From positions 558,001 through 622,000 of the forward strand of contig NZ_MHZG01000001.1 of assembly GCF_001830325.1 (NCBI RefSeq): a stretch of DNA of 64,000 nucleotides. Direction: 5' to 3'. How positions within the stretch are numbered: the stretch's first letter is position 1; every line of letters begins with the position of its first letter. The notes under the pieces are model-generated. The model saw nothing but the letters and a program-made list of their open reading frames with translations, did no database searches and was not told the DNA's origin. The DNA comes from Polynucleobacter sp. GWA2_45_21 (GTDB lineage: Bacteria; Pseudomonadota; Gammaproteobacteria; Burkholderiales; Burkholderiaceae). The position numbers were made by a program, and so were the translations under genes. Below, in pieces: positions 1-64,000 of the stretch.

Positions 1-2
1 GC

Positions 3-959
3 ATTGGTGAATATGTCAAAGCAGTCAGCCCCAAGACCAAAGTAATCGGCGTTCAGTCAGTTGATTCAGATGCAATGAGAAGATCGCTCGAAGCCAATAA
101 GCGCATCGAGATGAAAGATGTCGGCCTCTTCTCGGATGGCACTGCAGTCAAACTCGTTGGCAAAGAAACTTTTCGTATCTGCAAACGCGTAGTTGATGAC
201 ATCATCACTGTTGATACTGATGAAATCTGCGCCGCTATTAATGATGTCTTCACAGATACTCGCAGCATTTTGGAACCGGCTGGCGCTTTAGCCATTGCCG
301 GCATGAAGAAGTATGTCGAGAAGCATCACCTGAAAAAGAAAACATTGGTAGCAATTGCTTGTGGCGCGAATATGAATTTCAGTCGCCTACGCTTTGTTGC
401 TGAACGCGCTGATGTTGGTGAATTCCGCGAAGCTGTTTTTGCGGTCACCATTCCTGAAGAGCGTGGCTCATTCAAGCGCTTCTGCGAGTTGCTTGGCAAG
501 CGTAATGTCACTGAATTTAACTACCGCATTGCCGACCAAAGCGAAGCGCATATTTTTGTTGGTATTGGCACTCAAAAGGCCGCTGATAGCACCACTATTG
601 CAAAGCATTTTCGCAAAGCAAAATTTGCAACGATCGATCTGACGCATGATGAGTTAGCAAAATCTCACCTGCGCCACATGGTGGGTGGTCGCTCCACTCT
701 TGCTCAAGATGAATTGCTCTATCGCTTTGAATTTCCTGAGCGCCCAGGCGCTTTGATGAAGTTCCTGACCAGCATGGCACCCAACTGGAATATCAGTCTT
801 TTCCATTACCGCAATCACGGTGCAGACTATGGTCGCATCTTGGTTGGCCTGCAGGTTCCCAAAAATGAGCAGAAGAAATTTCAAAATTTCTTAGCTTCAC
901 TCGGTTACCCACACTGGAATGAAACTGATAATCCTGCTTATCGCCTGTTCCTTAAATGA
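3..959 (+). CDS. ilvA: Biosynthetic threonine ammonia-lyase, C-terminal part (5' end outside window)
   Basis: Deaminates threonine to 2-oxobutanoate, the first committed step of isoleucine synthesis. The frame is open from the left edge, so only the end of the PLP catalytic domain (with GEYVKAVSP and KVIGVQS) and the whole regulatory part are visible. Two tandem ACT-like modules follow: one opens with FAVTIPEERGSFKRFCELLG, the other with YRFEFPERPGALMKFL. This two-module tail is typical of the long, isoleucine-inhibited biosynthetic enzyme rather than the short catabolic TdcB. The next gene starts 14 bases after the stop. Confidence 0.93.
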   Translation: MGEYVKAVSPKTKVIGVQSVDSDAMRRSLEANKRIEMKDVGLFSDGTAVKLVGKETFRICKRVVDDIITVDTDEICAAINDVFTDTRSILEPAGALAIAGMKKYVEKHHLKKKTLVAIACGANMNFSRLRFVAERADVGEFREAVFAVTIPEERGSFKRFCELLGKRNVTEFNYRIADQSEAHIFVGIGTQKAADSTTIAKHFRKAKFATIDLTHDELAKSHLRHMVGGRSTLAQDELLYRFEFPERPGALMKFLTSMAPNWNISLFHYRNHGADYGRILVGLQVPKNEQKKFQNFLASLGYPHWNETDNPAYRLFLK

Positions 960-961
960 GA

Positions 962-967
962 TGTAAT
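962..967 (+). promoter_or_regulatory. Possible -10 box (TGTAAT), six bases before the 5'-nucleotidase start
   Basis: TGTAAT, then CCGTAA, then ATG at 974. It straddles the short gap after ilvA. The spacing fits transcription starting on the A of ATG, as seen at several other genes here, but read-through from ilvA is equally possible. I see no convincing -35. Confidence 0.3.
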
Positions 968-973
968 CCGTAA

Positions 974-1882
974 ATGTCATACACACTCACCGGGAAACTC
1001 GTCGTTGCGATTTCATCGCGCGCTTTATTTGATTTTGAAGAAGAAAATCGTATCTTCGAATCAACCGATGACAGCGCCTACATGAAACTCCAATTAGAGC
1101 GCCTATCTAAAGCTGCACAAACTGGAGTTGCATTTCCGTTGGTAAAGAAGTTGCTCGCTTTTAATGAAGAGGGTGAGCAACGTGTTGAGGTAGTAATTCT
1201 TTCTCGCAATGATCCAGTGAGCGGCTTACGCGTATTCCGTTCAGCCGAACATCATGGCCTTCATTTAGAGCGTGGCGTATTTACTAGAGGGCGCCCACCC
1301 TATCACTACCTTCGATCACTTCATGCCAACCTATTTCTCTCGGCTAACGAAGATGATGTGCGTGCCACAATCGATGCAGGTTTTCCTGCGGCACGTGTTT
1401 ATCCAGAATCGAGCAAGACTGCAGAGTCTCACCCAAATGAAATCCGTATCGCCTTTGACGGAGATGCTGTTTTATTTTCCGATGAGGCGGAGCAAGTATT
1501 CCAGAGCGAAGGCTTGGTTGCCTTTGTCGATCATGAGAGTAAGAAGGCTGCGATCCCATTACCACCGGGCCCATTTAAACCCTTGCTAGAAGCGCTGCAT
1601 CGCTTACAACGTAGTACCAGTGAAAAAGGGATGCGTATTCGTACTGCTTTAGTCACCGCTCGCTCTGCACCCGCACATGAACGTGCCATTCGCACACTCA
1701 TGGCTTGGGGTATCGATGTTGATGAAGCCATGTTCCTCGGCGGACTTTCCAAGAGCGAATTCCTGCGCGAGTTTGAGCCAGACTTCTTCTTTGATGATCA
1801 AACAGGTCACTGCCAATCTGCCGCATCAGTAGCGCCTACTGGTCACGTTGTATCTGGCGTTTCCAATAAACCTAAAAGCTAA
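974..1882 (+). CDS. 5'-nucleotidase (cytosolic 5'-nucleotidase I-like family)
   Basis: A 302-residue soluble protein of the bacterial 5'-nucleotidase family related to eukaryotic cN-I, expected to dephosphorylate nucleoside monophosphates. Visible features are the N-terminal VVAISSRALFD segment, VVILSRNDPVSGLRVF, the central IAFDGDAVLFSDEAE segment carrying the HAD-type DxD (substrate aspartates), and FLREFEPDFFFDDQ near the C-terminus. Its stop codon overlaps the start of queF by one base (TAATG), so the two are probably translated together. The family call is confident; the preferred nucleotide cannot be read from sequence. Confidence 0.82.
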   Translation: MSYTLTGKLVVAISSRALFDFEEENRIFESTDDSAYMKLQLERLSKAAQTGVAFPLVKKLLAFNEEGEQRVEVVILSRNDPVSGLRVFRSAEHHGLHLERGVFTRGRPPYHYLRSLHANLFLSANEDDVRATIDAGFPAARVYPESSKTAESHPNEIRIAFDGDAVLFSDEAEQVFQSEGLVAFVDHESKKAAIPLPPGPFKPLLEALHRLQRSTSEKGMRIRTALVTARSAPAHERAIRTLMAWGIDVDEAMFLGGLSKSEFLREFEPDFFFDDQTGHCQSAASVAPTGHVVSGVSNKPKS

Positions 1883-2709
1883 TGTCCACAATCCCGCTTG
1901 GCCAGGCAACACAATATCCCGATCAATACGATCCGAGCCTGCTCTTTCCTATTCCGCGTTCTGAGAATCGCCTCAAGCTAGACATCAAACCCAATCAAGC
2001 TTTACCGTTTGTAGGTGTTGATATTTGGAATGCCTTTGAGCTTGGCTGGCTCAATAAAAAAGGGAAGCCCCAGATCGCTTTGGCAGAGTTTCAGATTCCA
2101 GCAGACTCGCCAAACATGATTGAATCCAAGTCATTCAAGCTGTATCTGAACAGTCTCAATAGCGCCCGCTTTGAAGATGAAGCTGAAGTACGCGAAAGAT
2201 TGATCACAGATTTATCGGCAGTAGCTGGGAGCAAGATTGCCACTCGTATCAATCCAACCGAGATGGTTGCCAAAAATGGAATGCAGGAGATGAGCGGCGT
2301 TCTCATGGATCGTCTTGATATCGAAATCGATCCAAACCTATCCGCTGATCCTGCTTTGCTTGAGGTGAATGAATCGTTTGGACCCATCGAGCAATGCTTG
2401 GTTTCTCATTTACTCAAATCCAATTGCCCGGTGACCGGTCAACCAGATTGGGCTAGCGTGCAAATTCGCTATCAAGGCCGTCCCATTTTGGAAGAAGGCT
2501 TGCTGCGCTACTTAATCGGATTTAGACAAAAAGGTGAGTTTCATGAGCATTGCGTTGAAACCATCTTTACGGATATCAAGCGCCAATGCAAACCAGAGAA
2601 GCTCTCTGTCTACGCTCGTTACACCCGACGCGGTGGTCTAGATATCAACCCCTTCCGCACCGATCACAATGCGCCCTGGCCTGACAATACGCGCCACGCT
2701 AGGCAATAA
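1882..2709 (+). CDS. queF: NADPH-dependent 7-cyano-7-deazaguanine reductase
   Basis: Reduces preQ0 to preQ1 in the queuosine tRNA-modification pathway. At 275 residues it is the long, two-domain (YqfQ-type) form. The ESKSFKLYLNSLN QueF motif lies near residues 81-93, and the thioimide-forming cysteine is in NCPVTGQPDW, about residue 182. The start overlaps the upstream nucleotidase stop by one base. The stop abuts the stop of the convergent downstream gene with no bases between them. Confidence 0.96.
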   Translation: MSTIPLGQATQYPDQYDPSLLFPIPRSENRLKLDIKPNQALPFVGVDIWNAFELGWLNKKGKPQIALAEFQIPADSPNMIESKSFKLYLNSLNSARFEDEAEVRERLITDLSAVAGSKIATRINPTEMVAKNGMQEMSGVLMDRLDIEIDPNLSADPALLEVNESFGPIEQCLVSHLLKSNCPVTGQPDWASVQIRYQGRPILEEGLLRYLIGFRQKGEFHEHCVETIFTDIKRQCKPEKLSVYARYTRRGGLDINPFRTDHNAPWPDNTRHARQ

Positions 2710-3945
2710 CTAAGGCTCGGTCACCTGTTTTACTGGTGCTACGCTGGGCCCATAAATCAGCTCAAGATTTTTTTGAATACTAGGCGCTTGCGAGAAACAG
2801 CTTTTAACTAGCGCTGGATTTGCATACCAATCGGCATCATCTCTCGCTTCGTCAATAAATGATTTCATGACAATGGCACTATCGACATCATCAAGCCCAG
2901 CAGCCTTGAGTTTTGTAAATCCCGATGAACAAGCTTTTGCCAAATCAAGGCCTTCTGCTTTAGAAATACGCTGAAGTAGGCTAGGTGCTGAGCTATTTAA
3001 GATCTGCATAAAATTGAGTCCTGAGCCAGGCATTTGGAAATTCAAAATGTATTCAGATGAAAGATTTTCTCGACTTGCCAGTCCCTCAATTTGGGACACT
3101 GTTGGATAAAACACGCTACGGAAAAATTGAAACTCCAGTTTTACAGTAAACAGAAGTTGTTTTTCAGATTTAGGATCTTTTTGTAATTGCAGAATTTGCT
3201 TGTCACTCAGGCTGCCAACACTTTGATCCGCTTTATAAACTAGGATTTCAACCGCTCGAATCCCTTTGCGCAATTCTGACCAATTAAAAGTAACGGGCAC
3301 CTTAGCGTCAATCATTCCCTGTAAAAGACTATTGGCTTTCTTTTGGGTCTCACCTACCACTGAGTTTCCAACTGTTGCTGAAATTCCGCCGATCGCAGCT
3401 GCTGAACCACCAGTTGCAACAATTGCAGCAGCCCCCAGTAGCAATTTGGCAGAACCAATGAAATCCTGATTAGAGTCACTTGAACTTCTGACATTGAGTA
3501 CTAAGGAGAGTGCTCCTGGATTGAATATGGAATAAGTTCCCAGCACCGTCATGGGCACTATTAATAATGGAGTCGTACTCAATGAGGCGCACTCAGAACC
3601 GCCCTCTCTTCCATCAAAGGTAGCAATTGGAATTTCTAACTTATCGAGCTTACCCTTGAAGCCCTGAGTCACAACCGATAATACGAGTTGCGTTTTATCA
3701 GATCCCCAAAAACTACGACTAGCCATTTGCGTACAACTACTCACAGGAATTACTTCAGAACTAATCGTGAGGTATCCGTCATTACCTCGCCCTTCATTTA
3801 ACCAATCCGGAGGATCCCCTTTAACAAAAGAGGGGTTCATGTCTGGAAAGAAAAAGGGGGCTGCTAAGGACGACTGCGGCAAAGCACCAATACAAATGGC
3901 TATAGATGCCAAAAGTGGAGATTTGCTTATCCCTAGGAGATTCAT
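2710..3945 (-). CDS. Unrecognised secreted protein
   Basis: I do not recognise this 411-residue protein. It begins with a signal peptide (hydrophobic stretch ending PQSSLAAP, probable cleavage after Ala). A Gly/Ala-rich hydrophobic stretch around residues 170-200 (GGSAAAIGGISATVG) could be membrane-associated. The rest looks like a mixed alpha/beta periplasmic protein with few cysteines. A GTG six bases upstream (3951) is in frame, but ATG at 3945 is preferred because a TAAAAT hexamer ends exactly six bases before it. It is convergent with queF and transcribed alone. Confidence 0.7.
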   Translation of the reverse strand: MNLLGISKSPLLASIAICIGALPQSSLAAPFFFPDMNPSFVKGDPPDWLNEGRGNDGYLTISSEVIPVSSCTQMASRSFWGSDKTQLVLSVVTQGFKGKLDKLEIPIATFDGREGGSECASLSTTPLLIVPMTVLGTYSIFNPGALSLVLNVRSSSDSNQDFIGSAKLLLGAAAIVATGGSAAAIGGISATVGNSVVGETQKKANSLLQGMIDAKVPVTFNWSELRKGIRAVEILVYKADQSVGSLSDKQILQLQKDPKSEKQLLFTVKLEFQFFRSVFYPTVSQIEGLASRENLSSEYILNFQMPGSGLNFMQILNSSAPSLLQRISKAEGLDLAKACSSGFTKLKAAGLDDVDSAIVMKSFIDEARDDADWYANPALVKSCFSQAPSIQKNLELIYGPSVAPVKQVTEP

Positions 3946-3951
3946 GAGCAC

Positions 3952-3957
3952 ATTTTA
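3952..3957 (-). promoter_or_regulatory. -10 box (TAAAAT) with N6 to ATG
   Basis: On the minus strand TAAAAT is followed by GTGCTC and ATG. A start of transcription at the usual distance would coincide with the A of ATG, giving a leaderless mRNA. No purine-rich ribosome-binding site precedes the start. Confidence 0.5.
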
Positions 3958-3995
3958 AGGTGAATACAGCAAATTAAGCATCGCATACGCCTACA

Positions 3996-4034
3996 TCAAA
4001 AAGAAACCCCAGGAAGCTCATGCTTGCTGGGGTT
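3996..4034 (-). terminator. Rho-independent terminator of ssb
   Basis: AACCCCAG...CTGGGGTT stem (4005-4012 with 4027-4034), extended inward by AAGC/GCTT across one mismatch with loop TCAT. On the minus strand it is followed by TTTCTTTTTG. It lies 37 bases past the ssb stop. Confidence 0.85.
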
Positions 4035-4070
4035 GATTGCTACGCAGTCAAATAACTGCTTACGCACCAA

Positions 4071-4526
4071 TTAAAACGGGATATCGTCATCCATTGCACC
4101 AAGGGATGCAGCATTTGAAGATGCTGGTGCAGACTGCTCAGCCGGCTTTGAGCGGCTATAACTTTCACCACCATCACCACCGCCGCCTACTGGCTTACCA
4201 CCAAGCATTTGCATTGTTTCTGCAACGATCTCAGTGGAATATTTTTCCTGGCCACTAGCGTCAGTCCATTTACGTGTTCGCAAACGACCTTCTACATAAA
4301 CCTGTGAACCTTTTTTGAGGTATTGACCAGCGATCTCTGCAAGTTTTCCAAAGAATGCAACGCGGTGCCATTCTGTGGTCTCTTTCATTTCGCCAGACTG
4401 CTTATCTTTGTAACGATCTGATGTCGCTACTGAAATGTTGGTTACTGCGTCGCCGCTTGGCATATAACGTGTTTCTGGGTCGCGCCCTACGTTACCTACG
4501 ATGATGACCTTATTTACCGAAGCCAT
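4071..4526 (-). CDS. ssb: Single-stranded DNA-binding protein
   Basis: Binds ssDNA as a tetramer in replication, recombination and repair. The 151-residue protein starts [18 protein letters not shown], has the OB-fold landmark [11 protein letters not shown], a Gly/Ser-rich linker, and the canonical acidic tip MDDDIPF that recruits partner proteins. It has a normal leader with a GGGAGA ribosome-binding site and its own terminator. It lies downstream of an MFS gene and near uvrA, a common betaproteobacterial arrangement. Confidence 0.97.
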
Positions 4527-4606
4527 GTTGTCTCCCGAAGAAAATACTACTGTTATTACTGCTAAAAAATAAACTACTCGCTTTAATTAAACCAATGAAG
4601 CTACGG

Positions 4607-5791
4607 TTATGCCTTTGCCGCTACATCCTTTGAATCCACTACTTTTGCAGGTAATTCGCGCATCGACCAAGCAATTATAAGCCAGCATAAAAGGAGGGCT
4701 GCACCCATCGTAAAGACCGATAAATCTCCAAGGCTATCCATCAAGTAACCACCGATTACAGCGCCTGTAAAGAGGCCAATCGACTGGGTAGTGTTGTAAA
4801 CACCCAATGCAGTACCTTTAGATTCTTTGGCAAAGCGAGAGACTAATGATGGTTGTAATGCTTCCAGTAAGTTGAAGCCTACAAAGTAAATTAACAAGGC
4901 AATCGCAATGCCAATAATAGAGTGAGTACTTGTAAACACAACCTCAGCAATCAGGAGCAACACAATCGCCACCAATAAGATGGTTCTTAGCTGCTGCTTC
5001 TTTTCACCAAAAATTAGAATCGGCGCCATTAAGAAAAAAGAAAGCAAAACAACAGGGAGATAAACCTGCCAATGTGATGCCAAGGGTAATCCTGCTTGCA
5101 CTAATAAACGTGGCACCACTAAGAACATCGCTACCTGAGTTGCATGCAATACAAATACACCGGCATTGAGGCGCATTAACTCAGGGCGCAAAAATACCTC
5201 TTTCAGACTGGCTTGTTGAAGCTTGGGCTCAGGCTTAGTGCTTGGCAAAATGTAATAAGCCACAAACATCGCACCAATACCTAATACTGCTAAGACTACA
5301 AAAATTCCGCTCAAACTAATTAAGCGATAGATTGGCGCAGCAATCACGAGCGACAAAGCAAAAGACAAGGCAATGCTACCTCCCACCAAGGCCATTGCAC
5401 GGGTACGAACCTGCTCACGCGTTAAATCGGCAACCCAGGCGGAGATTGCTGCTGAGACCGCGCCAGCGCCCATCACCCCACGCCCAATAGCAATCCAAAG
5501 AAGATCGTCTTGAGCGGCACAAATCAAGGCGCCCGCGACAAATAAAGAAAGTCCCCACAAAACGACTGGTTTTCGACCGATTCGGTCAGAAAGCCGGCCT
5601 AAAGGGATATAGAAGCAGGCCTGAACAATATTGAAGATTCCCAGGGTTAATCCAACCCATAGGGCATGCTCGCCACCCGGCAAACCATGCGCATGAATGC
5701 TGAAAACCGGCAAAAGCAGAAATAGGCCCAACATACGGAGGCCAAAAATGCCTGCTAAGGCCAGAGTGGAGCGAAGTTCAGAAGGATTCAT
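4607..5791 (-). CDS. MFS transporter (YajR-like)
   Basis: A 394-residue inner-membrane major facilitator with about 12 hydrophobic segments. The MFS signature GRLSDRIGRKPVV lies in the loop between helices 2 and 3 (about residues 63-75). The N-terminal LRSTLALAGIFGLRMLGLFLLLPVF resembles the YajR/drug-efflux branch, but the C-terminal ferredoxin-like YAM domain of E. coli YajR is absent. The substrate is unknown. It is transcribed toward ssb (80 bp gap) and divergently from uvrA (37 bp gap). Confidence 0.85.
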   Translation of the reverse strand: MNPSELRSTLALAGIFGLRMLGLFLLLPVFSIHAHGLPGGEHALWVGLTLGIFNIVQACFYIPLGRLSDRIGRKPVVLWGLSLFVAGALICAAQDDLLWIAIGRGVMGAGAVSAAISAWVADLTREQVRTRAMALVGGSIALSFALSLVIAAPIYRLISLSGIFVVLAVLGIGAMFVAYYILPSTKPEPKLQQASLKEVFLRPELMRLNAGVFVLHATQVAMFLVVPRLLVQAGLPLASHWQVYLPVVLLSFFLMAPILIFGEKKQQLRTILLVAIVLLLIAEVVFTSTHSIIGIAIALLIYFVGFNLLEALQPSLVSRFAKESKGTALGVYNTTQSIGLFTGAVIGGYLMDSLGDLSVFTMGAALLLCWLIIAWSMRELPAKVVDSKDVAAKA

Positions 5792-5828
5792 GGGAAAGGG
5801 CTATATTAACAAGTTACGCTAAAAAATC

Positions 5829-8717
5829 ATGAATAACGAAATTAAGATCCGCGGTGCGCGCACGCACAACCTCAAAAACATCAATCTAGATATCCCTAGA
5901 GAGAAACTAGTCGTTTTAACTGGTCTGTCTGGCTCGGGTAAAAGCTCATTGGCTTTTGACACGCTGTATGCCGAAGGTCAACGTCGATATGTTGAGTCCT
6001 TATCGGCTTACGCACGTCAGTTTTTGCAATTAATGGAAAAACCGGATGTTGATACGATCGAAGGCCTCTCCCCGGCAATCTCAATCGAGCAAAAAGCCAC
6101 CAGCCATAATCCGCGCTCAACCGTAGGTACGGTGACAGAAATTCATGATTACTTGCGTTTACTCTTTGCCCGCGCTGGCACCCCGCATTGCCCAGACCAT
6201 GATCTACCACTAGAAGCACAAAGCGTTTCCCAAATGGTAGATACGGTTTTAGCAATGCCCGAAGACACCAAACTCATGATTCTGGCTCCGGTAGTCAGCG
6301 AGCGTAAAGGTGAATTCGTTGACTTATTCCAAGATCTTCAAGCCCAAGGCTTTGTGCGCTTTCGGGTGCGCTCTGGTGGCGGCACAACCAATACTGCTAA
6401 AGCAGAGATCTTTGAAGTCGATCAATTACCAGCACTAAAGAAAAATGATAAGCACTCAATCGAAGTCGTTGTAGATCGCATCAAGGTGCGCCCCGATATT
6501 CAGCAGCGCGTAGCAGAATCATTTGAGACAGCTCTGCGTCTTGCTGACGGCAAAGCCATGATCGTCAATATGGACACAGGCAAAGAGATGATTTTCTCCA
6601 GCAAGTTTGCTTGCCCTATCTGCTCGTATTCATTGCAAGAGCTAGAACCACGTCTCTTCTCATTTAATAATCCAATGGGTGCATGCCCATCTTGTGATGG
6701 CCTTGGGCATCAGTCTTTTTTCGATCCAAAACGCATTGTTGCGCACCCCGATTTATCCCTCGCCTCTGGTGCCATCAAAGGTTGGGATCGTCGCAATCAG
6801 TTTTATTTCAAGCTCTTACAGACACTTGCAAAGCATGGCGGTTTTGATGTCGAGAAACCCTTTGAGACTCTGAATAAGAAACAACAAGATCTTATTTTGC
6901 TTGGCTCTGGCGATGTCACCATTCCATTTGAATACATCAACGAGCGTGGCAAGAACAGTATTCGTGAGCATGCCTTCGAGGGTATTGTTGCCAACTTTGA
7001 GCGCCGCTATCGTGAGACTGACTCGGCAACAGTTCGTGAAGAATTATCACGTTATCAAAATGTACAAACCTGTCCATCATGCAACGGTAGTCGTTTACGA
7101 AAAGAAGCTCGCTTTGTCAAAGTAGGTGATGGCAAGCAGTCCCGCGCTATTTATGAAATCAGTGCCCTACCTTTAAAAGAAGCTAAAGAATATTTTGAAT
7201 CTTTAGAGCTCAAAGGCGCTAAACGAGAAATCGCCGACAAAATTGTCAAAGAGATTGGCTCACGTCTACGCTTCCTCAATGATGTTGGCTTAGATTACCT
7301 CTCATTAGAACGGAGTGCAGACACTCTCTCCGGTGGTGAAGCGCAGCGTATTCGTCTGGCATCACAGATTGGCTCCGGCCTAACTGGTGTGATGTATGTA
7401 CTAGATGAACCTTCGATTGGTCTACATCAACGTGATAACGATAGACTCATCGGTACGCTCAAGCATTTGCGTGATCTGGGTAATAGCGTTCTCGTTGTTG
7501 AGCACGATGAAGATATGATTCGTGCCTCTGACTATGTCATTGACATTGGTCCTGGCGCTGGAGTTCATGGCGGTGAAGTCGTAGCTGAAGGTACTCCTGC
7601 AGAGGTGGAAGCCAATCTAAAGTCTTTAACAGGTGCCTACCTATCTGGTCGTGAGTGGATTGCAGTTCCAGAAAAACGTATTCCAGTAAATGACAAGTTC
7701 TTAGAAATCATTGGTGCACGTGGCAACAATTTGCAATCTGTTCATGCCAAGATTCCAGTCGGCCTCTTAACCTGTGTCACTGGTGTATCTGGCTCTGGCA
7801 AATCGACACTGATTAACGACACACTGCATCATGCAGTCGCACAACATATTTATGGCTCAAATGCTGAACCTGCAGCGCATGATGCAATTAAAGGCTTAGA
7901 AAACTTTGACAAGGTCATCAGTGTCGACCAATCTCCAATTGGTAGAACGCCCCGCTCTAACCCCGCTACTTACACCGGATTATTTACACCGATTAGAGAG
8001 CTCTTCTGTGGCGTACCTGCTGCACGCGAGCGCGGATATGAAGCTGGACGTTTTTCTTTCAACGTCAAAGGTGGTCGTTGCGATGCTTGCGAGGGCGATG
8101 GCGTTATTAAAGTTGAAATGCACTTCTTGCCAGATGTCTATGTACCTTGCGATGTCTGTCATGGCAAACGATACAACCGCGAAACATTAGACATTCGTTA
8201 CAAAGGTAAGAATATTCATGAAGTGCTGTCGATGACCATCGAACAAGCTCATGAATTTTTCCAAGCCGTTCCAATTGTCAAACGCAAACTCAAAACCTTG
8301 CTCGATGTAGGTTTAGGTTATGTGAAGCTAGGTCAAAGTGCCACCACCTTATCTGGTGGTGAGGCGCAACGCGTCAAACTCTCGCTAGAACTTTCTAAAC
8401 GCGATACTGGCAGAACACTGTATATCTTGGATGAGCCAACTACAGGCTTGCATTTCCATGACATTCAACTGCTACTAACTGTTCTTCAGACCCTGAAGAA
8501 GCAAGGTAATACGATCGTCATCATTGAGCACAATTTAGATGTGATTAAGACTGCCGACTGGATTATTGACTTAGGCCCTAAAGGTGGCGCTGGTGGCGGG
8601 CAAATTATTGCTACCGGTACGCCTGAAGAAGTTGCGAAGAACGAGGCTAGCTTTACCGGCCACTACTTAGCACCATTGCTACTTCGCAAACCAGCTCCAG
8701 CCAAAAAGAAAAAATAA
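5829..8717 (+). CDS. uvrA: Excinuclease ABC subunit A
   Basis: DNA-damage recognition ATPase of nucleotide excision repair. The 962-residue protein has both ABC modules: Walker [13 protein letters not shown] near residue 32 and [12 protein letters not shown] near residue 655, each with an LSGGEAQR signature and an ILDEP/VLDEP Walker B. Two zinc modules are visible, one with CPIC...CPSC (about 260-285), the other with CDAC...CDVC (about 755-780). The tail is Lys-rich. I found no LexA-type CTGT-N8-ACAG site in the short upstream gap. Confidence 0.98.
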
Positions 8718-8745
8718 TTCAGAAAACGGAAGTAACTAGGTGTAC

Positions 8746-10725
8746 TCAGAGCAATTTAGATTCGGCTAAATCAGTCGCCTCTGAATTGCCTGAGAGCACC
8801 AAGATATCATTGGCCTGCAAGCGCAAGTCTGGAGTGAGCTCCAATTTGACATAGTCTGACCCGCCGACTTTTCGTCTGACTGCTTGCACGCTCACACCTT
8901 CATTTTCAAGATGCAATTCTTCAAGAGTCTGCCCAATACTGGCTGATTCAGGCAACAAAGTAACTGAATGCAAGCGCCATGATTCCTTGGAATCGACTTC
9001 ATCAGCGACACCGCGGAAGTAACCGCGTAATAGACTGTAGCGAGCTTCACGTGCATTCGTAATACGGCGCACTACCTTACGCATCGGCACACCCATCATC
9101 AATAAGACGTGTGAGGCCATCATGAGACTACCCTCAATCAATTCCGGCACCACCTCAGTAGCGCCAGCTGCTTGCAGCTTTGCTAAATCCGCATCGTCTT
9201 TTGTACGCACCAATACAGTCATGCCCGGACGTAAGTGCTCAACTTGATGTAATACCTTTAATGTTGCCGGCGTATCTGCATAGGTAATCACTACCGCCTT
9301 TGCTCTGGACAAACCAGCAGCTACCAAATAATTTTCTCTACTAGCGTCACCGTAGACCACGTTATCACCGGCCGCAGCGGCCTCCTTTACTCGGTCCGGA
9401 TCCATATCCAATGCAAGGTAAGGAATTTTTTCCTGATCGAGCATGCGGGCCAAGCTTTGTCCTGAACGACCAAAACCACAAATAACAACATGGTTTTCTG
9501 TACGAACACTTTTTGCTGCGACCCGTGTAAGTGCCAATGATTGCAACAGCCATTCATTACTCGAGAAGCGCATCGCAATTCGATCGCTGTATTGAATTAA
9601 GAAAGGCGCTCCAAACATCGAGAGCAACATCGCCGCCAATACTGCTTGACTTAACTCCGGGTCAATTAAATTCAGGCCATCGATCTGATTTAGCAATACA
9701 AATCCAAACTCGCCTGCTTGCGCAAGACATAAACCGGTTCGAATAGAAACACCAGGACTTGAGCCGAAAGCGCGTGACAGCAATGCAATCAAACCGAACT
9801 TGAAAATCAGAGGACCGATCAATAAGAGTAAGACCAGCATCCACTGCTGATAGATCACCTCGAAATCGAGCAGCATGCCAACGGTAATAAAGAACAGACC
9901 CAAGAGCACATCTCTAAAGGGCTTTACGTCCTCCTCCACCTGATGGCGATAGGGTGTCTCAGCAATCAGCATCCCGGCCAAGAAAGCTCCGAGCGCAAGT
10001 GATAAACCAAAATGCTCAGTGAGGGCTGACATACCCAAAACAATGAGTAGCAAGTTGAGCATGAATAGCTCTTGAGAGCGCAGCTTTGCAACCACACTAA
10101 ACCACCGACTCATTAAAGTCTGGCCAATAAAGAAAATGAGAATCAGCGCTACCGTAATCTTGATCGATGCCGTAGTAAGGGCAAGAAATAAATCGCTTGG
10201 GTTACTTCCCAGGGAAGGTATCAAAATCAATAAAAAAACTACTGCTAAGTCCTGGAATAACAAAATACCAATGACGTTTCTGCCATGTTCGGTTTCTAGC
10301 TCTGAACGGTCTGAAATGAGTTTAGTAACAATGGCAGTGGAAGACATGGCTAATGCACCTCCCAGGGCGATAGCTGCCTGCCATGAAATGGGGTATGCCC
10401 AATTGAGCAAAAGACTGGCTGGCACAGCCAAAAGCATCGTCAAAACGACTTGGCTGCCACCCAGGCCAAATACGATAGTTCGCATAGCCCTCAGCTTATG
10501 GAGATTGAATTCCAGGCCAATTGAGAACATCAAGAAAACCACCCCAAATTCAGCCAAATACTTGACTGTGGCGGAATCACTGGCCAAACCAAAGGCATGC
10601 GGCCCAATCAGGACGCCAATGGCAAGATAGCCCAAAATAGGGGGTAGCCCAAAATAGCGGAAAATAACTACCCCGGCCACTCCGGAGGCCAGCAAGATGA
10701 GAGTTAACTGAAGGACTGACGGCAT
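8746..10725 (-). CDS. CPA2-family K+/H+ antiporter with TrkA domains (KefB/YbaL-like)
   Basis: A 659-residue monovalent cation:proton antiporter. An N-terminal Na+/H+-exchanger domain of about 12-13 helices (to about residue 385) is followed by a RCK/TrkA-N nucleotide-binding domain starting VVICGFGRSGQSLARML (about 420) and a TrkA-C domain at the end. This is the layout of KefB/KefC/YbaL exporters used in electrophile and pH stress. No separate Kef activator gene is next to it. It is divergent from kdsD with only 11 bp between starts; GGGGTGAG lies three bases before its ATG and may act as a ribosome-binding site. Confidence 0.88.
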   Translation of the reverse strand: MPSVLQLTLILLASGVAGVVIFRYFGLPPILGYLAIGVLIGPHAFGLASDSATVKYLAEFGVVFLMFSIGLEFNLHKLRAMRTIVFGLGGSQVVLTMLLAVPASLLLNWAYPISWQAAIALGGALAMSSTAIVTKLISDRSELETEHGRNVIGILLFQDLAVVFLLILIPSLGSNPSDLFLALTTASIKITVALILIFFIGQTLMSRWFSVVAKLRSQELFMLNLLLIVLGMSALTEHFGLSLALGAFLAGMLIAETPYRHQVEEDVKPFRDVLLGLFFITVGMLLDFEVIYQQWMLVLLLLIGPLIFKFGLIALLSRAFGSSPGVSIRTGLCLAQAGEFGFVLLNQIDGLNLIDPELSQAVLAAMLLSMFGAPFLIQYSDRIAMRFSSNEWLLQSLALTRVAAKSVRTENHVVICGFGRSGQSLARMLDQEKIPYLALDMDPDRVKEAAAAGDNVVYGDASRENYLVAAGLSRAKAVVITYADTPATLKVLHQVEHLRPGMTVLVRTKDDADLAKLQAAGATEVVPELIEGSLMMASHVLLMMGVPMRKVVRRITNAREARYSLLRGYFRGVADEVDSKESWRLHSVTLLPESASIGQTLEELHLENEGVSVQAVRRKVGGSDYVKLELTPDLRLQANDILVLSGNSEATDLAESKLL

Positions 10726-10730
10726 ATACT
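10725..10730 (+). promoter_or_regulatory. -10 box (TATACT) with N6 to the kdsD start
   Basis: TATACT-CACCCC-ATG. A weak TTAACT -35 lies 15 bases upstream. The box overlaps the start codon of the divergent antiporter gene. There is no room for a leader or ribosome-binding site, so a leaderless kdsD message is likely. Confidence 0.6.
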
Positions 10731-10736
10731 CACCCC

Positions 10737-11729
10737 ATGATAGCTAAGACTCGTGACCGAACCCTAAAGCTTGCGCGCGACACCCTCACAATTGAGGCTG
10801 CTGCACTGCACACAATGCGTGATCGCCTTGAGGGCGCCAACGCCGACGCCCTTGTTTTGGCGGTAGATCTTCTTCACTCCTGCAAAGGCCGTATCGTTGT
10901 TTCTGGGATTGGTAAATCGGGGCATATTGCACGTAAGATTGCTGCTACCTTTGCATCTACTGGCTCACCTGCGTTTTTTGTCCATCCAGCCGAAGCCAGT
11001 CATGGCGACCTGGGAATGGTCACGCGTGATGATGTCTTCGTCGCACTTTCTAATTCTGGCGAGACTGATGAGCTTCTCACCATCGTGCCAATTGTCAAAC
11101 GTACTGGTGCAAAACTCATTGCACTGACTGGCGCACCAAACTCTTCTTTAGCAAAATTGGCGGATGCCCATTTAGATACCAGCGTTGAGAAAGAGGCATG
11201 CCCTCTGAACTTGGCGCCAACCACCAGCACGACTGCTGCACTCGCCATGGGGGATGCTTTGGCTGTTGCCCTACTGGATGCGCGCGGCTTTGGGGCTGAA
11301 GATTTTCAGCGTTCCCACCCAGGCGGCCGCTTGGGTCGCAAGCAACTGATGCATGTCAGTGAAGTGATGCGCAACTTTGATGAGACTCCGAAGATTGCGA
11401 TCTCTGCGTCTCTGCAAGAAGCTTTACTCGAAATGACTTCTAAACGCATGGGTATGGTGGTGACTTTAGACAATGCAAATAAAGTCGCCGGTATCTTTAC
11501 TGACGGCGACTTACGTCGGCTACTGGAGAAGAGCACCAATCTGGATGGCCTCACTTTAGAAAAAGCAATAACTTCAGCGCCACGCACAATTCCTCCTGAG
11601 CTACTCGCAGAAGAAGCTATTGAGATGATGGAAAAACATCGCATTAATCATTTAGTGGTGACCGACCCCAAAGGCACATTACTAGGAGCGCTTAACCTCC
11701 ATGATCTATTTGCTGCCAAGGTTATTTAA
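10737..11729 (+). CDS. kdsD: Arabinose-5-phosphate isomerase
   Basis: Converts ribulose 5-phosphate to arabinose 5-phosphate, the first step toward Kdo of the LPS core. The 330-residue protein has an N-terminal SIS sugar-isomerase domain (VSGIGKSGHIARKIA, HPAEASHGDLGMV) and two C-terminal CBS domains (about 210-330). It heads the kdsD-kdsC-lptC-lptA-lptB series, in which the later genes overlap. Confidence 0.95.
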   Translation: MIAKTRDRTLKLARDTLTIEAAALHTMRDRLEGANADALVLAVDLLHSCKGRIVVSGIGKSGHIARKIAATFASTGSPAFFVHPAEASHGDLGMVTRDDVFVALSNSGETDELLTIVPIVKRTGAKLIALTGAPNSSLAKLADAHLDTSVEKEACPLNLAPTTSTTAALAMGDALAVALLDARGFGAEDFQRSHPGGRLGRKQLMHVSEVMRNFDETPKIAISASLQEALLEMTSKRMGMVVTLDNANKVAGIFTDGDLRRLLEKSTNLDGLTLEKAITSAPRTIPPELLAEEAIEMMEKHRINHLVVTDPKGTLLGALNLHDLFAAKVI

Positions 11730-11764
11730 GTCGCTTACTTTTTAATCATTCAACTATTCATCAC

Positions 11765-12337
11765 ATGCCAACTGCCTTTAGCACTCATAACACTAACCCT
11801 CTGAGCCAATATCCACAGGCATGGGATCGGGCTGGGGCAGTCAAGCTGCTTGTTCTTGATGTCGACGGAGTACTAACGAATGGTCAAGTGTTTATTGGTG
11901 AAAACGGTAAAGAATCTTTGAAGGCTTTTGATATTCAGGATGGCTTGGGAATCAAGCTCTTAGAGAAAATTGGCATTTCAACCGCCATCATTACTGGGCG
12001 TAGCTCCAAAATGGTTTTAGCCCGTTGCGATGAGTTGGGGATTAAACATGTACATATGGGCGTTGAAAATAAAGCTGCGGCCTTAGAAAACATGTTGCAA
12101 TCGCTTGGACTTAAGCCATCTGATTGCGCCGTCATGGGTGATGACTGGCCTGATTTTCAAATGATGAAATCTGCAGGTTTAAAAGTATGTCCTGCACAAG
12201 GACATGATGCCGTGAAAGAAATTGCTCATTTTGTCACTACTCGAGCTGGCGGTAGTGGTGCAGTTCGTGAACTTTGCGACCTGATCTTAAAGGCGCAAAA
12301 CCGCTATGACGAATTGCTCACTCAAGCGCGCGCTTAA
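11765..12337 (+). CDS. kdsC: 3-deoxy-manno-octulosonate-8-phosphatase
   Basis: HAD-family phosphatase releasing Kdo from Kdo-8-phosphate. The 190-residue, cap-less protein shows the nucleophile motif VLDVDGVLTNG (Asp about residue 33), TAIITGRSS, and VMGDDWPDF as the acidic motif. It follows kdsD by 35 bp. Confidence 0.95.
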   Translation: MPTAFSTHNTNPLSQYPQAWDRAGAVKLLVLDVDGVLTNGQVFIGENGKESLKAFDIQDGLGIKLLEKIGISTAIITGRSSKMVLARCDELGIKHVHMGVENKAAALENMLQSLGLKPSDCAVMGDDWPDFQMMKSAGLKVCPAQGHDAVKEIAHFVTTRAGGSGAVRELCDLILKAQNRYDELLTQARA

Positions 12338-12349
12338 GGTCACTTTGTA

Positions 12350-12994
12350 ATGGAATTGAATGCCCAAAAAATCAAGCTCGGAATCTGGCGTACCTTATTA
12401 CGCGTGATGCCCTTGATCTTGATGGGCACACTCACGCTCGTCACTTTTTGGCTGGTCAAGAAAAATGCTCCGGCAGAAAAATCGGCCATTGAACGGGTGC
12501 GCTTACATGAGCCTGATTACACCATTACCAATGGTGCCCTATCTGCCCTCAATGAATCTGGCAATACCAAATATCGAGTACTAGGTAAGAAAGTCATTCA
12601 CTACGACGATGATGCTTCGATTGATATTGAAACACCCCGTATTCGCTTGTTTCCCCCTGAAAAATCGCCGATTACTGTTAAGGCAGATACGGGTCATATA
12701 GATGGTGATATCACCATACTGGATCTCATTAATAACGCTGAAATATTTCGTCCACCACAAGCTGCCACCGCCACTGAGCCAGCAAGACCACGCATGCTTG
12801 CACGCTCTTCCTATTTCAAGGTACTTATTAATGACGACATTATTGAGACCGATAAGCCTATTACGCTTGAGCAAGGAGTTTCCGTCATGCGCTCAACTGA
12901 TGGCGGCGTGTTCAATAACATCGAACAAAGTATGGTTTTATCTGGGCAAGTAAGAGGCCGTATTGAGCGCGTTCAACCTGGAGCACAACCATGA
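12350..12994 (+). CDS. lptC: LPS export protein LptC
   Basis: Bitopic inner-membrane protein passing LPS from LptBFG to LptA. The 214-residue protein has one N-terminal membrane helix (about 15-36, LMGTLTLVTFWLV) followed by a periplasmic beta-jellyroll region. The stop overlaps the lptA start by four bases (ATGA). Identification rests on both sequence character and position. Confidence 0.9.
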   Translation: MELNAQKIKLGIWRTLLRVMPLILMGTLTLVTFWLVKKNAPAEKSAIERVRLHEPDYTITNGALSALNESGNTKYRVLGKKVIHYDDDASIDIETPRIRLFPPEKSPITVKADTGHIDGDITILDLINNAEIFRPPQAATATEPARPRMLARSSYFKVLINDDIIETDKPITLEQGVSVMRSTDGGVFNNIEQSMVLSGQVRGRIERVQPGAQP

Positions 12995-13548
12995 GCTTAT
13001 TACGCCTATTCAGAATGTCATCCGCAGCATTGGCAGTCTGCTTCTTTACCGCCACCCATGCTGAAAAAGCAGATCAAGATAAACCAATTGTTTTGGAGGC
13101 TGAAAAAGTTTCCGTAAATGATGTGCAGCAGATATATGAGCTTAACGGTCAAGTACTCTTAACCAAAGGTAGCATTTTGATTACCGGCGAAAAAGGTAAT
13201 ATCAAGGTTGATCCAGAAGGCTATGAGTATGTTGATGTTCAAGGTAAGCCAGAATTGACTGCTAGTTTCAGACAAAGACGCGAAGGCCCCGCTAATGAGT
13301 TTATGCAGGGCCGCGGTCAGACAGTTACTTACAATGCAAAAACTGAGCTACTGACCTTGACGGGAGACGCCAGCTTAAAGCGTCTTTTGAATATGCAAAT
13401 GCTGGATCAATTACACGGCTGGAAAATTGATTATGACGATGTCCTGCAGCGCTATCAAGTCACGCCGCCGCCAAATGCTAAAGCAGAAGATCTGCCCTTG
13501 GCTAAAGCTATCCTTTCACCAAGAAGAAAAGCTACACTAGAGAAATGA
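12991..13548 (+). CDS. lptA: LPS transport periplasmic protein LptA
   Basis: Periplasmic bridge protein carrying LPS toward LptDE. The 185-residue protein has a signal peptide ([14 protein letters not shown]) and the OstA fold beginning [13 protein letters not shown], with [17 protein letters not shown] as the family landmark. It overlaps lptC and lptB by four bases each. Confidence 0.93.
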
Positions 13549-14312
13549 CCACGGATTCCAGTAGCATTCAAAAGCCAGCAACCCTCAGCGCTCAACACCT
13601 TCAAAAGCGTTACGGCTCTCGCACGGTAGTGCGGGATGTATCAGTAGAGGTTAAGTGTGGTGAAGTAGTTGGGCTCCTAGGGCCAAATGGCGCCGGCAAA
13701 ACAACCTCTTTCTACATGATTGTTGGTTTAGTTCCTTTAGATGGTGGTAATATTGTTTTAGATGGCACCGACATTACCCATCTTCCCATTCATGAGCGAG
13801 CTCGTATGGGCTTGTCCTATCTTCCACAAGAGGCTTCTGTATTTAGAAAGCTCAATGTGGCTGAAAATATTCAAGCCGTATTAGAGCTACAAGTACAAGG
13901 CGGTAAGCCATTAAGTAAGACTGAAATAGCACAGCGCCTGGATGAGCTCTTAGGCGAACTTCAAATTAGCCATCTTCGTGACAATCCGGCGCTTTCCTTA
14001 TCTGGCGGTGAGCGTCGTCGAGTTGAGATTGCAAGAGCACTTGCCTCTCAGCCTAAATTCATTTTGCTGGATGAGCCATTTGCCGGCGTTGATCCGATTG
14101 CAGTTGGAGAGATCCAGCGGATTGTACGTTTCTTAAGAGATCGTCAAATTGGTGTGCTCATCACGGACCACAATGTACGAGAAACCTTAGGCATTTGTGA
14201 CCATGCCTACATCATCAGTGAGGGCAGTGTGCTAGCAGAAGGCAAGCCGGATCAAATCATTGAGAATGATGCCGTTAGAAGAGTCTATCTAGGCGAAAAC
14301 TTCCGCATGTAA
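13545..14312 (+). CDS. lptB: LPS export ABC transporter ATP-binding protein
   Basis: Cytoplasmic ATPase powering LPS extraction. The 255-residue protein shows Walker [10 protein letters not shown], the Q-loop [11 protein letters not shown], signature [15 protein letters not shown], Walker [14 protein letters not shown] and a switch histidine in LITDHNVRE. In many proteobacteria rpoN follows directly; here the next gene is hpf after 191 bases. Confidence 0.97.
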
Positions 14313-14336
14313 ATATTCAGAGTTTTTTGAATATTT
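14311..14336. repeat. AT-rich inverted repeat after lptB
   Basis: AAATATTCA (14311-14319) and TGAATATTT (14328-14336) form a perfect 9 bp stem with an 8-base loop, overlapping the lptB stop codon. It could be a weak terminator, but it is AT-rich and lacks a strong T run on the plus strand. Confidence 0.5.
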
Positions 14337-14412
14337 ATTAAATAAACATGATCTGCCCACTTGGTTTTCAGCAAAATCGCTGATACGCTGGAGGTTCATG
14401 AAGTTCATTTCC

Positions 14413-14466
14413 AAATAATTAAGTACAAGATTACAGGGGCCTGCTGCGCACCCCAGGTAATTATTT
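14413..14466. repeat. Inverted repeat enclosing a GC-rich core, upstream of hpf
   Basis: AAATAATTA (14413-14421) pairs perfectly with TAATTATTT (14458-14466). The 36 bases between contain GGGG (14436-14439) opposite CCCC (14451-14454), so a long two-part hairpin can form. A smaller stem TCAGC/GCTGA lies at about 14370-14385. The 191-base lptB-hpf gap has no supported gene; it may hold the end of the lpt unit, an RNA leader for hpf, or a remnant of a lost gene. Confidence 0.5.
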
Positions 14467-14503
14467 GCGCATGCATTTGTTTTGCTATGAATAGGAGCTG
14501 CTG

Positions 14504-14827
14504 ATGAATCTGAAAATTAATAGCCGTCATGTTGAAGTTACTCCAGCCATGCGTTCCCACCTCGAAGCCGGGTTAGCTAAAATTCGCAAACATTTTGATC
14601 ACGTCCTAGATGCATCAGCATTTTTGATAGTCGACAACGCTAAAGAAAAAAATCTTCGTCAAGCAGCCGAGATCACGATTCACCTTAAAGGCAAGGATCT
14701 CTATGCCGAAGCGCATAACGCTGATCTGTACCATGCAATGGATGCGGTGGTCGATAAGCTGGAGCGTCAAGTTGTTAAGCACAAAGAAAAGATTCAAGAC
14801 CATCACCATGAAAAGCATTTTGAGTGA
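14504..14827 (+). CDS. hpf: Ribosome hibernation promoting factor (short form)
   Basis: Binds the 30S decoding region and promotes inactive 100S ribosomes in stationary phase. The 107-residue protein starts MNLKINSRHVEVTPAMRSHL and ends in a His/Lys-rich tail. It lacks the C-terminal dimerisation domain of the long form. A clear AGGAG ribosome-binding site precedes the ATG. The neighbours ptsN-hprK-rapZ match the usual rpoN-hpf-ptsN-rapZ order, minus rpoN. Confidence 0.93.
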   Translation: MNLKINSRHVEVTPAMRSHLEAGLAKIRKHFDHVLDASAFLIVDNAKEKNLRQAAEITIHLKGKDLYAEAHNADLYHAMDAVVDKLERQVVKHKEKIQDHHHEKHFE

Positions 14828-14860
14828 TGTTCAGCGTCAGGACACCTATAATCAATTGAC

Positions 14861-15319
14861 ATGAATGCCCTGACCGATCTTTTCGCTATAGACCGCATTG
14901 CCTTAAATAGCCCCTCTAAAAATCGGGCTGAGGCATTTGCGGCCGTAGGACAGCTATTTGCCAAGCAGGCTGGGCTTGAATCCGAAGCAATTGTTGGCTT
15001 CTTAAATGCTCGCGAGGACTTAGGCTCTACCGCCTTAGGCGCTGGCGTTGCCATACCTCACGGCCGCGTAAAAGGCCTGAAGAGTCCGATTGCTGCGTTT
15101 GTTAAATTAAAGGATCCGATTGAATTTGCTGCGCCCGACGGTGCGGCCGTCTCTATTTTGATTTTTTTGCTCGTCCCTGAAAAAGCGACTCAGCAACATC
15201 TAGAAATTCTGTCCTCCATTGCACAACTCCTCTCCGACGCAGACGCTCGCAAATCGCTTGCAACGGAAGATAGCCCAGAAAAGGTGTGCCAGCTGTTACA
15301 GACTTGGGGCTCCGCTTGA
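14861..15319 (+). CDS. ptsN: PTS IIA-like nitrogen regulatory protein
   Basis: EIIA-Ntr, a phosphocarrier of the nitrogen-type PTS that regulates rather than transports. The 152-residue protein carries the phosphorylated histidine in [10 protein letters not shown] (about His67). A TATAAT box ends eight bases before the ATG, and no ribosome-binding site is evident, so the message may have almost no leader. The stop lies inside the likely hprK start (TTGA). Confidence 0.95.
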
Positions 15320-16305
15320 CAACCCAACCCCTGCTCCTTGAGGGAGTAACTGCCCAGCAGATCTTTGATGACAATGTCTCTGACTTAAAGCTCTCCTGGA
15401 TTGGGGGGCTCGAAGGGGCAGATCGCACTTTTCCTCCAGAGGCTGTTAAAGCTGCTGCAGCTAGCTCAGACCTAGTAGGTCACTTAAACCTCATTCACCC
15501 AAGCCGTATTCAGATTTTCGGTGAGCAAGAGGTTGACTACCATGCTCAGCTAGAACAAAAACAAAGGCAAGATCAGATCTCTAGCTTAATCTCCAAAACG
15601 CCACCTTGTGTCATTGTGGCGGATGGAAAAACAGCTGATGCCGATCTACAACTGTTCTGCCAAAGATCATCCACCCCACTCTTTACAACCACCATTTCTG
15701 CCGCCGAGGTAATTGACCACCTCCGCACCTATCTCACGAAGATTGGCGCACCCCAGATTACGATGCATGGTGTGTTCATGGATATCTTGGGCTTAGGCGT
15801 CTTAATCATGGGCGAATCAGGCTTAGGAAAAAGTGAGTTAGGCTTAGAGTTGATTTCTCGTGGCCATGGTTTAGTTGCTGATGACGCCGTGGACTTTGCT
15901 CGTCTTGGACCAGATTACATTGAGGGTCGCTGCCCTGTGATTCTGCGCAACCTCCTAGAGGTTCGTGGGCTAGGCTTATTGGATATCCGCACTATTTTTG
16001 GTGAAACAGCCGTGCGTCGTAAATTGAAATTACGCTTGATCGTACAGCTCGTTCGTCGTAACGATGGTGAATTTGAGCGCCTTCCATTGGAAGCGCAGCA
16101 TATTGATGTGCTGGGCATTCCGATTAGAACCGTTAAGATTCAAGTGGCTGCAGGACGCAACTTGGCAGTTTTAGTAGAGGCAGCAGTCCGCAATACTATT
16201 TTGCAACTGCGGGGCATTGATACTCTAAAAGAATTTATGGAGCGTCAGCGTCTGCAAATGAATGCAGAGGCGGAATCCACTAAGTCACAGGGTCGACTCA
16301 TTTAA
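15316..16305 (+). CDS. hprK: HPr kinase/phosphorylase
   Basis: Phosphorylates and dephosphorylates Ser46 of HPr. The 329-residue protein has an N-terminal domain and a kinase domain with P-loop [16 protein letters not shown] (about residue 160) and the downstream family motif [12 protein letters not shown] chose TTG at 15316, which overlaps the ptsN stop as TTGA and gives a normal N-terminus (TTQPLLLEG...AQQIFDDN). An in-frame GTG at 15286 would add ten residues lying inside ptsN. The target serine is present in the HPr encoded at 48.5 kb. Confidence 0.93.
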
Positions 16306-16306
16306 T

Positions 16307-17197
16307 ATGCAAATCAATCTGATTACCGGTATTTCCGGCTCAGGTAAATCTGTTGCGCTGAGGGCCTTTGAGGATGCAGGCTATGACTGTGTAGACAACC
16401 TTCCGGTCACTCTCTTGGAAAACCTCATCACCACACTAGAGAGTGAAAAGAGTGAACGCGTTGCAGTAGCCATTGATGCCCGTCGTGGCCAGTCAATTGC
16501 AGAGCTACCCCAGATCTTAGAAAACTTACGGCGCAATCATGATGTACGAGTTGTTTTCTTGAATGCAGATACCAATACACTCATCCAGCGTTTTTCAGAG
16601 ACCCGTAGGCGTCATCCACTCTCTGGAAAAACGCAAGAGACTCAGGCAGCCACCCTGATAGAGGCAATTGATACAGAGCGCAACCTCCTAGAGCCCCTTC
16701 GTACTCAAGCGCATAGTATTGATACCAGCAACCTGCCTGCCCATGCGCTGCGCTCTTGGATACAGGATCTTCTGAAAGACAAGCCCCAAGGGCTTACCGT
16801 GATTTTTGAATCCTTTGGATTTAAAAAAGGTTTGCCAAGTGAAGCAGATCTCGTATTTGATGTTCGTTGCTTACCCAACCCACACTACGACAAAGCTTTG
16901 CGACCGCTATCTGGCAAAGATCAGCCTGTGCGTGAGTTCTTGGAAAAAATTCCTGAAGTGGTCAGTATGGAAAGTGACATTATTCAATTTATTGAAAAAT
17001 GGTTGCCCCACTATATTGCAGATGGCCGTAGTTATTTGACTGTTGCCATCGGCTGTACTGGTGGACAGCATCGCTCGGTCTATTTAGTCAGTCGCATTGC
17101 TGCGCATTTTCTGCCGCAAAAAGATTTAGCGGCACTGCAGATTAATTTCTTAAGTCGTCACCGTGAGCTAGACTCAATCCCTGCAGTAGCAATTTGA
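16307..17197 (+). CDS. rapZ: RNase adapter/nucleotide-binding protein RapZ
   Basis: P-loop protein of the YvcJ/RapZ family; in E. coli it links GlmZ sRNA decay to amino-sugar supply. The 296-residue protein starts MQINLITGISGSGKSVALRA (Walker A), has DNLPVTLL, a central ATPase domain, and a C-terminal domain with AIGCTGGQHRSVYL. ATG 16307 follows the hprK stop by one base; an upstream in-frame ATG at 16262 lies inside hprK and was not used. Its last 56 bases overlap the end of mutY on the other strand. Confidence 0.95.
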   Translation: MQINLITGISGSGKSVALRAFEDAGYDCVDNLPVTLLENLITTLESEKSERVAVAIDARRGQSIAELPQILENLRRNHDVRVVFLNADTNTLIQRFSETRRRHPLSGKTQETQAATLIEAIDTERNLLEPLRTQAHSIDTSNLPAHALRSWIQDLLKDKPQGLTVIFESFGFKKGLPSEADLVFDVRCLPNPHYDKALRPLSGKDQPVREFLEKIPEVVSMESDIIQFIEKWLPHYIADGRSYLTVAIGCTGGQHRSVYLVSRIAAHFLPQKDLAALQINFLSRHRELDSIPAVAI

Positions 17198-18302
17198 TTG
17201 GTTGAGGTAAGCCGTACTTGCCAAGCTGACGCAGTGGCACCCACTTCAAATCATCACTAGAGAATTTCACGGCATTACTTGAAGTCACATGCCAGATCTG
17301 CATCCATAAACGTCGATGCGTAAAGATATGTTTAATCTCCACCCCCTGCTCGATGGATTGGCAATTTTTTAAAGCAGAAGTAGTCTTTTCCTCTGGCAAC
17401 ACCAGCCGCAACAACTCTTTCGCAGTAAAAGCATCTGAATTGCTGACTGAAGGTTTAGAGTTCTTTTCCTTAGCCCTCCACGCAGATTCGGGCAAAGACC
17501 ACAGCCCACCCCAGATAGCTTTGTCTGGGCGTCTTTGCAGCAAGACTGAATCACCATGTCTCAGTAGCAACATATCACAATTAAATTCAGGGGACTTTGC
17601 TTTGATTACCTTACGAGGTAATTGCAAAACCTGATCGCTGAGATTGGCCTGGCATTCTTTTTCAAATGGGCATTTTCTCTCGCCACTTAAACACACCGGC
17701 TTACGAGAGGTACACCACGTTGCCCCAAAATCCATCAGAGCCTGTGTGTATACCGGCATATCCGAAGATTTTTTAGGAAGGAGTATTTTGGCTAGGGACC
17801 ATAATTCTTCATTCACTGCCTTTTCTTGGATAGCGCCATCTATACCAAAAAGTCTTGCCAAAATGCGTTTGACATTTGCATCCAAGATGGGTGCTCGCTC
17901 ATGAAATGCAAAGGCTGCGATGGCGCCTGCAGTCGACCTACCAATCCCCTTAAGCCGCTCAAGCAGAATCGGATCTTCTGGAAATTTCCCACCAAACTCC
18001 TCCATGACCTGCTTAGCACAGGCATGGAGATTACGAGCACGCGTGTAATAGCCGAGTCCCGCCCATTCCGCTAAAACATCATCTACTGGTGCAGCAGCCA
18101 ATCTCTTCACATTTGGAAAGCGTTTCATGAAACGCGGATAGCGCTCCAGAACAGTAGCTACTTGAGTTTGTTGCAGCATGATTTCAGAAACCCACACGGC
18201 GTATGGATCACGAATACTCTGCCATGGCAAACCTTGCCGTCCGTCTTTGCCATGCCAAGCAATGAGCTTGGTGGCGAAATGCTGAATTAGCGCTTCTGAC
18301 AT
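17142..18302 (-). CDS. mutY: A/G-specific adenine glycosylase
   Basis: Removes adenine mispaired with 8-oxoguanine. The 386-residue protein has the helix-hairpin-helix region (LKGIGRSTAGAIAAFA), catalytic Glu40 (SEIMLQQTQV), Asp141 (ILDANVKR) and a C-terminal NUDIX-like 8-oxoG recognition domain. The iron-sulfur cysteines are at about 197, 204, 211 and 217: C-X6-C-X6-C-X5-C instead of the usual C-X6-C-X2-C-X5-C. ATG 18302 was chosen; an in-frame TTG lies nine bases upstream. The start overlaps the mutM end by 16 bp and the stop end overlaps rapZ. Confidence 0.95.
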   Translation of the reverse strand: MSEALIQHFATKLIAWHGKDGRQGLPWQSIRDPYAVWVSEIMLQQTQVATVLERYPRFMKRFPNVKRLAAAPVDDVLAEWAGLGYYTRARNLHACAKQVMEEFGGKFPEDPILLERLKGIGRSTAGAIAAFAFHERAPILDANVKRILARLFGIDGAIQEKAVNEELWSLAKILLPKKSSDMPVYTQALMDFGATWCTSRKPVCLSGERKCPFEKECQANLSDQVLQLPRKVIKAKSPEFNCDMLLLRHGDSVLLQRRPDKAIWGGLWSLPESAWRAKEKNSKPSVSNSDAFTAKELLRLVLPEEKTTSALKNCQSIEQGVEIKHIFTHRRLWMQIWHVTSSNAVKFSSDDLKWVPLRQLGKYGLPQPIKLLLQGLSLAHGDDLRN

Positions 18303-19123
18303 TGAGGACAAAAATAAGTGGAACGTTGACCTTGCACTATTTGTTTAATCGGCGTCTTGCATATCTTGCAGGGCTGATCTTTGCGATCATAGACTTTGGT
18401 TTGCACCATGAAGTGGCCTGGGTCACCCTCACTGTTTACAAAATCTTTCAAAGAACTGCCGCCTGCAGCAATCGCTTTTTTCAAAATCAATCTCACTGCA
18501 TTAGCCAGCCTCGAACATTGTGGACGGGTTAGCTTTCCAGCAGCCTTTGCTGGATGGATGCCAGCCTCAAATAAACTTTCTGAGCAATAGATATTGCCGA
18601 CACCTACTACCGCCTGTCCTGCTAATAAAAACTGCTTCACGGCAACACTACGCTTACGTGAACATTGGTATAGGACATCTGCGCCAAGCTCACCTTCAAA
18701 CTCCGGTGAAAACGGCTCAACCCCGAGTTTTTGCAAGAGTGGGTTGCTCTCAATCGGCCCTTTGGATTTCGGGTGCCACAAAACGGCGCCAAACTTTCGG
18801 GGGTCATGCAGACGCAAACTCAGCTTGTCAAACTCGAATGTCACTCGATCATGTGGCTTGAGGATGTCACTGCTAGGCAGTACGCGCAATGTGCCTGTCA
18901 TTCCTAGATGCAGCAATAAATACCCGGCATCAAACTCCATTAAGAGGTATTTGCCTCTGCGTTCTATTCCCAAGACTTTCTGGCCAGAAAGTACTGTATT
19001 TAAATTGCTGGGTACAGGCCAACGCAGTCGACCATCAATAATTTTGACTGCGCTCACCCTACGCCCCTCTAAGTGGGGCGCAATACCCAAGCGGGTAACT
19101 TCAACTTCTGGGAGTTCAGGCAT
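18287..19123 (-). CDS. mutM: Formamidopyrimidine-DNA glycosylase
   Basis: Excises 8-oxoguanine and formamidopyrimidines, with AP-lyase activity. The 278-residue protein starts PELPEVEV (catalytic Pro after Met removal), has the HLGMTGTLR segment, and ends with the zinc finger CKICKTPI...YFCPQCQ. It sits in one unit with mutY, so the two enzymes guarding against 8-oxoG are co-expressed. Confidence 0.97.
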   Translation of the reverse strand: MPELPEVEVTRLGIAPHLEGRRVSAVKIIDGRLRWPVPSNLNTVLSGQKVLGIERRGKYLLMEFDAGYLLLHLGMTGTLRVLPSSDILKPHDRVTFEFDKLSLRLHDPRKFGAVLWHPKSKGPIESNPLLQKLGVEPFSPEFEGELGADVLYQCSRKRSVAVKQFLLAGQAVVGVGNIYCSESLFEAGIHPAKAAGKLTRPQCSRLANAVRLILKKAIAAGGSSLKDFVNSEGDPGHFMVQTKVYDRKDQPCKICKTPIKQIVQGQRSTYFCPQCQKR

Positions 19124-19129
19124 AAATGG

Positions 19130-19135
19130 ATTGTA
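19130..19135 (-). promoter_or_regulatory. -10 box (TACAAT) with N6 to the mutM start
   Basis: Minus strand: TACAAT-CCATTT-ATG. No ribosome-binding site. The 35 bp between mutM and the divergent TPR-LolB gene holds -10 boxes for both genes. Confidence 0.55.
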
Positions 19136-19146
19136 GATTCGCGGAT

Positions 19147-19152
19147 TAGAAT
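19147..19152 (+). promoter_or_regulatory. -10 box (TAGAAT) with N6 to the TPR-LolB start
   Basis: TAGAAT-GTGCTC-ATG. The N6 plus ATG is identical to that of the unrecognised gene at 3945. No ribosome-binding site is present. Confidence 0.55.
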
Positions 19153-19158
19153 GTGCTC

Positions 19159-20646
19159 ATGACCAAATTTTCATTAAAGCCTTCTTTAAGGGTCTTATTG
19201 CTCGCAGGCGGACTTGGCTTGAGCCTTTCTTCCAGCTATGCCAGCGCCCAAAACAGTAGCCTAGAAAGCGGTCAAGCGGTGTTTGAGGTCTTAGCCTCCG
19301 AAATTGCCCTGCAACGCGGTGAAGCTGGTCTGGCATACACGACCTATTTGGAGCTTGCTCGCCAACTCGATGACCCCCGTTTAGCCCAAAGGGCCATGGA
19401 GATTGCCATTACTGCAGGGGCACCTGATTTAGCACTTCAAGCAGCCCAAACCTGGGATAGTTTGGCTGGACCAAAGCAAACAAAACCCAAAGAAGTGCTC
19501 ATCACACTCTTAATCTTGAATCAACGCTGGTCAGATGCAGTTCAACCTGCCATCTCTCTTCTAAATCAGCAAACTCCTGCGCAGCGCGAAAAAACTTTGC
19601 TACAGATTCAGTCCTTACTCGGTAAGGCAAGTAATGAATCAGAAGCCTTAAGGGCTTTTTACGAAATCGTCTCAACATTAAAGCCAGAGCCACAAGATCC
19701 TGGGCTGCTCTATACCTACGCCATGTCTGCCGAAAAATCCGGACACCTCGATGTGATGGAAAAAACTCTGCGCGAAATCTTGCGCAAGAATCCAAATGAC
19801 GTTAATAGCCTGAATGCACTTGGATACTCCCTGGCCGATCGGAACCAAAAATTACCCGAGGCGTTCAAGCTCATTAGCAAAGCAAATCAACTCTCACCTA
19901 GAGATGGTTTTATTTTGGACAGTCTTGGTTGGGTGAACTTTCGCATGGGCAAAAATGCTCTTGCGCTCGAACAACTGCAACAAGCATTCAATATGAAGCC
20001 CGAGGCAGATATTGCTGCGCATATTGGTGAAGTCTTATGGGTTATGAATCGCCCAATCGAAGCCGAAGATATGTGGCGAAAAGGCCAGCAATTAGATGCC
20101 AACAACCCCACCCTCAAGGAAACTTTGAAACGCTTAAAGCCTGATTGGTCTGTGGCGGATACCGCCCTCAAAGGCTCATGGGACGGGCGCTTCGCGGTGA
20201 AGGTCACTGGGCTTACCGAAGGTACAAATCAAGGTGGATCAGGTGGATTCACCTTGACTCAAGATGCACTCACTGACGTTTTAGAAATTCGTAATCCAGT
20301 CGGCGGTTCAATTGCCAAAATTACGATTAAGCCTGGAGAGGCGATTCTGGAACGCGATGGTCAACTCACCACAGCCATTGATGCCGACACTCTTATTCAA
20401 AATACATTAGGACTTCCACTACCAGCCCGTGGTTTATCTGACTGGTTACGGGGACAAACCCGACCTGGTAGCAATGCGAGTGTAGAGCGAAATGAAAAAG
20501 GTCAAGTCAGCAAAATTACACAAGACGGCTGGACCTTAAATTACAACTGGAATGATGCTCAGCGCTTAGAAAAACTGACGATGACTCGCAGCTCTAATAT
20601 CGGATCGATTGATATCCGCTTGGTATTTGATACTCCGAACGAGTAA
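19159..20646 (+). CDS. TPR protein fused to a LolB-like domain
   Basis: A 495-residue exported protein with two parts. A signal peptide (VLLLAGGLGLSLSSSYASAQ) is followed by TPR-type helical repeats (about 25-335), including LNALGYSLADRN and LDSLGWVNFRMGKNALALEQL. The last 150 residues match the LolB lipoprotein-receptor pattern: WDGRFAVKV, GGFTLTQ, DVLEIRNPVGGSIAKI, DADTLIQNTLGLPLPARGLSDWLRG and QDGWTLNYNW. LolB normally sits just before ispE, as here. The protein contains no cysteine, so it cannot be lipidated like classical LolB. ATG 19159 was preferred over an in-frame GTG at 19153. The LolB assignment is by motif only. Confidence 0.82.
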   Translation: MTKFSLKPSLRVLLLAGGLGLSLSSSYASAQNSSLESGQAVFEVLASEIALQRGEAGLAYTTYLELARQLDDPRLAQRAMEIAITAGAPDLALQAAQTWDSLAGPKQTKPKEVLITLLILNQRWSDAVQPAISLLNQQTPAQREKTLLQIQSLLGKASNESEALRAFYEIVSTLKPEPQDPGLLYTYAMSAEKSGHLDVMEKTLREILRKNPNDVNSLNALGYSLADRNQKLPEAFKLISKANQLSPRDGFILDSLGWVNFRMGKNALALEQLQQAFNMKPEADIAAHIGEVLWVMNRPIEAEDMWRKGQQLDANNPTLKETLKRLKPDWSVADTALKGSWDGRFAVKVTGLTEGTNQGGSGGFTLTQDALTDVLEIRNPVGGSIAKITIKPGEAILERDGQLTTAIDADTLIQNTLGLPLPARGLSDWLRGQTRPGSNASVERNEKGQVSKITQDGWTLNYNWNDAQRLEKLTMTRSSNIGSIDIRLVFDTPNE

Positions 20647-20656
20647 AGAATGAATC

Positions 20657-21529
20657 ATGAGTAATGCGCTAGAAGTCGCTTGCCCCGCAAAGCTCAATCT
20701 CTTTTTGCATATCGTTGGGCGCCGTGATGATGGCTACCACCTTCTGCAATCTGTTTTTCAACTGATTGATTGGTGCGATGTTCTCAACTTGAAACTCATT
20801 CCGGAAAACGAAGTTCGCCGCATCAATCCCATTCCTGGAGTCCCTCCTGAGCAAGACTTGGTCGTTCGCGCAGCCCAACTTCTTAAGGGGCACTGCAGGA
20901 TTGATCGGGGGGTTGAAATCAGTCTCAAGAAAAATATTCCAATGGGCGCCGGTCTCGGTGGCGGGTCCTCCGATGCCGCATCCACCCTGATTGGATTAAA
21001 TACCCTTTGGGATCTTCATCTCGATATCGCCACACTTTGCCAACTTGGCCTAAAACTTGGCGCTGACGTGCCATTTTTCATCTTTGGCCAAAATGCTTTT
21101 GTTGAGGGGGTTGGGGAGAAATTACAGGCAATTTCCTTGGCAACCCAAGATTTTGTGGTGATCTTCCCCAACAAGGGGGTGGCCACTGCTCAGATTTTTC
21201 AAGACCCTCAATTGACCCGAGATCACGCTCCGATTACAATAGATGGCTTTCTTGCATCGCCAAGGTCATATCAGTCGAATGATTGTCAGGCAGTAGCGGT
21301 GCAGAAATGTCCTGAAGTGAAGCAAGCATTAGATTGGATTTACAAGGCAGTGCCAAACTCGGCGCCTTGCATGTCCGGCTCTGGAAGTAGCGTTTTTGCC
21401 GCCTTAGACCCTAAGACGGACACCGCGAATCTGGAAATTCTTCTGCAAAATCTTCCAAAAGGATGGATAGGTCGAATTGTTCGAGGGCTAAATAAAAATC
21501 CCGCTTACAATTTGGTTTCTTCAGATTGA
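20657..21529 (+). CDS. ispE: 4-diphosphocytidyl-2-C-methyl-D-erythritol kinase
   Basis: GHMP kinase of the MEP isoprenoid pathway. The 290-residue protein has PAKLNLFLHIVGRRDDGYH at the N-terminus, the ATP-binding PMGAGLGGGSSDAAS loop (about residue 95), and MSGSGSSVFA toward the C-terminus. It follows the TPR-LolB gene by ten bases; tRNA-Gln follows seven bases after it. Confidence 0.97.
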   Translation: MSNALEVACPAKLNLFLHIVGRRDDGYHLLQSVFQLIDWCDVLNLKLIPENEVRRINPIPGVPPEQDLVVRAAQLLKGHCRIDRGVEISLKKNIPMGAGLGGGSSDAASTLIGLNTLWDLHLDIATLCQLGLKLGADVPFFIFGQNAFVEGVGEKLQAISLATQDFVVIFPNKGVATAQIFQDPQLTRDHAPITIDGFLASPRSYQSNDCQAVAVQKCPEVKQALDWIYKAVPNSAPCMSGSGSSVFAALDPKTDTANLEILLQNLPKGWIGRIVRGLNKNPAYNLVSSD

Positions 21530-21535
21530 CCTGTA

Positions 21536-21612
21536 GGGGAATCGCCAAGCTGGTTAAGGCACTGGATTTTGATTCCAGCATGCGAAGGTTCGAATCCTTC
21601 TTCCCCTGCCAA
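21536..21612 (+). tRNA. tRNA-Gln (anticodon TTG)
   Basis: Complete cloverleaf: acceptor AGGGGAA with TTCCCCT; D arm GCC/GGC; anticodon stem CTGGA/TCCAG with loop TTTTGAT giving anticodon TTG; T arm GAAGG-TTCGAAT-CCTTC; discriminator G and encoded CCA. It lies between ispE and prs. Confidence 0.97.
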
Positions 21613-21672
21613 CTACTGTAGATACGACCAAAAGACATCCATTCGACCCCTACCAAAATTCCAAAATCACCT

Positions 21673-22641
21673 ATGTCCGCCCCAATGAACGCTGATTTAC
21701 TGACTCTTTTCACAGGCAATGCAAATCCGGTTTTGGCCCATGCGGTAGCCAAAGAGCTCAATCTCCCGATGGGAAAGGCATTTGTTGGTCGGTTCTCCGA
21801 CGGTGAAATCCAGGTAGAAATTCAAGAAAACGTTCGCGGTAAGAACGTGGTTGTTATCCAATCGACCTGTGCCCCAACAAATGATAGTTTGATGGAGCTC
21901 ATGATCATGATTGATGCCCTCAAACGAGCATCAGCAAGCCGCATAACCGCAGTGATCCCTTACTTCGGTTACGCTAGACAAGACCGCCGCCCACGCTCAG
22001 CACGGGTTGCCATCTCTGCCAGAATCGTTGCAAACATGCTTCAGTCCGTTGCCGGTGTTGAACGCGTTTTGACTATGGATCTCCATGCTGACCAAATTCA
22101 GGGCTTCTTTGATATCCCAGTTGATAACATTTATGCCTCACCAGTTCTATTGGCTGATTTAGAGGCCCAAAAAACCAAAAAAGATCTCATCATTGTTTCG
22201 CCGGATATCGGCGGCGTAGTTCGCGCCCGTGCGATGGCCAAACAACTGGGTACAGATTTGGCAATTATTGATAAACGCCGCCCTAAGGCAAACGTATCAG
22301 AAGTAATGCACCTTATCGGCGAAGTGGAAGGCCGTCATTGCGTCATTATGGATGACATCATTGATACCGGTGGAACGCTCTGTAAAGCCGCTGAGGCGCT
22401 TAAAGAGCGTGGTGCTAAGGGCGTAACTGCCTACTGTACTCATGCCGTGCTTTCTGGCGGTGCTGTGGCCCGTATCGCCGCCTCTGAATTAGACGAATTA
22501 GTCGTTACCGACACGATTCCATTGACTCCAGAAGCAATGAAAATTGCCAAAATTCGTCAATTGAGCGTTGCGCCCATCCTCGCTGAGACCCTTTCCCGCA
22601 TTAGCAAGGGTGATTCAGTGATGTCGATGTTCGCTGAATAA
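21673..22641 (+). CDS. prs: Ribose-phosphate pyrophosphokinase
   Basis: Makes PRPP from ribose 5-phosphate and ATP. The 322-residue protein has the flexible loop around [10 protein letters not shown], the PRPP-binding motif [13 protein letters not shown] (about 220-232), and [12 protein letters not shown] near the N-terminus. The order ispE, tRNA-Gln, prs, rplY, pth is well conserved in proteobacteria. Confidence 0.97.
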
Positions 22642-22680
22642 GCCAAAAATAGCGTTTCTACCCCTGTTTTTGGCAGTTTT
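22642..22680 (+). terminator. Terminator-like hairpin after prs
   Basis: GCCAAAAA (22642-22649) pairs with TTTTTGGC (22667-22674), followed by AGTTTT. It begins at the prs stop. The loop is long (17 bases), so strength is uncertain. Confidence 0.55.
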
Positions 22681-22690
22681 GAGCCTTTTC

Positions 22691-22721
22691 TAGGCAAAAA
22701 ACACCATTCCCACGATATAAT
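22691..22721 (+). promoter_or_regulatory. Candidate rplY promoter
   Basis: A consensus TATAAT (22716-22721) lies 56 bases before the rplY ATG. The best -35 candidate is TAGGCA, 19 bases upstream. The leader ends with an AGGA ribosome-binding site. Unlike many genes here, rplY has a normal 5' leader. Confidence 0.6.
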
Positions 22722-22777
22722 TGAAGGCTTTTCTGTTTGGTCGCGAACGGAAATTAACCTTAATTTAGGAATTCAAT

Positions 22778-23416
22778 ATGAAAGTAGTAGCCTTTGAAAG
22801 AAGCGTACAGGGAACGGGTGCGAGCCGCCGTCTGCGCAACTCCGGTAAAACTCCGGGCATCATTTATGGCGGTAAAGACGCCGCAACTGTAATTGAGTTG
22901 GATCACAACGCACTGTTCCATGCTCTCCGCAAGGAAGCATTCCACTCATCTATCCTTGATCTCGAAATCGGCGGCAAAGCACAAAAAGTGTTGTTGCGCG
23001 ATTACCAGATGCATCCATTTAAGCCTTTGGTTCTGCACATCGACTTCCAGCGCGTTTCTGCGACTGAGAAAGTTCACATGCGCGTTCCATTGCACTTCAT
23101 CAACGCTGACACATCAGCTGCAGTGAAATTGCAAGGCGCTGTAATCAGCCACATCGCAACTGAATTGGAAGTATCTTGCTTGCCAGCAGACTTGCCAGAA
23201 TTCATTGAAGTGGACCTGAACAAGATTGAAGTTGGTCATGGTATCCATGCTAAAGACATCGCATTGCCAAAAGGCGTTACCTTGGTATTGCATGTTGAGC
23301 AAGAAAACCCAGTATTAGCTAACGCACGTATCCCAGCAGTGAAATCTGCCGATACTGAAGCTGCTCCTGCAGCCGCTGCGGCTCCTGCTGCTGAAGCTCC
23401 AAAGGACAAAGCTTAA
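22778..23416 (+). CDS. rplY: 50S ribosomal protein L25/general stress protein Ctc
   Basis: Binds 5S rRNA. The 212-residue protein is the long Ctc form: an N-terminal L25 domain (starting [19 protein letters not shown]), a C-terminal beta domain, and an Ala/Pro-rich tail rich in [12 protein letters not shown] strong terminator follows. Confidence 0.97.
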
Positions 23417-23443
23417 TTATTTAAGCCTTATCTTTGCGACAGA

Positions 23444-23475
23444 GGAAGCCCGCTTACAAGCGGGTTTTCTTTTTT
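23444..23475 (+). terminator. Rho-independent terminator of rplY
   Basis: CCCGCT-TACA-AGCGGG stem, extended outward by AAG/TTT pairing, then TTTTCTTTTTT. It lies about 30 bases after the rplY stop. Confidence 0.9.
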
Positions 23476-23506
23476 GCAGAAATGCTTTTATCCTTAAGCA
23501 CTCATC

Positions 23507-24103
23507 ATGACTAAATTAATTGTTGGCCTTGGCAATCCAGGCGAAGAACACATAGAAGATCGGCACAATGCTGGCTTCTGGTTTGTTGACGCCCTTGCTA
23601 AACAATTGAACACCCGCTTTGAAACTGAAAAACGCTTTCATGGCAAAGTGGCTAAAGCTAAATGGGGGGATGAAGATCTCTTCTTGCTCAAACCCAGCAC
23701 CTATATGAATCTTAGCGGTCAGTCTGTCGGGGCACTGTGCCGCTTCCACAAAATTACACCCAAGGATGTGCTGGTAGTACAGGATGAGCTTGATCTCAAG
23801 CCCGGCACTGCACGCATCAAGCTTGGTGGTGGCACCGGTGGACACAATGGCCTAAAAGATATCCAAGCTCACCTAGGAACTCCTGAGTACTGGCGCTTGC
23901 GACTGGGCATCGGGCATCCACGCGACCGCGCCGCAGAAGGTGCGCGAGTGATGGACGTTGCTGACTATGTTTTGAGAAGGCCTTTGCAGCTTGAGCAAAA
24001 GCAGATCGATGCGAGTATCGAAGATGGCTTACAGATTCTGGGTTTGTTTATGAAGGGCGATACTCAGGCAGCAATGCTGGAGTTACATTCCAAATCAAAC
24101 TAG
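23507..24103 (+). CDS. pth: Peptidyl-tRNA hydrolase
   Basis: Recycles tRNA from prematurely released peptidyl-tRNA. The 198-residue protein has GLGNPGEEHIEDRHNAGFW (catalytic His in RHNAG), STYMNLSGQSV, and GGTGGHNGLKDI. It is convergent with a ferredoxin gene. Confidence 0.97.
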   Translation: MTKLIVGLGNPGEEHIEDRHNAGFWFVDALAKQLNTRFETEKRFHGKVAKAKWGDEDLFLLKPSTYMNLSGQSVGALCRFHKITPKDVLVVQDELDLKPGTARIKLGGGTGGHNGLKDIQAHLGTPEYWRLRLGIGHPRDRAAEGARVMDVADYVLRRPLQLEQKQIDASIEDGLQILGLFMKGDTQAAMLELHSKSN

Positions 24104-24126
24104 CCCACTCAGACATACTGGGGCTA
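24101..24126. terminator. Weak hairpin between convergent pth and ferredoxin
   Basis: TAGCCC (24101-24106) pairs with GGGCTA (24121-24126) around a 14-base loop. It could terminate either side, but there is no clear T run. Confidence 0.3.
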
Positions 24127-24135
24127 TAACAAACT

Positions 24136-24914
<779 letters not shown>

Positions 24915-24950
24915 AACGCTCCTCAGGCTTTTTCGGCTACAGCCAAGAGT

Positions 24951-25580
24951 TTAGCCCCTCTTAGAGCGAAATAGACAAGCTTTTACCTGCCCAGCCTCTA
25001 GGTATTTCCCGCAATGCCATTCGGGCACTAGGGCTTCGATCTGATCACGTGAGCGACTAGAGGGAAACTCGACATAAATTCCCCCGCCGGCACTGTCATC
25101 GCAAACGCGAGCGGCCTCTACTAGAGTTTGATTCAATAAGCCCTCCTCCTGAAAGGGTGGATCAATAAAGATCAAATTACTGGACCGATCAGCCTGTTGC
25201 TTTAAAAACTCTAGACTATCTCTATGCAAAATCTGTACCTGCCCAGGAGCGGGAGATGACTGGAGCAAAGCAAAATTAGCCAAGAGTTTGGCATGGGCCT
25301 TCTTATCTTTTTCTAATAGCGTGACTGCATCCGCCTGTCGTGAGGCAGCCTCAAAACCCAATGCACCCGTACCAGCAAATAAATCCAGACAACTTAATCC
25401 TACCAAGTCCTGCCCTAGCCAATTAAACAAAGTCTCACGAACACGATCAGTGCTCGGACGGAGGCCAGGTAAATCCAACACACTCAATAAACGACTGCGC
25501 CACACTCCACCAATAATGCGAATTTTCTGAGGAGGCTCTGGGCGCTTGCCTAATGAAGCAGACTTTGTTGGCTTATTTAT
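24951..25580 (-). CDS. rsmD: 16S rRNA (guanine-966 N2)-methyltransferase, probable AUA start
   Basis: Methylates G966 of 16S rRNA. Visible are the SAM-binding CLDLFAGTGALGFEA, the catalytic FIDPPFQEE, and LRPSTDRVRETLFNWL. The family-conserved KIRIIGG motif lies upstream of the only canonical start (GTG 25505), which would delete it. The frame stays open back to a TAG at about 25592 with no ATG, GTG, TTG or CTG. The best candidate is AUA at 25580, six bases after an AGGGG ribosome-binding site and overlapping the upstream gene's stop region; it would give 209 residues. An ATT at 25523 is an alternative. The gene call is firm; the start is uncertain. Confidence 0.85.
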   Translation of the reverse strand: MNKPTKSASLGKRPEPPQKIRIIGGVWRSRLLSVLDLPGLRPSTDRVRETLFNWLGQDLVGLSCLDLFAGTGALGFEAASRQADAVTLLEKDKKAHAKLLANFALLQSSPAPGQVQILHRDSLEFLKQQADRSSNLIFIDPPFQEEGLLNQTLVEAARVCDDSAGGGIYVEFPSSRSRDQIEALVPEWHCGKYLEAGQVKACLFRSKRG

Positions 25581-26919
25581 TTTTAGCCCCTAAGACCACA
25601 ATCTTCATCCGATCCATGGCTAAGTATTTTTGGAATGCCGCCTTAACTTGCTCTAAGCTCACCGCCTCTACTTGTTTAGTCCACACCTCCATCGTATCGA
25701 GCGGCAAATTATTCCAAGCAATAGATGAAACGTTATCAAGCAGCTTACGGTTGTTATCAATCCTTAAAGGATAACCATTGATTAAATTTGATTTAGCTGC
25801 ATCAAGTTCAGATTGCGTAGGGCCGTTAGCAATAAATTGTCCAATGGTAGAACTCATCACCTCAAGGGCCAAAGTAGCTTGATCATTCTTGGTCTGTACA
25901 CCCGCCTGAAATATCCCCACATCCTTACCGGGAGCAAAGTAACTGAACACGCTATAGGCGAGACCGCGCTTCTCGCGAACCTCTGACATCAGACGCGATA
26001 CAAAACCTCCGCCACCCAAGACATAGTTTCCGACTAGCAATGGAAAGTAATCGGGATTGCTACGGGTTACCGCAGTCATTCCCATAGCAATATGCGCTTG
26101 TTGCGAATCAAATGGAATAGTGACTTCGCGTTGACTTAAAGGCTCTACTGGTGAGCGCTCAAACTCTGGCAGCTTGGCAATAGCCGATCCAGACTGAGGC
26201 ACTTTTTGCAATAAACCCTGAACGATTTCAGCGGCCTCGACTTTACTCACATCACCAACAATGCTGACAATCATCCGATCACCACGGTAGAACTGCTTAT
26301 GAAACTGCTGCAAATCAGTAGCATTGATGTTGGCAATACTTTGCACCGTTGGTGAGTTAGCCAAGGGATAGTCGCCATAAACCAATTTTCTAAAACGACG
26401 ATCCAATACTGACTCCGGCTTTGTCTCCAACTCTAACAATGCCGTAGTCATTCTTTGCTTCTCACGGGCTAAGATTTTGGCATCGTAAGTAGGTGCACTC
26501 AACATGGTTGATGCCAATTGAACGGCGCGATGACGCAAATCTTTGCGACTTAAACTCCGAATGCGCATGATGGCACGCTCTCCGCTGACAGAAACCCCAA
26601 GATTAGCGCCTAAATCAGCAATCTCATCGGCAATCTGTGCCTCATTCAACAAACCCTTCTCTGACTTGGCGCCATAGTTCATTAACTGCCCAGCCACAGT
26701 AGCTAAGCCACTCTTGGCCGATGGATCATAACGATCGCCTGCATCAATACTGATTTCAATATCGACCATCGGTAGGGATTTGGTTTGAACTAGATAGGCC
26801 TGCGCACCCTTGAACGAGTCCAACTTTTCAATTGGCAATATCGCATGGGCAGAGGTGCTGACTCCTGCTATCAGTGCGAATGTAAGACAAGCTTGCTTGA
26901 TCAATTTATTTAGCAGCAT
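25573..26919 (-). CDS. M16 family peptidase-like subunit lacking HxxEH
   Basis: A 448-residue exported protein (signal peptide ending STSAHA) with the two-lobed M16 fold. Where active members carry HxxEH it reads SGLATVAGQLMNYGAKS, so zinc ligands and catalytic Glu are missing. It keeps RGLAYSVFSYF, the Arg/Tyr motif of the non-catalytic partner. It follows the active M16 gene and overlaps it by 14 bp, so a periplasmic heterodimer is likely. Substrate unknown. Confidence 0.88.
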   Translation of the reverse strand: MLLNKLIKQACLTFALIAGVSTSAHAILPIEKLDSFKGAQAYLVQTKSLPMVDIEISIDAGDRYDPSAKSGLATVAGQLMNYGAKSEKGLLNEAQIADEIADLGANLGVSVSGERAIMRIRSLSRKDLRHRAVQLASTMLSAPTYDAKILAREKQRMTTALLELETKPESVLDRRFRKLVYGDYPLANSPTVQSIANINATDLQQFHKQFYRGDRMIVSIVGDVSKVEAAEIVQGLLQKVPQSGSAIAKLPEFERSPVEPLSQREVTIPFDSQQAHIAMGMTAVTRSNPDYFPLLVGNYVLGGGGFVSRLMSEVREKRGLAYSVFSYFAPGKDVGIFQAGVQTKNDQATLALEVMSSTIGQFIANGPTQSELDAAKSNLINGYPLRIDNNRKLLDNVSSIAWNNLPLDTMEVWTKQVEAVSLEQVKAAFQKYLAMDRMKIVVLGAKNK

Positions 26920-28291
26920 GATTACCCCCTTGCTTGCTCTCAGCGGACTGACGTCCCTGCGGATCTAGCACTGCAATAGTCAGACCCTCATCTACCAAAT
27001 ATTTTTTTGCAACGGCTTGAACTTGTGTGGGAGTGATTTTTTGCATCTTATCCAACATCACATCAATATCCCTCCATGAGAATCCCGCCATCTCTGTACT
27101 GCCAATTTCCATTGCCTGACCAAAGATCGAATCGCGCTTATAAATCTGATCAGACAGAATGCGTACCTTGATGCGCTTGAGCTCCGATTCCAGAATGCCT
27201 TTATCAACAACTTCCTTCAGAGCTTTCCGAATACTGCTCTCAGCCTGCTCCACTGTTTTTCCTTTAGCCATACTAGCGCTAATCAAAAAAAGCTCTGGGC
27301 CTCTTGAAACCATGTCGTAGCCGACACTCACATCATTGACTACACGCTCTTGCTTTACTAATACTCGATTCAGGCGTGCGTTGTCATAACCATCAAGCAC
27401 TGCAGCCAACAATTCCAATGCATAAGGCTCATCATCATCTAGCTTGCCCACTTGTAGCTTGGGAACCTTCCAGGCCATTGCCAGCTGCGCACTATCTGCG
27501 GGTGCTTTAACCTGGACTCGCTTAATCCCTTTTTGCGGAGGTTCAATCTGGGGCTTGCGATCTGGCAACTCTCTTGCAGAAGCAACTCCATAATATTTTT
27601 CTACGGCTCGCAAAATCGCTTTAGGATCCACATCGCCCGCAATCACTACTGTTGCGTTGTTTGGTTTATACCAACTGTGATACCAATCACGTGCATCAGC
27701 AGCCTTCATATTGACTAGATCATTCATCCAGCCAACTACTGGATGACGATAAGGCGAGCTCATGAAGGCAGTAGCCATTAGTGACTCATACAGCAAACTG
27801 GTGGGGTTATCTTCAGTGCGCAAACGACGCTCCTCCATCACCACCTGAATTTCTTTTAAAAACTCCGCATCATCAAAATTGAGATTAGACATGCGATCAG
27901 CTTCTAGCCTCATGACTTCATCCAACTTAGACTTTTCAACTTGCTGAAAGTAGGCCGTGTAATCTCGAGAGGTAAATGCATTTTCGCGACCGCCTACCGC
28001 AGCAACCAGGCGAGAGAACTCACCCGACTTCACTTTGTCAGTACCCTTGAACATCATGTGCTCAAGCACATGGGCTACCCCAGTTTTGCCGTTAACCTCA
28101 TCCATCGAGCCGGCACGGTACCAGACCATATGCGCGACCGTAGGCGCCCGATGATCTTCGCGCACAATCAACTTCAGACCATTGGAAAGCACAAACTCAT
28201 GGGTATTGGATGGGGCCACTTCTGGGGCTGCCCAAGCTGCTGAGCAAGAGATCAGCAAAAAGAAAGAAAAACGCAATAAAGTGGAGCGCAT
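26906..28291 (-). CDS. M16 zinc peptidase, catalytic subunit
   Basis: A 461-residue exported metallopeptidase. The inverted zinc motif is HVLEH (His74, Glu77, His78) in GVAHVLEHMMFKGT, with a downstream zinc-ligand glutamate region at VMEERRLRTEDNP. The N-terminus LLISCSAAWAAPE can be read as a signal peptide cut after AWA, or as a lipobox (LISC). ATG 28291 was chosen; an in-frame GTG lies 12 bases upstream. It is divergent from ftsY. Confidence 0.9.
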   Translation of the reverse strand: MRSTLLRFSFFLLISCSAAWAAPEVAPSNTHEFVLSNGLKLIVREDHRAPTVAHMVWYRAGSMDEVNGKTGVAHVLEHMMFKGTDKVKSGEFSRLVAAVGGRENAFTSRDYTAYFQQVEKSKLDEVMRLEADRMSNLNFDDAEFLKEIQVVMEERRLRTEDNPTSLLYESLMATAFMSSPYRHPVVGWMNDLVNMKAADARDWYHSWYKPNNATVVIAGDVDPKAILRAVEKYYGVASARELPDRKPQIEPPQKGIKRVQVKAPADSAQLAMAWKVPKLQVGKLDDDEPYALELLAAVLDGYDNARLNRVLVKQERVVNDVSVGYDMVSRGPELFLISASMAKGKTVEQAESSIRKALKEVVDKGILESELKRIKVRILSDQIYKRDSIFGQAMEIGSTEMAGFSWRDIDVMLDKMQKITPTQVQAVAKKYLVDEGLTIAVLDPQGRQSAESKQGGNHAAK

Positions 28292-28353
28292 CTGTAAGAT
28301 CACCTATCCCAAGAATTTAATTGATAAGATGCAAGGATTAAATTGTATCGATT

Positions 28354-29244
28354 ATGTTCGGCTTACGTAAAACCCTCGGATCCCTATTCAAATCGAATCA
28401 GACTGATGAAGCCTGGTTTGATGCCCTAGAAGAATCTCTCATTCTGAGTGATGTGGGTCTGCCTACGACTGAACAACTGATTAGCAAACTTCGTAAGGCT
28501 GCCAAATCAGAAAAAGCCAGTAGCCCAGAAGACTTGAAGCAACTACTGATTCAAGAGGTGGCAAGTCTCTTAAAGCCTTTGGAGCCAAGCCCGAACCCTT
28601 TGTATGTGCATGAACAAAAGGCCATTCCGGAAATATGGCTAGTAATTGGCGTTAATGGTGCTGGTAAGACCACCACCATCGGCAAGCTCTGCAAGCTCTT
28701 TCAGTCTCAAGGTAAATCCGTCTTGCTGGCAGCAGGCGATACTTTCCGAGCGGCTGCACGCAATCAACTCCTGGAATGGGGTGGTCGCAACCAAGTTGAC
28801 GTCATCATGCAAGAAAGCGGTGATGCTGCAGCCGTGGCGCATGATGCAATTCATGCGGCAGTGTCTCGCAAGAGCGATATTTTGATTATTGATACCGCTG
28901 GCAGATTAGCCACTCAAGACCATCTCATGGAAGAATTGAAGAAGGTTAAAAGAGTCATCGGCAAGGCCCTTCCCGGGGCTCCTCACCAGACTTTGCTGGT
29001 GCTTGATGGCAATACTGGTCAAAACGGTTTAAGCCAAGTAAAGGCCTTTCATGCCGCTTTAGGACTGTCCGCCTTAATCGTGACAAAGTTGGATGGCACC
29101 GCCAAAGGTGGGGTGATCTGCGCACTGGCCCACACCCTCAATGATGGGTCAAAACCAGCGGTTTTAGCCCTAGGCAAAGGTGAGGGAATTAATGATTTAG
29201 CCCCCTTCACTGCCGCCCAATATTCATCCGAATTATTCAATTAA
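28354..29244 (+). CDS. ftsY: Signal recognition particle receptor FtsY
   Basis: SRP receptor GTPase for co-translational membrane targeting. The 296-residue protein consists almost only of the NG domain: GVNGAGKTTTIGKL (G1), DTFRAAARNQL (G2), DTAGRL (G3), TKLDGTAKGG (G4) and ALGKGEGINDLAPF. The long acidic A domain of the E. coli protein is missing, as in many compact homologues. Confidence 0.97.
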   Translation: MFGLRKTLGSLFKSNQTDEAWFDALEESLILSDVGLPTTEQLISKLRKAAKSEKASSPEDLKQLLIQEVASLLKPLEPSPNPLYVHEQKAIPEIWLVIGVNGAGKTTTIGKLCKLFQSQGKSVLLAAGDTFRAAARNQLLEWGGRNQVDVIMQESGDAAAVAHDAIHAAVSRKSDILIIDTAGRLATQDHLMEELKKVKRVIGKALPGAPHQTLLVLDGNTGQNGLSQVKAFHAALGLSALIVTKLDGTAKGGVICALAHTLNDGSKPAVLALGKGEGINDLAPFTAAQYSSELFN

Positions 29245-29272
29245 ATCAGATACTTATAGAAGTAAAAAACCA

Positions 29273-29299
29273 TTAGCACTCTCTTGACAAGAGTGCTAA
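29273..29299. promoter_or_regulatory. CIRCE operator (HrcA binding site) upstream of rpoH
   Basis: TTAGCACTC (29273-29281), nine bases, GAGTGCTAA (29291-29299): an exact match to the CIRCE consensus TTAGCACTC-N9-GAGTGCTAA. It lies 39 bases before the rpoH ATG. Confidence 0.95.
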
Positions 29300-29314
29300 A
29301 ATAGAACTCCATTA
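29283..29314 (+). promoter_or_regulatory. Possible sigma-32-type promoter inside the CIRCE region
   Basis: CTTGACA (29283-29289) in the CIRCE spacer, then 17 bases, then CTCCATTA (29307-29314). This resembles the CTTGAAA / CCCCATNT heat-shock promoter. An alternative is TATAAA (29327-29332), which ends six bases before the rpoH ATG and would give a leaderless start. Confidence 0.5.
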
Positions 29315-29338
29315 ATACCTAAAATATATAAAAAGAAA

Positions 29339-30280
29339 ATGGTTCAAAAGAAAGCATACAACCCGCAATTGCAAGCAAGGCAAACACTGCCAGCAGCGCA
29401 GACTGCTGCGGCTTCGCTTGCCTTTCCAATGTTGCCCTCCCTCGGGGTTGGCACACTTGACTCTTACATCTCGTACGTGAATCGCGTACCTATGCTCAGC
29501 GCCGCAGAAGAGCTTCACCTTGCGCAGGAATTTCGTCGTACTGAAAATGTAGATGCTGCAAAAACTTTGGTTCTCTCACACCTTCGCCTGGTGGTATCTG
29601 TTGCTCGTCAGTATTTAGGCTATGGCATTCCACATGCCGACCTCATTCAAGAGGGCAACATTGGTTTGATGAAGGCCGTTAAGCGCTACGACCCAAACCA
29701 AGGCGCACGCCTTGTCTCTTACGCAATCCATTGGATTAAGGCAGAGATTCATGAGTACATTCTCAAGAATTGGCGTTTGGTTAAAGTTGCTACAACTAAA
29801 GCGCAACGTAAGTTGTTCTTTAATTTACGCAGCAACAAACCTACTTTAGCTGCGCTGACCCCAAATGAAGTTGAGGCATTGGCCAAGGCCCTGGATGTCA
29901 AAGGCTCTGACGTTAAAGAAATGGAAATGCGTCTTGCTGGTGGTGACGTTGCCTTAGAGGGTGATGACACAGATGATGAGTCTGCCTATGCACCAATTCA
30001 GTGGTTAGCAGACAATAGTCAAGAGCCTACCGAGATGATGGCTGCTGCCGCAACAGATGCGTTGCATGGCCCGCAACTCGATCAAGCACTCATGGCTTTA
30101 GATGAGCGTAGTCGCAATATTGTGCAATCCCGCTGGTTAGCAATGGATGCAGATGGCAATGGCACAAAGACATTGCATGATCTCGCTAGTGAATATGGCA
30201 TCTCTGCAGAGCGTGTGCGTCAGATTGAGACTGCCGCTCTCAAAAAGATGCGTAGCCTCTTACAAGCTGAAGCTGCTTAA
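29339..30280 (+). CDS. rpoH: RNA polymerase heat-shock sigma factor RpoH (sigma-32)
   Basis: Directs transcription of heat-shock genes. The 313-residue protein has sigma region 2 (YGIPHADLIQEGNIGLMKAVKRYDP, SYAIHWIKAEIHEYIL), the RpoH-box QRKLFFNLR (about 155-164) and region 4 ending EYGISAERVRQIETAALKKMR. A perfect CIRCE operator upstream suggests HrcA repression. The stop codon lies in a palindrome. Confidence 0.96.
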   Translation: MVQKKAYNPQLQARQTLPAAQTAAASLAFPMLPSLGVGTLDSYISYVNRVPMLSAAEELHLAQEFRRTENVDAAKTLVLSHLRLVVSVARQYLGYGIPHADLIQEGNIGLMKAVKRYDPNQGARLVSYAIHWIKAEIHEYILKNWRLVKVATTKAQRKLFFNLRSNKPTLAALTPNEVEALAKALDVKGSDVKEMEMRLAGGDVALEGDDTDDESAYAPIQWLADNSQEPTEMMAAAATDALHGPQLDQALMALDERSRNIVQSRWLAMDADGNGTKTLHDLASEYGISAERVRQIETAALKKMRSLLQAEAA

Positions 30281-30288
30281 GCAGCTTC
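30269..30288. terminator. Perfect 20 bp palindrome over the rpoH stop codon
   Basis: GAAGCTGC-TTAA-GCAGCTTC can form an 8 bp stem whose loop contains the rpoH stop. It lies between the convergent rpoH and SCO genes and may terminate both, although T runs are weak. Confidence 0.45.
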
Positions 30289-30301
30289 GCTTACCCAACT
30301 C

Positions 30302-30907
30302 TTACTTCAGTAATTCTTTCAAGTCTTGTGCCAAGGTCTCTGGGCCTTGCGCATGCTTGATGTACAAGCGCAATTGCCCTGCTGGATCAAATGCATAACT
30401 TCCGGCTGTGTGATCCATGGTGTATGAACCAGGGCTAGTGCCAGGAACTTTCTTGTAATAAATCTTGAAGTCCTTGGTGACCTTTTCTAAAGCTGCTTCG
30501 TCTGCTGGACGTAGACCCAAGAAGCGCGAATCAAATGCAGGCACATACTGCTTCAAGATATCTGCGCTATCTCGCTCGGGATCGACCGTGACAAATAGCA
30601 CTTGAACCTTATCAGCCTGAGGCCCTAAGAGAGTCATCACTTGCTGCATCTCAGTCAGGGTCGTAGGACAAATATCTGGACACTGCGTATAGCCAAAGAA
30701 CACCACAACGGCTTTACCCTTAAAGTCAGCTAGCGTTCGCACTTTGCCATCGGGGTCAAGTAAACTAAATTCTGTACCAAATGCCTTACTACCCGTGATG
30801 TCTACATTCTTAAAACTCTGATTCGGGCTGCATGCCGTCAGAGCCAAACCGGCAAGAAACAGCATGAAGAAGCGAAAAATAGGATTCCAAGGTTTTGATA
30901 AATTCAT
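30302..30907 (-). CDS. SCO1/SenC copper chaperone lipoprotein
   Basis: Delivers copper to the CuA site of cytochrome c oxidase. The 201-residue protein has a lipobox (LALTAC, Cys26), a thioredoxin fold, and the copper motif CPDIC in FGYTQCPDICPTTL, with the third ligand His in YTMDHTAGSY. ATG 30907 was chosen; an upstream in-frame start at 30934 overlaps ctaB. It is the last gene of the ctaA-ctaB run. Confidence 0.94.
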   Translation of the reverse strand: MNLSKPWNPIFRFFMLFLAGLALTACSPNQSFKNVDITGSKAFGTEFSLLDPDGKVRTLADFKGKAVVVFFGYTQCPDICPTTLTEMQQVMTLLGPQADKVQVLFVTVDPERDSADILKQYVPAFDSRFLGLRPADEAALEKVTKDFKIYYKKVPGTSPGSYTMDHTAGSYAFDPAGQLRLYIKHAQGPETLAQDLKELLK

Positions 30908-30914
30908 ATTCAAC

Positions 30915-31808
30915 TCAAATGAAATAATGATCAATTAATAGTGCTGCAAATAGCAAAGACAAATAAGTTATCGAAAAGCGGAAAGTCTTTTTAGCAAGAT
31001 CATCACTATAAGAAATAAACAAGGCAATCACATAGGCAAGGAACATCAGGCCCAATATGATTGCGGAAATTAAATACACCAGCCCACTCATGCCATAAAT
31101 GTAAGGCAGCAAAGTAGCAGCAATCAAGATCAAGGTATACAGCAAAATATTGAGTAGCGTAAAGCGCTCACCATGAGTCACTGGTAGCATCGGCAAACCA
31201 CTTTGTACATAGTCATCGCGACGATATAGGGCAAGCGCCCAAAAGTGCGGCGGAGTCCAAACAAAAATAATGAGCACCAAGAGCCAAGCCTCGGCAGATA
31301 AGCCATTAGTCACGGCAGCCCAACCTAAGGCAGGTGGCATGGCGCCAGAAAGCCCACCAATCACAATATTCTGTGGTGTAGCAGGCTTCAGCAACCAGGT
31401 ATAAATCACGGCGTAACCCACGAAGGTTGCTACGGTAAGCCACATCGTTAATGGGTTACAGAAGCTCCATAGGATGACCATCCCCAAGCTGCCAAGAACG
31501 ATCGAGAAAATAGTAATGTGAAAAGGGGTTACTTCACCAGTTGCAGACGGCCTCCAAGAGGTTCGCTTCATCTTGGCATCAACCGCTTGCTCAATTAAAC
31601 AATTCATTGCAAACGCTGCGCCTGCCAATAACCAGATACCCAAAATGCCACCAATCAGCACTGGATAGGGAACCATACCAGGAGTGGCCAAGAACATGCC
31701 AATCACTGCGCAGAAAACAGCCAGCAGAGTGACACGAGGCTTAGTGAGCACCCAGTATTGACGCCAACGCGGCATCGCTACAGGAGCGGAAGAAGTGGAG
31801 CTACTCAT
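30915..31808 (-). CDS. ctaB: Protohaem IX farnesyltransferase (haem O synthase)
   Basis: Adds farnesyl to haem B for the aa3-type oxidase. The 297-residue polytopic protein has the prenyl-diphosphate motif [19 protein letters not shown] (about 68-86), [13 protein letters not shown] and [19 protein letters not shown]. The start overlaps the ctaA stop by four bases. Confidence 0.96.
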
Positions 31809-32935
31809 AATGATTTAACCATCTTAATATGAATGGGCGCACTCCAAGAGGACCATTGAGTCAAGCGAACCAAACAGAACACCAATGCAGCTGAACCAGC
31901 GGTATGCAGTAAAGCGGCAAGCAGAGGCCACTGGAATACCACATTGGAAATACCTGTTAACGCCTGAAGAATTAATAAGCCTAGCAATAGCTTAGCAATA
32001 CCACTCATTCTGGGCAATGCTGAATTACTTAACTGGATAGCGCTGACCCCTAGAAGACCGAGAGCTGCTACAGCAACAACAGCAAACACACGATGCGCCC
32101 AATGAATTGTTTGCAAAGCAACAGGGGAAATAGATTCACCCTGTGCATTCAGACCTAACTGACGCCATAGAGTGAAGCCCTCTTGCCAATCAGTTTCAGG
32201 CATAAAAGTACCTAGGCAAGTTGGAAAATCAGGGCAAGCTAATACAGCGTAATTTGTACTTACCCACGCACCTAAAAAGATTTGGATGGATAAGACAACC
32301 GAAGCAAATAAAAGCAACTTCGCAGAAAGAGGTTTGATCTGCATCCGAAGAGCTGAGGATGATTTTTCTTCCCACTCTTGTTGTGCGTATGTCGTTAAAC
32401 AAGCCAGCAAAACTAAAGCCAGCATTAAGTGGATCGTCACAATGATGGGTTGCAATTTGAGCGTCACTGTCCAAGCACCAAACGCGCCCTGAATACATAC
32501 TAAAACCAGCAAACCGAGACTACCCAATAAAGGCCACTTGCCCAAGCTTCTTAACTTACCCCAAGCTACCCCTACCTGAATCAAAATTAATGCGCCAACC
32601 GTCATTGCTAAATAGCGATGAATCATTTCAATCCAAGCCTTGATCACAGTAACTGGGCCAGTAGGCATGTTGGCTTCAGCCAATTGAATCTCACCGATTG
32701 CATGCCATGGATTAGATGTGCCATAGCATCCAGGCCAATCGGGACAACCCAAACCCGAGTCTGTGAGACGGGTAAAGGCACCAAAGACAATTAAGTCAAA
32801 AGTCATAAAGACCAAAACCCAATTGAGCTTTTGGAAAAAATTGAATCCCGACCGAGTCCAGAGATAGAGCAAGGGTAGACCTGCAAAGACAATTGCAATT
32901 GCAGCCAACTCCGCAAGCAATAGTGCACTACTCAT
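31805..32935 (-). CDS. ctaA: Haem A synthase
   Basis: Oxidises haem O to haem A. The 376-residue COX15/CtaA protein has about eight helices, with haem-ligand regions at [12 protein letters not shown] and [11 protein letters not shown], plus the [21 protein letters not shown] extracytoplasmic cysteines and CPDFPTCLG in the second half. It overlaps the neighbouring genes by four bases on each side. Confidence 0.96.
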
Positions 32936-33591
32936 TGCAACTTCTCACCCTTACGATTGAGACGCAGTAGTTTCTCGAGATCTTTTTTAATGTTGCCAAA
33001 TTCCTTTGGAGAATTCGTCACCGGGAAGACCATCATTTTTGCCGGGCTCGGGTCAATCAACTGAATTTTTTGACCAGCACCTTCACGATTAAGCCAAGCA
33101 TCAAACTCGGCCTTTAACTTAGCATCTGCTGGCAAACTCAAAACATAAAAACCTGCCGCCTTCTGATCATAAGCCAACAATACCTCTGGATCTACTGGCT
33201 TGCCATCGGTATTGACCCAGACTAACTGAACGCGGCCACTCTCACGACCAACTGCAACACGTAACTGACGCATTAAAAATAAGGCTTCAAGGCAAGATTC
33301 ATTTTTGATAGTGCACTCACCCGCTGGCCTTGCCACCAGTAATGTCCACTTGCCATTAAATGGAATATCAAACCACGCAGGATTTACATCTTGCACCGGC
33401 TGAACCAGGGTTCCGAAATTAGTCTTTCCACCTTCTGGCTTAAAAACGTAATACGCCAAATAGGAGGCGATGACAGGTGCTGCGCAAGCAAGCAATAGAA
33501 ATAACATCTGCAGACGGCCACGGCGGGTCTGCGCATTAATTGCGGAAGAATCCATTTGCGAAGCTGGGATCAATAACTCTTTATCACTCAC
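32932..33591 (-). CDS. Membrane-anchored protein in the haem A/oxidase assembly operon
   Basis: A 219-residue protein with one N-terminal helix (about 30-48, MLFLLLACAAPVIASYLAYYVF) and a periplasmic domain that resembles a thioredoxin-like fold without a CxxC or CxxxC motif. It lies between the SURF1 gene and ctaA, with four-base overlaps on both sides. Related genes sit at this place in other Burkholderiales oxidase clusters. A role in oxidase assembly is inferred from position only. Confidence 0.75.
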   Translation of the reverse strand: MSDKELLIPASQMDSSAINAQTRRGRLQMLFLLLACAAPVIASYLAYYVFKPEGGKTNFGTLVQPVQDVNPAWFDIPFNGKWTLLVARPAGECTIKNESCLEALFLMRQLRVAVGRESGRVQLVWVNTDGKPVDPEVLLAYDQKAAGFYVLSLPADAKLKAEFDAWLNREGAGQKIQLIDPSPAKMMVFPVTNSPKEFGNIKKDLEKLLRLNRKGEKLQ

Positions 33592-34364
33592 ACTCTATCT
33601 CCATTTACCGCTAGCTCTCGCCGATATTTCATAAGCCCATTAATGAGCCAAAATAAAAATCCAGCCAATGCCAAAGCAAACCACTGAAAGGCATAAGCAT
33701 AATGGCGATCGACTCCGCTTGTTGGGGAGGGCCAATTTCGGACTAAACCATCTTTATTGGCTGAATCAGATTCACGAACAATAAATGGCAACTGCTTCCA
33801 CTCATGACTTTGGGCTTCAAGAGCTAAATCAAAATTTTGCTCGATTCTAGGGCTCGATTTCGTATCGCTTTTTTGACCCAATTCATAAACCCTTCCTGGG
33901 TGAGCAAAGGCAACACCTTCAATAGTCACAAGCTCATCAGCAGTCTTGACCGGGGGAAGCTCAACACGATCTTGATTATTACGAGGCGCCCAACCTCGAT
34001 TAACCCAAAGGACAGCTTCTTGACCATCTAACTTCAAGGGCATCATCACATAAAAGCCGGATTGCCCAGAAGCACCAGATCCACCCTCTGGGATGGGGCG
34101 AGGACGATTGTCGAGCCAAATAGCCTCAACTGGGATAAAACGACCACGGGCAAGAATACGACGCTCTGCAGCCTGCTCTAAGCTCAAGCCATCTAAATTA
34201 GCGTTGAGTACAGGCATTTGCAGTTTGGCGGCCAGAGATTCGCCCAGGCGAATCTTTTGATCCGCGCGATTGAGCTGCCAGATACCAGCTCCACAGCCCA
34301 CTAAAATCACCAGAAGGGCTGATAAAGTAGCGACTATACGACTAGTAATTAAGCTAGAAAACAT
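33588..34364 (-). CDS. SURF1 family oxidase assembly protein
   Basis: Inner-membrane factor helping haem A insertion into cytochrome c oxidase. The 258-residue protein has a helix near each end, GIWQLNRADQKIRLGESL near the N-terminus, WVNRGWAPRNN in the middle, and YAYAFQWFALALAGFLFW near the C-terminus, all classic SURF1 landmarks. It is the first gene of the unit and divergent from the DUF2909 gene by 20 bp. Confidence 0.94.
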   Translation of the reverse strand: MFSSLITSRIVATLSALLVILVGCGAGIWQLNRADQKIRLGESLAAKLQMPVLNANLDGLSLEQAAERRILARGRFIPVEAIWLDNRPRPIPEGGSGASGQSGFYVMMPLKLDGQEAVLWVNRGWAPRNNQDRVELPPVKTADELVTIEGVAFAHPGRVYELGQKSDTKSSPRIEQNFDLALEAQSHEWKQLPFIVRESDSANKDGLVRNWPSPTSGVDRHYAYAFQWFALALAGFLFWLINGLMKYRRELAVNGDRV

Positions 34365-34384
34365 ATTTACAGAGGTATTTTGAG

Positions 34385-34597
34385 ATGAAATGGATTATTC
34401 CAGTTGCACTGCTAATGATTGTAGGAAGCTTGGGCTCTGCTCTCTACTTCATGATGAAAGACAAAGGCGGAAGCTCAAGAATGGTTCAGTCTCTCATGCT
34501 GCGTATTGGACTATCAATCGTACTCTTTTTAGGGATTTTAATTGCCCACTACTTTGGCTATATCGAGGCTAGCGGCGTTCGGGTTGGCACGAACTAA
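34385..34597 (+). CDS. Twin-transmembrane protein (DUF2909)
   Basis: A 70-residue protein with two membrane helices (about 3-22 and 38-58). It belongs to the small family found in oxidase gene clusters of Burkholderiales between the subunit III and SURF1 genes. Its function is unknown; a structural or assembly role in cytochrome oxidase is an inference from position. A bidirectional terminator follows. Confidence 0.85.
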   Translation: MKWIIPVALLMIVGSLGSALYFMMKDKGGSSRMVQSLMLRIGLSIVLFLGILIAHYFGYIEASGVRVGTN

Positions 34598-34622
34598 GCA
34601 AATAAAAGTAGCAACCCAAAAC

Positions 34623-34652
34623 AAATCGGGGCTTAACGCCCCGATTTTTATT
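34623..34652. terminator. Bidirectional terminator between DUF2909 gene and coxC
   Basis: AAATCGGGGC (34623-34632) and GCCCCGATTT (34638-34647) form a perfect 10 bp stem with loop TTAAC. TTTTTATTT follows on the plus strand and TTTGTTTT on the minus strand, so it serves both convergent genes. Confidence 0.9.
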
Positions 34653-34655
34653 TCC

Positions 34656-35510
34656 TTACATCCAGTAAACAGCGATGTAGAGACCAAGCCAGACAACGTC
34701 AACGAAGTGCCAGTACCAAGCGGCACCTTCAAACGCAAAATGATTGTCAGCAGTGAAGTCACCACGAATCATTCGACGCAACACAATAGCTAACATTAAG
34801 CCACCCAGGAATACGTGGAAGCCATGGAAGCCAGTCAACATAAAGAAGGTTGAGCCATATACGCCTGAAGTGAGCTTTAAGTTCAAGGCATGATATGCAT
34901 GGTAGTACTCATACATCTGAAAACCCAAGAAGATAATGCCAAGGCCAACCGTTGCAGCCAAACCATTAATGGCTTTCTTCATGTGATTTTCACGAATCGC
35001 GTGATGGGCGTACGTAACAGTCACACCTGAAGACAAGAGCAACAAGGTATTAATAGTTGGGATTGGCCATGGGCCCATGGTCGTGAATTTCTCTACCAAG
35101 CCTGCTGGACCATCATTAGGCCAAACCGCCGTGAAATCAGGCCAGAGTAATTTACTTTCGACGTCACCCATCCAAGGCATCGCAATATTACGCGCATAGA
35201 ACAAAGCCGCAAAGAATGCTCCGAAGAACATAATCTCGGAGAAGATGAACCAAGCCATTGACCAGCGATAGGAGATATCTACGTTTACACCGTTTTTGCC
35301 AGCATTAGACTCGGCAATCGTGTCACCAAACCAGTTATAGAGCACGAACAAAACCCAGAGCACACCAACTGCAGTTACTGGGCCACCCCAGGCTGCATGG
35401 TTTACCCAGCCAGACATTCCAGCGCCAAAAGCAAGCAAGCCTAAAGCTGCAGATGCTGGATGACTGGATAGCCCAGGAACGAAATAGTAAGGGGTTGAAT
35501 TGGATGACAT
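34656..35510 (-). CDS. ctaE: Cytochrome c oxidase subunit III
   Basis: Seven-helix structural subunit of the aa3/caa3 oxidase. The 284-residue protein has WFIFSEIMFFGAFFAALFYAR, SSGVTVTYAHHAI, TGFHGFHVFLGG and WHFVDVVWLGLYIAVYW at the end. ATG 35510 was chosen; an upstream in-frame start at 35528 adds six residues. It is the last gene of the oxidase structural operon. Confidence 0.97.
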   Translation of the reverse strand: MSSNSTPYYFVPGLSSHPASAALGLLAFGAGMSGWVNHAAWGGPVTAVGVLWVLFVLYNWFGDTIAESNAGKNGVNVDISYRWSMAWFIFSEIMFFGAFFAALFYARNIAMPWMGDVESKLLWPDFTAVWPNDGPAGLVEKFTTMGPWPIPTINTLLLLSSGVTVTYAHHAIRENHMKKAINGLAATVGLGIIFLGFQMYEYYHAYHALNLKLTSGVYGSTFFMLTGFHGFHVFLGGLMLAIVLRRMIRGDFTADNHFAFEGAAWYWHFVDVVWLGLYIAVYWM

Positions 35511-35539
35511 CTTATTCTCTCTATTCAATCAAAAAATAA

Positions 35540-35734
35540 TCAATGGGACACAACTGCTTTAACTATTAAGAGGAGTACGCCCATAAAAATCAAGGCACCT
35601 AAAACTCCCGCAATAACAATGTGGACAAAACTTAATGAAGCTACATCTTCCTGCAATCCTGATTTCTTACGCACACCCAAAAAAGCCCACAATACAGCGA
35701 TCATGGATTGCATAAAAGTACTTTTCTTGCTCAT
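35540..35734 (-). CDS. Small membrane protein (DUF2970)
   Basis: A 64-residue protein with FLGVRKKSGLQEDVASL, the family hallmark, followed by one strong C-terminal helix. It lies between cox11 and coxC, overlaps cox11 by four bases, and is regularly found in betaproteobacterial oxidase operons. Function unknown. Confidence 0.87.
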   Translation of the reverse strand: MSKKSTFMQSMIAVLWAFLGVRKKSGLQEDVASLSFVHIVIAGVLGALIFMGVLLLIVKAVVSH

Positions 35735-36324
35735 GACGTCGTTTTCGATTTAGGAGTTGTTGAGCCTGCTGGCTGCTGACCAACACCTAACTCAAAGAAG
35801 GTGTACGACAAGGTAATCGTTTTCACATCCGCAGGCAGTCCCGCATCAATCACAAACAGGACAGGCATCTTTTTCATTTCATGAGCTGCCAAGGTTTGCT
35901 GCTGAAAACAAAAACACTCTAATTTGGTGAAGAACTCCATGGCGCTTTTAGGCGCATAACTTGGTATCGCTTGAGCATCCACTGGGCGATTCAAGTTATT
36001 TGTAACTTCGTAAACAATCTCGGTCATCTCGCCTGGATGCACCTCTAAAAAGTTCTTTACCGGGCGAAATGTAAATGGGCCGCGACTATTGGAATCAAAC
36101 TCAATAGTTACCTTGCGGGAATAATCAACCTGGGTATTGCCTACCTTGTTTGCACTGTAAGCCCGGATACCGTAGTCATTCTTGCTGGTGACTACGTTGA
36201 TGCCAGTCACTTCACACAAGGCCTTATACATTGGAACTAGCGCATATCCAAAACCAAACATCATCACAGAAGCGATCAATAGCTTCAACAAGATTTGGCG
36301 ATTAACGGAGGCGATAGCAGACAT
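35731..36324 (-). CDS. ctaG: Cytochrome c oxidase assembly protein CtaG/Cox11
   Basis: Delivers copper to the CuB site of subunit I. The 197-residue protein has one N-terminal anchor helix (about 12-30) and a periplasmic domain with the CFCF copper motif in LECFCFQQQTL. It lies just downstream of the subunit I gene and a 43-residue membrane protein. Confidence 0.96.
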   Translation of the reverse strand: MSAIASVNRQILLKLLIASVMMFGFGYALVPMYKALCEVTGINVVTSKNDYGIRAYSANKVGNTQVDYSRKVTIEFDSNSRGPFTFRPVKNFLEVHPGEMTEIVYEVTNNLNRPVDAQAIPSYAPKSAMEFFTKLECFCFQQQTLAAHEMKKMPVLFVIDAGLPADVKTITLSYTFFELGVGQQPAGSTTPKSKTTS

Positions 36325-36339
36325 AATTATGCAAGGGCC

Positions 36340-36471
36340 TTAACCCAGTACGCTCCGTTTAATTACGATACCGACAAAGAAAACCAGGGCAACGCTTAAA
36401 AGGATAAAACCCAATCTGCGATTGCTAGCAGATTGGGATTTGTGTGCGGCCAATTTAGATTCCTGCAGCAT
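36340..36471 (-). CDS. Cytochrome oxidase small assembly protein
   Basis: A 43-residue protein starting MLQESKLAAHKSQ with a single C-terminal helix (LGFILLSVALVFFVGIVI). It overlaps the end of coxA by 17 bases in another frame. Small single-helix proteins of this kind lie between the coxA and cox11 genes in Burkholderiales. The size, helix and exact fit between flanking genes support a real gene; its role is unproven. Confidence 0.72.
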   Translation of the reverse strand: MLQESKLAAHKSQSASNRRLGFILLSVALVFFVGIVIKRSVLG

Positions 36472-38074
36472 GCAACTCTTTAGCATCAGGAGGTGTTTCA
36501 AATGTGTGATGTGGAGCAGGCGATGGAATTGTCCACTCCAAACCTTTAGCACCATCCCATGGCTTCATTGGTGCTTTTTCGCCTTTACCGTTGTAAGCTG
36601 GCAAGACAACAAAGAGCAAGAAATACACTTGTGCCAAACCAAAACCAAGCGCACCAATCGAAGCGATCATATTGAAATCAGCAAACTGAGTTGGGTAATC
36701 AGCATAACGACGTGGCATACCTGCTAAGCCCAAGAAGTGCATTGGGAAGAAGGTGATGTTGAAGAAAATCATGGAAGCCCAGAAATGGATCTTGCCGCGA
36801 GTTTCATTAGCCATGTAGCCAGTCCACTTTGGACACCAGTAGTAGAAGCCAGCGAACATTGCGAACAATGAACCTGCTACCAATACGTAGTGGAAGTGGG
36901 CAACAACGTAATAAGTATCTTGAACACCAATATCAATTGGAGCCATTGCCAAGATCAAACCTGTGAAACCACCCATCGTAAATACGAAGATAAAGCCAAC
37001 AGACCACAACATTGGAGTTTCGAAAGTCATCGAACCCTTCCACATTGTCGCAACCCAGTTAAAAATCTTCACGCCAGTTGGAACGGCGATCAACATAGTT
37101 GCGTACATGAAGAACAGCTGACCTGTTACTGGCATACCGGTTGCAAACATGTGGTGAGCCCAAACGATGAATGACAAGATCGCAATGGATGCAGTTGCAT
37201 AAACCATGGAGCTGTAGCCAAACAATGTTTTTCTGGAGAATGCAGGAACGATTTCGCTAATGATTCCGAATGCTGGAAGAATCATGATATATACCTCTGG
37301 GTGACCGAAGAACCAGAAAATATGCTGGAACATGATTGGGTCACCACCGCCAACTGCGGAGAAGAAAGAAGTACCGAAATGACGATCTGTCAGAACCATG
37401 GTAATTGCACCAGCCAATACTGGCATTACAGCGATCAACAAATAAGCAGTAATCAACCAAGTCCAGCAGAACATTGGCATCTTCATCAATGTCAAGCCAG
37501 GAGCACGCATGTTCAAGATGGTCACGATGATGTTAATCGAACCCATGATGGAAGAAGCACCCAATAAGTGGAGTGCAAAAATACCCATATCTAAACCTGG
37601 GCCCATCTGTGAAGTCAACGGAGCATACAAAGTCCAACCGCCTGCAGGAGCGCCGCCTGGAGCTAAGAATGAGCCGAACAATAAGCAAGCTGCTACCGGA
37701 AGAATCCAGAAGCTAAAGTTGTTCATACGAGCAAAGGCCATATCGGATGCGCCGATTTGCAAAGGAATCATCCAGTTTGCAAAGCCAACGAATGCCGGCA
37801 TGATCGCGCCGAACACCATCACCAAACCGTGCATGGTGGTTAATTGGTTGAAGAACTCTGGACGCAAGAACTGCAAACCCGGTTGGAATAATTCCAAACG
37901 AATTCCCAAAGCCATAACGCCACCAGCCATCAAACTCACGAATGAGAAGATGAGGTACATCGTGCCGATGTCTTTGTGGTTGGTTGCAAACAACCAACGA
38001 CGCCAACCATGTGGCGTGTGATCATCATGCGCGTGATCGTGTGCGTGATCGTGGGTGGTAGAGACTGTGCTCAT
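36455..38074 (-). CDS. ctaD: Cytochrome c oxidase subunit I
   Basis: Catalytic subunit of the proton-pumping aa3-type oxidase. The 539-residue protein has about 12 helices; haem-copper ligands include the His in LTTMHGLVMVFG, WFFGHPEVYIM (CuB His and cross-linked Tyr), the HH pair in VWAHHMFATG, and VAHFHYVLVAGSLFA. The N-terminus is His/Asp-rich before the first helix. The residues are complete, so the enzyme should be active. Confidence 0.98.
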   Translation of the reverse strand: MSTVSTTHDHAHDHAHDDHTPHGWRRWLFATNHKDIGTMYLIFSFVSLMAGGVMALGIRLELFQPGLQFLRPEFFNQLTTMHGLVMVFGAIMPAFVGFANWMIPLQIGASDMAFARMNNFSFWILPVAACLLFGSFLAPGGAPAGGWTLYAPLTSQMGPGLDMGIFALHLLGASSIMGSINIIVTILNMRAPGLTLMKMPMFCWTWLITAYLLIAVMPVLAGAITMVLTDRHFGTSFFSAVGGGDPIMFQHIFWFFGHPEVYIMILPAFGIISEIVPAFSRKTLFGYSSMVYATASIAILSFIVWAHHMFATGMPVTGQLFFMYATMLIAVPTGVKIFNWVATMWKGSMTFETPMLWSVGFIFVFTMGGFTGLILAMAPIDIGVQDTYYVVAHFHYVLVAGSLFAMFAGFYYWCPKWTGYMANETRGKIHFWASMIFFNITFFPMHFLGLAGMPRRYADYPTQFADFNMIASIGALGFGLAQVYFLLFVVLPAYNGKGEKAPMKPWDGAKGLEWTIPSPAPHHTFETPPDAKELHAAGI

Positions 38075-38114
38075 GGATTACTCCGGTTTAGTTTGATCTG
38101 TATTAATAAATAAA

Positions 38115-39272
38115 TTACTTGCCTGCGCGTGCAGAGACAATATCTTGGGTCTGAATAACCTCACCCGTTTTATTGCCCCATGCATTGCGGGTATAAGTCA
38201 TTACTGCAGCAATATCGCCATCAGAAATTACGCCAGCCCACTTTGGCATCGCTCCCTTGCCGTTGATGAGAATGTTGTACTGGGCCGCTTTAGGTCCAAG
38301 CACCATCTTGCTTCCATCCAAGGCCGGGAAAGCGCCAGCGCCTTTTCCGTTTGGCTGGTGGCATGCTGCGCAATTGGCTGCATATACCTTGGCGCCACGT
38401 TCTTTTTGCTCATCCAGGGTGTAAACCTTTGATGGATCATCAGAAGCTGCACCCATTTCTTTTTTCTTCTCTGCTACCCACTTGGTGTAGTCATCTTGTG
38501 AAACTACATTGACTACGATAGGCATAAAGGCATGCTCAGCACCACACAACTCTGAACATTGACCGCGGAATTTACCAATGGTCTCTGCACGGAACCAAGT
38601 GTCACGTACAAAGCCAGGAATCGCATCTTGCTTTACGCCAAATGCAGGGATAGTCCAAGAGTGAATCACGTCATTAGCTGTAGTAATCAGACGAATCTTT
38701 TTACCAACAGGTACAACCATTTCGTTATCTACTTCCATCAAGTAGGTGTTGGATTTAGGCTCTAAATTATTGATCGCCTCGCGTGAAGTAGACATCGTAG
38801 ATAAGAAGCTAATGCCTTCACCTTCACCTTTGATGTAGTCGTAACCCCACTTCCACTGGTAACCAGTGGTCTTAATGGTGATATCTGAATTCGTGGTGTC
38901 TTTCATTGCAACAACTGTTTTTGTTGCTGGCAAAGCCATGCCGATCACAATTAGCAATGGAATCACTGTCCAGATGATCTCAACAGTGGTGCTTTCGTGG
39001 AATGAGGCAGATTTTGCACCCAATGATTTGCGATGCTTGAGGATGGAATAGAACATCACCCCAAAAACGCCCACAAAAATGAGAGCGCAAATAATCAACA
39101 TCATCCAATGCAACCAATGGATTTCTTGCATGATTTTTGTTGCAGGGGCAGTGAAGTTCAGCTGATTGACGGCTGGGCCGCCTGGCATATCTTCAGCGGC
39201 TTGCGCAAGCGCCGTGCCAAAGGCTGCTACTAAATAGAGCGAAGCCCTAGTGACTTTTCCAAATAAATTCAT
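38115..39272 (-). CDS. ctaC: Cytochrome c oxidase subunit II with fused cytochrome c (caa3 type)
   Basis: Electron-entry subunit. The 385-residue protein has a signal peptide, two helices (about 50-115), a CuA domain with CSELCGAEHAFM (about residue 240), and a C-terminal class I cytochrome c domain with CAACH (about residue 300) and a later Met ligand region (GAMPKWAG). It is the first gene of the operon, after an AGAGAATAAG leader end and a good promoter. Confidence 0.97.
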   Translation of the reverse strand: MNLFGKVTRASLYLVAAFGTALAQAAEDMPGGPAVNQLNFTAPATKIMQEIHWLHWMMLIICALIFVGVFGVMFYSILKHRKSLGAKSASFHESTTVEIIWTVIPLLIVIGMALPATKTVVAMKDTTNSDITIKTTGYQWKWGYDYIKGEGEGISFLSTMSTSREAINNLEPKSNTYLMEVDNEMVVPVGKKIRLITTANDVIHSWTIPAFGVKQDAIPGFVRDTWFRAETIGKFRGQCSELCGAEHAFMPIVVNVVSQDDYTKWVAEKKKEMGAASDDPSKVYTLDEQKERGAKVYAANCAACHQPNGKGAGAFPALDGSKMVLGPKAAQYNILINGKGAMPKWAGVISDGDIAAVMTYTRNAWGNKTGEVIQTQDIVSARAGK

Positions 39273-39361
39273 CTTATTCTCTGTTTATTGTCGTGAACTT
39301 CTGCGGCAATACAGCCTCAGAAAGCCCAAAAAAACGGTATCAAGCAATTCAACTAGCGCTA

Positions 39362-39390
39362 ATTATAGGGTTATTTAGACTCAACAACAA
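39362..39390 (-). promoter_or_regulatory. Promoter of the cytochrome oxidase operon
   Basis: Minus strand: TTGTTG (39385-39390), 17-base spacer, TATAAT (39362-39367), then about 90 bases to the coxB ATG. Optimal spacing and a consensus -10. This operon has a normal leader. Confidence 0.7.
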
Positions 39391-39396
39391 ACGGGG

Positions 39397-39431
39397 TAAA
39401 CCATGTCAGCCTCAATCTTGGCAATGGTTTA
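39397..39431. repeat. Inverted repeat upstream of the oxidase promoter
   Basis: TAAACCAT (39397-39404) and ATGGTTTA (39424-39431), with inner GCC/GGC pairing. It sits just upstream of the -35 of the oxidase operon and just past the stop of the upstream methyltransferase gene, so it could be an operator or a weak terminator. Confidence 0.45.
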
Positions 39432-39452
39432 AAAGATAGTAAGCACTCACAC

Positions 39453-40256
39453 TTAAGCAGAATCACTGCTAGTCTTGCGTCCGATTTGATTTGGATCAAT
39501 ATAGGCAACATGATCTTGTGGTTTAGCAAGGTTTTTACCTAAAGCCCAAGCATGTCCATAGACCACCTCTAAGGTGAGTTTGCTGGGCAATTGAGTGAAT
39601 TGAGCATCATTTTTATCTTCTACAGCGAGCAGATTTAATGCCTTGGCATCTGATAGCAGCAGTGCATCTGAGTCGTAATCCAGCTTTAAAAACTCCATAT
39701 CCATTACAGGATCAGAAAAACGCTCGCCCAAGAGAGCATCTCCCATGTCGTGCATATCCCAGGGGCTAGGCAAGTTCCGAATTGGCAATTGTTGAGCCAA
39801 GGATTCAGACCTGAGTTCTTTAGCGGTATCGGGACCTAAATAACTCAAGGTCAGTAAGCCACCTTCTTTAAGCACTCGCCAGCACTCCTTCAAGAAATGC
39901 TTAGGGTCGGCCAAATTCTGAATCAATAGAACACTCACTACTAAATCTACAGAATTGCTAGGAAGATTAATACTTCCCGTTTTCATATAGTCCTCTAGAG
40001 AAACTACAGCAGTAGATTTCATTTTGGAATTCCAAAAACGAGTCAGTCTCAATTTATATAAATCGAAACCTGATAGCTCACTTTCTGGCGCACTATGAAA
40101 ACGAATTCCAGGAAAACGTTTTGTCAGAAAAGGGGCATGCGCTCCAGGGAAATCTGGAATCAACAATACATCTTTTACCTCCAACTTCACGATGTCTAAT
40201 TTTTGCAGCATGCGGGCTGCAATTTCATCCTGAAGCCATCTGATTGATTGGGTCAT
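39453..40256 (-). CDS. SAM-dependent methyltransferase (BioC-like)
   Basis: A 267-residue class I methyltransferase. The N-terminus (TQSIRWLQDEIAARMLQKLDIVK) matches the BioC/NDUFAF5 group; VDLVVSVLLIQNLADPKHFLKECWRVLKEGG is the motif II-III region. The glycine-rich SAM motif is degenerate (VLLIPDFPGAHAP), so SAM binding should be tested. Other bio genes are not present here. ATG 40256 was chosen because a -10 box ends six bases before it. It is divergent from comF by 23 bp. Confidence 0.75.
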   Translation of the reverse strand: MTQSIRWLQDEIAARMLQKLDIVKLEVKDVLLIPDFPGAHAPFLTKRFPGIRFHSAPESELSGFDLYKLRLTRFWNSKMKSTAVVSLEDYMKTGSINLPSNSVDLVVSVLLIQNLADPKHFLKECWRVLKEGGLLTLSYLGPDTAKELRSESLAQQLPIRNLPSPWDMHDMGDALLGERFSDPVMDMEFLKLDYDSDALLLSDAKALNLLAVEDKNDAQFTQLPSKLTLEVVYGHAWALGKNLAKPQDHVAYIDPNQIGRKTSSDSA

Positions 40257-40262
40257 TGGCTC

Positions 40263-40270
40263 AGTATACT
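40263..40270. promoter_or_regulatory. Shared palindromic -10 (AGTATACT) between methyltransferase gene and comF
   Basis: Minus strand: TATACT (40263-40268)-GAGCCA-ATG. Plus strand: TATACT (40265-40270), then nine bases to the comF ATG at 40280. One palindrome can serve both divergent genes. Confidence 0.5.
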
Positions 40271-40279
40271 CAGCAGCCC

Positions 40280-41041
40280 ATGCATCCAATAGAGAATATT
40301 TTCCAAGCAGTCTGTTCTCACCTTCTACCCAGCGCTTGCATTATTTGTGGCAGATTTCAGCAACTCACTCTCTGCAAAAATTGCTCCACCATATTGGAAT
40401 CAGAACAACTATTGAATTACGAATGCTGCCAGCAATGCGGCCTTACTCTTCAAGTGGATGAGCTAAAAGAAAACACATGCCGAGAGTGTTGTACCAACCC
40501 ACCCTACTTTGATGCAACTTACTGCTTAGATCGATATGATGGCAAACTGCAATCAGCATTGCATCAACTGAAATATCAGCGTCGACTGGCATATGCACAT
40601 GGCTTGGCATCCACATGGAATGCCCTGCTTGCAAAGAGGCTCATAACAACCCAAGCAGACTATCTTCTTCCGGTACCGCTGAGCCAAGAAAAACTCTGTG
40701 CCCGAGGCTTTAATCAAAGTTGGGAGTTAGCTAGACGGATTAGTTGCGATAAACGCATTCGTAAAAACCCACATATCTTGAAGCGCCATCACAGCGCGCA
40801 GCATCAGGCTCAAGGGAATCGTGCTGGTCGTCAAATCGCCATTCAAGATATGTTTTATATCAACCCGCAGTACCAGGGACAACTAGAGTCTGCTTCTGTC
40901 ATTGTGTTTGATGACGTGATGACTAGCGGAGCAACCTTAAATGAAATCGCGCGCATATTGAAGGACAATGGGGCATCTCGTGTTATTAATTGGGTTTTAC
41001 TAAGAACACTTCGTCCATCACAAAGATCTGAGTATGTTTAA
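40280..41041 (+). CDS. ComF family protein (phosphoribosyltransferase fold)
   Basis: A 253-residue protein with an N-terminal zinc module (CIICGRF...LCKNC, CQQCGL...CREC) and a C-terminal type I phosphoribosyltransferase domain with the PRPP loop VIVFDDVMTSGATLNEIA. In naturally competent bacteria ComF/GntX homologues help take up DNA; other competence genes are not in the window. ATG 40280 was used; an upstream in-frame ATG at 40244 would overlap the divergent gene. It overlaps trmL by eight bases. Confidence 0.9.
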   Translation: MHPIENIFQAVCSHLLPSACIICGRFQQLTLCKNCSTILESEQLLNYECCQQCGLTLQVDELKENTCRECCTNPPYFDATYCLDRYDGKLQSALHQLKYQRRLAYAHGLASTWNALLAKRLITTQADYLLPVPLSQEKLCARGFNQSWELARRISCDKRIRKNPHILKRHHSAQHQAQGNRAGRQIAIQDMFYINPQYQGQLESASVIVFDDVMTSGATLNEIARILKDNGASRVINWVLLRTLRPSQRSEYV

Positions 41042-41504
41042 CATTGTTTTATTCGAACCAGAAATTCCGCCCAATACAGGCAACATCATTCGCCTGTGTG
41101 CAAACACGGGCGCAAAGTTACACCTCATCGAGCCGCTTGGTTTTCCCATGGAAGATGCCAAACTTCGCAGAGCAGGGCTGGACTATCATGAGTTCGCTAA
41201 AGTAAAAGTTCATAAAAACTGGGCGCAATTTCTGATTGATGAAAAACCTCAGCCCGAGAGAATGTTTGCTCTGACTACCAAAGGATCTGGGAAGTTTCAT
41301 GATGGCAACTATTTGCCAAATGACTATTTTATTTTTGGCTCAGAAACCAAAGGCATTAATGACGAAGTGAGAAGCTCAATCCCGACGCCCAATCAAATGC
41401 GCTTAGCGATGCAAGATAGTAGTCGCAGCTTGAATCTCTCAAATACGGTAGCGATTGTGGTGTATGAAGCATGGCGCCAAAACGGATTGCTTGGCGGAAA
41501 TTAA
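41034..41504 (+). CDS. trmL: tRNA (cytidine/uridine-34 2'-O)-methyltransferase
   Basis: SPOUT enzyme methylating the wobble ribose of certain leucine tRNAs. The 156-residue protein has the knotted-fold motifs EPEIPPNTGNIIRLCANTG, FGSETKGI and SLNLSNTVAIVVYE. It is convergent with gpsA (5 bp gap). Confidence 0.95.
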   Translation: MFNIVLFEPEIPPNTGNIIRLCANTGAKLHLIEPLGFPMEDAKLRRAGLDYHEFAKVKVHKNWAQFLIDEKPQPERMFALTTKGSGKFHDGNYLPNDYFIFGSETKGINDEVRSSIPTPNQMRLAMQDSSRSLNLSNTVAIVVYEAWRQNGLLGGN

Positions 41505-41509
41505 GAAAC

Positions 41510-42532
41510 TTAAACTTCAACCTTGGGGTCGCGCCCCATCAGTTTTTTTACTGCTTCATGCGGTGAGAGCTTTCCAGACAAGACCTCCCCCATCATGGCG
41601 GTGATTGGCATCTCTACACCCAAGCGAGTCGCCAGATTTCCGACTGCAGAGGCGCACAGTACGCCCTCAGCAACATGTCCTAAGTTACCCAAAATTTCAG
41701 GTAGAGGTTTTCCTGCAGCAAGCGCCAAACCAACTCGACGATTGCGTGAAAGATCACCAGTAGCAGTCAAAATCAAATCGCCAACACCAGTCAATCCCAT
41801 ACAGGTCTCTGGTCGACCGCCAGCAGCCTTCACTAGACGCATCATTTCTGCAAGGCCACGAGTTAATACTGCAGCACGCGCATTTAAGCCAAGATCTAAA
41901 CCATCGCCAATACCAGCTGCAATTGCAAGAACGTTTTTAATTGCGCCGCCCAGCTCAACACCAACTAAATCGTCGCTCGCATAGATACGCATATTGCCGT
42001 GATGAAATGCGCCTTGAACAATGTCGCATAAGGCGTTTGATTTACTAGCAATGGTTAATGCACAGGGCATTCCATTGCCAACTTCTTGCGCAAAACTAGG
42101 TCCGGATAAAGCGCCGTAAGAATGCTGAAGACCATGACTATGTAACTGATCTTCACGCGCTACTACCTGGTGTGGCAACAAAGTAGTACTGGGCTCTAAA
42201 CCTTTGCACAACCAAACGATATTTAGCGGATGCTTTGCGAGGCGCAATACCTGCGCTACCGTTTCTGACAACCCTGACATTGGAGTCGCAATGACCAAAA
42301 GATCATTTTCAGAAAGGCGTTCGATAGCCCGCTCAAAACTCTCCTCTAATTGCAAGCCCTTAGGCAAGATAACGCCAGGCAAATAATCTGCATTCTCGCC
42401 CGACTTTTGAATATCTCTTAACTGCTCGGCACTTCTCGACCACAAACACACGTCGCCTGACTGAAGATGGCGCGCAGCTTGCGCGGCCATAGCAGTGCCC
42501 CATGAACCAGCTCCAAGCAGCGTCACTTTCAT
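41510..42532 (-). CDS. gpsA: Glycerol-3-phosphate dehydrogenase [NAD(P)+]
   Basis: Makes sn-glycerol 3-phosphate for phospholipid synthesis. The 340-residue protein has the Rossmann motif GAGSWGTAMA at the N-terminus, LSGPSFAQEV, and the catalytic region VELGGAIKNVLAIAAGI with the active-site lysine. It follows secB. Confidence 0.96.
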   Translation of the reverse strand: MKVTLLGAGSWGTAMAAQAARHLQSGDVCLWSRSAEQLRDIQKSGENADYLPGVILPKGLQLEESFERAIERLSENDLLVIATPMSGLSETVAQVLRLAKHPLNIVWLCKGLEPSTTLLPHQVVAREDQLHSHGLQHSYGALSGPSFAQEVGNGMPCALTIASKSNALCDIVQGAFHHGNMRIYASDDLVGVELGGAIKNVLAIAAGIGDGLDLGLNARAAVLTRGLAEMMRLVKAAGGRPETCMGLTGVGDLILTATGDLSRNRRVGLALAAGKPLPEILGNLGHVAEGVLCASAVGNLATRLGVEMPITAMMGEVLSGKLSPHEAVKKLMGRDPKVEV

Positions 42533-42558
42533 GATCTGTGAGCTTTAACTAATTCAGC

Positions 42559-43080
42559 TTAGTGAGGAAGAATGATTTTGCTTTCATCGGTAGAGCCACC
42601 TTCCGTTGCGGCAGCTTGTGCAGCCTGCATCAGGCGATGTTCGTACATACCGTGGAAGTTAATCTCATTCAAATGTATTGGCTGGAAACCAGCGCGGCTG
42701 ATGGTATCAGCAATATTTGAGCGCAAGTAAGGATACAAAATTGTTGGACATGCAATACCTAACATGGGATCAATCTGCTCTGGAGGAATATTGCTAAATT
42801 CAAAAATACCAGCTTGCTTTGCTTCAACCAAAAACAGCACTTTGCTTTCTACTTTGGCGGTTACTGTCGCAATTAAAGCAACCTCAAAAATCTCATCACC
42901 CAAACGAGTAACGGCAACATCCACCTCAACCTCTACTTGAGGCTCAGCTGCGACCAATAAAATTTGTGGGGCGTGTGGCTGCTCTAAAGACAAGTCTTTG
43001 AGGTAAATACGTTGAATACGAAAACCAGGCTCTTTTGAATTTTCAGCTGCGTCTGGAGCGGAAGTAGTTTGATCAGTCAT
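42559..43080 (-). CDS. secB: Protein-export chaperone SecB
   Basis: Tetrameric chaperone handing precursors to SecA. The 173-residue protein has [19 protein letters not shown] at the N-terminus, [22 protein letters not shown] and a C-terminal tail. The unit rhodanese-grxC-secB-gpsA is a conserved proteobacterial arrangement. Confidence 0.97.
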
Positions 43081-43102
43081 GGAAAACTTTCTGAGTAAAT
43101 TT

Positions 43103-43357
43103 TTAAGCTAATAGTGGATCAAGTTGGCCGGCACGATCTAAGGCGACTAGATCGTCATAACCACCAACATGGGTTTCACCGATATAAATTTGCGGCACTG
43201 TACGACGGCCTGTCCGAGTCATCATGATTTCGCGCTGCGCAGGATCACGATCAATCAAGATCTTCTCTAGATTGGTAACACCCTTTTTCTGCAAAAGCTT
43301 CTCTGCCATAACGCAGTAAGGACAAACCTGGGTGCTGTACATCATGACTGGTGGCAT
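43103..43357 (-). CDS. grxC: Glutaredoxin 3
   Basis: Small thiol-disulfide oxidoreductase using glutathione. The 84-residue protein has the CPYC active site ([16 protein letters not shown]), the TVPQIYI cis-Pro motif and [10 protein letters not shown] for glutathione binding. Glutathione synthesis genes are also in the window. Confidence 0.96.
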
Positions 43358-43374
43358 ATCTAAAACCCGCTAAA

Positions 43375-43788
43375 TTATTTGATTAATGGGAGGGCTGCAG
43401 CTTGCCAACCCTGAACGCCGCCGTCCAAAACCGCAACTTCAGAAAATCCCAGTTTCTTGAGCTCTGGAAGCGCTTTGCGGGCACTCACACCGGATTGGCA
43501 TACCAGAATGACCGGATTCTTACGATCCAGTTTGAGCTTGTCGAGTCCAGTAGAGATTCGGTCGGCCAAGATATGCTTAGACCCAGGCAGATGACCCGCT
43601 TTAAAGTCCGATTCTGGACGCAAGTCCAAAACAGCCGCTTTTCGGCGATTAATCCAAATAGTTGCCTCCGAAGGCGATAAGCCTTTTCCGCTAATAAGCG
43701 TAGATAATGTGGGGAGGAAGAGCGCTGCGCCCGAAACAAACAAGAGGGCGATAAGCGCTAGATTATCAATTTGCGTGAGAAAGTTCAT
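43375..43788 (-). CDS. Membrane-anchored rhodanese-like protein
   Basis: A 137-residue protein with an N-terminal helix (about 8-30) and a rhodanese domain whose active-site loop is CQSGVSARK. It resembles E. coli YibN, next to grxC and secB. Sulfur donor unknown. ATG 43788 was preferred over GTG 43791 because TATAAT ends six bases before it. Confidence 0.9.
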   Translation of the reverse strand: MNFLTQIDNLALIALLFVSGAALFLPTLSTLISGKGLSPSEATIWINRRKAAVLDLRPESDFKAGHLPGSKHILADRISTGLDKLKLDRKNPVILVCQSGVSARKALPELKKLGFSEVAVLDGGVQGWQAAALPLIK

Positions 43789-43794
43789 CACCGG

Positions 43795-43804
43795 ATTATA
43801 GAAT
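43795..43804. promoter_or_regulatory. Overlapping divergent -10 boxes between rhodanese gene and gpmA
   Basis: Minus strand: TATAAT (43795-43800)-CCGGTG-ATG (rhodanese). Plus strand: TAGAAT (43799-43804)-GGCTCT-ATG (gpmA). Both give N6 spacing to the start codon, and the two boxes share two bases within a 22 bp gap. Confidence 0.6.
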
Positions 43805-43810
43805 GGCTCT

Positions 43811-44500
43811 ATGAAACAACTTGTCCTTATTCGTCATGGCGAATCCGCCTGGAACCTTGAAAACCGCTTCACTGGCTGGGCGGACGTTGACTTAACCCCA
43901 AAAGGCACGGAACAGGCCCTAGCTGCAGGAGAAAATCTCCGCCAAGCAGGCTACGAGTTTGATTTAGCTTACACCTCGGTACTGAGAAGAGCGATTCGTA
44001 CCCTGTGGCATGTTCAGGACACCATGGACCTCATGTGGTTACCCGTAGTCCATAGCTGGAGACTAAACGAACGTCACTATGGCGCCCTCACTGGTCTTAA
44101 TAAAGCTGAAACTGCCCAGCAGTACGGAGATGCCCAAGTTCATATTTGGCGACGCTCCTACGATGTGCGCCCACCACTCCTAGAAAAGGGTGACGAACGT
44201 AATCCGCAGAATGATCGACGTTACGAAAAACTCAATGCTTCTGACATTCCTTTGGGCGAGTGCCTTAAAGATAACGTCGAGCGTGTATTGCCCCTTTGGA
44301 ATGAATCTATCGCTCCCGCCCTCAAAGCAGGTAAGCGCGTATTAATCGTTGCACATGGCAATAGCATCCGCTCTTTGATTAAGTATCTCGATCAGGTTTC
44401 TGACGAAGACATCATGGAAATCAATGTTCCCAATGGTATCCCGCTTGTTTATGAGCTCGATGACAATCTCAAACCCATTCAGCATTTTTATTTGGATTAA
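43811..44500 (+). CDS. gpmA: 2,3-bisphosphoglycerate-dependent phosphoglycerate mutase
   Basis: Interconverts 3- and 2-phosphoglycerate. The 229-residue protein has the phosphohistidine motif [41 protein letters not shown] and [14 protein letters not shown]. ctpA follows after 14 bp. Confidence 0.97.
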
Positions 44501-44514
44501 GGTAAAACATAAGC

Positions 44515-45948
44515 ATGCGCGTATTTTTCAAGAACTTTGCCCTAGTCTCTGTTGGCCTCATCGCCGGGGTTGCAGCCACCATCCAACTCTCTGCCACTGC
44601 CCAGCAAGGCACGACACTACCTTTAGATGAACTGCGCACACTATCAAATGTGTTTGCGCAAATCAAACGTGAGTATGTTGAGCCAATTGAAGACAAGCAG
44701 TTACTAACTGATGCAGTCAAGGGCATGGTGAGCAGTCTTGATCCGCACTCCACCTATCTTGATAAAAAAGATTTTTCTGAGATGCAAGAACAAACTAGCG
44801 GCAAGTTCGCTGGCCTTGGTATTGAAATCACTTCAGAAGATGGCGTTGTAAAAGTACTCAACCCCATTGAAGATAGTCCTGCTGCACGCGCTGGCTTACA
44901 AGCCGGGGATCTCATTACACGCTTAGATGACAAACCCGTTCGTGGCATGTCTCTAGATAAAGCGGTACGCACCATGCGTGGTACGCCGGGCACAAAAATT
45001 ACTTTGACGGTCTTTCGCAAAAGTGAAGAGCGCAGCTTTCCAGTAACTATTACTCGTGCTGAAATTAAAGTGCAATCTGTTAAAGCCAAAATTTTAGATA
45101 ACGACATTGCCTGGGTAAGAGTCACAAGCTTTCAAGAGCGTACCGTTCCTGATCTAGCAAAAAAATTAAGCGACCTTGCCGCTCAAGACCCTAAGATGAA
45201 GGGCATCATTCTTGACCTCAGAAATAATGGTGGTGGCTTGTTGCAAGGTGCAGTTGGTGTTGCAGCGGCCTTCTTGCCGGCAGATGCCGTGATCGTCTCC
45301 ACTAAAGGTCAGACAGCCGATTCAAAGCAGGTGTTCAATGCAACGCCAGCAATGTATCGCCTGAGTGAGCCTGGCGATCCTTTGGCTGGTGTGCCTGAGA
45401 TGTATAAAAAATTACCAATGGTAGTTTTAGTCAATGCCTACTCTGCTTCTGCCTCTGAAATTGTGGCTGGCGCATTACAGGATTACAAACGCGCAACTAT
45501 TATTGGTAAAACCACCTTCGGTAAAGGCTCCGTTCAGACCGTACGCCCACTGACTAATGATTCCGCATTAAAAATTACCACAGCCTATTACTACACACCA
45601 AGTGGTAAATCGATTCAAGCTTACGGCATTAAGCCCGACATCGCAGTTGATCAAAATAAAGATGGCGATCCCGATGATGTGCTGATTACTCGCGAGATCG
45701 ACAGCGAGAAACATTTACGCAATAAGCAATCTTCAGAAGAAAAACTCGTTGCTGATCGTGAAAAACGTCGTCTCGAAGAGTTACAACGCATTGAAGAAAA
45801 AAATGCCAAGAAGACTCCTGAAGAGAAAGAAAAAGAAAAGTCTAAGAAGCCTATCGAACTTGGTACTGCAGATGACTTCATGCTTTCTCAGGCAGTTGCG
45901 TTTATCAATGGTGAGCCAGTAAAACGCTCGGCCTCTAAGCTAGAGTAA
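44515..45948 (+). CDS. ctpA: S41 carboxyl-terminal processing peptidase
   Basis: Periplasmic protease of the CtpA/Prc type. The 477-residue protein has an N-terminal signal anchor, a PDZ domain (about 85-165, with FAGLGIEI and GLQAGDLI), and the S41 catalytic core with Ser in AYSASASEIVAG and Lys in GKTTFGKGSVQ. A charged Lys/Glu-rich stretch precedes the C-terminus. A weak TAAAAC sits six bases before the ATG. Confidence 0.94.
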   Translation: MRVFFKNFALVSVGLIAGVAATIQLSATAQQGTTLPLDELRTLSNVFAQIKREYVEPIEDKQLLTDAVKGMVSSLDPHSTYLDKKDFSEMQEQTSGKFAGLGIEITSEDGVVKVLNPIEDSPAARAGLQAGDLITRLDDKPVRGMSLDKAVRTMRGTPGTKITLTVFRKSEERSFPVTITRAEIKVQSVKAKILDNDIAWVRVTSFQERTVPDLAKKLSDLAAQDPKMKGIILDLRNNGGGLLQGAVGVAAAFLPADAVIVSTKGQTADSKQVFNATPAMYRLSEPGDPLAGVPEMYKKLPMVVLVNAYSASASEIVAGALQDYKRATIIGKTTFGKGSVQTVRPLTNDSALKITTAYYYTPSGKSIQAYGIKPDIAVDQNKDGDPDDVLITREIDSEKHLRNKQSSEEKLVADREKRRLEELQRIEEKNAKKTPEEKEKEKSKKPIELGTADDFMLSQAVAFINGEPVKRSASKLE

Positions 45949-45970
45949 GTTCTAGCAATGGGGTATACAC

Positions 45971-46723
45971 ATGAATGATGAGCAGCTACTTCGCTACTCG
46001 CGACATTTACTATTAGAAGAAATTGATGTTGCTGGCCAAGAAACACTTCTTGGCTCACACATCCTCATCATTGGCGCTGGCGGACTTGGAAGCGCTGCTG
46101 CGCCTTATCTAGCCGCGGCTGGTGTCGGAAAAATAACACTGGTTGATCATGACAAAGTTGAGCTTACTAATTTGCAGCGACAAATCATGCATAGCCAGAA
46201 CTCCATTGGCAAAAGTAAAGTGGAGTCCGGTAAACAATTTTTGCAAAGTATTAATCCGACTCTCACGATTAATACAATTGCAGAGAAGGCAACGGAGGAT
46301 TTATTAAAACAAGTCTTGCCAACGGTGCATCTTGTTCTAGATTGCACGGATAACTTTGCTACTCGTCAGCTCATCAATGCAGCCTGCTTTCACCAAAAGG
46401 TGCCTCTTGTATCTGGATCTGCACTCAAATTTGACGGTCAATTAAGCGTCTTTGACTTTCGTAACGCCACCTCCCCTTGTTACGCCTGTCTTTTTTCTCC
46501 AGAAGAACAGTTTGAGGAGGTCAGCTGTGCCAGCATGGGCATCTTTTCACCTCTAGTGGGCATTATTGGCGCGATGCAAGCAGCCCAAGCACTCCAGGTA
46601 TTAATTGGCTTTGGTCAGCCTTTGGTGGGAAGAATGCTGCTTTGGAATGCACTCAACACTCAGATTGATGAGATTCGTATTTCTCGAAACCCCGCATGCA
46701 AGGTTTGCGGATCCCAACATTAG
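45971..46723 (+). CDS. HesA/MoeB/ThiF family adenylyltransferase
   Basis: E1-like enzyme activating the C-terminus of a ubiquitin-like sulfur carrier (MoaD or ThiS). The 250-residue protein has the nucleotide motif GAGGLGSAAAPYLAAAGVG, NLQRQIMH, zinc cysteines CYAC and CKVC, and the catalytic Cys region EVSCASMGIFSPLVG. Sequence alone does not settle MoeB versus ThiF. It is convergent with ptsI (4 bp gap). Confidence 0.9.
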   Translation: MNDEQLLRYSRHLLLEEIDVAGQETLLGSHILIIGAGGLGSAAAPYLAAAGVGKITLVDHDKVELTNLQRQIMHSQNSIGKSKVESGKQFLQSINPTLTINTIAEKATEDLLKQVLPTVHLVLDCTDNFATRQLINAACFHQKVPLVSGSALKFDGQLSVFDFRNATSPCYACLFSPEEQFEEVSCASMGIFSPLVGIIGAMQAAQALQVLIGFGQPLVGRMLLWNALNTQIDEIRISRNPACKVCGSQH

Positions 46724-46727
46724 GGAA

Positions 46728-48479
46728 TTAAGAGAGCAAGCGCTCCAATGCTTTAGCCTGCTCCTCGGGCTCGTAGGCACGCAGAACTCTAGGAACGCGG
46801 GCTTTTAATAGGCCTACATTTGCCTTTAAGATCTCGCGCTTCACCAATAACAGTTGACTAAAGTGCATTGAGAAATCTGTCAGGCCGAGTGCAAGCAATA
46901 ACTTTGTTAATGTAGGGTCTCCAGCCATCTCTCCACAAACGGCAACCGGCACATCCGCGCGCTTAGCTTGATCAATGATGCTTGATAGCAAATTCAAAAT
47001 AGCAGGATGCAGGGGATCATATAAATGTGCAACTGCATGATCTGCGCGATCGATTGCCAAGGTGTACTGAATTAAGTCATTCGTGCCAATAGAAAGAAAA
47101 TCGAATCGATTAATAAATAAGGGCAGCATCAAAGCAGCCGCAGGAATTTCAATCATGGCACCAACTTGAATGTTGGGGTTAAATGCCTTGCCGCGTTGGT
47201 GTAGTTGCTGCTTTGCTTTTTCAATCAATCTAAATGTTTCGTCAATCTCTTTAACATGAGCCAACATCGGGATCATAATGCGCGCCTGGCCATGGGCTGA
47301 TGCGCGCAAGATAGCTCTGAGTTGCGTTAAAAAGATTTCCGGCTCAGTCAGAGACCAGCGAATCGCACGCAATCCCAGTGGTGATGCACCCGTTTGAGAA
47401 ACATCACCTCCACCGCCCAAGGCCTTATCAGCACCAACGTCAATAGTTCTAATATTGACAGGCAAGCCATGCATTAAATCGACTACGCGACGATATTCTT
47501 GATACTGCTGCTCTTCATCGGGGAGGGCCTGCTTGCGATCCATAAATAGAAATTCAGAGCGGAATAAGCCCACACCTACAGCACCCAACTTCACTGCCTG
47601 AATAGCATCCTCAGGCAACTCAATATTGGCAAATAATTCAATCTGAACGCGATCAGCTGTTTCTGTCTTGGCATGCTTTAACTGCTTTAGTTTGCGGGCC
47701 TCTTTTAAGGCTTGCGCCTGTAGCTTTCGATACTCAGCAAGAAGTTGTTCATCGGGAGCAACAACGACAACCCCATGCTCCCCATCCAATATCAACCAAT
47801 CGCCATGACGAATCATTTCACTGGCATGTCGCACACCGACTACTGCTGGAATCTCCATACTGCGCGCAACAATAGCGGTATGAGAGGTTTTACCACCAAG
47901 ATCTGTGACAAAGCCTGTAAAAGCATGCTCTTTAAAACGCAGCATGTCATGGGGGGCAATGTCGTGCGCCACAATAATGGCATCTACTCCAACATCACTA
48001 GGCGACAACAAATCAGAATCGCCTAAACCATCTTTTTTCTGCGCATGCAGTGCCTTTAATACTCTCTCAGCTACCTGTCGAATATCGTTGGCACGCTCTT
48101 TTAAGTACGCATCCTCAATCTCTGCAAATTGCTCCAAAAGATCATTGAGCTCGGTTGTTAAGGCCCAAGCGGCATTCAACCTTTGCGTACGAATTAATTT
48201 AATCGGCTTCTCAGCTAGAGCTGGGTCTGCCAGAATCATGCCGTGCACATCTAAGAATGCGGCCATTTCTTGTGGCGCATCTTTAGGCAATCCTTGACGC
48301 AATTGCGCCAACTCAAGGCGTACCTGCTCAAAAGCGTCTAATAACTTTTTGGCTTCAGCCTCTTCTTTGCCAGCTTCAATCAGGTAATGGCTAACCTCTA
48401 ATGCTGCACGTGATATCAGTACGGCTTTGCCAATAGCAATGCCTTTAGATACTGCAATTCCGTGCAAAGCAAAGGTCAT
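46728..48479 (-). CDS. ptsI: PTS enzyme I (phosphoenolpyruvate-protein phosphotransferase)
   Basis: Phosphorylates HPr from PEP. The 583-residue protein has the phospho-His motif GGKTSHTAIVARSMEIPAVVG (His200), the PEP-binding barrel with LFRSEFLFMDR, and the active Cys region VPVAVCGEMAGDP near the C-terminus. It lacks a GAF domain, so it is EI rather than EI-Ntr. It is last in the EIIA-HPr-EI unit. Confidence 0.96.
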   Translation of the reverse strand: MTFALHGIAVSKGIAIGKAVLISRAALEVSHYLIEAGKEEAEAKKLLDAFEQVRLELAQLRQGLPKDAPQEMAAFLDVHGMILADPALAEKPIKLIRTQRLNAAWALTTELNDLLEQFAEIEDAYLKERANDIRQVAERVLKALHAQKKDGLGDSDLLSPSDVGVDAIIVAHDIAPHDMLRFKEHAFTGFVTDLGGKTSHTAIVARSMEIPAVVGVRHASEMIRHGDWLILDGEHGVVVVAPDEQLLAEYRKLQAQALKEARKLKQLKHAKTETADRVQIELFANIELPEDAIQAVKLGAVGVGLFRSEFLFMDRKQALPDEEQQYQEYRRVVDLMHGLPVNIRTIDVGADKALGGGGDVSQTGASPLGLRAIRWSLTEPEIFLTQLRAILRASAHGQARIMIPMLAHVKEIDETFRLIEKAKQQLHQRGKAFNPNIQVGAMIEIPAAALMLPLFINRFDFLSIGTNDLIQYTLAIDRADHAVAHLYDPLHPAILNLLSSIIDQAKRADVPVAVCGEMAGDPTLTKLLLALGLTDFSMHFSQLLLVKREILKANVGLLKARVPRVLRAYEPEEQAKALERLLS

Positions 48480-48481
48480 CC

Positions 48482-48751
48482 TTATTCGCCCTCACCAAAT
48501 CGATCGTTAATTAATGCTGTTAAGGCCTGCATTGCCTCATCTTCTTTTTCACCAACTGTCTCCAGAGTGACTGTGCTGCCAATTCCAGCGGCCAGCATCA
48601 TGACACCCATAATGCTCTTCGCATTGATTTGACGACCATTACGAGATAAGAAAATTTCACAAGGAAACTCTGCGGCAAGCTGGGATAACTTCGCAGATGC
48701 CCGGGCATGCAAGCCCAACTTGTTAATGATTTCGATTTCAGCAACAGGCAT
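48482..48751 (-). CDS. ptsH: Phosphocarrier protein HPr
   Basis: An 89-residue phosphocarrier with both regulatory sites: His15 in NKLGLHARAS and Ser46 in NAKSIMGVMML. The Ser46 site fits the HPr kinase encoded at 15.3 kb. It lies two bases upstream of ptsI, with a normal ribosome-binding site. Confidence 0.97.
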   Translation of the reverse strand: MPVAEIEIINKLGLHARASAKLSQLAAEFPCEIFLSRNGRQINAKSIMGVMMLAAGIGSTVTLETVGEKEDEAMQALTALINDRFGEGE

Positions 48752-48759
48752 ATTGAGTC

Positions 48760-49194
48760 CTATTTCTCCGTAGTGACTTGCGGTGTTTTGGTACCCAAAC
48801 GCAAAATTCCATTTTGACCACCCAGAAGTGCCTTATGAGCAAGCTCTTCGAGACCTTCACCACGATGAGAAATACAACGCATCAGCATGGGTAGATTTAA
48901 TCCGGCCAAGACAATCACAGGTGCATTCAAACCAGATAACGGTCCCAGAGCTTCAAGCTTAGATGCCACATTAGCTGGGGTCGCGCCCATTACATCCGTC
49001 AGTATTAAAACGCCCTGACCTGTATTGACGCCATATGCCGCTTTCAACAGTCGATCGAAACTAGCCTTTGTATCTTCATAGGGCGGAATATCAACCGCCC
49101 TAACTCTCTCCGGCACCACACCAAACGCATGCTCAGCAAAACCGAGCATCGCACTTGCGACTGGGGTGTGAGCAACAATTACGATTCCAACCAT
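48760..49194 (-). CDS. PTS EIIA component, mannose type
   Basis: A 144-residue single-domain EIIA of the mannose family with the phospho-His motif VAHTP (His9) and ILTDVMGATPANVA. No EIIB, EIIC or EIID genes accompany it, so it probably ends a regulatory relay instead of feeding sugar transport. It lies between gshB and ptsH. Confidence 0.93.
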   Translation of the reverse strand: MVGIVIVAHTPVASAMLGFAEHAFGVVPERVRAVDIPPYEDTKASFDRLLKAAYGVNTGQGVLILTDVMGATPANVASKLEALGPLSGLNAPVIVLAGLNLPMLMRCISHRGEGLEELAHKALLGGQNGILRLGTKTPQVTTEK

Positions 49195-49196
49195 TT

Positions 49197-50138
49197 TTAT
49201 GCCAATGCCTTTTCAAGCGCTGTTAACCAAAATTTCGGAACATCAAATCTGCTTTGCTCAGTAATCTCTACAAAACAGGTTGGGCTAGTCACATTAATTT
49301 CTGTGACATAAGCGCCAATTAAATCTAATCCTACCAAGAACAAGCCCCGGGCATTCAAAATAGGGGCAAGGCGCTCTGCAACCTTCCTCTCAGCATCCGT
49401 TAATGGCATAGCGACCCCTTTGCCGCCAGCAGCTAAGTTACCTCTGATCTCACTCCCCTGCGGAATGCGGGCTAGTGCAAATGGCACTACCTCGCCACCG
49501 ATGAGCAGCACACGTTTATCGCCTTGAGCTATCTCAGGTAAGAATCTTTGCACCATCAATGTACGTGCGCCATTCTCACCTAGAGTCTCGACAATACTGG
49601 CGAGATTTAAACCGTCTGGCCCTACACGAAACACGCCCATACCACCCATACCATCTAGGGGCTTAATGACAATATCTTGATGCTCTTGGTGAAATACTTC
49701 AATCGCACTCAGCTCACGCGTTACTAAAGTTGGCGGGATGAGCTCTGGAAACTCTGTGATGGATATCTTTTCAGAGTGATCTCGAATAGCTGTTGGATTA
49801 TTAAATACTTTTGCACCTTGACGAACCGCAGCAGATAACAACCAAGTGGTATTGAGATACTCGATATCAAATGGCGGGTCAGTACGCATCATGACTGCGT
49901 TAAAAGTATTTAATGGGCGGCCCTCAATGGAGCCCAACTCAAACCATGCTGTGCCACTTGGCTTAATGGTGAGCGACTGACAATCCGCTACTACAAAGTC
50001 ATCTCTCCAGAGAATATTGCGGCTTTCGCAAAACCAAAGTTGATGACCCGCTTCTTGCGCAACGCGCATCATTGCCAAAGTGGAATCTTTGCTAACCTTA
50101 AATGACTCCAAAGGATCGGCAATGAAAAGAAAGTTCAT
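49197..50138 (-). CDS. gshB: Glutathione synthetase
   Basis: ATP-grasp enzyme joining gamma-glutamylcysteine and glycine. The 313-residue protein has NFLFIADPLESFK at the start, KPLDGMGGMGVFR (ATP loop), and VGLDLIGAYVTEINVTSPTC near the end. ATG 50138 was chosen over an in-frame ATG 15 bases upstream because family members begin with MNFLFIADP-like sequence. It follows gshA. Confidence 0.96.
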   Translation of the reverse strand: MNFLFIADPLESFKVSKDSTLAMMRVAQEAGHQLWFCESRNILWRDDFVVADCQSLTIKPSGTAWFELGSIEGRPLNTFNAVMMRTDPPFDIEYLNTTWLLSAAVRQGAKVFNNPTAIRDHSEKISITEFPELIPPTLVTRELSAIEVFHQEHQDIVIKPLDGMGGMGVFRVGPDGLNLASIVETLGENGARTLMVQRFLPEIAQGDKRVLLIGGEVVPFALARIPQGSEIRGNLAAGGKGVAMPLTDAERKVAERLAPILNARGLFLVGLDLIGAYVTEINVTSPTCFVEITEQSRFDVPKFWLTALEKALA

Positions 50139-50163
50139 CTTATGTCCGAGCATTCAAATAAAG

Positions 50164-51462
50164 TTAAGCAGCTTCAGCATTAGGATCAGAGCGCTCTAAC
50201 TCTAAAGAGGCGGATAACAAAGCTAAGCGAGCGACAACACCATAAAGATAAAAACGATTTGGCGGCGCACTACCAGGCTTGGCACCTAGGTCTGGCATAG
50301 AGTTTTGCTCGAACGCCAAAGGTACAAAATGCATGCCAGGTGCGTTTAGATTCTCGTCTGGACCACGATCAGTATGCACACGATAGAAGCCGCCAATCAC
50401 ATAGCGGTCAATCATGTACACCACTGGCTCTGCAACTGCTTCATTGACCTTTTCGAAGGTATATACACCCTCCTGAATTAAGACATCGCTGACTTCAAGG
50501 CCTTCTTTAACAACACTCATCTTATTGCGGTCTTTGCGATTCAGACCCTTGAGTTGCGCAGGATCGTTTACTACCATGACACCCATACCGTATGTACCAG
50601 CATCAGCCTTCACTACGACGTAAGGCTTTTCTTTAATGCCGTACTCTCGATATTTCTTCGCAGTTTTCTTGAGCACCTTCTCAACAGCAGCCTGCAACTC
50701 TTCTTCGCCCTTACGCTCATGGAAGTTCACATTAGAGCAACTAGCAAAGTAAGGATTAATCATCCAAGGATCAATATCAACTACCTTTGCAAATTTCTTA
50801 GCGACTTCATCGTAAGCTGTAAAGTGATTTGACTTACGGCGGACATGCCAACCGGCATGCAGGCCTGGCAAGAGATATTGCTCGTGGAGGTTTTCTAGGA
50901 TCGGAGGAATACCCGCTGATAAATCGTTGTTCAGCAAAATTGAACAGGGATCAAAGTCTTTTAAACCTAAACGCTGCTTCTTCAAACCTAGGCGAGACAA
51001 AGGCTCCATCAAGAGACGATTACCATCAGGCAAATCAATCCAAGTTGGTTTTTTAATCTCATCAGACAAAGTACCTAAGCGAACATTCAGACCGGCTTGG
51101 CGCAAGATCGAAGACAGACGTGCAATATTCTGCAAATAGAAAGTATTGCGAGTGTGCCGCTCAGGTATTAGTAGTAAATTTTTTGCTTCCGGGCAAATTT
51201 TCTCAATGGCTGCCATAGCTGCCTGAACTGCCAAGGGCAACATCTGGGGCGAGAGGTTATTAAACCCACCCGGGAAAAGATTCGTATCAACTGGCGCAAG
51301 CTTAAAACCTGCATTACGCAAATCAACTGAGCAGTAGAACGGCGGAGTGTGCTCCTGCCATTCAAGCCTGAACCAGCGCTCAATCGTTGGGGTTGCTTCC
51401 AATACCTTCGACTCGAGATCGAGAAGAGGGCCGCTAAGGGCAGTGATGAGATGTGGGACCAT
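50164..51462 (-). CDS. gshA: Glutamate-cysteine ligase (proteobacterial GshA type)
   Basis: First enzyme of glutathione synthesis. The 432-residue protein belongs to the branch typical of Burkholderiales and Acidithiobacillus, not the E. coli type. Recognisable parts are VDLRNAGFKLAPVDTNLFPGGFNNL near the N-terminus, VVKADAGTYGMGVMVV and YMIDRYVIGGFYRVH. A TACAAT box ends six bases before the ATG. Confidence 0.93.
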   Translation of the reverse strand: MVPHLITALSGPLLDLESKVLEATPTIERWFRLEWQEHTPPFYCSVDLRNAGFKLAPVDTNLFPGGFNNLSPQMLPLAVQAAMAAIEKICPEAKNLLLIPERHTRNTFYLQNIARLSSILRQAGLNVRLGTLSDEIKKPTWIDLPDGNRLLMEPLSRLGLKKQRLGLKDFDPCSILLNNDLSAGIPPILENLHEQYLLPGLHAGWHVRRKSNHFTAYDEVAKKFAKVVDIDPWMINPYFASCSNVNFHERKGEEELQAAVEKVLKKTAKKYREYGIKEKPYVVVKADAGTYGMGVMVVNDPAQLKGLNRKDRNKMSVVKEGLEVSDVLIQEGVYTFEKVNEAVAEPVVYMIDRYVIGGFYRVHTDRGPDENLNAPGMHFVPLAFEQNSMPDLGAKPGSAPPNRFYLYGVVARLALLSASLELERSDPNAEAA

Positions 51463-51468
51463 GACACT

Positions 51469-51474
51469 ATTGTA
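51469..51474 (-). promoter_or_regulatory. -10 box (TACAAT) with N6 to the gshA start
   Basis: Minus strand: TACAAT-AGTGTC-ATG, just after the amtB terminator hairpin. No ribosome-binding site; a leaderless gshA message is likely. Confidence 0.6.
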
Positions 51475-51477
51475 AGA

Positions 51478-51517
51478 TTTTTAAAACACAAAGGGCGGCA
51501 TCCGAAGATACCGCCCT
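51478..51517 (-). terminator. UUCG-tetraloop terminator of the glnK-amtB unit
   Basis: Minus strand: AGGGCGG (51511-51517), inner ATC-TTCG-GAT, CCGCCCT (51492-51498), then TTGTGTTTT. A stable tetraloop and a T-rich tail make termination likely before gshA. Confidence 0.8.
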
Positions 51518-51550
51518 CTTTACCCACTAAATTGACCGATATTTACCTCT

Positions 51551-51570
51551 AGGGGGTCATTCAACCCCCT
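51551..51570. repeat. G/C-rich hairpin after amtB
   Basis: AGGGGGT-CATTCA-ACCCCCT, a perfect 7 bp stem about 11 bases past the amtB stop, upstream of the UUCG terminator. There is no T run, so it may protect the 3' end or assist termination. Confidence 0.6.
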
Positions 51571-51581
51571 AATTAAGTCAA

Positions 51582-52979
51582 TTAGTTTGAATACGCTGTT
51601 TCGCCATGAGAAGTGACATCCAAACCTTCACGCTCTTGATCTTCAGGAACACGTAGGCCAACCACCATATCCACCACTTTGTATGCAATCACTGAAACTA
51701 CTGCACACCAGATAATAGTGATGATGACGCCTTCAGCCTGAATAATGGTCTGACTAAAAATTGAGAAGTCAGCAGGAGCAGCTCCGCCAGTGCCACCCAA
51801 ACTAGGCGCAGTAAATACACCAGTCAAGATCGCTCCAACGATACCGCCAACACCATGGATACCAAATACGTCGAGAGTGTCATCTGCGCCAAGCATTCTT
51901 TTCAGACCACTCACCGCCCATAAGCAAACTAGACCAGAGATAAAGCCGATAGCAATTGCACCCATTGGGCCGACAGTACCGCACGCTGGAGTAATACCAA
52001 CCAAACCAGCTACCGCACCAGAAGCAGCGCCCAACATTGAGGCTTTACCTTTGAACAAAGTTTCGCCCAAGTTCCATGCCAATACTGCAGCAGCAGGTGC
52101 AAGCAAGGTGTTAATGAATGGCAGTGCAGCACCTTCATTAGCCTCTAGGTTTGAGCCTGCATTAAATCCAAACCAACCTACCCACAATAATGCAGCACCA
52201 ACCATAGTGAGAGTTAAGCTATGAGGAGTCATTGCATCTTTGCCATAACCCAAGCGCTTGCCAATCATGTATGCACCTACTAGGCCAGCAATACCAGCAT
52301 TAATGTGTACAACTGTACCGCCAGCAAAATCAAGCGCACCCTTACCAAGCAAGTAACCACCAGCACCCCAAACCATATGTGCAATCGGGAGGTAGCAGAA
52401 AGTTAACCATATTGCGCAAAAGAGCAACACAGCAGCAAACTTCACGCGCTCAGCAAATGAACCTACGATCAAGCATGCAGTGATGCCAGCAAATGTTGCC
52501 TGGAATGCGATAAAGATAAATTCTGGAATCTTTGATGTTGGTGTGAAAGTATCGGCTTGTGAGGCAGTTGTAACGCCGGACAAGAACACTTTACTAAAGT
52601 CACCAATAATCAAACCTTCTGCACCAAATGCTAATGAGTAGCCATAGACAACCCACAGTACAACCATTAAAGAAAATACTGTCATTACTTGCATTAAGAC
52701 TGACAACATATTTTTGCTTCTGACTAAGCCGCCATAGAAAAGCGCTAAGCCTGGCAACACCATCAAAATAACCAAGATGGTACTGAGCATCATCCAAGCT
52801 GTATCAGCCTTATCAACAGTAGCTGCCACGGTACTAGCCACACCAGCAACACTGGCAGCAGCAGCCGCTACAGGCTCATCAGGAGCCGCATAAGCGACTG
52901 AAGTTACCATTGCGCCAGATACGCCAATAGCCAAGGCTACAGCGGTTCCAGCAAGAAGTTGTTTCATTCGAGCAAACAT
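51582..52979 (-). CDS. amtB: Ammonium transporter
   Basis: Trimeric ammonium channel gated by PII protein. The 465-residue precursor has a signal peptide (ending VAYAA), an Ala-rich stretch and 11 helices. The twin pore histidines are in VHINAGIAGLVGA and FGIHGVGGIVGAIL. ATG 52979 (AGAGGGG ribosome-binding site) was chosen; an upstream in-frame start at 53150 would lie within glnK. It is 13 bp downstream of glnK. Confidence 0.96.
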   Translation of the reverse strand: MFARMKQLLAGTAVALAIGVSGAMVTSVAYAAPDEPVAAAAASVAGVASTVAATVDKADTAWMMLSTILVILMVLPGLALFYGGLVRSKNMLSVLMQVMTVFSLMVVLWVVYGYSLAFGAEGLIIGDFSKVFLSGVTTASQADTFTPTSKIPEFIFIAFQATFAGITACLIVGSFAERVKFAAVLLFCAIWLTFCYLPIAHMVWGAGGYLLGKGALDFAGGTVVHINAGIAGLVGAYMIGKRLGYGKDAMTPHSLTLTMVGAALLWVGWFGFNAGSNLEANEGAALPFINTLLAPAAAVLAWNLGETLFKGKASMLGAASGAVAGLVGITPACGTVGPMGAIAIGFISGLVCLWAVSGLKRMLGADDTLDVFGIHGVGGIVGAILTGVFTAPSLGGTGGAAPADFSIFSQTIIQAEGVIITIIWCAVVSVIAYKVVDMVVGLRVPEDQEREGLDVTSHGETAYSN

Positions 52980-52992
52980 TTTGAACCCCTCT

Positions 52993-53343
<351 letters not shown>

Positions 53344-53356
53344 TCAGAGGAAAGAA

Positions 53357-54199
53357 TTAGAAAGTTTTTGTGAGGGCAACAACTGCGCCGCCACGACCGG
53401 CTGCACTATTTGGCGTACCTAGCGGACTACCGCTGTATGTATTCCACCAAACTGGATTAGCATTAGTCGCCACATAAGAGGCTGAAAGAGCTAGGCCACT
53501 ACCAAAATCTTTGGTTACACCAAGCTTCCAGTCTGTATAACTAATGTTATTTTCAGTCTGATTTATGCCACCAGTAGATGCTGGTTGACCCGCAACATAC
53601 TGATAACCTACGTGCGCATTAGCCGTTAAACCCCAAAATCCTGTGTCATAGTTCACTGTTAAATCTGGGTACATAGAGCCTGCACTATTTGGAATACCGA
53701 AGAGTGTTGTTACTGCATATGAGAGTTTCACAAAACCAGTTAAAGGTCCTAAAGTGAAGTTCTGAGCAGCGTAAAGCTCAGTACTGTTTGGATTTAGCAT
53801 TGCAGAATACTGACCCTTACTTGGATAGTAGTACTGGAGTACACCAAAGTCAGATGCGAATCCTGGGGCAATCAATTCTTTCTTAAAACCGCCATAAAAA
53901 TCCATCTCGATTGGTGCTGATACATTACCGCTTGTAGTGTTTCCAACCCAGCTGATGGTGCTATTCCAGTTACCAATATAGAAACCACTCTCATGGGCAT
54001 AGTCGAAGCCGCCTTGAATGGCTGGCTGATAGTTGGATTGCGTAATACCACGATAGCGATAGTCGTTAGTGATAGTCACGTTTGCAGAGATCGGATTGCC
54101 TGCATCTTCAGGATTAGTTGGGGTATCGGCAGCAAATGCTGCTGTAGCAAATAGGCCAGATGCTGCTAGAGCGATGGCTGTCTTTTGAATAGTTTTCAT
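53357..54199 (-). CDS. TorF-family putative porin
   Basis: A 280-residue outer-membrane beta-barrel protein with a signal peptide (ending TAAFAA) and NDYRYRGITQSNYQPAIQGGFDY near the N-terminus, the hallmark of this family. The C-terminus ends in Phe, as for many outer-membrane barrels. It is first in the porin-glnK-amtB run, so a role in nitrogen-compound uptake is likely but unproven. A clear AGGAG ribosome-binding site is present. Confidence 0.87.
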   Translation of the reverse strand: MKTIQKTAIALAASGLFATAAFAADTPTNPEDAGNPISANVTITNDYRYRGITQSNYQPAIQGGFDYAHESGFYIGNWNSTISWVGNTTSGNVSAPIEMDFYGGFKKELIAPGFASDFGVLQYYYPSKGQYSAMLNPNSTELYAAQNFTLGPLTGFVKLSYAVTTLFGIPNSAGSMYPDLTVNYDTGFWGLTANAHVGYQYVAGQPASTGGINQTENNISYTDWKLGVTKDFGSGLALSASYVATNANPVWWNTYSGSPLGTPNSAAGRGGAVVALTKTF

Positions 54200-54283
54200 G
54201 TGTTGCTCCTTGCTGTGTGTAATGAAAAAGGGATAAATGCTTTATTGCATGGAGTGATCATGAATCTCCCGCCCCCTTTCAAT

Positions 54284-54362
54284 TTGGTGCAATTCCCCTA
54301 AATAAGGCTTATGCCCAGCTTTAGTGCACTTATTTGCACCAATTTGGTTCATTTTGGTGCAA
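54284..54362. promoter_or_regulatory. NtrC-like binding sites upstream of the porin-glnK-amtB operon
   Basis: TGCACC-AATTT-GGTTCA (54335-54351) matches the NtrC enhancer TGCACC-N5-GGTGCA with one mismatch. Extra half-sites TTGGTGCAA are at 54284-54292 and 54354-54362; the latter also forms an inverted repeat with TTGCACCAA (54334-54342). They lie about 85-165 bp before the porin start. No clear -24/-12 promoter was found. The rest of the 262-base gap to ubiK holds a TTTTTGACT direct repeat (54371 and 54391). Confidence 0.65.
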
Positions 54363-54461
54363 CTGCAGCATTTTTGACTGGTTTCAGCTGTTTTTGACTC
54401 AACAACATAAAATGACCGGTGTGTCTTTTATGCAACTCTCAATAGAACGGCGGTCGGCATT

Positions 54462-54716
54462 ATGCAAAAAACAGGCGAAATCCTAGAACAAATTCAGCGC
54501 ATTGCTAGCGATATGCAAAACAAGGTTGGGGATGCTATTCGTAACTCACCTGCACAAGAGATTGAAAAGAATGTGCGCGCCATGATGAATCAGGGCTTCC
54601 AGAAAATGGACCTAGTGACTCGTGAAGAGTTTGATTTGCAATCGAAGGTATTAGCAAAGACCAGAGAAAAACTAGAAGCTCTTGAAGCTAAGGTAGCTGC
54701 TTTAGAAAAGCCTTAA
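54462..54716 (+). CDS. ubiK: Ubiquinone biosynthesis accessory factor UbiK
   Basis: An 84-residue coiled-coil protein (BMFP family) that helps assemble ubiquinone-synthesis enzymes. It has PAQEIEKNVRAMMNQGFQKMDLVTREEFD and a C-terminal coiled coil ending KVAALEKP. No ribosome-binding site is obvious. Confidence 0.92.
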   Translation: MQKTGEILEQIQRIASDMQNKVGDAIRNSPAQEIEKNVRAMMNQGFQKMDLVTREEFDLQSKVLAKTREKLEALEAKVAALEKP

Positions 54717-54741
54717 CCAGAATTACGGTTTCGCCTAGAAA

Positions 54742-55317
54742 CTATTCCGGGCGGAACTCATCGAAGAAGTTGGAGTAAACCTCTTCAGAGAAAAACCGTT
54801 TTGCAGCCACCCTTGCTGGAGCTGTATGCAAAACGGAGATTTGATAAATCCAAGTTCCATTATCTGGACCAACTCTGGTAATCCAACGCACACGCATTGA
54901 CTGCTCTACTGCACCAGTAGATTTAAATTCTAAGAAGTAATCCTTAGTAGCAACACGCTGTTTATTGGCAGTCTGATAAAGAGCATCAACACTCAGCGCA
55001 CTCTCCAAACTGACATTTGCACGATTCAATAAGTTGCCTTGCAATTGATCCAACAATTTAGGTGCTAGGGCGGACTGATCTTTGGTCAGGTGAATTGTGC
55101 TCACTGAATAAATATCATCCTCAATTTTTACAGCTTCTAAAGTTTGAGGAATCTCTTGATTTTGATAAGAGATTTTTCGCTGAATCTTTTCAGGCTTACC
55201 TGGAAATAAAGCGCTATAGCCATCTTGCGGAGACTGCACAGTCCGCCAATCTAGCTTGGGACTACAAGCAGAAAGTAGCAATGCAAGTGCTAGAACTACA
55301 CCAAACTTTTGGAGCAT
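54742..55317 (-). CDS. Predicted lipoprotein of unknown function
   Basis: A 191-residue lipoprotein: lipobox ALLLSAC at Cys18 after a hydrophobic signal, followed by a small periplasmic domain (WRTVQSPQDGYSALFPGKPEKIQRK). I recognise no specific family. ATG 55317 starts four bases after lipA; the frame is open further upstream, but that part overlaps lipA. Confidence 0.75.
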   Translation of the reverse strand: MLQKFGVVLALALLLSACSPKLDWRTVQSPQDGYSALFPGKPEKIQRKISYQNQEIPQTLEAVKIEDDIYSVSTIHLTKDQSALAPKLLDQLQGNLLNRANVSLESALSVDALYQTANKQRVATKDYFLEFKSTGAVEQSMRVRWITRVGPDNGTWIYQISVLHTAPARVAAKRFFSEEVYSNFFDEFRPE

Positions 55318-55321
55318 ACGT

Positions 55322-56335
55322 TTAGACAAGACCTGCGCTATGCGCTTGTTGATCAGCATGGTAACTAGAGCGCACCATTGCGCCCACGGCGGCATGTGAG
55401 AAGCCCATGGCATAGGCCTCTTCCTCGAAATGCTTAAAGACGTCAGGGTGCACATAGCGACGAACTGGCAGGTGATGTCCTGAAGGAGCTAGGTACTGAC
55501 CAATAGTCAGCATATCAATATTGTGCTCACGCATGTCACGCATGACTTCTAATATCTCCTCGTCAGTTTCCCCCAAGCCAACCATTAAACCGCTCTTGGT
55601 TGGAATATGTGGAAAGCGCTCTTTGAAATCTTTCAGTAACTTTAAAGAATGTGCGTAGTCAGCTCCAGGTCGAGCCTCTTTGTATAAGCGCGGAACTGTT
55701 TCTAAATTGTGATTCATCACATCAGGTAGGCCTTGAGGCGCATGCTCAGAAAAAATATCCAACGCTTTATCTAAACGACCACGAAAATCTGGGACCAAGA
55801 CTTCAATACGGGTATTTGGAGAGAGATCTCGTGATTGAGAAATACAGTCCACATAATGCATGGCGCCACCATCACGCAAATCATCGCGATCGACGCTCGT
55901 AATCACCACATAATTTAATTTCAGAGCAGCGATCGTACGCGCTAAATTACCAGGCTCCTTGGTATCCAGTGGATCTGGTCTACCATGACCCACATCGCAA
56001 AATGGGCAACGACGCGTACATTTATCACCCATGATCATGAAGGTAGCAGTGCCTTTTCCAAAGCACTCACCAATATTGGGACAACTTGCCTCTTCACAAA
56101 CCGTGACCAACTCATTCTCACGCAATATTTTTTTGATCTCATTAAAGCGAGAGTTTCCGGAAGCAGCTTTTACACGAATCCAATCTGGCTTCTTAAGCAC
56201 TTCCTCTAAGGGCACGATCTTGATTGGAATACGTGCAGTTTTCTCATTCGACTTTTGCTTACGCGAAGCATCGTAATTTAGGTCTTGGCGACTATTAGTA
56301 GTAGCGGTATCGAGGTCCGGCTTATTGGTGGTCAT
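55322..56335 (-). CDS. lipA: Lipoyl synthase
   Basis: Radical-SAM enzyme inserting sulfur into octanoyl-domain proteins. The 337-residue protein has the auxiliary-cluster cysteines [12 protein letters not shown] (about 79-90), the radical-SAM motif CTRRCPFC (about 106-113) and a Ser-rich end (VRSSYHAD). It overlaps lipB by four bases. Confidence 0.97.
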
Positions 56336-56976
56336 GATGAAGTCAGTTGCTTTTGCAAATGCCCTAAAAGGGTTTGGCTAATAATGCCTATATTGTCCTT
56401 GATCCCAAGGGTTTGCATATCCACCGTCCTTAAGCCCTCATAACCACATGGGTGAATACGGGAAAAAGCCTCTAAATCAGTCGATACATTCAGGGCAAGC
56501 CCATGATAGGAGCATCCTTTTGAGACTTTAAGGCCTAAAGCAGCAATCTTTGCACCCCGATACTCCAATGGAACTGGACCGTCTTGAGCAATATAAATAC
56601 CAGGCGCACCAGCATTTCTTTCCGCTTGAATACCAAAATCTGCCAGAGTATCAATTAAAGCCTGCTCAATTCGGGAGACAAGCTCTTTTACAAAAATTCC
56701 TAAGCGCCTGAGGTCGAGCAGTAGATACACCACTATTTGGCCAGGGCCGTGATAAGTAATCTCACCTCCGCGATCGACCTGCACTAAGGGAATTTGATTG
56801 CTAGGGGAATGGAGGTTGCTAGCATCGCCCGCCAAACCTAAAGTAAATACTGGCGGATGCTCCAGAATCCAAATTTCATCTGGGGTTTCGCCATCTCGCT
56901 GCTGCGTGAAATCTCGCATCGCTTGATAGGTTGACTCGTAGTCAGCGACCCCTAAATGTTTTACTAAAAAACTCAT
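56332..56976 (-). CDS. lipB: Octanoyltransferase
   Basis: Transfers octanoate from ACP to lipoyl-domain proteins. The 214-residue protein has [35 protein letters not shown] (catalytic Cys/Lys region) and LALNVSTDL. It lies between DUF493 and lipA, the usual order. Confidence 0.96.
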
Positions 56977-56985
56977 GCAAATAAT

Positions 56986-57255
56986 TTAGAGGACAACACT
57001 GACCAAAGGATGCGTGGATAAAGTGCGATACAGCTCATCTAATTGCTCACGGCTAGTTGCAGTGATCGGCAAAGTAATTCCCAGATAATTTCCATCTTTA
57101 GAAGGTCGCTGTTCAACCTTGCTCTCGTCAAGCGTAGGGTCAAATTGACGAGCAATGTGCAAAATTGCTGGCAGGTATTCTGGGTTGGTCTTGCCCATTA
57201 CCTTAATTGGAAACTCAGATGGGTACTCGATAAGAGATTTTCTATCCTCAGTCAT
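56986..57255 (-). CDS. DUF493 family protein (YbeD-like)
   Basis: An 89-residue protein with a ferredoxin-like fold by family: IEYPSEFPIKVMGKTNPEYL near the start and HPLVSVVL at the end. It is regularly found just upstream of lipB; its function is not established. An AAGGAAG ribosome-binding site lies in a normal leader. Confidence 0.92.
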   Translation of the reverse strand: MTEDRKSLIEYPSEFPIKVMGKTNPEYLPAILHIARQFDPTLDESKVEQRPSKDGNYLGITLPITATSREQLDELYRTLSTHPLVSVVL

Positions 57256-57283
57256 GCTTTATCTTCCTTATTTACTTTGTAGT

Positions 57284-58000
57284 TTATTGATTGCGATGAT
57301 CTGGCATACCTAACCAAGCACCAGTGATGATGTTGCGTATGCAATGTAGACGTCGGTGGAAAAAATGATCTGCGCCCGGAACCACCTGAACTGTTAGCTC
57401 TTGAGGGCGCGCCCAATCTAAGACATCGATCAAGGGAATAGTTTCATCCACTTCGCCATGAATCAAAATCGTATCCGCAGGCACGGGCGCCAAGACCCAC
57501 TTGCCTGCTGCACTACCCACCATGACGAGCCGCTCAGCTGGGCGCCCAAGTTCTGACAAGCGTTGTACTAAATGCGTCCCAACAAAACTTCCAAATGAGA
57601 AACCCGAAACGACTAAAGGTAAAGTATTTGCAGTCTGAGTCCACGCTTGTTGTGAGCTAGCCTCAAATTGATTCCAGCTTGAGGGAGTGCGCATCCAATC
57701 AGTGACATGAAGCAGATCTTCCATCTCACCAACGCCGTCATCATGCACACCAGCAGTGGCTCCTACACCTCGAAAATTCGGACGGACGCTGACGTAACCC
57801 AGTTGATTAAAGGCACGCGCCATAGTTTGTGCAACTTTGTTATCCATCGTTCCACCCATTAACGGATGAGGATGGGCAACTAAAGCTAAACCCCTTACCA
57901 AAAAATCTGGATTAGTTTTTAATTCATCTGGCAGATCAATCGACATTTCGATTTGACCCACAACACCATCAATATGAATGATTTTTGTACGGCTATTCAT
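57284..58000 (-). CDS. Alpha/beta hydrolase
   Basis: A 238-residue soluble hydrolase of the COG2945 type. The nucleophile elbow is GFSFGSFVG, with ALVAHPHPLMGGTMDNKVAQ forming the oxyanion region, ILIHGEVDETIPL (Asp/Glu) and PGADHFFHRRL (His) completing the triad. Substrate unknown. Confidence 0.88.
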   Translation of the reverse strand: MNSRTKIIHIDGVVGQIEMSIDLPDELKTNPDFLVRGLALVAHPHPLMGGTMDNKVAQTMARAFNQLGYVSVRPNFRGVGATAGVHDDGVGEMEDLLHVTDWMRTPSSWNQFEASSQQAWTQTANTLPLVVSGFSFGSFVGTHLVQRLSELGRPAERLVMVGSAAGKWVLAPVPADTILIHGEVDETIPLIDVLDWARPQELTVQVVPGADHFFHRRLHCIRNIITGAWLGMPDHRNQ

Positions 58001-58023
58001 GAGAAACGCTTTCTGAAATCTTT

Positions 58024-58332
58024 TTAAGCTAATTGCAATCGCTCTACCGGGCGCCCTTGCACCAAGTGTGACTGAATAATTTCTTCGATGTCTTCAGTAT
58101 CAACAAATGTGTACCAAATACCCTCTGGATAAATTACTGCTACCGGTCCATCAGCGCAGCGATCTAAACACCCCGCCTTGTTAATGCGGATTTTTCCTGG
58201 GCCAGATAAACCCAATTCTTTCACGCGATTTTTTGCATACTCAAATAAGGCAAACGCGTTATGGCGATCGCAACAATCTTCGCCATTCTTACGCTGATTT
58301 AGACAGAAAAAGACATGGTGTTTAAAGCTCAT
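58024..58332 (-). CDS. Thioredoxin-like [2Fe-2S] ferredoxin
   Basis: A 102-residue protein of the Shethna-type/(2Fe-2S) family. Likely ligands are the cysteines in HVFFCLNQRKNGEDCC and AGCLDRCADGP. ATG 58332 was chosen; a TTG 12 bases upstream is in frame. It lies just upstream of the alpha/beta hydrolase gene. Confidence 0.88.
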   Translation of the reverse strand: MSFKHHVFFCLNQRKNGEDCCDRHNAFALFEYAKNRVKELGLSGPGKIRINKAGCLDRCADGPVAVIYPEGIWYTFVDTEDIEEIIQSHLVQGRPVERLQLA

Positions 58333-58344
58333 ACATACTCTCAA

Positions 58345-59439
58345 TCAAGTTTTTGAATTAAAGGTGGTCCGATTTCGGAGTGCCCAAAATAAAGCCAATG
58401 GCAACCATACTACTGAAACCCATTGCATTAATTCGTTAAAGTGTAATAGCCGACCCTGGTACCACTGCCGTAATGTCAAAATGAAATAAGGATTGTCTGG
58501 CAAAAGATTAATTGCCAGGGTGGCACTCAGCAAGCAAGTGATCGCAAGCCAAGCTTTATTGCTTACAGATAACCTGAGAGCCCATCTCAGCAATAGACTT
58601 CCCAGCAGCATCCCCCAGATAGCTCCAGCCGTGAGCCACACCAAGCTAAATACCGCCCCGAATTGCAATGTCGTAAAGGCAATTTTTACTAGAACGGTGA
58701 AGCAGAGTAGGCCATTCAAGATTTTCCACTGGGGGGCTTTTGCGCGCATCCCTAGCGATAGTAAAAGCCCGGTACCTAGCCAGCAGACCGCTGTAATGAT
58801 GGACTCCTGTACAACATGGTTTATCACCATGGTTCCCCAGTCAACCGAGGCAAAAATCGCATGCCCCCACACCCCTGTACCCAACCAAGAACTCTGAGGG
58901 TAGATCTGGGTCCAAGGAAAAAGTAGAAACAGGGCGCAAGCAGCCCAGTTCAAACCAAACCATTGGTCAAAACGACGGCGCACCACGCTACCAGAAAGCC
59001 ACTGGGGGCCCAAGGGTATAGCTAGCAAGCCACCTAACAGAGCGCCCAACACATTAGCCCACCAATCCATTTGACTCGGTATCCGAGTAGGGAGCCAAGT
59101 TTGCAAGGATTCCACACTCAACGCTAATACCGCACTCAAACCCAAAGCAATGCCTAAGGCAACAAAATTACGCCAACGTGGGTAACAGGCAAAAACCAAG
59201 ATAAACCCTAGAGGGATATAGGCCAATATATTGACCGAGACATCAAAGAGCGTGATAAAGCGAGGCAAAGGGGCATCCAACCACGCTAATGCTGCAATAC
59301 CATTGTCCAGGTGGAAATCAAAAGGGTTGAGGCTGACGTAAAGGATTAAAAGTGCGTAGCTCAAGCTAATAGCCCTAGCTAAAGGCATCGCCTGGAGAGG
59401 CCAAACAAACTTGCGAGGACGCTGATCTTCGTGATGCAT
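58345..59439 (-). CDS. VanZ-like membrane protein
   Basis: A 364-residue polytopic protein with about ten helices. The VanZ-like pattern is in the N-terminal half (SLNPFDFHLDNG, DVSVNILAYIPLGFILVFA, VESLQTWLPTRIPSQMDWWANVLGALLG). Such domains occur in envelope proteins of Gram-negatives without glycopeptide resistance; the function is unknown. A TAGAAT box ends six bases before the ATG. Confidence 0.85.
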   Translation of the reverse strand: MHHEDQRPRKFVWPLQAMPLARAISLSYALLILYVSLNPFDFHLDNGIAALAWLDAPLPRFITLFDVSVNILAYIPLGFILVFACYPRWRNFVALGIALGLSAVLALSVESLQTWLPTRIPSQMDWWANVLGALLGGLLAIPLGPQWLSGSVVRRRFDQWFGLNWAACALFLLFPWTQIYPQSSWLGTGVWGHAIFASVDWGTMVINHVVQESIITAVCWLGTGLLLSLGMRAKAPQWKILNGLLCFTVLVKIAFTTLQFGAVFSLVWLTAGAIWGMLLGSLLLRWALRLSVSNKAWLAITCLLSATLAINLLPDNPYFILTLRQWYQGRLLHFNELMQWVSVVWLPLALFWALRNRTTFNSKT

Positions 59440-59445
59440 TCCCTT

Positions 59446-59451
59446 ATTCTA
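59446..59451 (-). promoter_or_regulatory. -10 box (TAGAAT) with N6 to the VanZ-like gene
   Basis: Minus strand: TAGAAT-AAGGGA-ATG. AAGGGA could also act as a ribosome-binding sequence only if transcription began further upstream. It lies in the 46 bp gap to birA. Confidence 0.5.
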
Positions 59452-59473
59452 GGTCAGCTGGGCCATATCTTTC

Positions 59474-59479
59474 TACAAT
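59474..59479 (+). promoter_or_regulatory. -10 box (TACAAT) with N6 to the birA start
   Basis: TACAAT-AGGAAA-ATG. It pairs with the divergent TAGAAT box of the VanZ-like gene in the same short gap. Confidence 0.5.
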
Positions 59480-59485
59480 AGGAAA

Positions 59486-60286
59486 ATGAGTCCGAATTGC
59501 ATCCTAGAACGTGTTGCCACCACCAAATCGACCAATGATGATTTATTGGCCCGTTGGCGTGCCGGGGAATTAATCGATCCTGTTGCTCGAATTGCCCACG
59601 AGCAGACCTCTGGCAAAGGCAGAGCTGGGAGGGCTTGGCTTTCCAACCCAGAAGACACGCTATGTTTTTCCTTGGCCTACCCATTCAATAAACGCCCTAA
59701 TGAGCTTAGCGGACTCAGCTTAGTAGTTGGACTGGCAGTCGTTTCCGGCATTGCCGAGGCCTTGGGAACCAGTGAAGTCGCACTCCATCAACAAGGCATT
59801 CGACTGAAATGGCCCAATGATTTGCTACTAAATCATTCCAAACTTGGTGGCATTCTGATTGAAGGTGGACAAAGCAATCCAAGCTCACCTACTTGGATGG
59901 TGATTGGGCTGGGCCTCAATCTTCGCAATGCATTACTGATTGAAAGGAATCTGGATGCCCAATCCTCAATCGGCGCTGCTGCTTTAGATCAACTCGTGCC
60001 TGACAAAACATTACTTCCTGATACTGAATTTATTTGGCTAAAACTCATTGAATCATTTGAAAAGTATTTAGCCCAATTTAAGCAACATGGATTTGCTTAC
60101 TTTAAAAACTCCTGGACGCAGTGGGATGCATATAACAATCAATCTGTTTGCATATCAGGTGCGGGCAAAGAGCCTATCATCGGAATTTCTACTGGGGTTG
60201 ATGACACTGGTGCACTTATCCTAAAGCAGCAGGACCAATCCATTGTCATTCATGCAGGCGATGTTTCTTTGCGAGTTCAATCATGA
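59486..60286 (+). CDS. birA: Biotin-[acetyl-CoA-carboxylase] ligase
   Basis: Attaches biotin to the carboxylase carrier protein. The 266-residue protein has the ligase core (TSGKGRAGRAWLS biotinyl-AMP loop, KWPNDLLL, GGILIEG) and a C-terminal SH3-like domain. No N-terminal DNA-binding domain is present, so it should not act as a repressor. It overlaps coaX by four bases. Confidence 0.95.
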   Translation: MSPNCILERVATTKSTNDDLLARWRAGELIDPVARIAHEQTSGKGRAGRAWLSNPEDTLCFSLAYPFNKRPNELSGLSLVVGLAVVSGIAEALGTSEVALHQQGIRLKWPNDLLLNHSKLGGILIEGGQSNPSSPTWMVIGLGLNLRNALLIERNLDAQSSIGAAALDQLVPDKTLLPDTEFIWLKLIESFEKYLAQFKQHGFAYFKNSWTQWDAYNNQSVCISGAGKEPIIGISTGVDDTGALILKQQDQSIVIHAGDVSLRVQS

Positions 60287-61104
60287 GTCTGTATTTAGTA
60301 TTTGATCTTGGTAATACTCGGCTGAAGTGGGCCGCTGTCGAATCAACACAAAACATTTCAGACCGAAACAAAAAACTGTGGGCATATTCTGGATCGATTA
60401 GTAATCAATCTTTCCAATCTCCCGAGCTGCGAGCTGAGCTATCCGACTATATTTCTAAAACATTACCAAAGCCAGATGCAATTGCATTTTGCTGTGTGGC
60501 TGGCAATACTGCCATTGAAAATCTGCGCAGCCTATTTCCGCAATGGCAAGAGCTTGAGTGGAAGCAGCTTTCAGGTGGTAGTACTTATGAGGGTGTACGC
60601 ACACTCTATCAAGACCCAAGTAAACTGGGCGCAGACCGATGGGCAGCATTGATTGGTGCAAGAGCACTCTCCAATACCAATACCCTGGTGATTAACGCGG
60701 GGACGGCTACGACCATTGACTTACTGGGCGGTAACGGCGTTCATTACGGCGGCTGGATCTTGCCGGGTCTTAGTCTGATGCAAGAAAGCCTGCAACAGAA
60801 TACAGCCCAACTTCCATTAGCAGTTCGCCCTAGTAATTCTGAAATACAAGCAGGCTTTGGCATAACAACAGATGAAGCTATTACCGGAGGGTGTGATGCG
60901 GCTCAAATGGGAGCAATACTGCGAGCAGTGTATTTAGCCAAAGCAATGAATCATCCTGTCGAACGAATTTGGCTTGACGGTGGTAATGCCAAGATTTTGG
61001 CAAATGCAATTAAACAATTTCCTGAGCTAGCAGTACTACCCATTGAACCTATCGAAGGCTTGGTACTGCGCGGGCTTTGGGCTTGGCTCTTGCAAAATAT
61101 TTAG
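60283..61104 (+). CDS. coaX: Type III pantothenate kinase
   Basis: First step of coenzyme A synthesis from pantothenate. The 273-residue protein has FDLGNTRLKWA (phosphate 1), LGADRWAALIGA (substrate) and INAGTATTIDLL (phosphate 2). Together with coaD it covers two CoA steps in the window. The birA-coaX pair is common in betaproteobacteria. Confidence 0.96.
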   Translation: MSLYLVFDLGNTRLKWAAVESTQNISDRNKKLWAYSGSISNQSFQSPELRAELSDYISKTLPKPDAIAFCCVAGNTAIENLRSLFPQWQELEWKQLSGGSTYEGVRTLYQDPSKLGADRWAALIGARALSNTNTLVINAGTATTIDLLGGNGVHYGGWILPGLSLMQESLQQNTAQLPLAVRPSNSEIQAGFGITTDEAITGGCDAAQMGAILRAVYLAKAMNHPVERIWLDGGNAKILANAIKQFPELAVLPIEPIEGLVLRGLWAWLLQNI

Positions 61105-61129
61105 ACCAGCCCACTTTAATTTGCAGGGC

Positions 61130-61621
61130 TTAGCTAGTACGAATCTTTCCCAGTAGCGTTGTAGTAGAACGCTCATATAAAAATGGAACGGCGACTGCTT
61201 TGCCACCCCAGGTTTTTACTAGACGAGTTTCTTCAAGGGTATCGATCTCATAATCTCCACCCTTGACATAGATATCCGGATGAATTTTTGCAATCAAATT
61301 CACTGGCGTCTGTTCTGTAAATAACATGACCAAATCAACACTCTCCAGCGCCGCTAATAAAGCTTGTCGGTCTGCCTCGGTATTGATAGGTCTGTCATCA
61401 CCCTTACCCAACATCTTGACTGAGGCATCCGAGTTCACACCAACGACCAGACTCGCTCCTAATGCTCGGGCTTGAGCTAAGTAACTAGCATGGCCGCGGT
61501 GCAAGATATCAAAGACGCCGTTCGTAAATACCAGAGGTCTTGGAAGCGCGGCAATACGAGCCTCCAGCTCAGCCGGCGGACAGACTTTGGACTCAAAAGA
61601 AGGTAAAGGTAGAGAGCTCAT
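61130..61621 (-). CDS. hldE2: D-glycero-beta-D-manno-heptose 1-phosphate adenylyltransferase
   Basis: Makes ADP-heptose for the LPS inner core. The 163-residue protein is the stand-alone C-terminal half of HldE, with FDILHRGHASYLAQAR (HxGH motif), GVNSDASVK and YERSTTTLLGKI. The kinase half is encoded elsewhere, as usual in betaproteobacteria. A TAATAT box ends six bases before the ATG. Confidence 0.94.
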   Translation of the reverse strand: MSSLPLPSFESKVCPPAELEARIAALPRPLVFTNGVFDILHRGHASYLAQARALGASLVVGVNSDASVKMLGKGDDRPINTEADRQALLAALESVDLVMLFTEQTPVNLIAKIHPDIYVKGGDYEIDTLEETRLVKTWGGKAVAVPFLYERSTTTLLGKIRTS

Positions 61622-61627
61622 AACGTC

Positions 61628-61633
61628 ATATTA
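61628..61633 (-). promoter_or_regulatory. -10 box (TAATAT) with N6 to the heptose adenylyltransferase start
   Basis: Minus strand: TAATAT-GACGTT-ATG. No ribosome-binding site is visible, so the message may be leaderless. Confidence 0.5.
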
Positions 61634-61711
61634 ATGGCATTGAGCCTAGCTCAACGATATTTGCCAGAATGTCTTAGACTTGGACATCCCCACCCCTTTA
61701 ATAGGCTCAAA

Positions 61712-62290
61712 ATGATTCGTAACATGCCAAGGTATTTATTGGCACTTCTCTTTCTGATGGCTGCAACGCAATTGGTCCAGGCTGCGCCCCCAGCATCAAC
61801 CAGCTGTAGCCCTCTTTTGTCTCATACTTTTCCAAGATTGCAGGATGAAGCACCTCAAAACCTGTGCCAATACCAAGGGAAAGTCATTTTGGTCGTTAAT
61901 ACAGCTAGCTTTTGCGGCTTTACAAGTCAATATGAGGGTCTAGAGAAGTTATATGCCAAATATAAAGATCGTGGCTTAGTTGTATTGGGATTTCCATCAA
62001 ACGATTTTGGGCAACAAGAGCCGGGTAGCAATAAAGACATTGCCGACTTCTGCAAAAATACCTATGACGTGAAGTTCCCCATGTTTGCCAAGAGCGCAGT
62101 CAGCGGCAGCAACCCGAATCCTTTATTTAAGATGCTCATTGCCAAAACTGGTACAACTCCTAAATGGAATTTTTATAAATATCTAATTAATCGCAATGGT
62201 AATGTAGTGGACTCATATGGCAGTCTGACTAACCCGACAAGCAGCAGCATTACCAGTGAGATAGAAAAACTTCTTGGAGAGAAAATTTAG
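61712..62290 (+). CDS. Periplasmic glutathione peroxidase-like protein
   Basis: A 192-residue thiol peroxidase with a signal peptide (LLALLFLMAATQLVQAAP). The peroxidatic residue is an ordinary cysteine (TGC) in NTASFCGFTSQY; the conserved FPSNDFGQQEPGSN and KWNFYKYLINRNG motifs follow. ATG 61712 was chosen because it gives a clean signal peptide; an in-frame ATG at 61634 would add 26 residues before it. The stop overlaps the next start by one base (TAGTG). Confidence 0.88.
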   Translation: MIRNMPRYLLALLFLMAATQLVQAAPPASTSCSPLLSHTFPRLQDEAPQNLCQYQGKVILVVNTASFCGFTSQYEGLEKLYAKYKDRGLVVLGFPSNDFGQQEPGSNKDIADFCKNTYDVKFPMFAKSAVSGSNPNPLFKMLIAKTGTTPKWNFYKYLINRNGNVVDSYGSLTNPTSSSITSEIEKLLGEKI

Positions 62291-63678
62291 TGGTTAAGAA
62301 AAAAGTTGCCATCATTGGCGCTGGTATTTCTGGCTTAGGATGCGCATACGCATTAAGACAGCACCCAGACTTAGATCTCACCGTATTTGAAGGTGGCAAT
62401 CATATCGGTGGTCATAGCAATACAGTAGATCTCACACTAGACACTTCTGAAGGCAAGGTGTCTCATGGAGTGGATACTGGCTTTCTAGTATTTAATCGCA
62501 AAACCTATCCTCGATTAGTTCGTCTATTTGAGGAAATTCAAGTGCCGATTGCACCATCAGAGATGTCTTTTTCTGTATCAATTGATGCGAGCGAAAAAAC
62601 GGGGCATGCCAAAAAGATTGAATGGGCTGGTAATGACATCAATTCCTTCTTTGGACAAAGAAGCAATTTATTCTCATTGTCATTCTGGAGAATGGCTTAT
62701 GACATCTTACGCTTCAATCGTTTAGCCACTCGACTCGCAGAAGAACAAATTACTGCCAAGCTTGAATACTCAGAACCGGATGAGCGTATTAAGGATTTTT
62801 TAGATCGTAATCACTTTAGCACTAGCTTTAGAGAAAATTATTTCCTGCCAATGATTGGTGCCATTTGGTCATGCTCTGTTGAGCAGATGCTGGAGTTTCC
62901 AATTCAGACAATGGTCCGCTTCTGTCATAACCATGGGCTTTTACAGATTCAAAATCGCCCACAATGGCTTACTGTTAAAGGTGGTTCGCGAGAATATGTG
63001 AAGCTTTTGGTTGCAGTCCTGGAGAAACATCAAGTCCAGTTTGTGCGCGAATCCGTTTCCCGTGTCAACACCTGTCAAGCAGAAAATTCTCAGGTCGAAG
63101 TCATTACCCCTTCAGGGTCACACTGGTTTGATGAAGTAGTGATGGCTTGTCATAGCGATCAGACTTTAGACTTAGTACATGGTATTGACCAAGATGCCCG
63201 AAATATTTTGGCCTCCGTACCCTATCAAAAGAATCGTGCAATTTTGCACACTGACAGGAATTTTCTACCAGCTACTGAGCGCTGCTGGGCTGCCTGGAAC
63301 TACACTGCAAAGTCTGGTGCAACACCAAGCGCACAACAACACGTCAGCGTCAATTATTTAATCAACCGCTTGCAACCTCTGCCTAAGGCATTCGAGAGTA
63401 CGCAGATTATTGTGAGCCTGAACCCACTAACTGATCCAAACCCATCACTAGTTCATGAAGAAATTCATTACTCGCATCCAGTATTCGATATGCGTGCTGT
63501 CCAGGCTCAAAAGGAGCTCCCTTTAATTCAGGGCAACTCCTCAATTTGGTATTGCGGTGCATGGACTGGCTTCGGCTTTCATGAAGATGGCCTCCGTTCA
63601 GGTGAATTGGTAGCGATGGATCTGATGGAAAAAATTGCTCATCGCGTTCTACCTAGCTCGATTAAAGATGTTCAGTAA
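62290..63678 (+). CDS. FAD-dependent oxidoreductase (amine oxidase-like)
   Basis: A 462-residue flavoprotein starting with GTG. The dinucleotide motif is IIGAGISGLGCAYAL, followed by FEGGNHIGGHSNTVD and GVDTGFLVFNRKTYPRL. This type, followed by DUF1365 and usually a cyclopropane-fatty-acid-synthase-like methyltransferase, forms a conserved lipid-modification or photo-oxidative-stress cluster in proteobacteria. The reaction is not known from sequence. It abuts the DUF1365 gene with no gap. Confidence 0.88.
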   Translation: MVKKKVAIIGAGISGLGCAYALRQHPDLDLTVFEGGNHIGGHSNTVDLTLDTSEGKVSHGVDTGFLVFNRKTYPRLVRLFEEIQVPIAPSEMSFSVSIDASEKTGHAKKIEWAGNDINSFFGQRSNLFSLSFWRMAYDILRFNRLATRLAEEQITAKLEYSEPDERIKDFLDRNHFSTSFRENYFLPMIGAIWSCSVEQMLEFPIQTMVRFCHNHGLLQIQNRPQWLTVKGGSREYVKLLVAVLEKHQVQFVRESVSRVNTCQAENSQVEVITPSGSHWFDEVVMACHSDQTLDLVHGIDQDARNILASVPYQKNRAILHTDRNFLPATERCWAAWNYTAKSGATPSAQQHVSVNYLINRLQPLPKAFESTQIIVSLNPLTDPNPSLVHEEIHYSHPVFDMRAVQAQKELPLIQGNSSIWYCGAWTGFGFHEDGLRSGELVAMDLMEKIAHRVLPSSIKDVQ

Positions 63679-64000
63679 ATGAATTTGCCAACGATTAATT
63701 TTGGGACGGTAAAGCATCGGCGTTTTCGCCCCGCTAAAAATGCGTTTGGCTATGGTGTATTTACTTTATCCATTCCAATGCGCGCACGCAGGAATGATCC
63801 AACATTACTCAGCAAGCATGGTCTTAGAGACAATCAATTCGGACTTTTCTCATTCTTCGACCAAGATCATGGCTTAGGTAATGGGGATAGCCTGTCCTGG
63901 ATGGAAGAAATCCTTGAGGCAAATCATATTCAGCATATTGATGGTGAGATCTGGTTACAAACCTTTCCGAGGGTGCTGGGCTATGTCTTTAACCCTGTCA
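63679..64000 (+). CDS. DUF1365 family protein, N-terminal part (runs off window)
   Basis: The reading frame starts MNLPTINFGTVKHRRFRPAKNAF and continues open to the window edge, including GLFSFFDQDHGLGNG and LQTFPRVLGYVFNPV, landmarks of DUF1365. The ATG begins on the base after the stop of the FAD oxidoreductase. The 3' end is outside the window. Confidence 0.88.
   Translation, partial: MNLPTINFGTVKHRRFRPAKNAFGYGVFTLSIPMRARRNDPTLLSKHGLRDNQFGLFSFFDQDHGLGNGDSLSWMEEILEANHIQHIDGEIWLQTFPRVLGYVFNPV

What the first reader, a model, noticed from the sequence alone, without database searches (positions are those of the whole stretch)
962..61633. Leaderless start architecture: -10 box, exactly six bases, then ATG, at about a dozen genes
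At kdsD (TATACT), the unknown gene at 3945 (TAAAAT), mutM (TACAAT), TPR-LolB (TAGAAT), the methyltransferase gene (TATACT), rhodanese (TATAAT), gpmA (TAGAAT), gshA (TACAAT), the VanZ-like gene (TAGAAT), birA (TACAAT) and hldE2 (TAATAT), a -10-like hexamer ends exactly six bases before ATG. The 5'-nucleotidase (TGTAAT) and possibly rpoH (TATAAA) fit too. Since -10 boxes span about -12 to -7, +1 would be the A of ATG, so these mRNAs would have no leader. Most lack a ribosome-binding site, whereas ssb, rplY, hpf, glnK, amtB, ptsH and coaD have clear ones. Leaderless mRNAs are usually regarded as rare in proteobacteria.
Basis: partly seen in the sequence, partly recalled or inferred. Interest (0 to 1): 0.75.

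Follow-up and report, generated by a model that had tools for sequence, protein, structure and literature searches.

The report
Leaderless genes in a freshwater Polynucleobacter
In this freshwater bacterium a small set of genes has its promoter placed so that the messenger RNA should begin at the first letter of the start codon, an arrangement shared by its close relatives, while some bacteria outside its genus keep the same promoter box further upstream.

Summary
The window lies in a 2.11-Mb Polynucleobacter-like genome. All eleven core genes have TANNNT ending six bases before ATG. Relatives keep that offset: gpmA 59/59, rhodanese 58/58, gshA 71/72, vanZ 42/44, birA 44/44; without the own copy mutM 28/28, lolB 24/26, kdsD 28/29, methyltransferase 29/29, hldE2 27/29, unknown gene 2/4. 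Twelve of 17 usable control genes score 0; the highest is lipB, 15/45. Outside the window the effect is smaller: 22/343 genes against 8.9 (sd 3.2) at other offsets; the window is a hotspot (13/63). GTG/TTG starts show no excess. In gpmA, gshA and mutM of other Burkholderiales the same or a one-base variant box often lies 34-85 bases before ATG, so leaders were probably lost towards Polynucleobacter. Three divergent pairs have two back-to-back boxes within 22-46 bases between ATGs. No -35 enrichment. Best reading: leaderless mRNAs, a known kind already reported in beta-proteobacteria. No transcription start was measured.

The parts
10725..10730 (+). -10-like box TATACT of kdsD (SIS/CBS protein), ATG at 10737
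   Evidence: (28 of 29 relatives at -12; the other has it at -13)
3952..3957 (-). -10-like box TAAAAT of an unknown 411-aa gene, ATG at 3945
   Evidence: 2 of 4 relatives; no Pfam match
19130..19135 (-). -10-like box TACAAT of mutM, ATG at 19123
   Evidence: (28/28 relatives)
19147..19152 (+). -10-like box TAGAAT of the TPR-LolB gene, ATG at 19159; 11 bases from the mutM box
   Evidence: (24/26 relatives)
40263..40268 (-). -10-like box TATACT of the methyltransferase gene, ATG at 40256; lies in the palindrome AGTATACT
   Evidence: (29/29 relatives)
40265..40270 (+). the same palindrome read the other way, TATACT nine bases before the ATG (40280) of a divergent phosphoribosyltransferase/zinc-ribbon gene
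   Evidence: sequence
43795..43800 (-). -10-like box TATAAT of the rhodanese gene, ATG at 43788; overlaps the gpmA box by two bases
   Evidence: (58/58)
43799..43804 (+). -10-like box TAGAAT of gpmA, ATG at 43811
   Evidence: (59/59)
51469..51474 (-). -10-like box TACAAT of gshA, ATG at 51462
   Evidence: (71/72)
59446..59451 (-). -10-like box TAGAAT of the VanZ-like gene, ATG at 59439
   Evidence: (42/44)
59474..59479 (+). -10-like box TACAAT of birA, ATG at 59486
   Evidence: (44/44)
61628..61633 (-). -10-like box TAATAT of the hldE2-type cytidylyltransferase gene, ATG at 61621
   Evidence: (27/29 relatives)
962..967 (+). TGTAAT before the 5'-nucleotidase gene (ATG 974): present, kept at -12 in 1 of 10 relatives, not counted as leaderless
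29327..29332 (+). TATAAA before rpoH (ATG 29339): present, kept at -12 in 1 of 10 relatives, not counted as leaderless

Best explanation
The hexamers are the -10 elements of sigma-70-type promoters. Their last base lies six bases before ATG, so RNA polymerase, which starts about seven bases after the -10 box, begins on the A of ATG. The mRNA then starts with AUG and has no leader (or one of 1-2 bases in the spacing variants), so no Shine-Dalgarno helix is possible. The ribosome would recognise the 5'-terminal AUG with initiator tRNA, as described for other leaderless mRNAs. The arrangement is derived: several relatives outside the genus keep the same or a one-base variant box 34-85 bases before ATG with a normal leader, so bases between box and ATG were lost on the line to Polynucleobacter, most often where two genes face away from each other across a short gap. 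Shown: position, enrichment, conservation, ATG-only use, similar boxes outside the genus. Inferred: that the boxes are used, the start point, leaderless translation and the direction of change.
For: Single sharp offset peak at -12: TANNNT 35/406, TANAAT 14 against 0-3 at any other offset; outside the window 22/343 against 8.9 sd 3.2 and 6 against 0.5; second species G031 11/177 against 4.8 sd 2.1. No excess at GTG/TTG starts (6 at -12) and 14/2357 at internal ATGs. More frequent in genes that can be first in a transcript: 28/211 (divergent, or same-strand gap >=50) against 6/175 (same-strand gap <50), p = 0.0005, with 20 edge genes (1 boxed) left out. Offset kept in relatives for ten core genes at 92% or more, and 2 of 4 for the unknown gene. 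In vanZ the box is 1.000 conserved against 0.735 at -45..-13 and 0.745 at -6..-1. Kept when the vanZ and birA boxes are 13, 22 or 23 bases apart. gpmA 10/10 and rhodanese 9/9 in deeper members. Outside the genus: gpmA TAGAAT 11/27 at -34..-85 (0.72 expected), Cupriavidus gshA TACAAT 6/6 at -41..-49, mutM TACAAT 5/15 and TAAAAT 10/15 at -43..-57. A Shine-Dalgarno 4-mer in 1/35 against 111/340.
Against: No transcription start was measured. No -35 (TTGACA) enrichment: 7 of 35 with >=4 matches against 4.5 expected. Three to over four tenths of the genes scored at -12 in the sample are expected by chance (10.4 or 15.4 of 35; 8.9 of 22). In G031 the strict TANAAT is 1 against 0.3, no real excess. 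The Shine-Dalgarno contrast is partly forced, since the box occupies the same bases. For gpmA and rhodanese the flanks are conserved too (0.898 and 0.984), as they lie partly in the opposite gene. In deeper genomes mutM lacks the box in 3/10, and the methyltransferase box is 7-8 bases from ATG in 7/10 and absent in 3. In 16 of 27 outgroup gpmA loci TAGAAT was not found, and one outgroup (L124) has TATAAT at -12 of a GTG start.
Confidence: 0.85

Rival explanations
1. The genes are mainly transcribed from promoters further upstream and have ordinary leaders; the box at -12 is a secondary promoter or a remnant.
For: No start mapping; no -35 partner; same-strand genes such as gshA have about 119 bases upstream.
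Against: Box and exact spacing are under strong constraint in many species. In the close divergent pairs an upstream promoter would lie inside the other gene.
Confidence: 0.09
2. The ATG is not the true start; a leadered start lies elsewhere.
For: Some ORFs have later ATGs. lolB and the unknown gene have an in-frame GTG at -6, rhodanese one at -3.
Against: ATG stands at the homologous position in 59/59 gpmA, 44/44 birA, 28/28 mutM and 29/29 methyltransferase relatives. MutM needs its Pro at position 2 as nucleophile (recalled), and GpmA's RHG motif begins at residue 8. TAG/TAA boxes (gpmA, lolB, vanZ, hldE2, unknown gene) are themselves in-frame stops, so an earlier start is barred but for the GTG at -6 in two of them.
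Confidence: 0.02
3. AT-rich start regions and chance give the pattern; it has no function.
For: The background is not small: about 10 genes per offset in 406.
Against: Peak at one offset only, conservation in relatives, 12 of 17 usable control genes at 0.
Confidence: 0.01
4. The conserved hexamer is a repressor or other protein site that happens to abut ATG.
For: Conserved bases flank some boxes, e.g. GGTCNGACC between vanZ and birA and the palindrome AGTATACT.
Against: Unrelated genes share TANNNT with A at the fourth and fifth base (25/35 and 22/35), the -10 consensus, at one fixed distance.
Confidence: 0.03

Closest known systems
TA-led (leaderless) genes of bacteria, Zheng et al. 2011, PMC3160421 (passages and section 7 seen)
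   Same: TANNNT about 12 bases upstream of the start codon, read as the -10 box of a leaderless gene; beta-proteobacteria listed, 9 of 71 genomes, mean 6.8% (2.8-10.6)
   Different: Polynucleobacter is not named in what I read; no ortholog-by-ortholog conservation or leadered-homolog comparison of this kind was seen there
Leaderless transcripts of Burkholderia cenocepacia J2315 by dRNA-seq, PMC4603805 (passages seen)
   Same: beta-proteobacterium; 72 primary starts exactly at the start codon and 42 within 10 bases (24 of these are tRNAs); TA-rich motif directly upstream
   Different: measured there, not here; transcriptional regulators over-represented there, while here the named genes are mostly metabolic or envelope genes (Pfam)
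-10-adjacent ORFs of Deinococcus-Thermus, PMC12340547 (passages seen)
   Same: -10 motif TANNNT next to the ORF, with specific spacing; adding a -35 raises expression there, so it is not required
   Different: about 30% of ORFs there, net about 4-6% of sampled genes here
Bidirectional promoters of E. coli (PMC12825309, passages seen; Warman et al. 2021 not held)
   Same: opposed -10 elements sharing or adjoining the same bases
   Different: here both genes also appear leaderless, so the box pair is nearly the whole intergenic region

Membership tests
Leaderless (TA-led) bacterial genes | TANNNT with its first T about 12 bases before the start codon | tested here: met
Leaderless (TA-led) bacterial genes | enriched above shuffled or other-offset expectation in the genome | tested here: met
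   35 against 15.4 sd 3.7, max 27, in 1000 shuffles; 22/343 against 8.9 sd 3.2 without the window; the sample is about 21% of the genome
Leaderless (TA-led) bacterial genes | no Shine-Dalgarno sequence | tested here: met
   1/35 against 111/340 with ATG, partly forced by the box
Leaderless (TA-led) bacterial genes | ATG rather than GTG/TTG start | tested here: met
   6 GTG/TTG at -12, no excess over other offsets
Leaderless (TA-led) bacterial genes | mapped transcription start at, or within a few bases of, the start codon | not testable with these tools
   needs 5'-end RNA data
Sigma-70 promoter with a -35 | TTGACA-like hexamer 16-18 bases upstream of the -10 | tested here: not met
   7 of 35 with >=4 matches, 4.5 expected
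Bidirectional promoter | opposed -10 elements sharing or adjoining bases | tested here: met
   gpmA/rhodanese boxes overlap by 2 bases in 59 of 74 loci scanned, not all of which cover the place; mutM/lolB 11 bases apart in 29 of 30 loci, own included; vanZ/birA 13, 22 or 23 apart in 43 of 73 loci scanned
Bidirectional promoter | divergent transcription starts measured | not testable with these tools
   no RNA data

The most novel reading that the evidence does not exclude
Double-leaderless bidirectional promoters: in Polynucleobacter two divergent protein genes can start 22-46 bases apart with little between the ATGs but two overlapping or back-to-back -10 boxes, each placing +1 on the A of its own ATG, any -35 contact lying at or in the other gene's first codons. 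At mutM/lolB this would have formed by loss of both leaders from an ancestral leadered bidirectional promoter, as the surviving box pair in genus g2 suggests.
Probability: 0.6. Interest if true: 0.6.

Novelty: new member of a known kind. Interest (0 to 1): 0.45.

Why it matters
It gives a case where the path from leadered to leaderless can be read from sequence: a like -10 box is seen 34-85 bases before ATG in relatives and at -12 in one genus of small genomes. It offers ten well conserved genes, three divergent pairs among them, for testing whether leaderless translation in a proteobacterium is a side effect of genome compaction or is selected.

Tried and rejected
Rejected as leaderless: the 5'-nucleotidase (TGTAAT at -12 in the own genome and 1 of 10 relatives) and rpoH (TATAAA at -12 in the own genome and 1 of 10 relatives; a CIRCE-like repeat and TAAAAT lie further upstream). 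Not counted either: the ABC-transporter gene at 13545 and lipB (15/45). Looked for a -35: none enriched. Looked for the extended -10 TGN: 4 of 35. Looked for 16S rRNA in the own assembly to read the anti-SD: not found by that search. Of eight other genomes of the order sampled at 200 kb each, six (G119, G053, G044, G007, G040, G015) show no -12 peak, G093 has 4/169 against 1.3, unclear, and G031, same genus, has it; high-GC genomes have low power. E. coli K-12 1-50000 was fetched but not used. Gene starts were not called by a trained gene finder: ORFs >=100 aa taken greedily by length, any in-frame ATG in the first 40 codons allowed, the same rule at every offset. In one search starts in deeper genomes were picked with preference for a box at -12, which favours the claim there; searches used the homologous position only. 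The script stopped with an error after the main table; the missing conservation rows were run. Outputs were cut. Control rows that say little: amtB (query given without its start, left out of the 17), gshB and yceD (ATG at the homologous place in only 6/72 and 18/45).

Literature: 'leaderless' with 'Polynucleobacter' in the held library gave 0 papers. Cited papers came; some searches were seen as listings and gave nothing further that is cited. PMC3160421: passages and section 7; PMC4603805, PMC12340547, PMC10783764, PMC12825309: passages only. Supplementary files were not open, so whether Polynucleobacter is among the nine beta-proteobacteria of Zheng et al. is not known.
Full report
What the window is. 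The window is contig 1, 558001-622000, of a 2.11-Mb assembly in 19 contigs. Its gshA protein is 100% identical to those of named Polynucleobacter genomes. I take the window to be from a Polynucleobacter species.

The observation. Reading 45 bases upstream of every large ORF and of every in-frame ATG in the first 40 codons confirms the hexamers at exactly -12 to -7. In the window 13 of 63 ORFs have TANNNT there: the eleven core genes of the finding plus an ABC-transporter gene at 13545 and lipB. The seven genes named as SD-led do have purine-rich words before ATG.

Chance. I sampled the window plus 20 stretches (389 kb, together about 21% of the genome), 406 ORFs. TANNNT at -12 of ATG occurs in 35, against a mean of 10.4 (sd 3.4, max 20) at 33 other offsets and 15.4 (sd 3.7, max 27) in 1000 shuffles of the upstream bases. 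GTG and TTG starts show 6, no excess; internal in-frame ATGs 14 of 2357. Because the window was picked for this feature, the fair test leaves it out: 22 of 343 against 8.9 (sd 3.2), and for TANAAT 6 against 0.5 (sd 0.8). The window is a hotspot (13/63 against 22/343, Fisher p = 0.0009). A second species, G031, gives 11 of 177 against 4.8 (sd 2.1) for TANNNT but only 1 against 0.3 for TANAAT. Net of background the share is about 4% of genes outside the window.

Context. Genes able to be first in a transcript carry it more often: divergent 18 of 110 and same-strand gap >=50 10 of 101, against 3 of 52 (gap 20-49) and 3 of 123 (gap <20); 20 genes at stretch edges (1 boxed) were left out (grouped 28/211 against 6/175, p = 0.0005). 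Among 76 divergent pairs of the two samples, 11 of 20 with ATG-to-ATG gap <=60 have at least one such gene, against 6 of 29 (61-150) and 2 of 27 (>150). Seven of those 20 close pairs are in the window (6 with a box); without them it is 5 of 13. All three pairs with both genes boxed lie in the window.

Conservation. In the Polynucleobacter-like loci around gshA the box stands at -12 in 59 of 59 gpmA, 58 of 58 rhodanese, 71 of 72 gshA, 42 of 44 vanZ and 44 of 44 birA orthologs. From up to 30 loci of the genus, the own copy left out: mutM 28/28, lolB 24/26, kdsD 28/29, methyltransferase 29/29, hldE2 27/29, unknown gene 2/4. Control genes: of 15 usable ones in the gshA stretch 11 score 0, the others being moeB 6/64, ptsA 1/70, gshB 4/72 and lipB 15/45; kefB 0/29, trmL again 0/28 and gene 61634 1/14. 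That is 12 of 17 distinct genes at 0. In vanZ the box is 1.000 conserved against 0.735 upstream and 0.745 between box and ATG; in gpmA and rhodanese the flanks are nearly as steady (0.898 and 0.984), as they lie partly in the opposite gene. The vanZ and birA boxes are 13 bases apart in 31 loci, 22 in 11 and 23 in one, yet both stay six bases from their ATGs. In ten deeper members of the genus gpmA keeps it in 10/10, rhodanese 9/9, gshA 7 of 8 with a readable start, mutM 7/10, kdsD 6/10 with the other four at -13; the methyltransferase box is 7-8 bases from ATG in 7/10 (starts there were picked with preference for a box).

Like boxes outside the genus. In 27 gpmA loci from other genera of the order, TAGAAT occurs in 11, 34-85 bases before ATG (0.72 expected from shuffles). 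In six of six Cupriavidus gshA loci TACAAT stands at -41 to -49, with AGGATGG just before ATG. In 15 of 15 mutM loci of genus g2 (same family) TACAAT (5) or TAAAAT (10) stands at -43 to -57, back to back with a TACAAT of the divergent lolB gene, whose ATG comes about 25 bases later. So the boxes look like promoters shared with leadered relatives, and the leader was probably lost towards Polynucleobacter. The direction is inferred from outgroups only. Of eight other genomes sampled, six show no peak, G093 is unclear and G031, the same genus, has it. One outgroup gpmA (L124) has TATAAT at -12 of a GTG.

Anatomy. In the 35 sampled genes A dominates at -9 (25) and -8 (22), the TATAAT trend. No TTGACA-like -35 is enriched (7 of 35 against 4.5), nor is the extended -10 TGN striking (4 of 35). 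A Shine-Dalgarno word is found in 1 of 35 against 111 of 340 other genes with ATG, a contrast that the box partly forces. Where the box is TAG or TAA (gpmA, lolB, vanZ, hldE2, unknown gene) it is also an in-frame stop, so the only earlier start possible is the GTG at -6 in lolB and the unknown gene.

Divergent pairs. gpmA and rhodanese ATGs are 22 bases apart and their boxes overlap by two bases (ATTATAGAAT), in 59 of 74 loci scanned, not all of which cover the place. mutM and lolB boxes are 11 bases apart in 29 of 30 loci, own included; vanZ and birA 13, 22 or 23 apart in 43 of 73 loci scanned. The methyltransferase box lies in the palindrome AGTATACT, read the other way nine bases before the ATG of a phosphoribosyltransferase/zinc-ribbon gene. 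Bidirectional promoters with shared -10 elements are known in E. coli (PMC12825309, passages). A search for leaderless with bidirectional promoter listed three papers, whose titles and abstract openings did not report such pairs.

What is not supported. TGTAAT before the 5'-nucleotidase and TATAAA before rpoH are each kept at -12 in 1 of 10 relatives. rpoH instead has a perfect inverted repeat, TTAGCACTC-N9-GAGTGCTAA, the CIRCE operator by recall, in the own genome and 8 of 10 relatives.

Known and new. TANNNT about 12 bases upstream of the start as the mark of leaderless genes was described by Zheng et al. 2011 (PMC3160421), with 9 of 71 beta-proteobacterial genomes positive; dRNA-seq of Burkholderia cenocepacia found 72 starts exactly at start codons and 42 within 10 bases, tRNAs included (PMC4603805). 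So this is a new member of a known kind. What seems new is the gene-by-gene conservation in Polynucleobacter, the leadered homologs and the paired leaderless divergent promoters; the library search for leaderless with Polynucleobacter returned nothing.

Noticed in passing
29273-29299: Perfect inverted repeat TTAGCACTC-N9-GAGTGCTAA (CIRCE-like, HrcA operator by recall) upstream of rpoH, perfect in 8 of 10 relatives; suggests HrcA control of the heat-shock sigma factor.
   Followed up: partly
2710-3945: 411-aa gene with no Pfam match, found in 7 of 41 genomes searched in the genus, own included, yet with the box at -12 in both relatives that align from residue 1.
   Followed up: partly
59446-59479 and orthologs: GGTCNGACC near-palindrome between the vanZ and birA boxes in many of the relatives shown; possible operator.
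   Followed up: no
L271, L355, L357, L359, L363: kdsD box at -13 instead of -12 in five genomes: a seven-base spacer seems tolerated.
   Followed up: partly
window as a whole: Share of boxed genes is three times that of the rest of the sampled genome (13/63 against 22/343).
   Followed up: partly
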